NCBI GenBank assembly: GCA_022013675.1
Contig: JAKLPW010000285.1
Coordinates: forward strand, 1-33,507
Reading direction: 5' to 3'
DNA: 33,507 nucleotides
DNA from: Anaerolineae bacterium
Lineage (GTDB): Bacteria > Chloroflexota > Anaerolineae > JAKLPW01
Both the position numbers and the translations under genes were made by a program. Numbering within the stretch: the first letter of the stretch is position 1; every line of letters begins with the position of its first letter. Positions 1 to 33,507 of this stretch are shown in pieces. The notes beneath the pieces are model-generated. The model was not told the origin of the DNA, did not search any database, and was given only the letters and a program-made list of their open reading frames with translations.

Positions 1-771
1 AGCGAGAACCTGGGTTTTACTGTAGCTAACAACCAGGCTATCGCCAAGAGCAATGGAAAATACGTTCTACTTCTCAACTGTGATACTGAGGTGGTGGGTG
101 ACGCGCTTGTGACGATGGTAGCCTACATGGAGGAACACTCGGACGTGGGTGTTCTGGGGCCACAGCTTCGCTATCCTGACGGCGATATCCAATCCTCGCG
201 GCGGCGTTTCCCCACCATGGCGATTGCCTATCTTGAGAGCACGATCCTTCAGCAGTGGTTCCCCGATAACAGCATCCTGCGACGATACTACATAGTCGAT
301 GTGCCGGATGATGCCATCCAGGAGGTTGACTGGGTGGTAGGGGCTTGCCTGATGACGCGGCGGGAGATCGTGGATCAGGTAGGGCTGCTGGATGAGGGTT
401 TCTTCATGTACTCGGAGGAACTGGATTGGTGCTATCGCATCAAGCAAGCTGGTTGGAAGGTCGTCTACTTGCCTGCGGCGGTGATTATCCACTACGAGGG
501 GCGCAGTAGCGCTCAGGTTGTGCCGGCGCGGCACATCTACTTCCAGAGTAGCAAGGTGAGGTTCTTTCGGAAGCATTGCGGAATGGCCTCCGGTGAACTT
601 CTGCGTGTGTTTCTCTTGGCCACCTATGCTTTTCAGTTGTGCGAGGAAGCTGCCAAGTGGCTGCTGGGGCATAAGAAGGAGCTTCGTGCCGAGAGGGTGC
701 GTGCCTACTGGCAGGTATTGCGGTCCGGCCTGACCGGACGTCGGCGTGACGTACCAGCGAAGCGTGCGTGA
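1..771 (+). CDS. Family 2 glycosyltransferase (rhamnosyltransferase-like), N-terminus outside window
   Basis: The reading frame is already open at base 1, so the gene begins upstream and the first GT-A strand is missing. The first residues read NLGFTVANNQAI followed by YVLLLNCDTEV; this is the nucleotide-sugar region and the DxD-like metal site (N-x-D-T) typical of WbbL/RfbN-like GT2 enzymes. Further on come WVVGACLMTRREI and DEGFFMYSEELDWCYRIKQAGW, the acceptor/catalytic ED(E)LDW segment of this subfamily. The last 80 residues are basic, with HKK and RRR patches, and have no clear membrane helix, so a cytoplasmic or membrane-associated enzyme is likely. It should transfer a sugar from a nucleotide-sugar donor to a lipid-linked or surface glycan. 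The next gene starts about 42 bases downstream on the same strand. The donor sugar cannot be told from sequence. Confidence 0.9.
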   Translation, partial: SENLGFTVANNQAIAKSNGKYVLLLNCDTEVVGDALVTMVAYMEEHSDVGVLGPQLRYPDGDIQSSRRRFPTMAIAYLESTILQQWFPDNSILRRYYIVDVPDDAIQEVDWVVGACLMTRREIVDQVGLLDEGFFMYSEELDWCYRIKQAGWKVVYLPAAVIIHYEGRSSAQVVPARHIYFQSSKVRFFRKHCGMASGELLRVFLLATYAFQLCEEAAKWLLGHKKELRAERVRAYWQVLRSGLTGRRRDVPAKRA

Positions 772-813
772 GGGTGTTTGGCCATCGGGGAGATGGATTG
801 GAGAGGCTTGCTT

Positions 814-1995
814 ATGCGCGTTTGTCTCATCACAGGTGAATACCCCCCTATGCAGGGAGGGGTGGGCGATTACACGCATGAGCTTGCCCACGCCATGGCC
901 CGACAGGGAGCCGACGTGGTGGTTCTGACTTCGCGGCAGGCCGGAGTGCGACGAGATGCCGAGGACGTGCTCCCGGGCAGCCTGACGGTGTGGCCAGTGG
1001 TGGATCACTGGGATTGGCGATGCTGGCGCGCGGTGCGGCATGTGGCGCGCGAGTTCCATCCCGATGTCTTGCACATCCAGTACCAATCCGCGGCCTACGG
1101 GCTTCACCCCGCGATCAATCTGTTGCCCTGGTACGTGCGACTTCAGGGGGCAAGCCCCAAGGTAGCAGTGACCTTTCACGACTTGCGAGTGCCCTACGTC
1201 TTCCCAAAGGCCGGACCTCTGCGCTGGTGGAGCGTGGTGGAGTTAGCTCGCCGGAGCGACGTGACCATTGTTACCAACGCAGAAGATCATCGTGTATTGA
1301 GTACTTATCCTTTTGGGGAGAGGGTTCAGGTGATACCCATAGGCAGTAACGTCCGCGTTGCCCCTCCGGCAGGATACGAGCGGGCAACCATGCGGGAACG
1401 GTGGGGGTACGGGACGGATGACATCGTGCTCTGTTACTTTGGGTTCCTGAATGAGAGCAAGGGAGGGGAGAGCCTGATCCAGGCATTGAGCGTGCTGGCT
1501 GAGGGACGAAACAATGTGCACCTGCTCATGATCGGCGGTAAAATCGGCTCCAGTGACCCCGAGAACCGAACCTATCTGAAGCGTGTGGAGACCCTGATCG
1601 CTGATCTGGGTCTCTGTGACCGCGTGCAGTGGACTGGATTCACTTCTCAGGCGGAAGTGTCGGCCAACTTCATGGCCTCGGATATCTGTGTGCTTCCGTA
1701 CCGTGATGGCGTCTCATTTCGGCGCGGAAGTTTCATGGCTGCTCTGGCGCACGGGCTGCCCATCGTCACCACACAGCCCGGATTGCCCATAGTGGGACTG
1801 GTGAATGGTGAGAATGTGATGTTGGTGGCGCGGGATGACGTGGGAGTGCTGGCGGAGGCCATTGCTCGACTCATCGAAACGCCTCGTCTGAGAAAACTAC
1901 TGGCAGATGGCGCCCGGCAACTCTCCCAGCGCTTCGACTGGGAGCAGATTGCCCGACGTACTCTGGAGGCTTATGGTGCCTGCGTTCATGACTGA
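814..1995 (+). CDS. Family 4 glycosyltransferase (GT-B fold)
   Basis: This 393-residue protein starts with MRVCLITGEYPPMQGGVGDYTHEL, the glycine-rich donor/acceptor loop that opens many GT4 proteins. Further on it has YFGFLNESKGGESLIQAL (the start of the C-terminal Rossmann domain), WTGF, and SDICVLPYRDGVSFRRGSFMAALAHGLPIVTT, which corresponds to the family's E-x7-E donor-binding region. In-frame TTG at 778 would add 12 residues, but ATG 814 has a GGAG about 10 bases upstream and fits the family N-terminus better. The enzyme probably works on the cytoplasmic face and transfers a sugar from a nucleotide-sugar donor. The stop overlaps the start region of the next gene, so translation is probably coupled. 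The sugar specificity is unknown. Confidence 0.9.
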   Translation: MRVCLITGEYPPMQGGVGDYTHELAHAMARQGADVVVLTSRQAGVRRDAEDVLPGSLTVWPVVDHWDWRCWRAVRHVAREFHPDVLHIQYQSAAYGLHPAINLLPWYVRLQGASPKVAVTFHDLRVPYVFPKAGPLRWWSVVELARRSDVTIVTNAEDHRVLSTYPFGERVQVIPIGSNVRVAPPAGYERATMRERWGYGTDDIVLCYFGFLNESKGGESLIQALSVLAEGRNNVHLLMIGGKIGSSDPENRTYLKRVETLIADLGLCDRVQWTGFTSQAEVSANFMASDICVLPYRDGVSFRRGSFMAALAHGLPIVTTQPGLPIVGLVNGENVMLVARDDVGVLAEAIARLIETPRLRKLLADGARQLSQRFDWEQIARRTLEAYGACVHD

Positions 1996-4228
1996 CCTCT
2001 GGCGACAACACAAGGGGATCATTGTCATCCTCTTTCTTTACGTGGTTCTGTCCACGGTCTATAGTGTGGTGACGCCTCTTTTCGAGGCTTCTGATGAGAT
2101 GTGGCACTATCCGTTCGTCAAGCATCTGGCCGATGGGGGCGGTCTGCCGGTACAGGACCCCCAGAATCTGGGCCCTTGGCGGCAGGAGGGTAGTCAGCCT
2201 CCGTTGTACTATGCCCTTGGTGCTCTGGTGAGCGCTTGGGTGGACACCAGCGACGCCGAGGAGCTTATCTGGCGCAATCCACACGCCGATATTGGACTGC
2301 CCATGGCGGATGGGAACATCAACATGGTCATCCACACGGAGAGGGAGGCCTTCCCGTGGTCGGGAACGGCCCTGGCAGCCCATCTGGTGCGGCTGTTCTC
2401 TGTTCTGTTGGGAGCGGTGACGGTCCTAGGCACCTATCTCGCTGCCAGGGAAATCAACCCTGCCAATCAGCCCATGGCCGTGGGGGCGGCGGCATTCACG
2501 GCTTTCAACCCGATGTTCTTGTTTGTCAGTGGCTCCGTCAACAACGATAATCTGGTGGTGGCTCTGGCCTCGTTGTCTTTCTGGTGGATGCTGCGCCTGG
2601 TCCGTGTGGGGCCGTCCACGGGTCGATTCGCGCTTCTGGGCATGCTCTTGGGCCTGGCCATGATCTCAAAGACCAGTGGACTGGGCCTCTTGGCCTTGGC
2701 TGGCCTGACGGTGGTTCTTCTGGCTTATCAGCGACGTTCCTGGCGTGTTCTTTTTACTGGTGGCATCATTATCGGCTGCGTGTCGTTAGCCTTAGGCGGA
2801 TGGTGGTACTTCCGCAACTGGCGACTGTATGGCGATCCCCTGGGTCTCAACACCTTCGTGGCCATCGTCGGTGCTCGCCATCCGCAACCCACTCTGCAGC
2901 AACTCTGGGGCGAGCGAGCAGGTTTCACCATGTCCTACTGGGGCTTCTTTGGGGGCATGAATCTGCCGGCGGAGCCGTGGCTGTACGTTGCCTTCAATAC
3001 TCTGGCAGGTTTGGGCATCGCCGGTCTGGCAGTCATGATCTTGCGAGAGATGGTCTCCCGGCGATGGAAATACGAGCAGTGGGCCAGGTTGCTTGTTGCC
3101 CTGGCCTGGCCGACCATCGTGTTCGTTTCTCTCATCCGTTGGACGCTGATGACCATCGCCACGCAGGGGCGACTCATGTTCTCGGCTATGGCAGCTATCT
3201 CAGTTCTGATCATTTGGGGGCTGACCAGTCTTGTGCCCAGGCGCTGGCGCTGGGTTCCCACCACGTTGGTGATCGTGGTTGCTTTCTTTGCTGCCACGGT
3301 GACGCCCTTCACGACCATCAGCCCGGCCTACGCCAGACACTGTCTCCTCACACCGGAGGCCGTGAGTCACATCGAGCATCGCCTCGATGCCGACTTCGAG
3401 GGACGCATGGCATTGCTGGGATACGATTTGGAGAGCACGGAGATCACTCCCGGAGGGAGTCTGGCGATTACTCTCTACTGGCGTTCGCTGGCCTCTATGT
3501 CAGAGGACTATAGTGTCTTTGTGCATCTCCTGGGAGTGGACGATCTGATTATCGTGCAGCGGGACACGTATCCTGGCCTGGGAAGTTATCCGACCTCCCT
3601 CTGGAAAGTTGGGGATACCATCGAGGACCGATATGTTCTTAGGGTTCCGGAGGCTGTGCTGACACCAAGCGAGGCCACAATCGAGGTGGGCCTGTATAGG
3701 CTGGCGGATGGCTCACGGTTGGGTGTGCTGGACGAGAGCGGAAGTGTGGTGAGTGATAACGTGCGCTTTGCTCGGCTGTCTATCCGGAGAGCCGAGGTGG
3801 GTGGTATTCCTAATCCGGTTCATTTCAACCTCGACAACAAGATGGCTCTGGTGGGATATGATCTGGATCGGACGGCGGCGGCTCCTGGAGAGGCTTTCCA
3901 GGTTACGCTCTATTGGAAGGCTCTGTCGAAAATGGACCTGAACTACAGCGTGTTCACGCAGGTGTTGGGAGAAGGGGACAACATCTGGGCCCAGAAGGAT
4001 AGCTGGCCGCGAGGAGGAGACGCGCCTACCTCCATATGGGAGGTGGGGCAGGTCATTGAGGATACCTACGTTCTGGTCGTGAAGGAGGACGCGCCCGCTG
4101 GGGCGTACGATTTGCAGGTTGGTGTCTATCTGGGGGAGACTGGAGATCGGCTGTCACTGCTAGGTGAGGGGGGGCACGTGCAGGACAATCGCATTCTTCT
4201 AGGGAAGGTGCGCATTGTCAGGCCCTAG
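1988..4228 (+). CDS. DUF2142-like GT-C membrane glycosyltransferase with two C-terminal GYD modules (paralogue 1 of 4)
   Basis: The N-terminal part of about 460 residues is a multi-pass membrane domain. After the first helix comes the exoplasmic loop PLFEASDEMWHYPF with the Asp-Glu pair typical of GT-C enzymes. It is followed by QPPLYYALGAL, SGSVNNDN and TQGRLMFSAMAAIS, which are conserved in the next three genes. The C-terminal part of about 280 residues carries two copies of the GYDL/TLYW/VFVHL module. By analogy with GT-C enzymes it probably moves a sugar from a polyprenyl-phosphate donor on the outer face; this is inferred from fold and context. The start is uncertain: ATG 1988 overlaps the previous stop and matches the paralogues, but GTG 1976 has a better spaced GGAGG (1965-1969), and ATG 1973 and 1907 are also in frame. 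Confidence 0.85.
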   Translation: MTDLWRQHKGIIVILFLYVVLSTVYSVVTPLFEASDEMWHYPFVKHLADGGGLPVQDPQNLGPWRQEGSQPPLYYALGALVSAWVDTSDAEELIWRNPHADIGLPMADGNINMVIHTEREAFPWSGTALAAHLVRLFSVLLGAVTVLGTYLAAREINPANQPMAVGAAAFTAFNPMFLFVSGSVNNDNLVVALASLSFWWMLRLVRVGPSTGRFALLGMLLGLAMISKTSGLGLLALAGLTVVLLAYQRRSWRVLFTGGIIIGCVSLALGGWWYFRNWRLYGDPLGLNTFVAIVGARHPQPTLQQLWGERAGFTMSYWGFFGGMNLPAEPWLYVAFNTLAGLGIAGLAVMILREMVSRRWKYEQWARLLVALAWPTIVFVSLIRWTLMTIATQGRLMFSAMAAISVLIIWGLTSLVPRRWRWVPTTLVIVVAFFAATVTPFTTISPAYARHCLLTPEAVSHIEHRLDADFEGRMALLGYDLESTEITPGGSLAITLYWRSLASMSEDYSVFVHLLGVDDLIIVQRDTYPGLGSYPTSLWKVGDTIEDRYVLRVPEAVLTPSEATIEVGLYRLADGSRLGVLDESGSVVSDNVRFARLSIRRAEVGGIPNPVHFNLDNKMALVGYDLDRTAAAPGEAFQVTLYWKALSKMDLNYSVFTQVLGEGDNIWAQKDSWPRGGDAPTSIWEVGQVIEDTYVLVVKEDAPAGAYDLQVGVYLGETGDRLSLLGEGGHVQDNRILLGKVRIVRP
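3392..4228 (+). repeat. Two tandem GYD modules in paralogue 1
   Basis: Module 1 (about 3392-3796) reads ALLGYDLEST, ITLYWRSL, DYSVFVHLLG, YPTSLWKVGDTIED and VGLYRLADG in that order. Module 2 (3821-4228) reads ALVGYDLDRT, VTLYWKAL, NYSVFTQVLG, APTSIWEVGQVIED and VGVYLGETGDRL. They follow the last membrane helix and the ISPAYAR linker, so they should lie on the exoplasmic side. Confidence 0.85.
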
Positions 4229-4252
4229 ACACGAAGGGGGAATGGGATAGAG

Positions 4253-7102
4253 TTGACAGAACGAGACGGACCGGGCCTGGGCGTGCGCTCCGGACGAAGA
4301 GGGAAGTGGTCCAACTGGGCATTCGTTGCCATTCTCTTCATCTATCTGGCTGTCGGGGCCTGGTACAGTGTGTCTATACCCTTGGGGGAAGCACCCGACG
4401 AACTGGCTCATTTTCGTTATATACGCTACGTTGCTGAGCATGGTCGAGGTCCGCGGACGGCGGAGGAGCGGGATGCCGTGGGCTACAAGGGCCACGAGCC
4501 CCCTCTATACTACGTGGTGTGCTCGGCGGTAACCTCCTGGGTAGATACGTCTACACTGCCTCGTCTGAAGGAGATCGATCCTGATCGCTACCCACGGCAC
4601 AGTATCCCGGACGAGGTGCTGATCCGGGATGCGGTCCTACACACAGAGGATGAGGCCTTTCCCTATCGAGGAGCTGTGCTGGTGTGGCATCTGGCGCGCC
4701 TTCTCTCGCTCCTTATGGGGGTTGGTACGCTCGTAGTCGTCTATCTTCTGGCCAGAGACATATTCCCCCGCCAACCTCATATTCCTGTGGTGGCGGTCGC
4801 GCTTACTGCATTGGCACCTCAGTATGTCTATCTCAGCTCTGTGCTAAACAACGATAATCTGGCCGTACTCTTCTCCTCGCTAGCTCTCTGGGTCATGGTG
4901 CGTATCGCACGTGGTGAAGGGGGTGTACGCGAATACGTGCTGCTGGGGGCTTTGATCGGGCTTGGACGTCTGACCAAGTTCTACACTATCATTTTGCTGC
5001 CTATGGCTCTGCTCGCGATAGCATACGCCGCTTGGCGTTCTCGCTCCTTGCGGAAGCTCTGGACAGGCGCTCTGGTCACTTTGATCGTCTTGTTGCTGGT
5101 CTCTGCATCGTGGCTGTGGGCCATTGAGCCTGACTACGAGGATGCGGTGCCGCAGGGCTGGGGGGCGCAGGCCTATCGTCTCCTGGATGTGGTACACATG
5201 GAGCGATGGTTCAGCTCTTCGGGTCGAGGGAAGGTCGGCGGCGGTGTCATGGCATTGCCCAAGGCACTGCTGAACTTCTGGCGACAAGAGCCCGGGCGTT
5301 GGGCGGTCTTGCTGTTCAAGTCGTATTGGGCCTATTTCGGAGCAGTGACGTTGGAGGCCGGCGCAGGGATCTACCTCTTCTTTTTGGCTATCATGCTCCT
5401 TTGTCTGTGGGGATTGGGTCGCAGGGCAGCGCGTTTCTTGCATGCTCGGTCAGGAGACCTTCGCTCAACAGGGTCAGGAGACCTTCGCTCAACAGGGTCA
5501 GGAGACCTTCGCTCAACGGGTGGCTTTCGCTCAACGGTACAGAAACTCGTCGGGCCTACGGAGATCGGTCTCGGTGTGCTGGCGTTACAGGCGCTTGCCT
5601 ATCTTTTCGTGATGGTGGTCAACTACGGGGTGATGGATCGATTGCCGGGACCTGCTCAGGGGAGGCATCTCTATCCCGCGATTGCTGCCATAAGCATAGT
5701 TCTTGCGCTGGGTTTCAGTGAGGTTTTTCGCTCGAGGCTGAGTCTCTCCACTGGCGCACTGAGTGCCGGGATGTTGGCCGTGTCCATCTGCTGCTTGCCA
5801 ATCTACATCTTGCCTGGTTATGGTGCTCCGTTGCCGGTGCGCACGACAGCGTACCCCGATGTGCAGTATGCCCTGGACGCTGCCTTGGGGCATGATCTGA
5901 CTCTGGTGGGCTATGACATGCCGGAGACGGAGATAGCAGCGGGCAGCATGATTCCCTTGTCTCTCTACTGGCACGGGCTGCGCTCCATGGCCCGAGACTA
6001 TCAGTTCTCGGTTTCCCTCGTGGACGGCAATGGAGCGGGATCTGTGCTGTGGGGCGGGCACCCGGCGGGGGGGCGCTACCCTACGCGTGCGTGGGACCCG
6101 GGCGACTACATCAGGGACTCGTTTGACGTGGTAATCCCCGCTTGTATCGAGCCAGGGCACTATGACCTGGTTGTCACTCTCTGGCCAGGTTTGCCCGGAA
6201 ATGGGGAGCCACTGGGACGCGCAGATCTCACATCTGTGGAGATCGTGGCAGGAACCGAGTGGAATCCTGCGGTGGTCATCGACGCAGACCTGGGTGATGG
6301 CTTGGTTCTTCTTGGGTACGATCTGGTCGGCGCCAGCAGGGACGGCGATGGGCTGATTACCGTCATGTATCGGGAGACCATTGGGCTGACCCTGTACTGG
6401 CGACACGAGGGCACTGAGGGAGACCGCGTGCCCCTCACGGTTACACTCTATAAGGCCGACGGCCAGGAGTGGGGCAGGCAGTCACGGGAGCCTGTCGGAC
6501 AGGGGCCTTTCTACTGCGCGCGTTATCTTTTCACTGTCGGCCCTCGCACGCCGGCTGGCCACTACCGGGTCAAACTCAGGGCCTTGGGCCTGGGCAAGGT
6601 CGAATTCGATATACCTGTACAGGTAATCAACCGCGAGAGGATCTTTGTACAGCCTCCAACTCAGAAGGCGAGCGGTGTGACATTCGGCAACTGCATTGTG
6701 TTGGAGGGATATGATGTGGGGGAGCGTCCAACGGGATCAGATGAGAAGATAGGGCTAACTGCCGGTGATGAGTTGGGGCTGACTCTCTACTGGCGCGCTC
6801 TCTGTCCCATCAAGAAGAACTACACCGTGTTCGTACATCTTATCGATGCGAACGAGGAGATTCTTGCTCAAGACGACAAGCTCCCCGGCCTTGATTATGC
6901 TACCATATTCTGGACTGAGGGGGAGGTAGTGCAAGATCAGTACCGCTTGAAGACGGATATCCACCTGCCGCCAGGATCATGTCGCGTCGAAGTGGGACTC
7001 TATCGTGCTCTAGATGGGCAGCGTCTGCCGATCCGCGATGCTTCGGGGATAGCGGTTGGTGATCGGTGGATCCTTGCGCAGGTACAGGTGGTGGAGCGCT
7101 AG
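4253..7102 (+). CDS. DUF2142-like GT-C membrane glycosyltransferase with three C-terminal GYD modules (paralogue 2 of 4)
   Basis: This 949-residue protein has the same plan as its neighbours: a basic N-terminus, one helix, the loop PLGEAPDELAHFRYIRYVAEHG with the Asp-Glu pair, EPPLYYV, SSVLNNDN, and a late AQGRHLYPAIAAIS. It is longer than its paralogues for two reasons. It has three C-terminal modules instead of two, and a soluble loop near residues 395-425 contains the octapeptide SGDLRSTG three times in a row, encoded by a 24-bp tandem repeat. Module 2 is the most degenerate in the window and lacks VFVHL. The start is TTG 4253, 24 bases after the previous stop, behind a purine-rich stretch; GTG 4283 is an alternative. 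It probably acts as a polyprenyl-phosphate-sugar dependent transferase; substrate unknown. Confidence 0.85.
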   Translation: MTERDGPGLGVRSGRRGKWSNWAFVAILFIYLAVGAWYSVSIPLGEAPDELAHFRYIRYVAEHGRGPRTAEERDAVGYKGHEPPLYYVVCSAVTSWVDTSTLPRLKEIDPDRYPRHSIPDEVLIRDAVLHTEDEAFPYRGAVLVWHLARLLSLLMGVGTLVVVYLLARDIFPRQPHIPVVAVALTALAPQYVYLSSVLNNDNLAVLFSSLALWVMVRIARGEGGVREYVLLGALIGLGRLTKFYTIILLPMALLAIAYAAWRSRSLRKLWTGALVTLIVLLLVSASWLWAIEPDYEDAVPQGWGAQAYRLLDVVHMERWFSSSGRGKVGGGVMALPKALLNFWRQEPGRWAVLLFKSYWAYFGAVTLEAGAGIYLFFLAIMLLCLWGLGRRAARFLHARSGDLRSTGSGDLRSTGSGDLRSTGGFRSTVQKLVGPTEIGLGVLALQALAYLFVMVVNYGVMDRLPGPAQGRHLYPAIAAISIVLALGFSEVFRSRLSLSTGALSAGMLAVSICCLPIYILPGYGAPLPVRTTAYPDVQYALDAALGHDLTLVGYDMPETEIAAGSMIPLSLYWHGLRSMARDYQFSVSLVDGNGAGSVLWGGHPAGGRYPTRAWDPGDYIRDSFDVVIPACIEPGHYDLVVTLWPGLPGNGEPLGRADLTSVEIVAGTEWNPAVVIDADLGDGLVLLGYDLVGASRDGDGLITVMYRETIGLTLYWRHEGTEGDRVPLTVTLYKADGQEWGRQSREPVGQGPFYCARYLFTVGPRTPAGHYRVKLRALGLGKVEFDIPVQVINRERIFVQPPTQKASGVTFGNCIVLEGYDVGERPTGSDEKIGLTAGDELGLTLYWRALCPIKKNYTVFVHLIDANEEILAQDDKLPGLDYATIFWTEGEVVQDQYRLKTDIHLPPGSCRVEVGLYRALDGQRLPIRDASGIAVGDRWILAQVQVVER
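5450..5521 (+). repeat. Three-copy 24-bp in-frame tandem repeat (minisatellite)
   Basis: The unit occurs at 5450-5473, 5474-5497 and 5498-5521. The copies are identical apart from the last bases of copy 3. Each encodes the octapeptide SGDLRSTG. A partial fourth copy (TTCGCTCAAC) follows at about 5525. Each unit boundary also forms a short GGTC-AGGA-GACC hairpin. The length is a multiple of three, so copy-number change would keep the frame. The repeat lies in a hydrophilic loop of the GT-C protein. Confidence 0.9.
5879..7102 (+). repeat. Three tandem GYD modules in paralogue 2
   Basis: Module 1 (about 5879-6252) has TLVGYDMPET, LSLYWHGL, DYQFSVSLVDGNG and YPTRAWDPGDYIRD. Module 2 (about 6281-6640) has VLLGYDLVGA and IGLTLYWRHE but no VFVHL and a changed middle. 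Module 3 (6677-7102) has IVLEGYDVGE, LTLYWRAL, NYTVFVHLIDANE, FWTEGEVVQD and VGLYRALDGQRLPI. Module 2 looks like a decayed or repurposed copy. Confidence 0.8.
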
Positions 7103-9334
7103 ATGTTGCGACGACATTGGGGCATTGCGGTTCTTCTGGGTGTATTCCTGATCACTGGCGCAATCTATGGTGTTGTGACCCCTGTTTTTGAGGCTCCTGA
7201 CGAACTCTGGCATTATGCCTATGCTGTGCACCTGGCCGACAACGGCAGGCTACCTGTGCAATCCCTGGAGGAAGATCAACCGTGGAGGCAAGAGGGCAGC
7301 CAACCTCCTCTCTACTACGCGCTGGGGGCGCTGCTGCTTCGGCCTCTGGATCTAGGGGGAGCCGAGAACATCGCAACCTACAACCCTCACGTTGAGCTGG
7401 GAGTACCTTCGGCGCTAGCGAACGTCAACATGGTGCTTCATGGCGACGGTGAGGGGTACCCATATCAGGGACATATCTTGGGGGTGCACCTGCTGAGGAT
7501 TCTCTCTATCCTGTTGGGCGCCGGCACGGTTTGGGTGACGTACAGACTTACCCTGGAGGTCTTCCCTGACGGGGAGTGGTTGGCGGTCGGAGCGGCAGCC
7601 ATCAATGCCTTCACTCCTCAGTTCCTTTTCATCGGAAGTTCCGTCAATAATGATAATGCGATTACGTTTCTTGCCTCCTTGGCTTTGTGGCTGTTGGTTC
7701 GGCTGGCCAAGGGGGATCGGAGGGTAAAGAGCCTGATCTGGTTAGGACTAATTCTCGGACTGGCCGGCTTGGCTAAGCTGAGTGGCCTCGGTCTTTGGGC
7801 TCTCGTTGGTATCACATTCCTGTGGTTGGCGTGGAAAGAACGCTCGTTGCGAGTGGTGGTCTGGCAGGCGGGTATCGTGTTTGCAGTGGCGGTGCTCATA
7901 TCCGGTTGGTGGTATGTACGCAATTGGATGCTCTATGGCGACCCTACGGGCGTGAATGTGATGCTACAGATCGTAGGCCGGAGGGCGCACGCACCGGATA
8001 TCTGGGGACTCCTTTCTGAGATCCATGGATTGGGAGTATCCTACTGGGCCATCTTCGGATGGTTCAATATCCTGGCAGACAAGTGGATATACGTCGTCTT
8101 CGAGATTCTTTTCGGGGCGGCAGTTCTGGGCTGGGGAATCGCGCTCGCTCGCTGCCTGTCCCAACGTAGGATCAGTATTGACATTCAATTTGCCCTACCG
8201 ATAACGTGGAGTGGCATCGTGCTCTTTTCCCTGGCTCGCTGGACTCGCATGACGCCGGCCACTCAGGGACGATTGCTGTTTCCTGCTATCGGGGCGATTT
8301 CCATGATGCTGGCCTGGGGTATAATACATTGGGTTCCATCTCGATGGCATCGTTTGATGGTCGGTCTGGTGGCCCTTTTCTTGTGGGGAGTGGCATTGGC
8401 GCAGCCGTTCTCTGTTGTTGCGCCAGCTTATGATCGGCCCAATCTTCTCGGACTCCATCAGATACCTTCGGGTGCTCGTGACGTGAAGGCGGATTACGGT
8501 GATCGCATTCGCTTGGTGGCTTGTGAATTCGAACGGTCGGCCGTACACCCGGGGGACGTACTCAAGGTGACGCTGTATTGGCAGGCCCTGACGGGAATGG
8601 ATGAGAACTACAGTGTCTTCATCCATCTGGTGGGGCCGGATGGGCAACCTATGGGGCAGGCTGACAGCTATCCATGTGGTGGAATGTACCCTACGCGCCA
8701 GTGGAGGCCGGGGGAGATCGTGAAAGATGTCCACTGGGTGCCGGTTGAGGCGGATGTCGAGGCACCGCTTGCGGCCGATGTCGAGGTGGGTCTGTATGTC
8801 CTCTCTGAGTACAGCAATCTGTCAATCACCGATGCGCTAGGGCGATCAGTAGGACGCGTTGTCGCCGGACGGATCAAAGTGGCCCCCTCTACTATGCCAG
8901 CCTATGATATCCTTCATAGGATGCATTACGAGCTGGGGGGCCAGATTGCGCTGATAGGGTATGAGATTACAGATCCCAACGTCGAGACGGGGGAGTGTCT
9001 GCGGGTTGATCTTTATTGGCAGTCGTTGGCACCGGCCTCGGCCGATTACACGGTCTTTGTGCATCTGTTGGATTCGGATGATCGCCAGTGGAGCCAGGGG
9101 GACAAGCGTCCTCAGAGGGGGTATTCGACTCTGCTCTGGGAGGTGGGGGAGATTGTTCTGGACAGGTGCGAGATTCCTGTGCCTTCGGATTTATCGCCCG
9201 GGAAGTATCGCATATCTGTAGGGATGTACAGGGCCGACAACATGCAGCGCTTGCCTGTTTCTCATGATGGTCAGCCAGTGTCCATGAACCGCATCTGGCT
9301 CGACGAACCGGTGTGTATTCTGGGGGGAGAGTAG
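7103..9334 (+). CDS. DUF2142-like GT-C membrane glycosyltransferase with two C-terminal GYD modules (paralogue 3 of 4)
   Basis: The ATG begins on the base after the previous stop, so translation is probably coupled. The 743-residue product opens with a helix and the loop PVFEAPDELWHYAYAVHLADNG, then QPPLYYALGALL, SSVNNDN, a set of membrane helices, and TQGRLLFPAIGAIS. Its closest relative in the window by motif is paralogue 1: both share WRQEGSQPPLYYALGAL and the loop that follows it, with VNMVLHGDGEGYPYQG here against INMVIHTEREAFPWSG there. The C-terminal third is two GYD modules after a VVAPAYDRP linker. The likely role is extracytoplasmic sugar transfer from a lipid-linked donor. This is inferred from the GT-C architecture; the acceptor is unknown. 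Confidence 0.87.
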   Translation: MLRRHWGIAVLLGVFLITGAIYGVVTPVFEAPDELWHYAYAVHLADNGRLPVQSLEEDQPWRQEGSQPPLYYALGALLLRPLDLGGAENIATYNPHVELGVPSALANVNMVLHGDGEGYPYQGHILGVHLLRILSILLGAGTVWVTYRLTLEVFPDGEWLAVGAAAINAFTPQFLFIGSSVNNDNAITFLASLALWLLVRLAKGDRRVKSLIWLGLILGLAGLAKLSGLGLWALVGITFLWLAWKERSLRVVVWQAGIVFAVAVLISGWWYVRNWMLYGDPTGVNVMLQIVGRRAHAPDIWGLLSEIHGLGVSYWAIFGWFNILADKWIYVVFEILFGAAVLGWGIALARCLSQRRISIDIQFALPITWSGIVLFSLARWTRMTPATQGRLLFPAIGAISMMLAWGIIHWVPSRWHRLMVGLVALFLWGVALAQPFSVVAPAYDRPNLLGLHQIPSGARDVKADYGDRIRLVACEFERSAVHPGDVLKVTLYWQALTGMDENYSVFIHLVGPDGQPMGQADSYPCGGMYPTRQWRPGEIVKDVHWVPVEADVEAPLAADVEVGLYVLSEYSNLSITDALGRSVGRVVAGRIKVAPSTMPAYDILHRMHYELGGQIALIGYEITDPNVETGECLRVDLYWQSLAPASADYTVFVHLLDSDDRQWSQGDKRPQRGYSTLLWEVGEIVLDRCEIPVPSDLSPGKYRISVGMYRADNMQRLPVSHDGQPVSMNRIWLDEPVCILGGE
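8483..9334 (+). repeat. Two tandem GYD modules in paralogue 3
   Basis: Module 1 (about 8483-8884) has RLVACEFERS in place of GYD, then VTLYWQAL, NYSVFIHLVGPDG, YPTRQWRPGEIVKD and VGLYVLSEY. Module 2 (8921-9334) has ALIGYEITDP, VDLYWQSL, DYTVFVHLLDSDD, LWEVGEIVLD and VGMYRADNMQRLPV. Confidence 0.83.
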
Positions 9335-9339
9335 CAGTC

Positions 9340-11619
9340 GTGGAGAAGAGGTCCCAGCCAAGGAAGAGGGCGAACTGCATATCCAGACTCGCAGAAAGTC
9401 GCTGGGGGATCGTCTGTGTGTTGGTGCTCTTCGTGATCCTGGGACTGGCGTACGGTGTTGCGACGCCTGTCTTTGAGACACCGGATGAACCCTGGCACTT
9501 CCTCTACGCCAAGCGCCTGGCAGATGGGGATGGCTTGCCTCCTCTGACGTTTTCCGACGATCCCTGGGAACAGGGAGAGGCCCACCAGCCGCCCCTTTAC
9601 TATGCCCTGTCTGCTTTGGCTATATCCTGGGTAGATACCGGTGATTGGCAGGTGTGGATGCAGCGCAATCCACATGCCGCCCCAGGCGCTCCCGGTTCTT
9701 TTGGCAATAAGAATGTCGTTCTACATGGTATTCCTGGTACAGAATCCTGGGCTGGGACCGGCCTGGCGGTGCATCTGCTTCGTCTACTCTCGCTTGCCCT
9801 GAGCGCACTGACGGTATGGGTGACCCATGAGCTTATGAAGGAGCTGTTCCCCGACGATCCGGTGATTGCCTTGTCAGGGGCTGTGATAATTGCCTTTAAC
9901 CCCCAGTTCTTGTTCATCAGCGCGGCCGTTAACAACGATAGCCTCATCACTCTGCTTTGCTCCGTGGCCTTGTTGGTGATTATCAGAGGGATGCGTAAGG
10001 GATTATCGCTGCGATGGGCCACGGGCCTGGGATTGGTTATCGGGGCCGCAATGCTAACCAAGCTGGGCGGCTTTGGGCTTCTGGTGCCGGCCTGGTTGTC
10101 CATTGCCTGGCTGGCGTGGCGGGAGCGTCGCTGGCAAACCTTTGTGAGGTATGCCACAATCGTCGCGTGCATCGCCATGGCTGTATCGGCCTGGTGGTAT
10201 GTACGAAACCTCGTCTTGTTCCGCGACCCTTTGGGCATGCGTGCTCTGGTGGCCGCCTTCCGCACACACGATCGGACACCGACTTTGCTGGAACTACTGC
10301 GTACTACCGGCGACGCTGAGATCTCTTTCTGGGGAGTCTTCGGCTGGATGAACGTCCTCGCAGGAGAGTGGTTCTATGTGGTAGTCCGTGTTCTGGGGAG
10401 GCTTTCTATCCTTGGAGTAGGGATTGCGCTAGTTCGCTGGTGGCGTCGGGGCCGGGTCGTGAGTGAGCGGGTCGCCAAACTACTCGTCCTGGGAGCGTGG
10501 ATGCTGGTCGTGCTGTCGAGCCTGATTAGTTGGAGCAGAGAGGTAACAGGACCTCAGGGGAGACTGCTTTTTCCAGCGATTACCTCTGTAGCTGCGTTGC
10601 TGATCATGGGTCTTTCGGCTTTGTGGCCTGACAGATCTCGAAGAATCCCAGTGGTGGCAGCGCCGCTCTTCCTTCTGGTAGCGGCAGCGATCATGCCCTT
10701 CGCGTACATTTCACCGCCGTACGAAGTGCCTCCCATTATCGCGGCTGCCGATCTGCCCGCCGATCTCCAACAACTAAACATAACCTTCGATAATGGTATT
10801 CGACTGGTTGGCTATCGAGTTGGTCAGGAGAGTGTAGTCCCTGGGGAGAAGCTTGATGTGTACCTATACTGGCAGGCATTGGATTCTCTGGATGACAACT
10901 ACTCTGTGTTCGTGCACCTTTTTGGCCGGGGGAGGGAGTCATTGGGTCAGGTAGACAGCTATCCTGGGAAGGGGAATTACCCTACCGGCGCCTGGGAGCC
11001 GGACGGGATGATCTGTGACCACTATCGTGTAGAGGTGGCAGAGGATGCTCTAGTGCCGACAGCCGGGCGCATTGAGGTGGGACTGTACCGGTTGCCGGGA
11101 TACGAGAATGTCCCGGCGACAGACGGTCAGGGATGCGATATCGGGACTGCTCCCGACATCGGGGGTGTCAGAATTGGCCCTTCCCAACCGGCCCCGTGTC
11201 AGCCGCCGTGTGTGACTGCTGTTGTCTTTGGCGATCGGGTAGAGTTAATGGGGTACCATCTTTCGCATGATGCGCTGATTAGTGGGGAGCAGCTATCCGT
11301 GACCCTGTACTGGCGCGTGACGCAGGTGTTTGAGCAGGACTATACTGTTTTCGTGCACCTTGTCGGAGAGGATGGTTTGGCAGGACAGGCTGACAGCCAG
11401 CCGTTGCAAGGAGAGTATCCTACTTCGTTCTGGATGCTAGGGGAGACCTTGAAGGACGAACACCTTCTGGAAGTGTACCCTGATGCCTCTCCTGGGCAAT
11501 ACCGCCTGGAAGTGGGGTTGTATTTACTGGAAGACGGAGAGCGACTGGTGGCCAGTGGCGAAGGCGATCATGGACAAGACTACGCGGTTCTAGGACCGGT
11601 GGAGGTACTCGGCCCTTGA
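9340..11619 (+). CDS. DUF2142-like GT-C membrane glycosyltransferase with two C-terminal GYD modules (paralogue 4 of 4)
   Basis: The start is taken as GTG 9340, because GGGGAGAG lies about 8 bases upstream; GTG 9313 would overlap the previous gene by 22 bases and has no such site. The 759-residue protein has a basic N-terminus (EKRSQPRKR), helix 1, the loop PVFETPDEPWHFLYAKRLADGDG with the conserved Asp-Glu, QPPLYYALSAL, AAVNNDS, and PQGRLLFPAITSV. It then has the linker ISPPYEVP and two C-terminal GYD modules. It is the last of the four-gene tandem array. Probably a polyprenyl-phosphate-sugar dependent transferase on the outer membrane face. Divergence between paralogues suggests different donors or acceptors, but the sequence does not say which. 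Confidence 0.87.
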   Translation: MEKRSQPRKRANCISRLAESRWGIVCVLVLFVILGLAYGVATPVFETPDEPWHFLYAKRLADGDGLPPLTFSDDPWEQGEAHQPPLYYALSALAISWVDTGDWQVWMQRNPHAAPGAPGSFGNKNVVLHGIPGTESWAGTGLAVHLLRLLSLALSALTVWVTHELMKELFPDDPVIALSGAVIIAFNPQFLFISAAVNNDSLITLLCSVALLVIIRGMRKGLSLRWATGLGLVIGAAMLTKLGGFGLLVPAWLSIAWLAWRERRWQTFVRYATIVACIAMAVSAWWYVRNLVLFRDPLGMRALVAAFRTHDRTPTLLELLRTTGDAEISFWGVFGWMNVLAGEWFYVVVRVLGRLSILGVGIALVRWWRRGRVVSERVAKLLVLGAWMLVVLSSLISWSREVTGPQGRLLFPAITSVAALLIMGLSALWPDRSRRIPVVAAPLFLLVAAAIMPFAYISPPYEVPPIIAAADLPADLQQLNITFDNGIRLVGYRVGQESVVPGEKLDVYLYWQALDSLDDNYSVFVHLFGRGRESLGQVDSYPGKGNYPTGAWEPDGMICDHYRVEVAEDALVPTAGRIEVGLYRLPGYENVPATDGQGCDIGTAPDIGGVRIGPSQPAPCQPPCVTAVVFGDRVELMGYHLSHDALISGEQLSVTLYWRVTQVFEQDYTVFVHLVGEDGLAGQADSQPLQGEYPTSFWMLGETLKDEHLLEVYPDASPGQYRLEVGLYLLEDGERLVASGEGDHGQDYAVLGPVEVLGP
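10777..11619 (+). repeat. Two tandem GYD modules in paralogue 4
   Basis: Module 1 (about 10777-11178) has RLVGYRVGQE, VYLYWQAL, NYSVFVHLFG, YPTGAWEPDGMICD and VGLYRLPGYE. Module 2 (11215-11619) has ELMGYHLSHD, VTLYWRVT, DYTVFVHLVGEDG, YPTSFWMLGETLKD and VGLYLLEDGERLV. Confidence 0.85.
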
Positions 11620-14051
11620 ACGATCGCGGGTGTATCGAGCGAAGCAGTAATGATGAAGCTGGTCGACGTTGGGTCACCAGTGTCGTGTTGCTGGGCTTGA
11701 TCCTGGTTTCCTTTGGGCTGCGCATCTGGCGCATCGAGGCCAAGAGCATCTGGTGGGACGAGAGCTTGAGCCTGTATCGAGCCCAGCATGATCTGCCCTA
11801 TGTGCTATCGAACCGCATTGATTTTCCGGGAGCCGAGACCACGGACTTGCATCCGCCTCTCTATTTCGTTCTTTTGCACTTCTTCATTCGGTTGGCGGGA
11901 GAGAGTGATCTGGCACTGCGCTTTCCTTCTGTCTGTTGGGCCACTGCGTTGGTGCCTCTTCTCTACATCGTTGGAAAGCGCTGGTGGGGAAGAGGAGTAG
12001 GCCTGTGGGCGGCGGGACTCGGGGCCGTATCGCCTTTCTATCTCTGGTACGCCCAAGAAGCGCGGATGTACACCATGGTTACCTGCCTGGGCCTACTTTC
12101 CGCCTACGTTCTGGGGAGGGCTTTGGAAGGCGGAAGACGTTCATGGTATATTACGTTCGTGATCCTGGCGGCAGCCATGTTGTACACGCACTACTTCGCC
12201 TTTCTCCTGTTGGCATTCGAGGGGCTGGCGTGGCTGCTGGGGACACTGCGAAATCGTCGTTGGCGAAGTATCTGGGTTTTTGCCCTTGTCGGAGCTATGT
12301 GTCTGCCTCTTCTGGGTTATGCTGTCTATCGACTGGCCTCTGGGCCGGAGATGGGCCGTGTCTATGTGCCTCTCTTCTCAATCCTAGGGGATAGTCTAAA
12401 CTCCTTTGCTCTGGGCCTGTCCGTGCGAATGTGGCAGGTATACCCTCTCGACTTACTTTTCCTTGTGATGTATGTTCTCGGGGTGTGGTCCTCTTCTGCC
12501 GATCACGAGTGGCAGGGCACACAGAGGCGGTTCTTTCTGCTGGGATACGTCTTCGTGCCAATTCTGGGACTCTACCTCTCTTCGCTGGTGAAGCCCTTCT
12601 ACATGGGAAGCCGCTACGTGATTATTGCGAGCCCTGGTTTCTATCTGGGCGTGGCGGCAGGACTGAATTTCCTGTTGCACCACAGGGGGAGGTTTGTCGC
12701 GGTTTTATCGGTGCTCTGTTCATTGTTGCTATTTGCCGGGATTGGATATTCGACATACAATTATTTCTTTGATGAGCACTACGGCACAAAAGAAGATCAC
12801 CGCTCGTCCGCGCGGTACGTCGAGGCACATGGGCGACCAGGTGACCTGGTAGTTGTGGACGCTCCAGAGAATATGCCCGCCTTCCGGCATTACTACGGAG
12901 GGGAATTGCCCGCCATCGGTCTTCCAGGCGTGGCTATGAGTGGCCGTTCTGATCCTGTGAGCATCTCCAGAGACTTGGAGCAGGAAGCAGGGGATTACCG
13001 GCGTATCTGGTTGGTGCAGTGCCGAACCATGTTCTCTGATCCCGATGAGTTGGTGCACAGATGGCTTGAGGAACATACCTTCAAGCTGGATGAAGTGAAT
13101 TTTCGCAGCTATGGTTCTGATGCCCAGGTGTATCTCTACCAGCCCGAGTCTCCGGTTACGGATCAATTGCCTGCCATGCAGTGTTCGGAGATCGCTGAGT
13201 TCGGGGGGGAACTGACCCTTCTGGGCTATGACCTTCCCTCAATGCCTTTGGCAGTGCATGAATCCGCGGTCATGACGCTCTACTGGCGTGCCAAGACGGA
13301 GTCATCGGCAGAGTACAAGGTCTCGCTGCAATTGGTGGACGATGAAGGAACACTCTGGGCGCAGCGAGATCGGGTGCCGTTCTACTTCTTTCCAACCACT
13401 CTCTGGCCGGTAGGTCAGATTATTAGGCAAGAGCACGAGCTCACTATACCGCCGGGCACCCCCCCTGGGGAGTATCGCTTGGAGCTAAGGGTGTATGGGC
13501 GCGAGAGTGGCGATTTGCTGCCGGTGACGGTCGAGCCATGCGTATCTTCGGAGACGACGGTGCTGACCTTGGCAGAAGTGGTCGTTGCTCGCCCAACGAA
13601 GAGTGTGTCGGCTGAGGGGTTGGTGCTCGCTCATCGCACTGATGCGACCTACGGAGGCAGATTGAGGCTTCTGGGGTATAATATTTCTAGGCGTAAGGCA
13701 TACCCGGGGGAGAGGCTGAAACTCGATCTGCACTGGCTGGCCCTTCGGAACATGGATGGTGACTATGGTCTGGATCTGTGGTTGTTGGATGAACGGGGCC
13801 GGCTGGCGGGTGAACTGAAGAGCTGGCCATCGAGGCCTGCGTATCCTACTTCCCAGTGGCACCCGGGGGAAATCGTACGAGGACAGCCAACCCTGGAGTT
13901 GCCAGTCGCTTTAGAACCAGGCGAGTATCGGTTGCGGTTGCTGGTGCGTGACCCTGGCACGGGTTGGGCGTTGCCTTTCTGGCGATCCGGATTCCCGTGG
14001 TCCGAGGTGGGACTGGATTTGGGGTCTATTGACGTACGTGAACCGAAGTAG
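11616..14051 (+). CDS. PMT/GT39-type GT-C membrane glycosyltransferase with two C-terminal GYD modules
   Basis: TTG 11616 overlaps the previous stop by four bases (TTGA), with GGAGG 10 bases upstream. The 811-residue product differs from the four preceding proteins in its membrane part. It has SIWWDESLSLYRAQH after helix 1 (Asp-Glu in the first loop), then LHPPLYFVLLHFFIRL, ALRFPSVCWATALVPLLY, and PFYLWYAQEARMYTMVT. These are hallmarks of the PMT_2/GT39 family (dolichyl-phosphate-mannose-type transferases), here bacterial. After about 400 residues comes a soluble segment containing PGDLVVVDAPENMPAFRHYY, and then two GYD modules. It should use a polyprenyl-phosphate sugar as donor at the outer face. 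Having the same modules on an only distantly related GT-C domain suggests the modules were shuffled or co-recruited. Confidence 0.88.
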   Translation: MNDRGCIERSSNDEAGRRWVTSVVLLGLILVSFGLRIWRIEAKSIWWDESLSLYRAQHDLPYVLSNRIDFPGAETTDLHPPLYFVLLHFFIRLAGESDLALRFPSVCWATALVPLLYIVGKRWWGRGVGLWAAGLGAVSPFYLWYAQEARMYTMVTCLGLLSAYVLGRALEGGRRSWYITFVILAAAMLYTHYFAFLLLAFEGLAWLLGTLRNRRWRSIWVFALVGAMCLPLLGYAVYRLASGPEMGRVYVPLFSILGDSLNSFALGLSVRMWQVYPLDLLFLVMYVLGVWSSSADHEWQGTQRRFFLLGYVFVPILGLYLSSLVKPFYMGSRYVIIASPGFYLGVAAGLNFLLHHRGRFVAVLSVLCSLLLFAGIGYSTYNYFFDEHYGTKEDHRSSARYVEAHGRPGDLVVVDAPENMPAFRHYYGGELPAIGLPGVAMSGRSDPVSISRDLEQEAGDYRRIWLVQCRTMFSDPDELVHRWLEEHTFKLDEVNFRSYGSDAQVYLYQPESPVTDQLPAMQCSEIAEFGGELTLLGYDLPSMPLAVHESAVMTLYWRAKTESSAEYKVSLQLVDDEGTLWAQRDRVPFYFFPTTLWPVGQIIRQEHELTIPPGTPPGEYRLELRVYGRESGDLLPVTVEPCVSSETTVLTLAEVVVARPTKSVSAEGLVLAHRTDATYGGRLRLLGYNISRRKAYPGERLKLDLHWLALRNMDGDYGLDLWLLDERGRLAGELKSWPSRPAYPTSQWHPGEIVRGQPTLELPVALEPGEYRLRLLVRDPGTGWALPFWRSGFPWSEVGLDLGSIDVREPK
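13188..14051 (+). repeat. Two tandem GYD modules in the first PMT-type protein
   Basis: Module 1 (about 13188-13596) has TLLGYDLPSM, MTLYWRAK, EYKVSLQLVDDEG, FPTTLWPVGQIIRQ and LRVYGRESGDLLPV. Module 2 (13638-14051) has RLLGYNISRR, LDLHWLAL, DYGLDLWLLDERG, YPTSQWHPGEIVRG and LEPGEYRLRLLV. Both have lost the VFVHL wording but keep the order of the other motifs. Confidence 0.8.
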
Positions 14052-14105
14052 GGAAGGGCGGCTCGGTGCAGCGTGCAAGACCGGAGAAGTCCATCAGGAG
14101 ATCAT

Positions 14106-15092
14106 ATGAAACCTGTTGTGGGGGAAGAGGAGAGCAGACCTAGGGCTTCTGCTTTGTCGTCGGTGCTGAGAGTAACCCTTAGTCTGCTCCTGCTGGTTGT
14201 GCTGTTGCATAAGTTCGATTTCTCTCGGATAGCAGAGACGCTGCTCAGTGCCAATAAAGGCTATATGGGGGCTGCCCTCGGGCTATATCTGGTTGGCATT
14301 GTGATCTGTTCCTTCCGTTGGCAGGTGCTGCTTGGCAGCCACGATGTGAGTGTACCTCTCAGATCTCTAACGGCCCTCAACTTCGTGTGCAATTTCTTCA
14401 ACAACATCCTGCCTGGTAGTATCAGCGGTGACGTCGTGAAGATGTACCAGTTGTCGAGATACAGTGACCGGAGCGATGTAGCGGTGAGCACAGTCCTGAT
14501 GGATCGGATAACGGGCTTCATGGCTCTTTTTGCCATCGCTGCTGGTGCAGTCCCGTTTGCTCATGAGCTTGTTCCCTGGGAGACGTCGGTCCTCATCCTC
14601 ATCATCGCCGTGGGGATGTGGGGTGGCATGTGGGTTTTCACGCGCGGGAGATGGTGGAAAGGGCTGCGGGACCGTATTGGGTTGCTTGACCGTCTGGCCC
14701 GGACGGAGAAAGTGGGCAAGGTGTACCGCGCCATGAGGACGTACGATCGGCGTGTCACCGCTAGGGTTCTGGGCATCTCTCTGGTATTTGACGCAAGTTG
14801 GATCGTCGTTCGCTACTTGATTGCTCTGGCACTGGGTGTTCGTCTTTCCGTCTGGTATTTCCTACTTTTCATCCCGATCATCTCGCTTGTAACTCTGGTG
14901 CCTATCTCCTTCAGTGGGCTGGGAGTGCGGGAGGGAGCGTATGTCTACCTGTTCTCTCAAGTGGGCGTTGAAGCTCCGACCGCCATCTCTATGTCTTTGG
15001 CCTTCTATGGGCTTCGGCTGGTGGGGGGGATCATCGGAGGCGTGATCTACGCCCTCGGTACCCGAACCTATCTCGGTCGGGCAGAGGAGTAG
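14106..15092 (+). CDS. Lysylphosphatidylglycerol-synthase-TM-like (AglD/UPF0104) membrane protein
   Basis: The start is ATG 14106, because AGGAG ends 5 bases upstream; the longer GTG 14073 frame adds an unlikely 11-residue leader. The 328-residue protein has about 8 membrane helices. It carries the family motifs FFNNILPGSISGDVVKMY, DRITGF and PISFSGLGVREGAYVYLF. These define the LPG_synthase_TM (flippase-like) family, which includes the integral part of MprF and archaeal AglD-type proteins. The soluble MprF transferase domain is absent, as usual for stand-alone members. In this neighbourhood a role in moving or handling polyprenyl-linked or lipid-linked sugars is plausible, but that comes from context and not from a catalytic motif. 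The gap to the next start is about 70 bases with no clear promoter. Confidence 0.9.
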   Translation: MKPVVGEEESRPRASALSSVLRVTLSLLLLVVLLHKFDFSRIAETLLSANKGYMGAALGLYLVGIVICSFRWQVLLGSHDVSVPLRSLTALNFVCNFFNNILPGSISGDVVKMYQLSRYSDRSDVAVSTVLMDRITGFMALFAIAAGAVPFAHELVPWETSVLILIIAVGMWGGMWVFTRGRWWKGLRDRIGLLDRLARTEKVGKVYRAMRTYDRRVTARVLGISLVFDASWIVVRYLIALALGVRLSVWYFLLFIPIISLVTLVPISFSGLGVREGAYVYLFSQVGVEAPTAISMSLAFYGLRLVGGIIGGVIYALGTRTYLGRAEE

Positions 15093-15161
15093 ACGGGAAG
15101 GAAGACTTCGGGAGTCTGGCAAAACTTGAATTGGAGCGAGGAGTTACAGGTGGAGTGCAAC

Positions 15162-16823
15162 ATGCAACGTAAGGTGATGATCATTGGATTAGACGGAGCG
15201 ACGTGGGACGTCCTGCGCCCGTGGGTAGCTGACGGTACGCTGCCGACCCTTGGACGCCTGATGCGAGACGGGGCGCACGGGAATCTGATTACTAGCATCC
15301 CTCCTGTGTCAGCTTCCGCCTGGGTCTCATTTGCGACTGGCAAGAATCCGGGCAAGCATGGTATTGTGGATTTCGTATTCCCGAAAGAGGATGGGTACCA
15401 GGTCTTGGTATCCAACGTCAGCTATCGGGCTTCCAAAGCAGTCTGGAACATCATCAACGAGGCGGGCGGCAAGGTCGGGATTGTGAGTGTTCCCATGACC
15501 TATCCGCCTGAGCACGTAGATGGGTTCGTCATAAGCTCTTTCATGGCTCCCAGTCAGGAGAGCCAGTACACCTATCCTGATGAGATCAAGGATGAGTTGA
15601 GGGAAAACGTTGGGGAGTTCCCTCTAATCATGTTCGAGGGGCATCGTGCCGGGAGGTCGGATCTCTTCGTCGAGGACATGCGGCGTTTCGACATAAAGCG
15701 CGCCAAGGCAGTGCGCTACCTGGCGGAGAACAAAGAGTGGGATTTCTTCTGTTTTGTCTTCGAGACGATAGATACCCTTCAGCACGAGCTGTGGCACTTG
15801 ATGGACCCATCTCATCCGCGACATGATCCTGCCAAGGCAGCGGAAGTGAAGGATGCCATCAAGGGTTTCTACCAGGACATTGACAAAGCTTTGGGCGATA
15901 TCGTCGAAGCGGCGGGGGAAGATTCTCTGGTGATGATCATGTCCGACCATGGATTCGGAGCTTTCCATCGTTTCTTCCACGTCAACAATTGGCTTTGCGA
16001 GCTGGGTTTGATGAAGCTGAAACGCACGCCGCTCAGCCTCTTCAAGCATGCCCTCTTCCGCCTGGGCTACACTCCGATGAACGTGCTAAGGGTCGTCTCG
16101 GCGCTGAAGCTCAGCAACCTGCGCAAGAGAGTGAAGCGTGGACGGGGGCGGGGTCTTCTTCGAAAGTTGTTCCTATCCTTCGAGGATGTAGACTGGAGTC
16201 GGACGCAAGCTTTCGTGGTGGGTAACTTTGGCCAGCTCTACATAAATGTAGCAGGCAAGCGTCCACAGGGATGCGTGCAGCCGGGGGACGAATACGAAGC
16301 CCTGCGCGACCGAATTGTTCGCGAAGCGTTGGCGCTGGTTGATCCAGACACTGGCGAGCATGTGATCAAGTATGCCTACAAGAGAGAGGAGATCTACACG
16401 GGAGACCGCCTTGGTAAGATGCCCGACATAATCCTACACACTGATCGCTCGAGATATGTCTCTTTTGGGCACGCCGATTTCGGATCAAATCGGATTATCG
16501 AGCCCAGCTACGGTCAGACTGGTCACCACAACATGACCGGTATCCTGGGGCTACACGGCAAGGGTGTGGATCCAAGCAAGGTTGTTGAAGGAGCACGCAT
16601 CATTGACGTGGCTCCTACCGCTCTTTATGCCATGGGCATACCAATCCCTGATGATATGGATGGGCGAGTGCTCGAAGAGGCATTCACATCGGAGTATCGC
16701 GCCCTTTACCAGCCTACTTACACCGATTCCTCATCTGCCCGGGAGCGAAAGAGTGAGGACTATCAGAGTGAGGATGAGGAGAAAGTTATGGAGCGATTGA
16801 GGGGGCTGGGATACATTGCGTGA
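15162..16823 (+). CDS. Alkaline phosphatase superfamily / type I phosphodiesterase, paralogue A
   Basis: ATG 15162 has GGTGGAG 6 bases upstream; the longer TTG 15126 frame is less likely. The 553-residue product begins IIGLDGATWDVLRPW, where D11 is the first metal ligand. It continues with IPPVSASAWVSFATGKNPGKHGIVDF, in which S50 sits where the Ser/Thr nucleophile is expected. Further ligands are D204 and H208 in ETIDTLQHE, D262 and H263 in MSDHGFG, and a His in GQTGHHN near residue 456. The C-terminal LRGLGYIA is a motif often seen at the end of sulfatase/phosphodiesterase proteins. There is no signal peptide, so a cytoplasmic site is likely. It probably hydrolyses or transfers a phosphodiester, perhaps a nucleotide-sugar or polyprenyl-phosphate compound. 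A diverged second copy lies one gene downstream. Confidence 0.88.
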   Translation: MQRKVMIIGLDGATWDVLRPWVADGTLPTLGRLMRDGAHGNLITSIPPVSASAWVSFATGKNPGKHGIVDFVFPKEDGYQVLVSNVSYRASKAVWNIINEAGGKVGIVSVPMTYPPEHVDGFVISSFMAPSQESQYTYPDEIKDELRENVGEFPLIMFEGHRAGRSDLFVEDMRRFDIKRAKAVRYLAENKEWDFFCFVFETIDTLQHELWHLMDPSHPRHDPAKAAEVKDAIKGFYQDIDKALGDIVEAAGEDSLVMIMSDHGFGAFHRFFHVNNWLCELGLMKLKRTPLSLFKHALFRLGYTPMNVLRVVSALKLSNLRKRVKRGRGRGLLRKLFLSFEDVDWSRTQAFVVGNFGQLYINVAGKRPQGCVQPGDEYEALRDRIVREALALVDPDTGEHVIKYAYKREEIYTGDRLGKMPDIILHTDRSRYVSFGHADFGSNRIIEPSYGQTGHHNMTGILGLHGKGVDPSKVVEGARIIDVAPTALYAMGIPIPDDMDGRVLEEAFTSEYRALYQPTYTDSSSARERKSEDYQSEDEEKVMERLRGLGYIA

Positions 16824-16834
16824 GGTGCAATTGA

Positions 16835-17794
16835 ATGGGTGATCGCGAGAAGCAAATTGACATATCTGTCGTGATTCCGGTGTACAATGAGGAGAGCAAT
16901 CTCCTGGAACTTCACCGGCAACTCAACGATGTCCTGAGTAATATGGGACGCAGCTACGAAATTATCGCCGTGGATGATGGCAGCAGCGACGATAGCTTTG
17001 AGGTCTTGCGCAGACTCCATGGGCAGGATGAACACCTGGTGGCGGTGCGATTTCGTCGCAACTTCGGGCAGACCGCGGCTTTCTCCGCGGGTTTCGATCT
17101 GGCCCGTGGCCAAATCGTCATTACGATGGACGCCGATTTGCAGAATGATCCCGTTGACATTCCTCACCTGATTGAGATGATGGAAGAGGGCTACGACGTT
17201 GTGAGTGGCTGGCGCAAGGACCGCAAGGACCCCTTTGTCAGTCGCCGGTTGCCTTCTATCATGGCCAATCGGCTGATCTCCTTTGTGACGGGCGTGAAGC
17301 TTCATGACTATGGTTGCTCTTTGAAAGCCTATCGGGGAGACGTGGTGAAGAACCTTCATCTCTACGGGGAGATGCATCGCTTCATTCCAGCGCTGGCCAA
17401 CTGGATGGGCGTGAGTGTTACGGAGATTGCAGTTCGTCATCATCCCAGAAGACACGGCAAATCGAAGTACGGCATCTCTCGCACGCTGAAGGTGATTCTC
17501 GATCTGCTGACGGTGCGGTTCTTACTGAGTTTCTCTGCCCGGCCTATGCAGCTCTTTGGTCTTCTGGGCATGGGATCCTTTGGAGTTGGATTCCTGATCG
17601 GGCTCTATCTTACGGTGCTCAAGGTCATCTATGGACAGAGTATCAGCAATCGCCCGTTGCTTCTGTTGGGGGTGTTGATGCTCGTGGCTGGGATACAGCT
17701 AACCACGATGGGCCTGCTGGCTGAGCTAATCGTGCGTACGTATCATGAGACTCAGGGCAAAGCGATCTACGTGATACGTGAAGTCCTGGACTGA
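16835..17794 (+). CDS. DPM1/GtrB-like polyprenyl-phosphate glycosyltransferase (GT2 with two C-terminal helices)
   Basis: The 319-residue protein has the full GT2 pattern: ISVVIPVYNEESNLLEL, IIAVDDGSSDDS, RNFGQTAAFSAGFDLARG and TMDADLQNDP (DAD at 99-101, metal and donor binding). It then has DYGCSLKAYRGDV and a HHPRRHGKSKYG loop near 202-212 that is typical of polyprenyl-phosphate transferases. Two membrane helices follow (about 238-262 and 274-300), as in GtrB, ArnC and DPM1-type enzymes. It should transfer a sugar from a nucleotide donor to polyprenyl phosphate on the cytoplasmic face, giving the donor used by the GT-C proteins around it. ATG 16835 is 11 bases after the preceding stop with a GAGG upstream. 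It is flanked on both sides by phosphodiesterase paralogues. Confidence 0.93.
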   Translation: MGDREKQIDISVVIPVYNEESNLLELHRQLNDVLSNMGRSYEIIAVDDGSSDDSFEVLRRLHGQDEHLVAVRFRRNFGQTAAFSAGFDLARGQIVITMDADLQNDPVDIPHLIEMMEEGYDVVSGWRKDRKDPFVSRRLPSIMANRLISFVTGVKLHDYGCSLKAYRGDVVKNLHLYGEMHRFIPALANWMGVSVTEIAVRHHPRRHGKSKYGISRTLKVILDLLTVRFLLSFSARPMQLFGLLGMGSFGVGFLIGLYLTVLKVIYGQSISNRPLLLLGVLMLVAGIQLTTMGLLAELIVRTYHETQGKAIYVIREVLD

Positions 17795-17816
17795 CCGAGG
17801 AAGTGAGGCACTGGGA

Positions 17817-19463
17817 ATGAACCGTGTACTGGTAATTGGCGTGGACGGGGCTACAATGGACCTGATCCGGCCCTGGGCAGCGGAAGGGAAATTGCCCATT
17901 CTGAAGGCCCTGATGAGTGGGGGTGTCAGTGGTGAACTGGAATCCACTCTCCCGCCAGTGACCTCCCCTGCCTGGCCTACTTTTTCTACGGGCAAGAATC
18001 CCGGCAAGCATGGGGTCTTCGACTTCATCGTAAACAGTCAGGATGGATTTGGACTGGTCAACGCTTCGTCCATTGACGGGCGTACGCTTTGGGGACTGCT
18101 ATCTGACCATGGGGCACGAGTTGGTGTTGTGGGGGTTCCTGTGACCTATCCCCCCATGGCGGTGAACGGGTACATGATAACGGGTCTTCTCTCGCCTAAA
18201 GGGGTAGAGATCAGTTACCCGCCGGGCTTGCTGAGTCGCTACGAACGGGTTCTAGGGCCGTATCGTGTTGCGCCGAGCATAGGGTACAGACGCGGTAACG
18301 AGGAAGCCTTTCTGGATGATCTAAGGGACTTAACGAGGCGGCACGGCGACTATGCCGTTAGACTCATGCAAGATGAGCCCTGGGATTTCATGATGGTGCA
18401 TTTTCTGGCCACGGACATCGTGCAGCACGCCTTGTGGCGTTTCATGGATAGTTCTCATCCCGCGTACGACGAGGAGGGAGCCCGTCGCTGCGGTGATGGC
18501 ATTCAGTCTATCTACCGTATAGTGGATGAAATCATTGGGCGCATGTTGGATCTAGTCGGCGACGATGTGACTGTGCTGGTAATGTCGGATCATGGGTTTG
18601 GGCCGTTGCATGGGATTGTCAACCTGAACAACCTTCTTTTACAGAAGGGACTGCTGCACCTCAAGCAGGACCTGGCCACACGAACCAAATATGCTCTTTT
18701 CCGGCATGGGCTGACGCCTGCTCGAGTGTACCGCTGGCTGGAGAAGATCGGGCTTCAGAGCCTCACCTGGAAGGTTTCTAAGTCGGCTCGAAACCGTGTG
18801 GTAGGCAAGTTCCTCTCGTTCGACGATGTGGACTGGTCGCGTACCAAGGCATATTCAATGGGACACGTTGGTCAGGTGTACGTCAATCTCAAGGGACGCG
18901 AGCCATCTGGTATCGTTGAACCTGGATACGAGTACGAACAGGTCAGGGATGAGGTAGCTACTGCACTTGCAACTCTGCGCCATCCTTCCACCGGTAATCC
19001 CTTGGTGGATGCCGTGATCAAGAGCGAAGAGGTTTGTATTGGTATACACACCAGTGAAGGGCCTGATCTGCACGTAGTGATGGATGGCTATCGTTATATC
19101 TCGTTTCCCCTGTTCGCCACCAACGAAGAGATCATCACCTCTCAGATTCGAGGTGACTCCGGGTGTCATCGCCTGCAGGGAGTCCTGCTTGCCAGAGGAC
19201 CATCGGTTCTACAGGGGCAGGAAGTGAGAGGGGCCCGTATTCTGGACTTGGCGCCCACCATTCTGCACTTAATGGGGGCGGCGGTCCCCGTCGATATGGA
19301 CGGACGAGTATTGGGCGAGATTATTGATCCCGCATATATGGAAGCCAACCCCGTGCGCTACGAGTCGGTGCAGAACGGTTTTGTACAGGGGGAGTACGAG
19401 CTATCCTCTGGTGAGGAGCAGGAGATCAAAGATCGTTTACGGGGACTGGGCTACCTGGGATAG
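17817..19463 (+). CDS. Alkaline phosphatase superfamily / type I phosphodiesterase, paralogue B
   Basis: This 548-residue protein is a clear paralogue of the gene two positions upstream. It shares VIGVDGATMDLIRPW (D10, metal), LPPVTSPAWPTFSTGKNPGKHGVFDF (T49 in the nucleophile position, where paralogue A has Ser), ATDIVQHALWRFMD, MSDHGFGPLHGIVNLNN, FLSFDDVDWSRTKAY, and the C-terminal LRGLGYLG. A His in SGCHRLQG matches the last metal ligand. ATG 17817 is chosen because it gives the same N-terminus as paralogue A and is 22 bases after the previous stop; a longer in-frame start at 17778 overlaps that gene. The Ser/Thr difference at the nucleophile suggests related but distinct substrates. No secretion signal is seen. 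Confidence 0.88.
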   Translation: MNRVLVIGVDGATMDLIRPWAAEGKLPILKALMSGGVSGELESTLPPVTSPAWPTFSTGKNPGKHGVFDFIVNSQDGFGLVNASSIDGRTLWGLLSDHGARVGVVGVPVTYPPMAVNGYMITGLLSPKGVEISYPPGLLSRYERVLGPYRVAPSIGYRRGNEEAFLDDLRDLTRRHGDYAVRLMQDEPWDFMMVHFLATDIVQHALWRFMDSSHPAYDEEGARRCGDGIQSIYRIVDEIIGRMLDLVGDDVTVLVMSDHGFGPLHGIVNLNNLLLQKGLLHLKQDLATRTKYALFRHGLTPARVYRWLEKIGLQSLTWKVSKSARNRVVGKFLSFDDVDWSRTKAYSMGHVGQVYVNLKGREPSGIVEPGYEYEQVRDEVATALATLRHPSTGNPLVDAVIKSEEVCIGIHTSEGPDLHVVMDGYRYISFPLFATNEEIITSQIRGDSGCHRLQGVLLARGPSVLQGQEVRGARILDLAPTILHLMGAAVPVDMDGRVLGEIIDPAYMEANPVRYESVQNGFVQGEYELSSGEEQEIKDRLRGLGYLG

Positions 19464-19480
19464 GCTGCGGAGATGAGTTC

Positions 19481-22400
19481 ATGCGGAAATTGACTCGCTG
19501 GGTCACAAATCACCGGATTATCACCGTGCTGCTCTTTATTGGGGCTTTGCTGCCCCGGGTCTTGCAGCCTGGCCGTTTCATCACCTGGGACGAACTGAAG
19601 TGGGTTTTCCGTTCCATAGGGTTTCTCGACGCTCTGAGCAGGGGCGACCTGGCCGGTACTTTCCAGGCCGGACATCCAGGGGTGACAACTATGTGGTGCG
19701 GAGTGATGGGAGTAGGGCTACGTTGTCTGATAGAAGGGGAGCCCGTTCGACAGGCGTTGGCAACGGTAGCGTCCTTGTCGTCTCTCAGTCCCTTCGATGC
19801 TCAGGCAATGAAGACACTGGCCCCATTCTTGGTGTATGGGCGACTGGTGGTAAGTACTGCTACGGCATTATGCGTAGCGGGGATGTATGTCATGGCACGT
19901 CACTTCCTTAAGGGATGGGTGGCTTTCCTAGGAGTGGCCCTGGTTGCCCTGGATCCATTCTATCTGGCTCATTCCCGCGTGCTCCACGTGGATGCCCTGG
20001 CGGCTAGCTTCATGACGCTTTCCGTGTTGGGGATGCTGGCACATCTGGCCAATTGCCGTTCGCGACGTTACCTCTTTGTCTCCGGATGTTCAGCCGGCAT
20101 GGCGTTGTTGAGCAAGTCGCCGGCGATCTTCCTTCTTCCTATGGTGGTCCTGGCTTTCATTACCGCCGCGCTGGTCTCCCGGAGGGTTCGCGCCCGGGGC
20201 ACCAAAACCTTGCTGATGGATCTGACCATCTGGGGCATATGTGTGGTGGTCCTGTTCCTTCTGCTTTTCCCTGCCATGTGGGTTAGTCCGCTAGACACGT
20301 TGATGGGAATCGGAGAGACCGGCGTTCACCATGCCCTAACGCCCCACGAGACGATCTTCTATCGTGGCACCATAGGTGAAGACCCCGGACCTCTGTTCTA
20401 CCCTCAGGCCGTGGCCTTTCGTCTTACTCCCTTGATCGTGATGGGGCTGCTGCTCTCGATACCACTGCTTTTCGTGCACAAACCTCGCCAGGCGGAGCGA
20501 CGCAGTCTGTTTACTCTGTTCCTCTTCGTGGTTTTCTTCATCGCATTCATGACCTTCGGCGCGAGGAAATTCGATCGCTATTTGCTTCCCATCTTTCCCG
20601 TACTGGATCTCATAGCGGCGGTCGGCTATGGTGGTCTCCTGTTACTGATTGTGCGTCTTCTGGAGCGCATTCTAGGGACGGAACGGAAGGGATGGAAGGC
20701 ATGGTGGCGCTGGATGCCCGTTGCCCTGGGCGTTGCGGCCGTGCTGACCGTTGCGGGCCGAACTTCGCTTCCGTATGCGCCCTATTATCTTTCCTACTAT
20801 AATCCCTTGCTTGGAGGGGGGGAAGCTGCTGCCGAGGAGATGCCGGTAGGATGGGGCGAGGGCGTTGATCTAGCTGCCGACTATCTGAATGGCGTGGGAG
20901 ATGCCCCGGAACTGAAAGTGGCCACCTGGGCCGTAGCTGGGCTGGCTCCTCTCTTTGATGGCCAGGTGCTACCGCTCAGTGAGGAGAATGTGCCCATTGC
21001 GGACTACATCCTTCTGTATTTGGTGGATGTGCAGGCGGATGGACCATTCGTTCAAGAGCTGACCAAGCAGAAGCCAAGCTATGTGGCCCGTCTACATGGC
21101 ATCGACTATGCTTGGGTGTATCCCAATCTTCACTACGTGGAACTGGTGGACCACATTGAGGCCAACGCCGGGCCTCAGGACGTCATTATTGTGAATACTG
21201 CTTCGGCCTTCACTAAGCACTATCGCGGCGCTCTCCCCGTGCACATCGTGGAGGGAGATACCGAAGCCCAGGTGGCAGAGAAGCTGGCCCAGCTAACACA
21301 AGGGGCAGAGTACATATGGTACCTGGAGTACGGCGACGCTTCTCCCACATCCACCGGCTGGCTTAAGCGTCAGCTCGACGTACACTGCCTCAAGCTCGAT
21401 CGGCGCCCCTTTGCATACGGAAAGCTCGTGCGTTATGCCGTCCCCCCTGGGGTTTCCTTCAGCGTGGTGGGCATCCGCAAGCCGGCGGACGTGGATTTCG
21501 AGCGGGTGCTGCAACTTAGTGGCTACGGACTTAGCCGAGCCGTGCTGGAGTATCGCAAGAAACTGGGCATTGCCCTACAATGGGACGTGATGGGTGCGAT
21601 GGATCATGACTATCATATCTTCATTCACCTTGTCGATGAGAATGGTGTGATATGGGGGCAGTGGGACGAGCGGCTCTTGGATGGAGCTGGGAGGCCGACC
21701 AGCCAATGGGAAGAAGGCCAAAGGGTGGTGGGCAGCTATGTGTTCTCGGCACGCGCGGGTACTCCGGCCGGAAGGTATCGTGTGAAGGTAGGTGTCTATC
21801 GGTGGGACAATCTGGAGCGACTTCGAATCATGGACGATGATGATGTACCCGTCGGTGCAGAACATACTCTATCGTCTGTCTATGTTGTCACTCCTACATA
21901 CCCTCCGCAGCTTACTGATCTCAGCATCCAGCATCTTGTGCAATACGACTTTGGCGACCAGATTCGGCTGCTAGGTGCGAACGTGGGTGAGGGCAGCGTG
22001 CGGTCTGGCGCTACCCTCCACTTTGAGTTGTTCTGGCAATCTTTAGCGCCTACGGAAACAGACTATCAGCTTCTGATACAATTGAGGGACGAGGACGGGC
22101 ATGTCTTGGGAGCAGAGCGAGTGCCTCCGAGTAGAGCAAGCTACGCCACCAGCTCGTGGCAGGTAGGGGAAATCACCAGATACCCGCAGCAGATAACCAT
22201 CTCGCCTGAGGCTGTAGGCGGAGACTATGTCTTGACGGTCAATCTGATCGATCCAAGCACTGGGCAACCGATGGCCTCGGAAGATGCTCCCTTGGCAGTT
22301 GTTACAGTCAAGGCGCGGGAGAGGCTTTTCGATGTTCCCGTCATTGCTTATCCTGTTCCTGCCAGTTTTGGTGGCGATATTGAGCTCCTGGGATACGATC

Positions 22401-22774
22401 TGCAGGAGGAGAGCGTTGCGCCGAAAGGTGTTCTTCATCTGACGCTCTATTGGAGGACCCTGCGGCCGACGGATATCCCCTATACGGTGTTCACTCACTT
22501 ACTGGATGGGGAGGGCAAGGTGAGGGGCCAGCGGGACAGCGTGCCAGTGGATGGGACGCGCCCGACCACGGGTTGGGCTGTTGGTGAGATCATAGTGGAT
22601 CGTTACGAGATCTCTGTGGATGGGGATACTCCTGAAGGCACATGCCAGATCGAGATTGGCCTATACGACCCTGCGAGCGGGGACCGTATGCCTGCCTTCG
22701 ATGCGGAGGGCCAGCGTCTGGAGTACGATCGCGTGCTACTGCCACATGCCATCCAGATCATACCTGGTGCCTAG
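19481..22774 (+). CDS. Large PMT/GT39-type GT-C membrane glycosyltransferase with three C-terminal GYD modules
   Basis: ATG 19481 follows the previous stop by 17 bases, with GGAG about 9 bases upstream. This is the largest gene here (1097 residues). The membrane part has FITWDELKWVFRSIGFL in the first loop (Asp-Glu pair), then FQAGHPGVTTMWCG, DPFYLAHSRVLHVDALAASFMTL and LSKSPAIFLLPM. GARKFDRYLLPIFPVLDL and YYLSYYNPLLGGG follow. These fit the bacterial PMT_2/GT39 family. After a soluble segment (about residues 460-670) come three GYD modules. It is the last gene of the + strand run; 156 bases follow before the GntR gene, which has its own promoter. Predicted to transfer a sugar from polyprenyl phosphate at the outer face. 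Confidence 0.88.
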   Translation: MRKLTRWVTNHRIITVLLFIGALLPRVLQPGRFITWDELKWVFRSIGFLDALSRGDLAGTFQAGHPGVTTMWCGVMGVGLRCLIEGEPVRQALATVASLSSLSPFDAQAMKTLAPFLVYGRLVVSTATALCVAGMYVMARHFLKGWVAFLGVALVALDPFYLAHSRVLHVDALAASFMTLSVLGMLAHLANCRSRRYLFVSGCSAGMALLSKSPAIFLLPMVVLAFITAALVSRRVRARGTKTLLMDLTIWGICVVVLFLLLFPAMWVSPLDTLMGIGETGVHHALTPHETIFYRGTIGEDPGPLFYPQAVAFRLTPLIVMGLLLSIPLLFVHKPRQAERRSLFTLFLFVVFFIAFMTFGARKFDRYLLPIFPVLDLIAAVGYGGLLLLIVRLLERILGTERKGWKAWWRWMPVALGVAAVLTVAGRTSLPYAPYYLSYYNPLLGGGEAAAEEMPVGWGEGVDLAADYLNGVGDAPELKVATWAVAGLAPLFDGQVLPLSEENVPIADYILLYLVDVQADGPFVQELTKQKPSYVARLHGIDYAWVYPNLHYVELVDHIEANAGPQDVIIVNTASAFTKHYRGALPVHIVEGDTEAQVAEKLAQLTQGAEYIWYLEYGDASPTSTGWLKRQLDVHCLKLDRRPFAYGKLVRYAVPPGVSFSVVGIRKPADVDFERVLQLSGYGLSRAVLEYRKKLGIALQWDVMGAMDHDYHIFIHLVDENGVIWGQWDERLLDGAGRPTSQWEEGQRVVGSYVFSARAGTPAGRYRVKVGVYRWDNLERLRIMDDDDVPVGAEHTLSSVYVVTPTYPPQLTDLSIQHLVQYDFGDQIRLLGANVGEGSVRSGATLHFELFWQSLAPTETDYQLLIQLRDEDGHVLGAERVPPSRASYATSSWQVGEITRYPQQITISPEAVGGDYVLTVNLIDPSTGQPMASEDAPLAVVTVKARERLFDVPVIAYPVPASFGGDIELLGYDLQEESVAPKGVLHLTLYWRTLRPTDIPYTVFTHLLDGEGKVRGQRDSVPVDGTRPTTGWAVGEIIVDRYEISVDGDTPEGTCQIEIGLYDPASGDRMPAFDAEGQRLEYDRVLLPHAIQIIPGA
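21488..22774 (+). repeat. Three tandem GYD modules in the second PMT-type protein
   Basis: Module 1 (about 21488-21895) has QLSGYGLSRA, IALQWDVM, DYHIFIHLVDENG, RPTSQWEEGQRVVG and VGVYRWDNLERL. Module 2 (about 21938-22318) has RLLGANVGEG, FELFWQSL, DYQLLIQLRDEDG and YATSSWQVGEITRY. Module 3 (22358-22774) has ELLGYDLQEE, LTLYWRTL, PYTVFTHLLDGEG, RPTTGWAVGEIIVD and IGLYDPASGDRMPA. Confidence 0.83.
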
Positions 22775-22845
22775 CCTTGATGGAGCTGTAGGGGCAGATT
22801 TTGGATCTTTCATGCTCGAACGAAACCTGCCCTACGTGGATTGAC

Positions 22846-22874
22846 TTGACGGAATCACGGTGGCGTGATAGAAT
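22846..22874 (+). promoter_or_regulatory. Sigma-70-type promoter of the GntR gene
   Basis: TTGACG (22846-22851), a 17-base spacer, and TAGAAT (22869-22874), with TGA directly before the -10, giving an extended -10. The predicted start of transcription is near 22881, about 50 bases before the coding start. Confidence 0.75.
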
Positions 22875-22889
22875 GACAGCAGATTAGCA

Positions 22890-22903
22890 TACTTGTGTAT
22901 ACA
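22890..22903 (+). promoter_or_regulatory. Candidate GntR operator at its own promoter
   Basis: TACTTGTGTATACA contains GTGTATAC, which fits the GTNTANAC pattern described for HutC-type GntR operators, and the 8-bp palindrome TGTATACA. It lies about 10-23 bases downstream of the predicted transcription start, where binding would block transcription. A 12/14 identical copy lies at 27406-27419 near the dehydrogenase promoter. Confidence 0.6.
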
Positions 22904-22929
22904 TCTGATCAAATAGATGAGATACGAAG

Positions 22930-23709
22930 GTGGGCAACCCTGTGTTTGAGGCTTTGTTGGCTGGGAAGGGCATCAATAAGGATATCCCAATCCCCTATTA
23001 CTATCAGATTGCCCAGATTCTGCGCAACGCAATCGCGGATGCTGACATCGATTCTGTGGAGGGGGAGATAGGATTTCCCTCTGAGACCGAACTGTGCAAG
23101 GTATTCGACGTCACTCGGGCAACCGTTCGCCATGCTCTTGATGTGGTGGAGCGAGAGGGGCTGATCTATCGCGAGAAGGGCCGCGGGACCTTCGTGAGAA
23201 GGCGGCGATTGGCGCTCGATGTGACTACCCTGCGCTCGACGACTGAGGATCTCAAGACTCGTGGCTGGACACCCGGGACCAAAGTCATGAGTGTGCGCCG
23301 CATGGCCCCCAGGCCGCACATTCGGAGAGCACTGGATCTGCGGGATGACGAGGAGGTCTGGGAGGTACTCCGCCTTCGTTTGGCGGACGAGGAACCGATA
23401 AGCTTGCAATGGTCCTATGTCCCCTGTGCGCGGACTCCTGGTCTGGACCAAGAGGATTTGTCCGGTTCGCTGTACCGTCTGTTGGAGAACCGCTACGGCA
23501 TCCGACCGACGACTGCGGATCAAGAGATCATGACACGCGCGCTCACGTCGGCACGCGAGGCAGAATTGCTGGGGAATGTTCTGGGAGATCCGGTCTTCGT
23601 TATCTCCCGGACGGTCTACGACCAGAACCGGTCGCCCATAGAGCGTTTCGAGTCGCGTTGGCGAGGCGACCGGTACAGCTTGAGCTCTCGTCTTCTAAGA
23701 CGAGACTGA
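22930..23709 (+). CDS. GntR-family (HutC subfamily) transcriptional regulator
   Basis: The 259-residue protein has an N-terminal winged helix-turn-helix (about residues 15-90: YYYQIAQILRNAI, FPSETELCKVFDVTRATVRHALDVVEREGLI, GRGTFV). A UTRA effector domain follows (about 100-255; ending SPIERFESRWRGDRYSLSSRLLRRD), which marks the HutC subfamily. The start is GTG 22930; the ribosome-binding site is weak, and GTG 22942 is possible. It converges on the E2/E1 operon and has its own strong promoter with an operator-like element just downstream. The matching element near the E1 promoter makes it the likely regulator of the 2-oxo-acid dehydrogenase and of itself. The effector, often a small acid or sugar phosphate in UTRA proteins, cannot be read from sequence. 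Confidence 0.9.
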   Translation: MGNPVFEALLAGKGINKDIPIPYYYQIAQILRNAIADADIDSVEGEIGFPSETELCKVFDVTRATVRHALDVVEREGLIYREKGRGTFVRRRRLALDVTTLRSTTEDLKTRGWTPGTKVMSVRRMAPRPHIRRALDLRDDEEVWEVLRLRLADEEPISLQWSYVPCARTPGLDQEDLSGSLYRLLENRYGIRPTTADQEIMTRALTSAREAELLGNVLGDPVFVISRTVYDQNRSPIERFESRWRGDRYSLSSRLLRRD

Positions 23710-23779
23710 GATGTGCTCGTGCAATCGGAGTCACTAGTGCACTGCTCGACCCAAACCCTCCACCAGTTGCTCACTCGCC

Positions 23780-23831
23780 GGGGTTGCCAAATCCTGGCAC
23801 ATTGTCTTTGTGACGAGGATTTGGCAATCCC
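23780..23831. terminator. Long imperfect hairpin between convergent genes
   Basis: TTGCCAAATCC (23784-23794) pairs with GGATTTGGCAA (23817-23827). The stem extends outward by GGGG/CCC with one wobble and inward by CAC/GTG, leaving a loop of about 9 bases. It lies midway between the stops of the GntR gene and the E2 gene. There is no T-run on either strand, so it may be a bidirectional pause or RNA-stability element and not a classical terminator. Confidence 0.5.
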
Positions 23832-23873
23832 TGTGGAGCCGAATAGCTGCCAGGGGACATCAGCCGCGGCATA

Positions 23874-25163
23874 CTAGCTGAGCAAGAGACAGGGCTCTTC
23901 GACCAACTGAGTGATGCGCTGGAGAAAGCGCGCTGCTGGCGCACCGTCAACTACGCGATGGTCGAAACTGAGACTCAGCCACATGCGCTGGCGAGCGACG
24001 ATCTTTCCATCCACCACGGCTGGCCGCTGGCTGATTCGTCCCACTCCCAGGATGGCACACTCGGGCAGATTGATGATGGGCGAGAAAGCATCTACGCCGT
24101 ACATCCCCAGGCTCGTGATGGTGAAAGTACCACCAGTCAACTCATCAGGGGAACAGCGTCCCTCGCGGGCACGAGCCACCACCTCGCGTATCCTACGAGC
24201 GATGTCCTCTACGCCCAGACGGTCGGCGTTACGTACGACAGGCACCAGGAGCCCTCTCTCCGTGTCGACCGCCAACCCCACGTTGATTTCGTCCAGCATC
24301 CGGATGCGGTTGCCCTCAATACGGCTGTTCAAATTGGGATGGTCGCGCAGAGCCCGGGCACAAATAGCAACCAGCAGATCGTTGTAGCCGATGCTGAACC
24401 CCAGGGAGTCAGCGAGGACGTCCTTGAGTTGGGTGCGGACCTCTACCAGTCGGGTGGCATCTAGCTCGGTCATCAGGGTGACCCGCGCGGTCGTGTGGGC
24501 GCTGGCGGACATCCTTTCGGCGATGCGCGCACGCACACCGGCTAGAGGAATCGTCTGGCCGGGCGCAGGTGCGAGGCCGGGCGCAGTCGGCCTGGAGATG
24601 CTGGCCGGCGCGATGGCCTCCTTGGCGGTCATCAGAATTGCCTTAGCTTGAACCTCCACAAAGGCAAGTATGTCAGCCTCCACGATGCGTCCATTGGGGC
24701 CGCTGCCTTCTACCAGAGATAAAGCGATGCCCTTCTCCCTGGCGACGCGGCGGGCTCTGGGTGAAACAAAGATACGCTCTCGTATTACTGTGCTCTCCAG
24801 GGCCTGGGGGGAAGCCTCCATGACGTGTTCAGCGGCTGGAGAGGCAGCCATGGGGATGTTCTCGTAGACTGGGGGCGCGATTGGAGTGGTCGCCTCACCG
24901 GTTGCGTACCCGTTGATGTCATCTTCGGGGTTTCCGATGAGGGCCACGACGGTCAGAACTGGCAGAGTGCTTCCTTCGGGATAGAAAAGCTTGCGCACGT
25001 GTCCCTCGGCTGTAGACTCGACTTCGAGCACGGCTTTGTCGGATTCTACCTCGAAGAGCACATCCCCTTTCTTAACTGCCTGGTCCTCTTTCACCAGCCA
25101 GCGAACGATCACGCCCTCGGTCATGGTCTGGCCCATCTGGGGAAGGATAACTTCGTGGATCAT
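23874..25163 (-). CDS. 2-oxo-acid dehydrogenase E2 (dihydrolipoamide acyltransferase)
   Basis: This 429-residue protein has three standard domains in order. The first is a lipoyl domain (residues 1-78, lipoyl lysine K43 in EVESDKAVLEVES). A flexible Ala/Pro/Glu-rich linker follows. Next is a peripheral subunit-binding domain (about 131-168: VSPRARRVAREKGI, GSGPNGRIVEADI). Last is the catalytic domain (about 205-429) with SLGMYGVDAFSPIIN and the active-site SFDHRVVDGAPAARFL (H402, D406). It carries acyl groups from E1 to CoA. It starts 8 bases after the E1 stop with an AGGAGG-type site, so the two are co-expressed. The substrate may be pyruvate, acetoin or a branched-chain 2-oxo acid; the E1 type favours pyruvate or acetoin. 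No E3 gene is present in the window. Confidence 0.93.
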   Translation of the reverse strand: MIHEVILPQMGQTMTEGVIVRWLVKEDQAVKKGDVLFEVESDKAVLEVESTAEGHVRKLFYPEGSTLPVLTVVALIGNPEDDINGYATGEATTPIAPPVYENIPMAASPAAEHVMEASPQALESTVIRERIFVSPRARRVAREKGIALSLVEGSGPNGRIVEADILAFVEVQAKAILMTAKEAIAPASISRPTAPGLAPAPGQTIPLAGVRARIAERMSASAHTTARVTLMTELDATRLVEVRTQLKDVLADSLGFSIGYNDLLVAICARALRDHPNLNSRIEGNRIRMLDEINVGLAVDTERGLLVPVVRNADRLGVEDIARRIREVVARAREGRCSPDELTGGTFTITSLGMYGVDAFSPIINLPECAILGVGRISQRPAVVDGKIVARQRMWLSLSFDHRVVDGAPAARFLQRITQLVEEPCLLLS

Positions 25164-25171
25164 ATCGTCAT

Positions 25172-27244
25172 CTACCCTCCTCGGAGAACTTTACGGATTC
25201 CGGCGATGACGGCCTCCGTGTTGGGGATCGCCGCATCTTCCAGCGCTTCGCTCATGGGCACCGGAACGTCGGCAGCCGCCACCCGCACCATGGGTGCATC
25301 CAGGTAGTCAAAGGCTTGTTCGTTCACCAGTGTGAAAATCTCGCCCAGGACGCTGCCGGTCTTGTATGCCTCGGTCACGCCTACCAGGCGTCCCGTCTTC
25401 ATGACGGATGCCACGACAGTCTCGATGTCCAGGGGCTTCAGAGTTCGCAAGTCGATCACCTCTACGCTGATCCCTTCCTGAGCTAGCTTCTCGGCTGCCT
25501 CCAGCGCTCTATGCACCATGCGCGAGTAGGTGACCATCGTTACGTCGGTTCCCTGGCGTTTGACGTCTGCTACCCCTAAGGGAATCAGGTATTCCTCCTC
25601 GGGTACCGGTCCTTTGACGCCATAGAGCATCTTGTGTTCGATGAACATAATCGGGTTGTCATCACGGATCGCACTCTTCAGCAGTCCCTTTGCGTCATAG
25701 GGGGTGCTGGGCATGACCAGGTAGATTCCCGGGAAGTGTAGCCAAAGGGCTTCCAGGCTTTGGGAATGGTGAGCGGCGATGCAGCGGCCTGCTCCTCCCT
25801 CGGTGCGGATTACCATGGGTACCATCGTCCTGCCACCGAACATATAGCGGTTCTTGGCCCCTTGATTGGCGATCTGGTCCATGGCCAGAGGAGTGAAGTC
25901 CACGTACATGATCTCGGCCACCGGGCGCATACCACTCATGGCAGCCCCGACGGCGGCACCAGCGATGGCGGCCTCGGAGATGGGGGTGTCGCGCACACGC
26001 TCGCCTCCAAACTCCTCGAACAAGCCTCGTGTGGCTCCATAAGCCCCTCCGTAGAGCCCCACGTCCTCACCCATGACCATGACGGCGGGGTCGCGTTTCA
26101 TCTCCTCCCGCAGGGCCTCGACGATGGCTTGCGAGTAGGAGATCTTCCGCATAGTGGCATCCTCTGCCACCCTCTGGCGCAACTGGTGTTCTGACTCAAT
26201 CATATCTGGGGTCCAGAAGTCAGGGGCATAGACGTCATCCTCCAGCTCCGAGGCCGGGGGATGGGGAGAGGCCAGAGCGAATTCGGTGGCCTTCTCGATG
26301 GCCCTCTGCGCGTCTGCTAAGACGGCATCGGTCTCTTTCTTGGTGGCCACCTTGCCCTTGATCAATCGTCCTGCCAGGCTTGTGATGGGGTCGCGCTCAC
26401 GCCAAGCATTCTCCTCTTCCTTGGTTCGGTACTTGCGGGGATCGGAGCGCGAATGACCGTACCAGCGGTAGGTCTGACATTCTATGAGCGAGGGACCTTC
26501 TCCCTTGCGGGCCCGTTCGGCGGCGCGGAGCACGGCTTCACGTACTGCCAGTACGTCCATCCCGTCGATGACCTCTCCAGGAATATCATATGCCTTGGCT
26601 CGATCGGCGACATGGGGAACCGAAGATGCTTTGCTGAAAGGCACAGACATGCCGTACAGGTTGTTCTCGATGACGTAGACCACGGGCAGCTTCCAGAGAG
26701 AGGCCATGTTCAGGGACTCGTGGAAGTTCCCGGTCTGAGCGGCTCCGTCTCCGAAGAAGCAGAGCACGACCTGGTCGGTCTTGCGCATGGAAACCGAGAG
26801 ACCTGCCCCCGTTGCTACGGGGATGTTGCCCCCGACGATGCCCGTAGCGCCAAGGTTGCCCTTGACGACGTCGGCGATGTGCATGGAGCCGCCGCGTCCT
26901 TTACAGTACCCCGTTGCCCGGCCGCAGAGCTCGGCCATCATCCTATTTAGATGTTCCTGTTTTTCCTCTAGCGTCGAGGCGTGCTGGTCACCGTGGGCGT
27001 GACAGTGGCCGTGTCCGCGGTGAGTGCTGGTGATGAGATCATCGGGACCAATGGCAGACATGGCTCCCACAGCCACCGCTTCCTCTCCAGCGTAGAGGTG
27101 TGAAGCACCCTTGATGATGTTTCGACCCAGCAGGTCGTACACCTTCTCTTCGAAGGCGCGTATCTCCGCCATCTGCCTTACCATCGTCAGCAGATCATCC
27201 TTGGTCAGTTGTTGACTCGTCATGACTGACTGTAGCTTGGTCAT
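25172..27244 (-). CDS. Fused E1 alpha-beta subunit of pyruvate/acetoin-type dehydrogenase (TPP-dependent)
   Basis: The 690-residue protein joins E1 alpha (about 1-345) and E1 beta (about 363-690), usually two separate genes. The alpha half has HLYAGEEAVAVGA, GRGGSMHI, and the thiamine-diphosphate/Mg motif GDGAAQTGNFHESLNMA...ENN (G165-N195). The phosphorylation-loop equivalent YRWYGHSRSDP follows. The beta half has VMVMGEDVGLYGG, TPISEAAIAGAAVG (catalytic Glu 423), EGGAGRCIAAHHSQSLEAL (H491/H492), and a C-terminal VTEAYKTGSVLGEI region. Between C81 and R101 there is a His-rich segment (HRGHGHCHAHGDQH) plus about 11 extra residues compared with usual E1 alpha. ATG 27244 has AGGTGAGG close upstream. 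It decarboxylates the 2-oxo acid (or acetoin) and acylates the E2 lipoyl group. Confidence 0.92.
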   Translation of the reverse strand: MTKLQSVMTSQQLTKDDLLTMVRQMAEIRAFEEKVYDLLGRNIIKGASHLYAGEEAVAVGAMSAIGPDDLITSTHRGHGHCHAHGDQHASTLEEKQEHLNRMMAELCGRATGYCKGRGGSMHIADVVKGNLGATGIVGGNIPVATGAGLSVSMRKTDQVVLCFFGDGAAQTGNFHESLNMASLWKLPVVYVIENNLYGMSVPFSKASSVPHVADRAKAYDIPGEVIDGMDVLAVREAVLRAAERARKGEGPSLIECQTYRWYGHSRSDPRKYRTKEEENAWRERDPITSLAGRLIKGKVATKKETDAVLADAQRAIEKATEFALASPHPPASELEDDVYAPDFWTPDMIESEHQLRQRVAEDATMRKISYSQAIVEALREEMKRDPAVMVMGEDVGLYGGAYGATRGLFEEFGGERVRDTPISEAAIAGAAVGAAMSGMRPVAEIMYVDFTPLAMDQIANQGAKNRYMFGGRTMVPMVIRTEGGAGRCIAAHHSQSLEALWLHFPGIYLVMPSTPYDAKGLLKSAIRDDNPIMFIEHKMLYGVKGPVPEEEYLIPLGVADVKRQGTDVTMVTYSRMVHRALEAAEKLAQEGISVEVIDLRTLKPLDIETVVASVMKTGRLVGVTEAYKTGSVLGEIFTLVNEQAFDYLDAPMVRVAAADVPVPMSEALEDAAIPNTEAVIAGIRKVLRGG

Positions 27245-27333
27245 AGTATCCTCACCTGTTGTCTGTCGTTGAATATACCCACTGGGAGAGCTTCACGGAT
27301 GTTACTACTACTCGAGTTGATGTATTAGGAAGC

Positions 27334-27345
27334 TGATCTAGATCA
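27334..27345. promoter_or_regulatory. Perfect 12-bp palindrome in the E1-E2 leader
   Basis: TGATCTAGATCA is its own reverse complement. It lies about 10-21 bases downstream of the predicted start of the E1-E2 transcript, the same relative place as the GTNTANAC element at the GntR promoter. It could bind a dimeric repressor other than the GntR protein, whose motif it does not match. Confidence 0.4.
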
Positions 27346-27360
27346 TAGCGACCACTAGCG

Positions 27361-27389
27361 ATTCTAGCACCATTCAAGAGTTCTGTCAA
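27361..27389 (-). promoter_or_regulatory. Sigma-70-type promoter of the E1-E2 operon
   Basis: On the minus strand, TTGACA (27384-27389) is followed by a 17-base spacer and TAGAAT (27361-27366), with TGC just before the -10. Transcription should start near 27354, leaving a leader of about 110 bases before the E1 ATG. Confidence 0.8.
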
Positions 27390-27405
27390 AAGTCATATGA
27401 TTGAG

Positions 27406-27419
27406 TACTTGTATAGACA
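27406..27419. promoter_or_regulatory. Candidate GntR operator upstream of the E1-E2 promoter
   Basis: TACTTGTATAGACA matches the element at the GntR promoter in 12 of 14 positions and contains GTATAGAC (GTNTANAC). It lies about 50-65 bases upstream of the predicted E1 transcript start, a position more usual for activation or looping, and just before the small ORF at 27425 on the other strand. Confidence 0.55.
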
Positions 27420-27424
27420 GGGGG

Positions 27425-27676
27425 ATGCATAACCTACAGAAGGAGATGCTGAAGATCGCCGAACCGCTGGCGCCTGCGGAGCAGGAGGGGGGAGATTTTC
27501 GTTGGCGACTGTTGCTGCCCCGACTGTCGGTGGAGCTACTGCCGATCGAGTCAGATCCATGGACCACGCACATGGTTGTGAAGGGGCCGAGCTTTGTCCC
27601 GGCCCTTTTTCCTTTCCGTCGCCAGAGGGATAACCTGGAGGAATGGCTTGGTCTGTTTCAGTATCCGAAACACTAG
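27425..27676 (+). CDS. Small protein of unknown function
   Basis: I do not recognise this 83-residue product. It is acidic in its first third (KIAEPLAPAEQEGGDF), has an RWRLLLPRLSVELLPIESDPW middle, and an aromatic/basic end (FPFRRQRDNLEEWLGLFQ). There is no signal peptide, helix for the membrane, or Cys pair. Codon third positions are mostly G or C like the real genes nearby, which supports coding. The start is unclear: ATG 27425 and ATG 27446 both touch a purine run with no spacing, and TTG 27401 has none. It is divergent from the E1-E2 operon, and the candidate GntR operator lies just upstream. Confidence 0.45.
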   Translation: MHNLQKEMLKIAEPLAPAEQEGGDFRWRLLLPRLSVELLPIESDPWTTHMVVKGPSFVPALFPFRRQRDNLEEWLGLFQYPKH

Positions 27677-27832
27677 CCCTTCGATTCTGTGGTATACTAT
27701 GCGAGAAGTCGCCTGTCTGTGGTTGGGTGCTTGGTTGAGCCCAGAATGAACTTGGCAATGTGTTGCAGGGTATACTAATAGGATGCGCAGCGATAGCATC
27801 TGGCAGTGTCGAACGCAAGAGGAGGATTTTGA

Positions 27833-28353
27833 TTGGAATCTGTGTCGAAAAGGCCATCCGCTGAGCCTCGAACTGGCTTGGCGACTTTCTGTATGGCCGT
27901 GTGTATTGCTGCTATTACCATTGTTGGGGCTGTCGCTGAGCGGGTCAATGCTTCGTGGGTTCGATGGGCGGAATCGCCAGAGCCACACATCATTGTGCGC
28001 CCCGAGGTGCTGCTCCTGGCTGGGAGGAAGCCGCAAGGCTGATCAGAGGTATCCCGGGCGTGGGGGATGTCGTTCCTGCGTACCGTGGCACGCTGACTGC
28101 CGACGAGGCCAGGGATTCTGGTTGGGTATCGGTTTCCTGGCTAGCGGTGGACTCGAGTGAAATGCGAAAAGCCTACCCACCTCCGGGGCCGGGTGTTTCG
28201 CTTTGGAAAGGGGAAGTGCCGCCTCGTGGCAGTTACGACCGGATCGTTTTGGGGTATGAATTGGCTCGAGTGCTGGGGTTGGATGTAGGTGACGAGATCA
28301 GTGTTCAGGATGGGAGTATGATATGGAGCGTGCGATGCGGCAGTGAGGGGTAG
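27833..28353 (+). pseudogene. Frameshifted, truncated FtsX/MacB-type permease remnant
   Basis: TTG 27833 has GGAGG 7 bases upstream. The first frame encodes a short basic N-terminus and one membrane helix (TGLATFCMAVCIAAITIVGAV), then PEPHIIVRPEVLLLAG, and runs to a stop at 28042. The sense continues in the -1 frame from about 28021: EEAARLIRGIPGVGDVVPAYRG, WVSVSWLAVDSSEMRKAY, and YDRIVLGYELARVLGLDVGDEISV. This order (one helix, then an extracytoplasmic region with 'G..LA..LGL.VGDEI.V') resembles the start of MacB/FtsX-family permeases. Such proteins normally have three more helices and several hundred residues, all absent here; the frame ends at 28353. So it looks like a decayed gene, unless the single-base shift is a sequencing error and the protein is a short one-helix form. 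Confidence 0.55.
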
Positions 28354-28391
28354 AGTCTGTGCTGCAATTACCTCTCGGGGAGGTCTGGATA

Positions 28392-29390
28392 TTGAGCGTA
28401 CGTAAGCTTCGACTGCTGTCGCTTGTTCTGGCTCTTGCGAGCATATTGGTAGCCTGTAGCGGTGCAGCCTCGGAACCGAGTATCACTCCCTCCGTTCAGC
28501 CTGCTGTCACTTCGATTCTTCCGACTGCGACGACGGTGGAATCAACGGCAACGCCTGTTCCGACGTCCACCGTGGTGCCGTCGACGGGAGACGTGGGGGA
28601 AGAGGCACTAGCGGAGCCACCATCGGCTGGCCTTGTGGCTGAGAGCATCACTACGCTCATGGCCCACGATGTATCCCTGCCTTTCACGTTCATTGCCATT
28701 GGCGATACTCAGGACAAGAACCCCAAAGATACCAGCGGGAGCGAGATATTCGCCCTGTTGATTCAGCAGATCAATGATCTGCAACCAGATTTCGTCATCC
28801 ATCTTGGGGATGTTTCCGATAGAGGCACGGCCTACGAATTGGACAGATTCGATGGCCTGATCACTGAATTGGAGCCACCTCTCGTAATGGTGGCGGGCAA
28901 TCATGATACCAAATCGCGCCGCAAGCTGTTCGGTGAACGGTACATAGCACCTAACGCTTCCACGAAGCTCATGGACTATTCGTTTGATTATGGTGGGGTA
29001 CGTTTTATCATCGTGGATAACTCGGATTACTACCTTACGCGGGAGCAACTTGATTGGCTGGAAAGGCAGTTGCAGACATCCAAGCGCAAGATCGTCTCAA
29101 TGCACTGCCCGCCGGACTACGGTCGCTGGAAGGACATGGGGGGCATGTACTCTCCGGAAGCATTCATGCGCTTGATGAAGGCCCATGAAGTTGATCTGGT
29201 GTACTGTGGCCATATCCATCTGCACAACTCTATGAAGGTCGCCGGGACGAAGTACATTATCAGTGGGTGTGGAGGGGGCACTCTGTCGGGGAGAGACCTT
29301 GGTATCAAGGCTCACGGGTTCGATGTTGTTCGGGTGGACGCCGAGAGCATTCACACGGAGTTCGTGCGCCTCTCCGTTCGAAGACCTTGA
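28392..29390 (+). CDS. Metallophosphoesterase lipoprotein
   Basis: The start is taken as TTG 28392 because GGGGAGG lies 8 bases upstream and it gives a compact lipoprotein signal: basic SVRKLR, a hydrophobic stretch, and lipobox LVAC with Cys 22. A Thr/Pro/Ser/Val-rich spacer (residues 28-80) follows, as in many surface-anchored proteins. The calcineurin-like phosphoesterase domain (about 97-320) has all five blocks: AIGDTQD (D105), HLGDVSDRG (D140), AGNHD (N170, H171), MHCPP (H238) and CGHIHLH (H274, H276). It should be a two-metal phosphatase or phosphodiesterase anchored on the outer face of the membrane. Substrate unknown. The neighbour on its 3' side converges, with a hairpin between them. 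Confidence 0.9.
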   Translation: MSVRKLRLLSLVLALASILVACSGAASEPSITPSVQPAVTSILPTATTVESTATPVPTSTVVPSTGDVGEEALAEPPSAGLVAESITTLMAHDVSLPFTFIAIGDTQDKNPKDTSGSEIFALLIQQINDLQPDFVIHLGDVSDRGTAYELDRFDGLITELEPPLVMVAGNHDTKSRRKLFGERYIAPNASTKLMDYSFDYGGVRFIIVDNSDYYLTREQLDWLERQLQTSKRKIVSMHCPPDYGRWKDMGGMYSPEAFMRLMKAHEVDLVYCGHIHLHNSMKVAGTKYIISGCGGGTLSGRDLGIKAHGFDVVRVDAESIHTEFVRLSVRRP

Positions 29391-29420
29391 TACACAAACG
29401 GACAGCATGGGCGAAAACAA

Positions 29421-29444
29421 GAGGCCCTATGCACCAGGGGCCTC
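29421..29444 (-). terminator. Rho-independent-like terminator for the zinc-ribbon gene
   Basis: GAGGCCC and GGGCCTC form a 7-bp stem (one extra base in one arm) around a short loop. Read on the minus strand it is followed by TTGTTTTCGC, a T-rich tail, about 30 bases after the stop of the minus-strand gene. On the plus strand the tail is pyrimidine-rich but not a T-run, so it may work weakly for the lipoprotein gene as well. Confidence 0.6.
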
Positions 29445-29475
29445 GTCTACTCTCTCTCACGTTCCCGGCGATGTG

Positions 29476-29841
29476 TCAGGATTGAGGGGTCTCTGTCTCG
29501 TTCAGCAGGGAAATCAGGTCGCCGTCGTATTCCTTCAGAAATCGGTGCATGTCCAGGACGTCATCGATTTCTATGGCTGACAGTTCTTCGAATCCGAGTA
29601 ATTCCTCGACGGAGGCGTCGCGTACTGTCAGTTCGTCGACCCGCTCTTCCTTCACCATTGCAAAGATTAGGCCTTGCGTACCACACTGACCACACACCAC
29701 TGCCGTGATCCAGAGGTCACCGCGGCGCCCAATGACATGGATATTCCCCAACTCGTACTGCGTGCCGCAATTGGCACACTCGATGTTAGCGACGAGACGC
29801 TTGATGAAGAAGGGTTGGCTCGAGCTGTCTTGAACGTTCAT
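29476..29841 (-). CDS. Small zinc-ribbon protein of unknown function
   Basis: The 121-residue product has two Cys pairs, ECANCG (C22, C25) and VCGQCG (C50, C53), spaced by 24 residues, which should bind one zinc. The second half is acidic (VKEERVDELTV, LLGFEELSAIEIDDVLDMHRFLKEYDGDLISLL) and likely helical. No helix-turn-helix is seen. ATG 29841 has AAGGAGG about 8 bases upstream. A weak promoter (TTGACG at 29924-29929 on the minus strand, 18-base spacer, TATTAG) lies further up. It could be an adaptor or a nucleic-acid or protein binder; I do not recognise a named family. Confidence 0.8.
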   Translation of the reverse strand: MNVQDSSSQPFFIKRLVANIECANCGTQYELGNIHVIGRRGDLWITAVVCGQCGTQGLIFAMVKEERVDELTVRDASVEELLGFEELSAIEIDDVLDMHRFLKEYDGDLISLLNETETPQS

Positions 29842-30089
29842 TCTCGTGCCTCCTTAGTCTAAATCGCATTGAGGACGCTACTCAAAGCTCTTAACACGTC
29901 TAATATCATCATACACCAAAAAGCGTCAAAGAGCAAGCTTGGCAGTCTAGTCTGACAGTGTATCGGGCGTATTTGTAGCGAGTTTCTCGCAGGGTTCCAC
30001 TCGCAGCGTAAGAATGTGTCGATTGTGGGACTCTGGAGCGCTATCGAGTGAGATCGGTACCCACAAACTTGAGGGAGGCTGGCGGAGCT

Positions 30090-30548
30090 TTACTCGCCGG
30101 CTTCCTGTTCTACTACCACAGTGACGGTGGGCGTGACGTTGCTAATCAGCTTCACTTCAACTGTATAGGTGCCTAGCTCTTTGATCGGCTGTTCGAGCAG
30201 TATCTTGCGCTTGTCGAACGCTTGTCCAATCTCCTTTTCCAGTCTAGTGGCGATGTCGGCATTGGTAATTGAGCCGTACAGGGTGCCCGTATCGCCTGCC
30301 TTGACTCTGAAGGTGAATGATAGTTTGTCCACTATCTCTGCCAGCGATTCGGCACTGGTCACTTCTATCTGCGTACGACGAGATTCGGCGACCAACCGCT
30401 CGCGGGCCTGCTTGATAGCCTGTGCGGTAGCGACGGCGGCCAAACCGCGAGGGATCAGGTAGTTGCGTGCGTAGCCGTTTGCCACCCGCTTGACGTCTCC
30501 GGCCTTGCCTAGTCTCTTGATGTCTTTCAGTAGGATGACCTGTATCAA
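30090..30548 (-). CDS. rplI: 50S ribosomal protein L9
   Basis: The product matches L9 along its length. The N-terminal rRNA-binding domain has QVILLKDIKRLGKAGDVKRVANGYARNYLIPRGLA. A long connecting helix follows (QAIKQARERLVAESRR). The C-terminal domain has GTLYGSITNADIA and KELGTYTVEVKL. With TTG 30548 as start (GAGG 9 bases upstream) the protein is 152 residues and begins MIQVILL, as L9 usually begins M-K-V-I-L-L; the GTG at 30563 adds five unlikely residues. It binds 23S rRNA domain V near the L1 stalk base. The usual partners rpsF, ssb and rpsR are not next to it here. Confidence 0.95.
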   Translation of the reverse strand: MIQVILLKDIKRLGKAGDVKRVANGYARNYLIPRGLAAVATAQAIKQARERLVAESRRTQIEVTSAESLAEIVDKLSFTFRVKAGDTGTLYGSITNADIATRLEKEIGQAFDKRKILLEQPIKELGTYTVEVKLISNVTPTVTVVVEQEAGE

Positions 30549-30674
30549 GTGCTCATACCTCACTTTCCACGATGATGCATTGCTTTACGATGGTCACAGT
30601 ATAGTTATTCAGAAAGGGTTTCTGCCCATATGATACACGAAAACGGCCGAAATCCCAAACTAGGTGTGAGTGGT

Positions 30675-31040
30675 TCAGTCGAACCAGGTGATCATGGTCA
30701 CCTCCGCCATTATCACCACCCCTAATATGAAAAGGGCGAAGGTCCAGTTGAGCAGGTCAACAACCCGCAAGAGGGTGCAGAGAGTGACATACAAAGCCAA
30801 CAGAAGCGACTGTCGTAGTGGCCTTCCGGGATGTTCAAGGTATCCCTCTTGATCGCCGAAACGCAGGTTGAGGTAGTATAGGATGGGCATCACCGTTCCC
30901 AGAGACGCGAAGAACAGCAGTACCACGGCAACGCCGATCGCGAAGGAGTTTGGACGCACGGCATAGGTGAAGTACATGAGTAATCCCCATCCGAATACCG
31001 CCATGCATGAGGAAGTCAGTAACATTCTTCGGTTGCTCAT
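30675..31040 (-). CDS. Small multi-pass membrane protein of unknown function
   Basis: The 121-residue product is hydrophobic, with about four membrane helices (near residues 7-28, 33-57, 77-97 and 98-119) separated by a polar loop FGDQEGYLEHPGRP. I do not recognise a named family. ATG 31040 has AAGGAG 7 bases upstream. It has its own promoter divergent from the TrmB gene and lies about 110-125 bases upstream of rplI on the same strand, so the two may be co-transcribed. No catalytic or binding motif is seen. Confidence 0.8.
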   Translation of the reverse strand: MSNRRMLLTSSCMAVFGWGLLMYFTYAVRPNSFAIGVAVVLLFFASLGTVMPILYYLNLRFGDQEGYLEHPGRPLRQSLLLALYVTLCTLLRVVDLLNWTFALFILGVVIMAEVTMITWFD

Positions 31041-31065
31041 TCTCTCTAGCTCCTTACATGATGCT

Positions 31066-31094
31066 ATTATACTCCAAATGGAACTTGCGGTCTA
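31066..31094 (-). promoter_or_regulatory. Promoter of the small membrane protein gene
   Basis: On the minus strand, TAGACC (31089-31094, 4/6 to consensus), a 17-base spacer, and a perfect TATAAT (31066-31071). The leader to the ATG at 31040 is about 20 bases. Confidence 0.6.
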
Positions 31095-31128
31095 ACGCCT
31101 CCCCGCCCTCAGCCCGAGGCAAAAATGC

Positions 31129-31157
31129 TTGACAGGATAGTCACTTTGTGATAGAAT
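31129..31157 (+). promoter_or_regulatory. Promoter of the TrmB-ABC operon
   Basis: A perfect TTGACA (31129-31134), a 17-base spacer, and TAGAAT (31152-31157) preceded by TGA (extended -10). Transcription should start near 31164. Confidence 0.8.
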
Positions 31158-31164
31158 ATGCGTA

Positions 31165-31178
31165 GTTAGGATACTAAC
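31165..31178. promoter_or_regulatory. Candidate TrmB operator
   Basis: GTTAG-GATA-CTAAC is an inverted repeat with 5-bp arms and a 4-base centre. It sits on the predicted transcription start, between the -10 and the ribosome-binding site of the TrmB gene, as expected for an autorepressor site. Arms are short, so chance is possible. Confidence 0.5.
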
Positions 31179-31194
31179 GTCTAAGGAGATGAGT

Positions 31195-32007
31195 ATGCTT
31201 AGCAATCCTGTTGATAGATTGACTCGCATCGGCTTCTCGGAGTACGAGGCCAAGGCCTACATGGGCCTGCTCAGAAAGAGCCCTGTTTCAGGTTACGAGC
31301 TTTCGAAGGTCTCTGGTGTTCCGCGCTCCATGATCTATGAAGTGCTGGGCAAGCTCACTGCTCGCGGTGCGGCCATGACACTGCGAAAAGAGGGAAGCAC
31401 CAAATACGCACCGGTTCCGGCGGCTGAGTTTCTCGATCAGCTCCACTGCGAGCACGAAGAGCTCGTCATCTCACTAAAGGACGACCTGGCTGTCCTCAAA
31501 TCGGTCTCCGATCTCGATTATGTCTGGAATATTGAGGGCCACGACAACATAATCGCCAAGGCGAAGGAGATGATCGGTCAGGCAGAGAATCGTATTTATC
31601 TAGCACTCTTGCCGATTACATATCCGGTCCTACGGCCGGTGCTGGAGGAGGCCATCGGCCAGGGAGTACGAGTAGTGCTCTATACCACGAGCCCGCTTGA
31701 TCTGCCCGACGCTCGCGTTGTCGTCGCTCACGTGTCTGAGGTGATTCTGGGTCGGGCAAGGGGATTGGGCTTGGTACTGGTGATTGATGGGGAGGAGGTG
31801 TTAATCGGCGAATGGCTTACCGCAAACCAGGCGCGGGCTTCCTGGACTAGCAGTCCGCTTCTCGTCTTTATAGCCGAGCACCACCTGCGAACAGACCTGT
31901 ATCTACCCCAAATCCTGGCCCTGCTGGGCGATCGAGCGTTGGACCTTATCCAGGAAGAGGACCGGGAGTTGTTCGCTCGCGCTCTGGAGAGTCATATAAA
32001 CAGCTAA
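31195..32007 (+). CDS. TrmB-family transcriptional regulator
   Basis: Two ATG codons lie six bases apart. ATG 31195 is chosen because AAGGAG ends 6 bases upstream; for ATG 31189 the spacing would be zero. The 270-residue protein has an N-terminal TrmB winged helix (about residues 5-75: RLTRIGFSEYEAKAYMGLL, SGYELSKVSGVPRSMIYEVLGKLTARG, YAPVPAAEFL). A short coiled segment follows, then a TrmB C-terminal effector domain with the phospholipase-D-like fold (DYVWNIEGHDNIIAKAKEMI, NRIYLALLP, GVRVVLYTTSP, LVIDGEEVLIG). Such regulators often sense sugars or other small molecules. It lies 15 bases upstream of the ABC transporter genes and probably controls them together with itself. Confidence 0.9.
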   Translation: MLSNPVDRLTRIGFSEYEAKAYMGLLRKSPVSGYELSKVSGVPRSMIYEVLGKLTARGAAMTLRKEGSTKYAPVPAAEFLDQLHCEHEELVISLKDDLAVLKSVSDLDYVWNIEGHDNIIAKAKEMIGQAENRIYLALLPITYPVLRPVLEEAIGQGVRVVLYTTSPLDLPDARVVVAHVSEVILGRARGLGLVLVIDGEEVLIGEWLTANQARASWTSSPLLVFIAEHHLRTDLYLPQILALLGDRALDLIQEEDRELFARALESHINS

Positions 32008-32022
32008 GGGAAGGAGGCAACT

Positions 32023-32934
32023 ATGTCTGAAGAAACTGCTGTAATGGCCCAGGGATTGAGAAAGTCCTACGGCAAAGTCCGCGCGCTGCGGGGCGTTGAT
32101 CTAGATGTGCAGCGCGGTGAGATCTTCGGCTTTCTTGGTGCGAACGGGGCTGGTAAGACGACGACCATCCGCTGTCTGCTGGATCTGATTCGCCCTGATA
32201 GCGGGACCGTGCGTGTACTGGGTATAGACCCCCAGGCTGACCCGGAGGCGGTACAGGCTCGGACTGGCTACCTACCGGGCGAACTGCGATTGGACCCCAA
32301 CATGACGGTTGAAGGCGCACTGAGTTACTTCAAAGCCCTGCGCGGTAACGAAGTGGATTGGGGCTTCGTGCGCCAACTTGCCACGCGCCTTGATCTCGAT
32401 CTTAAGCCCGTTATCAAGAATCTATCGCATGGCAACAAACAGAAGGTCGGTGTTGTGCAGGCCCTGATGCATCGCCCCCAACTGCTTCTTTTGGATGAGC
32501 CCACGCTCGGCCTGGATCCGCTGATGCAGCATGAAGTGCTGCGCCTGATCACCGAAGCAAAGGCGAATGGCGCCACTGTCTTCTTCTCTTCCCACATCAT
32601 GAGCGAGGTAGAGGCGGTGGCGGAGCGCGTGGCCATCATCCGCAAAGGCGTGGTGGTGGAGGTGGCCGAACCTGCCTCTCTGATTAGCCGCGCCCTGCGC
32701 CGCGCTAGTGTCCGCTTTAAGCAGTCGGTGGACATGGTCCCGCTGGCGAACGTGGCTGGCGTGACGGTACTCTCGCAGGACGATGGAACGAGCGTGCTGC
32801 TGCAGGTGGAAGGGGAGATGGACGGCCTCATCAAGGCGCTAGCTGCCTTCCCGGTGAGCGACTTTGAGACCGAGCGGCCCTCGCTGGAAGAGATCTTCCT
32901 GGCCTACTATGAGGATGACCAGAAGGAGGAGTAA
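32023..32934 (+). CDS. ABC-2 type transporter, ATP-binding protein
   Basis: The 303-residue protein has all nucleotide-binding motifs: Walker A GANGAGKT (39-46), a Q-loop-like region near 83-88 (YLPGE), signature LSHGNKQK (134-141, with His where LSGGQ has the first Gly), Walker B LLLLDEPTLGLDP (154-166) and switch His 191 in FFSSHIMSEVE. A C-terminal extension of about 85 residues (VDMVPLANVAGVTVL to SLEEIFLAYYED) is typical of exporter ATPases of the DrrA/CcmA type. ATG 32023 has AAGGAGG 6 bases upstream. It pairs with the permease that starts one base after its stop. It likely powers export of a drug, lipid or peptide; substrate unknown. Confidence 0.93.
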   Translation: MSEETAVMAQGLRKSYGKVRALRGVDLDVQRGEIFGFLGANGAGKTTTIRCLLDLIRPDSGTVRVLGIDPQADPEAVQARTGYLPGELRLDPNMTVEGALSYFKALRGNEVDWGFVRQLATRLDLDLKPVIKNLSHGNKQKVGVVQALMHRPQLLLLDEPTLGLDPLMQHEVLRLITEAKANGATVFFSSHIMSEVEAVAERVAIIRKGVVVEVAEPASLISRALRRASVRFKQSVDMVPLANVAGVTVLSQDDGTSVLLQVEGEMDGLIKALAAFPVSDFETERPSLEEIFLAYYEDDQKEE

Positions 32935-32935
32935 A

Positions 32936-33507
32936 ATGATGACGATTTTCCGCTATACACTGCGTCGTTTCCGGGGCCAAATCCTCGGTTGGGGCATTGC
33001 CCTCGCCCTGATGGGCGTGTTGCTCGTTTCGATGTACGACTCGATCGCCGCGGAGCAGGAGCAATTTCAAGAACTGCTAAAGGTCTATCCGCCCGAGATC
33101 AGCGCGTTCATGGGCGATCTTAGCTCCTTTGCCACGCCGGAAGGATTTGTCTCCCTAGAATTCTTCTCCTTGATGCCGCTCATCCTGGGCATCTTTGCGG
33201 TGCTTACGGGCAGTGGTCTGCTGGTGAGCGATGAGGAGAACGGCAGACTCGACCTGATCATGGCCCACCCTGTCAGCCGCAAGGCCCTGTTCCTGGGGCG
33301 ACTGATGGCCTTTGTCGCTGCTACCGTTGCCATCCTGACCGTATGCTGGCTAGGCCTCGTCGTTCCCATGAACTGGTCTTCGATGGACATCGGCTGGGGC
33401 CGAATCTGGCTGCCCCTTCTATCGCTGCTGGCAGAGTTGCTGGTGTTTGGCACGATATCGCTGCTGCTGAGCATGCTCCTCCCCTCGCGCCGCATGGCGG
33501 CCACGAC
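32936..33507 (+). CDS. ABC-2 type transporter permease, C-terminus outside window
   Basis: The frame opens at ATG 32936, one base after the ATPase stop, with AAGGAGGAG just upstream, and stays open to the window end (about 190 residues seen). It begins MMTIFRYTLRRFRGQILGWGIALALMGVLLV, a basic leader and first helix. An extracytoplasmic segment (ELLKVYPPEISAFMGDLSSF) follows, then a helix pair around LMPLILGIFAVLTGSGLLV. Next comes DEENGRLDLIMAHPVSRKALFLGRLMA, the cytoplasmic coupling segment typical of ABC-2 permeases, and more helices. It forms the membrane channel for the ATPase upstream. Its ribosome-binding site lies inside the ATPase gene, so the two are coupled. Confidence 0.9.
   Translation, partial: MMTIFRYTLRRFRGQILGWGIALALMGVLLVSMYDSIAAEQEQFQELLKVYPPEISAFMGDLSSFATPEGFVSLEFFSLMPLILGIFAVLTGSGLLVSDEENGRLDLIMAHPVSRKALFLGRLMAFVAATVAILTVCWLGLVVPMNWSSMDIGWGRIWLPLLSLLAELLVFGTISLLLSMLLPSRRMAAT

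Follow-up and report, generated by a model that had tools for sequence, protein, structure and literature searches.

A C-terminal beta-sandwich module repeated on Chloroflexota GT-C glycosyltransferases, with a proposed role in acceptor docking

Introduction

In the usual chain of envelope glycosylation, a GT2 enzyme makes a polyprenyl-phosphate sugar, a flippase follows, and a GT-C glycosyltransferase acts last (reviewed in PMC8035078). Some GT-C enzymes carry a further domain at the C-terminus: that of EmbC binds the acceptor glycan (PMC3044687), and that of the GT136 enzyme ORF12 binds O-polysaccharide and is dispensable for activity in the conditions tested (PMC11127046). A third point of reference is the carbohydrate-binding domain of Wzt, which in A. 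aeolicus holds its sugar by Asn313, His350, Trp362 and other residues (PMC9445017).

Here we analyze a stretch of 33,507 nucleotides from an Anaerolineae bacterium (GCA_022013675.1 JAKLPW010000285.1:1-33507), referred to throughout as the window, in which six GT-C enzymes share one repeated module. The module-bearing hosts match the layout of EmbC, AftD and GT136, with a beta-sandwich that follows the last transmembrane helix and is predicted to lie outside. We infer that the module binds sugar, and we consider it fairly probable that the modules serve to dock the acceptor glycan, as the C-terminal domains of EmbC and GT136 do.

Results

The window holds 14 copies of the module between positions 3383 and 22771, distributed over six ORFs, all on the + strand. 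Host 1 carries module 1.1 with its linker (3383..3817) and the terminal module 1.2 (3818..4225); host 2 carries modules 2.1 (5873..6277), 2.2 (6278..6670) and the terminal 2.3 (6671..7099); host 3, modules 3.1 (8483..8920) and the terminal 3.2 (8921..9331); host 4, modules 4.1 (10774..11214) and the terminal 4.2 (11215..11616); host 5, modules 5.1 (13188..13637) and the terminal 5.2 (13638..14048); and host 6, modules 6.1 (21485..21937), 6.2 (21938..22354) and the terminal 6.3 (22355..22771). The segments, excised from the translated ORFs, are 131-151 residues long including linkers, and the six hosts are neighbours. An initial annotation, made by a model from the sequence, had claimed just this number of copies, at 2, 3, 2, 2, 2 and 3 per protein, and all 14 were recovered by profiles built without the tested copy's own host protein, with domain E-values from 9e-6 to 6e-41 (Z=1000). 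The weakest recovery is that of module 2.2 (P0002_m2), a degenerate copy that lacks the YPTxxW loop. The four ORFs between hosts 5 and 6 (14073-19463) contain no module.

Pairwise identity among the 14 copies averages 29% (range 19-41%), and the motifs are correspondingly loose. The order in which the annotation had placed them is correct; its strict wording was idealized. The [YFRA][PAS]TxxW motif and the WxxGE-type motif each occur in 13/14 copies, the LYW strand in 11/14, the FGxx..GYD-type start in 9/14, and the Y[ST]VFVHL-type and VGLY-type motifs in 8/14 each. The only invariant positions of the 14-row alignment are two Leu and the Trp in the LYW strand, with the TxxWxxG loop close to invariant.

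The hosts are GT-C glycosyltransferases, both by family match and by fold. All six pass the Pfam cut-off for PMT_2: host 1 (P0001, 1907..4228, 773 aa), host 2 (P0002, 4253..7102, 949 aa), host 3 (P0003, 7103..9334, 743 aa), host 4 (P0004, 9313..11619, 768 aa), host 5 (P0005, 11616..14051, 811 aa; PMT_2 type) and host 6 (P0006, 19481..22774, 1097 aa; PMT/PMT_2 type). The annotation had named two GT-C types, DUF2142-like and PMT-like; among the hosts of the former type only P0003 passes the DUF2142 cut-off as well. A full-length AlphaFold2 model of host 3 (pLDDT 89.6, pTM 0.82) consists of a helical membrane part up to residue 443 followed by two beta domains, and in Foldseek it matches the GT-C enzymes Pmt4, ArnT and STT3, and also RbmA. 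Host 3 has a basic N-terminus, about 11 transmembrane helices, and a 97-residue acidic first extracytoplasmic loop with Asp-Glu; given that N-terminus and number of helices, its C-terminus should be outside.

How widely is the module distributed, and on what proteins? In the source genome, 12 ORFs, each GT-C-like, account for every one of its 25 copies at E<=0.001. Within the Chloroflexota class it was found in 40/41 genomes, the source genome included, with 2-74 copies each, and across the phylum in 76/201, where up to about 20 copies were counted in any one genome. When about 85,000 genomes were scanned, the best 77 loci all bore the name of Chloroflexota or one of its classes. No module was found on viral contigs, nor on plasmids, the one exception being a borderline match in Leptolinea (E=0.1).

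The 58 hosts from those best 77 loci match PMT_2 (43), PMT (20), DUF2142 (9) and DUF2079 (3), with a few STT3, TMEM260 and GT87. As this sample had been picked by similarity, copies were also mapped in three other genomes, which yielded 54 ORFs with 88 modules; most of these ORFs match GT-C families. Overall the host families comprise PMT/PMT_2, DUF2142, DUF2079, PTPS_related and STT3-, TMEM260- and GT87-type proteins. The module is nearly always the final element of the GT-C protein. Among 117 hosts, which carry 1-3 tandem copies, a median of 2 residues lies beyond the last module, and in the 54-ORF set the last module nearly always ends about 20 residues or less from the C-terminus; four of those ORFs have 134-146 residues beyond it. 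There are two hosts of another kind. One (L220:2480-4396) is a kinase of the PknB type that has two PASTA domains and ends in a module; the other (L242:2751-3812) is a putative lipoprotein, with a lipoprotein-like start (LFVSAC) and two modules. The suggestion that the module is a portable unit is therefore borne out by its presence on many GT-C types, on a PASTA kinase and on a putative lipoprotein. Since the latter two hosts also place the module outside the membrane, we regard an extracytoplasmic location as strongly indicated, the topology itself being predicted.

A single-module AlphaFold2 model, of module 4.2, is a confident beta-sandwich (pLDDT 94.4, pTM 0.87). This agrees with the fold guessed from alternating hydrophobic patterns, and supports the prediction that the module is an independent beta-sandwich domain. 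Judged by sequence, the module family is unclassified in both Pfam and NCBIfam: in Pfam no copy reaches a cut-off and there are only scattered weak matches to various beta-sandwich families, and NCBIfam returns nothing in the module regions. That no named family would claim it had been expected. A published description of the module was not found among open-licence papers, and a library of viral structures gave weak, unnamed matches only. A BsuPI-type fold, which had been named for comparison, was rejected: PF12690 has no match in any of the 41 genomes, 40 of which carry the module, no module matches it in Pfam, and it is absent from the top 50 Foldseek matches.

Sequence searches of the PDB gave no match below E 0.15. 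The top match at that weak level is RbmA, which is also the top PDB match of the full-length model, and since a PASTA kinase also bears the module one might propose that the modules, as domains for protein-protein contact or matrix anchoring, fasten the enzymes to a surface layer or the wall. The TM-scores to RbmA are low, however, 0.34-0.36 by target length, and such a reading overlaps with glycan binding in any case, matrix anchoring often being achieved via polysaccharide. We consider anchoring as the modules' own role improbable.

The chief structural matches of the single module in the PDB are NPC2 and the carbohydrate-binding domain of Wzt. NPC2, of the ML fold, has the best E-values (1.8e-5), better than those of Wzt, and by analogy the modules might bind a lipid or lipid-linked donor rather than the acceptor glycan. 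The TM-scores point the other way: the top NPC2 matches reach about 0.48 and bovine NPC2 0.60, but Wzt domains as much as 0.64. In ArnT, moreover, it is the membrane part that binds the donor lipid (PMC11127046). We therefore rate lipid binding as very improbable. Wzt domains recur among the Foldseek matches, with several entries at TMq 0.52-0.64, one of them solved with 3-O-methyl-mannose.

A comparison of profiles leads to the same domain. With Wzt_C (PF14524) domains gathered from related genomes, the module profile aligns over 88 columns with a probability of 76% and a score of 34.0; column-shuffled controls score 12.1 +/- 2.1 and in 50 shuffles never exceed 17.2. A second comparison, under other alignment settings, gives 24.5 vs 3.2 +/- 2.4 (60 shuffles), and a profile of the 14 window copies alone reaches a probability of 38%. 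Two other candidate relatives fall far below Wzt_C in hhalign, CARDB (PF07705) at 5% and NPCBM_assoc (PF10633) at 1%, and both were set aside; DUF4832, also considered, has too few members in related genomes to make up a profile. Wzt_C itself has a profile similarity of 45% to CARDB, so that part of the signal between module and Wzt_C may be generic. We read these comparisons as making the Wzt carbohydrate-binding domain the nearest known domain among the families tested, at a distance that would correspond to a superfamily. The module falls outside Wzt_C itself, because the Pfam cut-off is not reached (1/14 modules gives any match, at E 0.14) and because the fusion partner differs: no fusion to an ABC transporter ATPase was found, the family-matched hosts being GT-C proteins or the PASTA kinase, with the putative lipoprotein as one further host.

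If the relation holds, do the sugar contacts correspond? In the alignment, Asn313 of Wzt falls on Asp61 of the module and His350 on Tyr104, both of which are conserved, and Trp362 could not be placed. Across the six Wzt sugar-contact columns the enrichment in conservation is weak (p=0.075); a subset of three columns, picked afterwards, gives p=0.033, and we discount it as evidence. This possible equivalence of contact residues is a lead, no more.

The copies within a host do not appear to have evolved alike. A Mantel test was initially run on the 77 best loci, a sample biased by the search pattern; that outcome was discarded and the test redone on four genomes. Among 34 multi-copy hosts in those genomes, and with kinship ignored, distances between proximal modules track those between catalytic parts (Mantel 0.37, p=0.0005), and terminal modules barely do so (0.13, p=0.08). 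Terminal copies are also the more alike (29% vs 24%). Recent tandem duplication is unsupported, given that proximal-terminal identity within a protein (26%) is about that between proteins (25%). Nor was homogenization within a genome observed, with terminal-terminal identity at 31% in the same genome vs 30% in different ones.

The same division is seen at single residues. His48 is kept in 42/65 terminal or single copies vs 9/44 internal ones (p=6e-6, uncorrected), and Asp61 (p=0.0025), Asp82 (p=0.016) and Tyr104 (p=0.038; all uncorrected) are likewise kept more often in terminal or single copies. We infer, from small samples, that the terminal copy recognizes something that is shared, and that the proximal copy is tuned to its own enzyme.

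The modules could instead be passive spacers or braces that bind no sugar at all, and serve to stabilize the GT-C enzyme or to fix how far above the membrane it stands: copy number varies from 1 to 3, and internal copies often lose conserved residues, the degenerate module of host 2 even its conserved loop. Terminal copies, on the other hand, keep specific residues, some of which may be structural; in multi-module hosts the last copy has W74 in 37/37 cases and P64 in 35/35. Moreover, from passive spacers one would expect drift and replacement by other domains, yet one family spans many GT-C types. We think it unlikely that spacing alone accounts for the modules, though it is the strongest of the competing accounts.

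Discussion

Our analysis leans toward acceptor docking as the function of the modules, and the following scheme would accommodate it. A cytoplasmic GT2 would load a sugar onto polyprenyl phosphate; the candidate donor maker in the window is a GT2 of the polyprenyl-phosphate sugar synthase type (ArnC/PgfS-like; 16835..17794, + strand). A flippase would turn the loaded sugar outward, perhaps the LPG_synthase_TM protein (PF03706; 14073..15092, + strand), a candidate lipid-sugar flippase. The roles of both proteins are putative. The GT-C host would then transfer the sugar to an envelope glycan, with the C-terminal modules binding the acceptor glycan and holding it near the active-site cleft. Within a host, the terminal module would recognize a feature that many acceptors have in common; the proximal module, fitted to its own catalytic part, would have a positioning or selective role.

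The donor half of this scheme can be compared with other loci. In Azospirillum a homologue of the window's GT2 (53% identity) adjoins an LPG_synthase_TM-type protein, and both kinds occur together at 3/77 related module loci. Taken singly, a homologue of the GT2 is near in 10/77 of these loci and one of the candidate flippase in 5/77, a scarcity that counts against the proposed scheme.

As to the docking half, beta-sandwiches are common scaffolds, which counts against reading the fold as a sign of docking, and the dispensability of the GT136 domain is a further point against such a reading.

More generally, one may ask whether this large new family docks acceptors for envelope glycosylation in Chloroflexota generally, with a shared terminal reader, a private proximal module that determines where its enzyme acts, and a PASTA kinase that would link the state of the glycan to signaling. 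We put this forward as a speculation that could well be wrong, though we do not dismiss it. If it were true, dozens of GT-C enzymes per cell would share a terminal module reading one common glycan feature. Whatever its function, an unnamed domain with up to 74 copies per genome runs throughout a class of mostly uncultured bacteria, and naming the module family would allow hundreds of glycosyltransferases to be annotated in their C-terminal part. Because the terminal module is small and, by prediction, compact and soluble, its binding is directly testable, and the contrast between proximal and terminal copies yields a testable prediction on the choice of acceptor by GT-C enzymes.

How does the module compare with systems already described? 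RbmA of V. cholerae (PDB 4kkp) resembles it in having tandem beta-sandwich domains, but is a biofilm matrix protein without a membrane enzyme, and its TM-score is low. The Wzt domain (PF14524; A. aeolicus PDB 6o14, 8dky; PMC9445017) is a beta-sandwich of similar length whose profile alignment with the module is co-linear over 88-129 columns. The module differs in its longer loop with YPTxxW, absent from Wzt_C in the alignment, in its occurrence in tandem, and in its setting, outside the membrane on a GT-C enzyme, whereas the Wzt domain is cytosolic on an ABC ATPase. EmbC and AftD (PMC3044687) are GT-C enzymes with C-terminal extracytoplasmic sugar-binding domains; in EmbC this domain is lectin-like and is joined by a second subdomain whose fold differs, and EmbC is absent from the top 50 Foldseek matches listed. 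GT136 ORF12 (PMC11127046) is a GT-C enzyme whose C-terminal domain, Ig-like, beta-rich and extracytoplasmic, binds the acceptor polysaccharide; it is present there in a single copy, whereas the module occurs in multiple copies and on many GT-C types.

Among the related genomes surveyed, the module, an unclassified beta-sandwich repeat predicted to be extracytoplasmic, also occurs on proteins other than GT-C glycosyltransferases. In genome G010 a single copy lies at the end of a PknB-type PASTA Ser/Thr kinase (locus L220:2480-4396), which could possibly act as an envelope-glycan sensor, and in genome G032 two modules are carried by a putative lipoprotein without any enzyme domain (L242:2751-3812). 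We also saw that hosts of G010 at L223:1056-3257, L226:860-3202, L226:3102-5399 and L228:2005-4467 extend 134-146 residues beyond the last detected module, and these tails are perhaps an additional, diverged module copy.

Within the window, the membrane part of host 2, a GT-C protein with three modules, contains a 24-base tandem repeat (5453-5536) encoding GDLRSTGS units, in about 3 copies and one partial. The candidate donor-making synthase GT2 is flanked on either side by type I phosphodiesterase/alkaline-phosphatase-superfamily proteins (PF01663; 15126-16823 and 17778-19463), a homologue of which is present at two related loci, L050 and L113.

Elsewhere, a marginal module-like match (E 0.1) on Leptolinea plasmid AP024711.1 (33105-33470) falls under a gene annotated as beta-galactosidase, and genome G000 has, besides the module, a genuine carbohydrate-binding domain of the Wzt type at L156 on contig C203, matching PF14524 with E 6e-33; this is the nearest known domain to the module among the families tested.

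Follow-up and report, generated by a model that had tools for sequence, protein, structure and literature searches.

The window analysed here comprises 33,507 nucleotides and is a contig of a 3.94 Mb draft genome of an Anaerolineae bacterium. Between positions 14073 and 22774 it carries five genes on the forward strand, with intergenic gaps of 11 to ~70 bases: an LPG_synthase_TM / TIGR00374 flippase-like membrane protein (LPGtm; 14073–15092; PF03706, 2e-44), an AlkP-superfamily phosphodiesterase, A (15162–16823; PF01663, 1.4e-39), an ArnC/GtrB-like polyprenyl-phosphate glycosyltransferase of family GT2 (16835–17794; PF00535, 9.2e-33), a second AlkP-superfamily phosphodiesterase, B (17820–19463; PF01663, 2.4e-40), and a PMT-like membrane glycosyltransferase of 1097 amino acids (19481–22774; PF13231, 8.5e-10). 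Another PMT-like membrane glycosyltransferase (11616–14051, forward strand; PF13231, 1.6e-13) lies upstream in the same array. A has 553 residues from an ATG at 15162, with an in-frame TTG upstream at 15126; B has 547 residues from an ATG at 17820, with an upstream in-frame GTG at 17778 that overlaps the transferase gene. Both are intact open reading frames on either side of the transferase, in the order and on the strand given by an earlier sequence-only reading of this DNA.

Enzymes of the ArnC and GtrB families transfer a sugar to polyprenyl phosphate on the inner leaflet. The best match of the transferase is ArnC in both PDB (9hwj, 6.4e-63; GtrB-type sll0501, 3.6e-41) and NCBIfam, where its score lies below the ArnC equivalog cut-off (PRK10714; 245.9 of 529 bits); we describe it as a predicted ArnC-like GT2 and do not class it as ArnC. 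LPGtm scores past the cut-offs of LPG_synthase_TM (152.7 bits, cut-off 33.4) and TIGR00374 (75.6 bits, cut-off 43.2), and is a putative flippase in name and family only. The PMT-like enzyme downstream, which also directly follows B in loci L039 and L110, is likely an outer-face user of polyprenyl-phosphate sugar. The host genome also encodes BacA/UppP (284.7 bits), and we rejected A and B as a substitute for this usual carrier pyrophosphatase.

Conservation of the gene order

We searched A, B and the transferase each in 396 genomes of the class. At thresholds that take in neighbouring clades too, A has matches in 55 genomes and B in 42 (E ≤ 1e-140), and the transferase in 212 (1e-80). The order LPGtm-A-GtrB-B occurs in 8 of the 396 genomes, from four families: the window (f1), G017 (f18), G074 (f7) and five genomes of a single f35 genus (G034, G066, G113, G289 and G327). 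The sequence-only reading had staked its proposal on the trio recurring elsewhere, and it does, with A 52–65% identical in the seven other genomes. The PMT-like gene directly follows B in the window, G017 and G074. In four further genomes (G018, G084, G108 and G128) A and B share a cluster of altered order; on the short contig of G108 no transferase was seen.

A tree of 100 near relatives ('quick' mode, 24 open forks; A and B clades starred) separates the two proteins: A falls in a clade of 19 rows (support 99) and B in one of 37 rows (support 100). Of the 18 A-clade loci in which an upstream gene is visible, 17 have LPGtm immediately upstream of A; the sole exception is G018, in which B lies ahead of A. 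The gene immediately upstream of B is GtrB in 22 of the 29 core B-clade loci, and in one more GtrB is adjacent and divergent; in many loci the GtrB stop and the B start overlap by 4 bases (gap −3). The B counts leave out six distant rows of the 37-row clade (L064, L141–L145), none of which has GtrB directly upstream, and the locus counts leave out L150, which is from the species of the window, as well as three loci that lie at the end of a contig (two of B, one of A). Genes were called mechanically as longest open reading frames, with hand correction of LPGtm in L111 and GtrB in L053, both masked by over-long frames; the upstream call in L113 skipped a 107-residue frame on the opposite strand.

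The genes thus form two modules, LPGtm plus A and the transferase plus B, which are joined in the window. In several genomes GtrB-B-PMT stands without a neighbouring A, and in others LPGtm-A-GtrB stands without B there. Because each occurs without the other in many genomes, A and B are not obligate partners, and a strict obligate trio was rejected: in 7 of the 29 B loci the gene directly upstream is not GtrB, and most B loci lack A. The sequence-only reading had pictured two cytoplasmic enzymes working on products of the central transferase. The conserved trio, the lack of an export signal by hydropathy and the kept active sites are in agreement with this picture. The data do not support A as the particular partner of the transferase, which B tracks (22/29), while A tracks LPGtm (17/18).

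A and B belong to an uncharacterised AlkP family found in Chloroflexota, Planctomycetota, Desulfobacterota and archaea, and a single genome can hold as many as 16 matches to A. An immediate same-strand GT2, GT4, PMT or LPGtm neighbour was found for 86 of 212 distinct AlkP genes, a set partly recruited by similarity to A and B, compared with 147 of 847 control genes from the same fetched loci, away from AlkP genes. LPGtm by itself adjoins 29/212 AlkP genes and 4/847 other genes of these loci. Pfam scanning of 122 of the 163 unlabelled neighbours (duplicates, short frames and a few long ones were omitted by hand) gave 19 matches to Polysacc_synt_3 and 5 to MurJ, which may overlap. Tandem AlkP genes also recur, an AlkP gene being the upstream neighbour of 25/212 and the downstream neighbour of 23/212. 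It is very unlikely that these genes are passengers in glycan islands with an unrelated role. Some family members do adjoin non-glycan genes, and cluster order varies from family to family (L040, L115, L119), but the B-GtrB and A-LPGtm adjacencies persist at 52–65% protein identity in several families.

Active sites, fold and cationic insert

PF01663 is the sole Pfam match of A and B (137.1 and 139.6 bits, cut-off 23), and the two proteins are 37% identical from end to end over 550 columns. The six positions that correspond to the metal ligands of the AlkP superfamily are all present in A (D11, D204, H208, D262, H263 and H456) and in B (D9, D199, H203, D257, H258 and H450). The nucleophile is Ser50 in A (PPVSASAW; codon 15309–15311) and Thr48 in B (PPVTSPAW; codon 17961–17963). 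Both the ligands and the nucleophiles are as the sequence-only reading described them. On the profile score, the full two-metal ligand set and the Ser/Thr nucleophile, A and B are members of the AlkP superfamily.

The difference in nucleophile, pointed out as a swap in the sequence-only reading, is not special to the pair, since it is common across the family. Among 209 members of at least 430 residues, 107 have Thr, 100 Ser and one Cys at this position, with one gap. The state is stable within clades (Ser in 19/19 A-clade rows; Thr in 28/28 B-clade rows with that column), and a FastTree tree of the same proteins requires at least 17 Ser/Thr changes, compared with a mean of 70 and a minimum of 59 in 50 shuffles. 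We rejected the swap as a mark of divergent chemistry. The clades differ further: at 26 positions each clade is fixed (≥90%) for a residue of its own. Among these are the nucleophile, the position that follows the second-site His (Glu209 in A, Ala204 in B) and a block at A 433–455, just before the last ligand His. Several of these differences adjoin metal ligands, which suggests that A and B may act on different substrates.

AlphaFold2 models of A and B have mean pLDDT values of 92.4 and 91.7. Their nearest solved folds are NPPs (Z ~27–28, ~350–355 residues, rmsd 3.3–3.6; Z to ENPP3 9nir 27.4 for A and 28.5 for B), one of which was solved with UDP-GlcNAc (6f30), and a profile search found no close solved structure of the AlkP family of A and B. 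The lipid-acting ENPP2, ENPP6 and ENPP7 are among the structure matches. Enzymes with the NPP fold act on nucleotides and also on lipids, which counts against a lipid substrate. A and B share with the NPP family (ENPP1/3 and Xac NPP; ENPP2/6/7 on lipids) the core fold, the two-metal ligands and, in B, the Thr nucleophile. They differ from it in their low identity (~15%), the Ser nucleophile of A, an extra cationic insert, a C-terminal LGY tail and the lack of an export signal by hydropathy; NPPs are exported or membrane-anchored ectoenzymes, and hydropathy detected no hydrophobic segment in either protein. They also lack the Asn of the ENPP1 motif HGIIDN, which we take to be the residue contacting the phosphoryl group. 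Profile alignment to ENPP1 places Phe71 of A and Phe69 of B there, and Phe occupies this position in 19/19 A rows and in 28 of the 29 B rows that have a residue there; with phosphonoacetate hydrolase as the reference, Asp70 would fall there instead, so that the residue is Asn under neither alignment. Because the NPP features tested fail, we ascribe to A and B an NPP-like fold and do not claim membership of the NPP family. Scores are also far below the NCBIfam equivalog cut-offs for PhnA (407.55 bits; A 36.1, B 26.3) and iPGM (862 bits; A 19.4).

Membrane AlkP transferases of the LtaS/EptA type have an N-terminal membrane domain. No such domain was detected in A or B, in which the highest 19-residue Kyte-Doolittle mean is 1.11 and 1.34, respectively; with no window above 1.6, transmembrane anchoring was rejected. 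Kyte-Doolittle hydropathy also gave no N-terminal hydrophobic stretch, even with the alternative upstream starts, in agreement with the earlier statement that neither protein has a signal peptide. One window above 1.6 occurs in 16 of 209 relatives.

Both proteins contain a cationic insert, comprising residues 284–340 in A (16011–16181; net charge +16) and 279–334 in B (18654–18821; net charge +10). In the models it forms four short helices and includes the least certain stretch (lowest block pLDDT 54 in A and 62 in B). The net charge of the insert averages +9.2 and is positive in all 204 relatives scored (of 209; five with fewer than 20 insert residues were dropped), while the remaining sequence has a mean of −16. 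A 57-residue window of at least +9 was found in 106 of 153 acidic AlkP proteins (0.69), compared with 12 of 83 acidic control frames (0.14), which include chance frames that tend to be basic. The insert is more variable than the remainder of the protein (entropy 2.66 versus 2.18 bits), and its columns alternate between hydrophobic residues and Lys/Arg. Charge retained despite sequence drift is as expected for peripheral membrane contact and suggests that the insert may dock A and B on the inner leaflet. Judged by sequence, A and B look active, cytoplasmic and made to lie on the membrane.

A possible role in a polyprenyl-phosphate-sugar pathway

We hypothesize, with a probability of roughly 0.4, that A and B are peripheral inner-leaflet phosphodiesterases of a polyprenyl-phosphate-sugar pathway, B acting at the transferase step and A at translocation. 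The GtrB/ArnC-like transferase would form the polyprenyl-phosphate-sugar on the inner leaflet, where B would cut a phosphoester or phosphodiester of the lipid-linked product. The LPG_synthase_TM protein would help to shift the lipid-linked intermediate, with A making a cut of the same kind at this step, and the PMT-like enzymes would consume the lipid-linked sugar outside. As a result of these cleavages, only correct intermediates would go on, or a stalled carrier would be freed. The gene order, the linkage in two modules, the intact and clade-distinct active sites, the cytoplasm-type sequences and the conserved positive insert are observed; the membrane docking, the lipid-linked substrate and the order of steps are inferred. 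Pathways of this type are known, and the enzyme modules A and B are uncharacterised in the literature searched. Such a role would give a broad AlkP family, with its positive insert and its frequent place beside carrier-loading and carrier-moving genes, a concrete and testable function, and the pair would allow the loading step to be separated from the translocation step.

As substrates, polyprenyl-phosphate sugars seem likelier than soluble nucleotide sugars in view of the cationic insert and the neighbouring genes of lipid flippase type. That A and B are instead soluble nucleotide-sugar pyrophosphatases, which restrict or proof-read the donors available to the cluster's glycosyltransferases, appears unlikely. 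The NPPs as closest solved folds, one with UDP-GlcNAc, are consistent with it, but Phe71 and Phe69 align with the Asn of the nucleotide NPPs, the conserved cationic amphipathic insert is unexpected in a soluble nucleotide enzyme, and the linkage is to lipid-side genes (LPGtm and Wzx/MurJ types). Obligatory head-group processing is possible, though rather unlikely. A and B would then take the place of ArnD between ArnC and ArnT, and a phospho-substituent on the lipid-linked sugar would be removed or transferred before translocation, possibly with a phospholipid as donor; exported AlkP transferases use such a donor. The plan of GT2, soluble enzyme, translocator-like protein and ArnT/PMT-like enzyme resembles arn, ArnC is the best match of the GT2, and the 26 fixed differences around the active site point to specific substrates. 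However, the likeness to arn is one of gene plan only, and many loci have GtrB-B without A, or the reverse. According to a published review, loss of arnD, arnE, arnF or arnT, and not of arnC, is expected to sequester the carrier (PMC12826051).

Within the hypothesis of two inner-leaflet phosphodiesterases, release of the carrier is a bolder reading than required trimming of the kind performed by ArnD. We consider it quite unlikely that A and B form a prokaryotic quality-control or release system that hydrolyses mis-made or stalled polyprenyl-phosphate(-sugar) at two checkpoints. B would check after sugar loading and A at translocation, the carrier would be returned and its sequestration prevented, and the multiplied paralogues would provide one valve per glycan pathway. 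Trapping of polyprenyl-phosphate, a scarce shared carrier, in unfinished glycans harms cells, as the same review states (PMC12826051). A dedicated cytoplasmic-side bacterial enzyme that clears such intermediates was not found in the open-access published literature searched. The release system would be a functional counterpart of the eukaryotic DLO diphosphatase (EC 3.6.1.44), described as a metal-dependent activity on lipid-linked sugars that liberates sugar phosphate, acts on bacterial lipid II too and had unidentified genes in 2019 (PMC6600155). This enzyme is known as an activity and not as a sequence, so that no claim of homology with A or B is possible.

Other known systems share single features with the array. 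The arn (L-Ara4N) and gtr pathways likewise have an ArnC/GtrB-type GT2 beside a membrane glycosyltransferase and a translocator-like gene, whereas the GT2 of the window scores far under the ArnC cut-off. ArnD is a deacetylase-type enzyme, and neither pathway is known to include an AlkP-superfamily enzyme. EboF resembles A and B as a PF01663 protein that has no close solved relative and is encoded in an operon with a UbiA-type membrane enzyme (PMC5133447); this operon, ebo, is a different one from the array of A and B. Within the family itself, a B-like gene in a Woesearchaeota record stands next to LPGtm, and their cluster also includes GT2 and STT3. Relatives in Brocadia and in a planctomycete follow a gene of the OMP-decarboxylase family, away from glycan genes, and this placement counts against a purely glycan role.

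The C-terminal tail and altered metal ligands

The two phosphodiesterases A and B share a common C-terminal end, RLRGLGY(I/L), encoded at positions 16794-16820 and 19434-19460 of the window, respectively. A tail of this type is present in 186 of the 209 family members (187 AlkP ORFs); of the non-AlkP ORFs, only two in a set of 1969 chosen ORFs carry it.

In two AlkP paralogues from other loci (L046, ORF at 7780, minus strand; L073, ORF at 14530, plus strand), the metal-ligand Asp and His are replaced by Asn. They are perhaps inactive AlkP proteins, retained next to active ones.

Gene surroundings of A, B and their relatives

Five PMT-like membrane glycosyltransferases of 743-949 residues are encoded in tandem at positions 1907-14051 of the window and, together with a sixth PMT-like gene located after B, form a large array. 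In a Woesearchaeota record (L181:10004-18004), consecutive genes for AlkP, LPG_synthase_TM (flippase-like), asparagine-synthase-like, GT2 and STT3 proteins make up a row similar to an archaeal N-glycosylation cluster.

Several relatives of A from Brocadia and planctomycetes (L176, L177, L180, L188 and L196) have a gene of approximately 320 codons immediately upstream. In L176, the only one of these loci scanned singly, it encodes an OMP-decarboxylase-family protein, a family matched by 5 of 51 neighbours in the set containing loci of this type.

Loci with doubtful taxon labels

The label of contig L150 (JAHJUB010000200.1) assigns it to Candidatus Omnitrophota. Its copy of A is 99% identical to that of the window, whereas the other relatives are from Chloroflexota; the contig is therefore probably mis-binned. 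Similarly, L191 and L192, labelled Aminicenantes (CP070825) and Heimdallarchaeota (CP070695), have identical gene layouts and scores around the AlkP gene, and hence one of the two labels is likely wrong.
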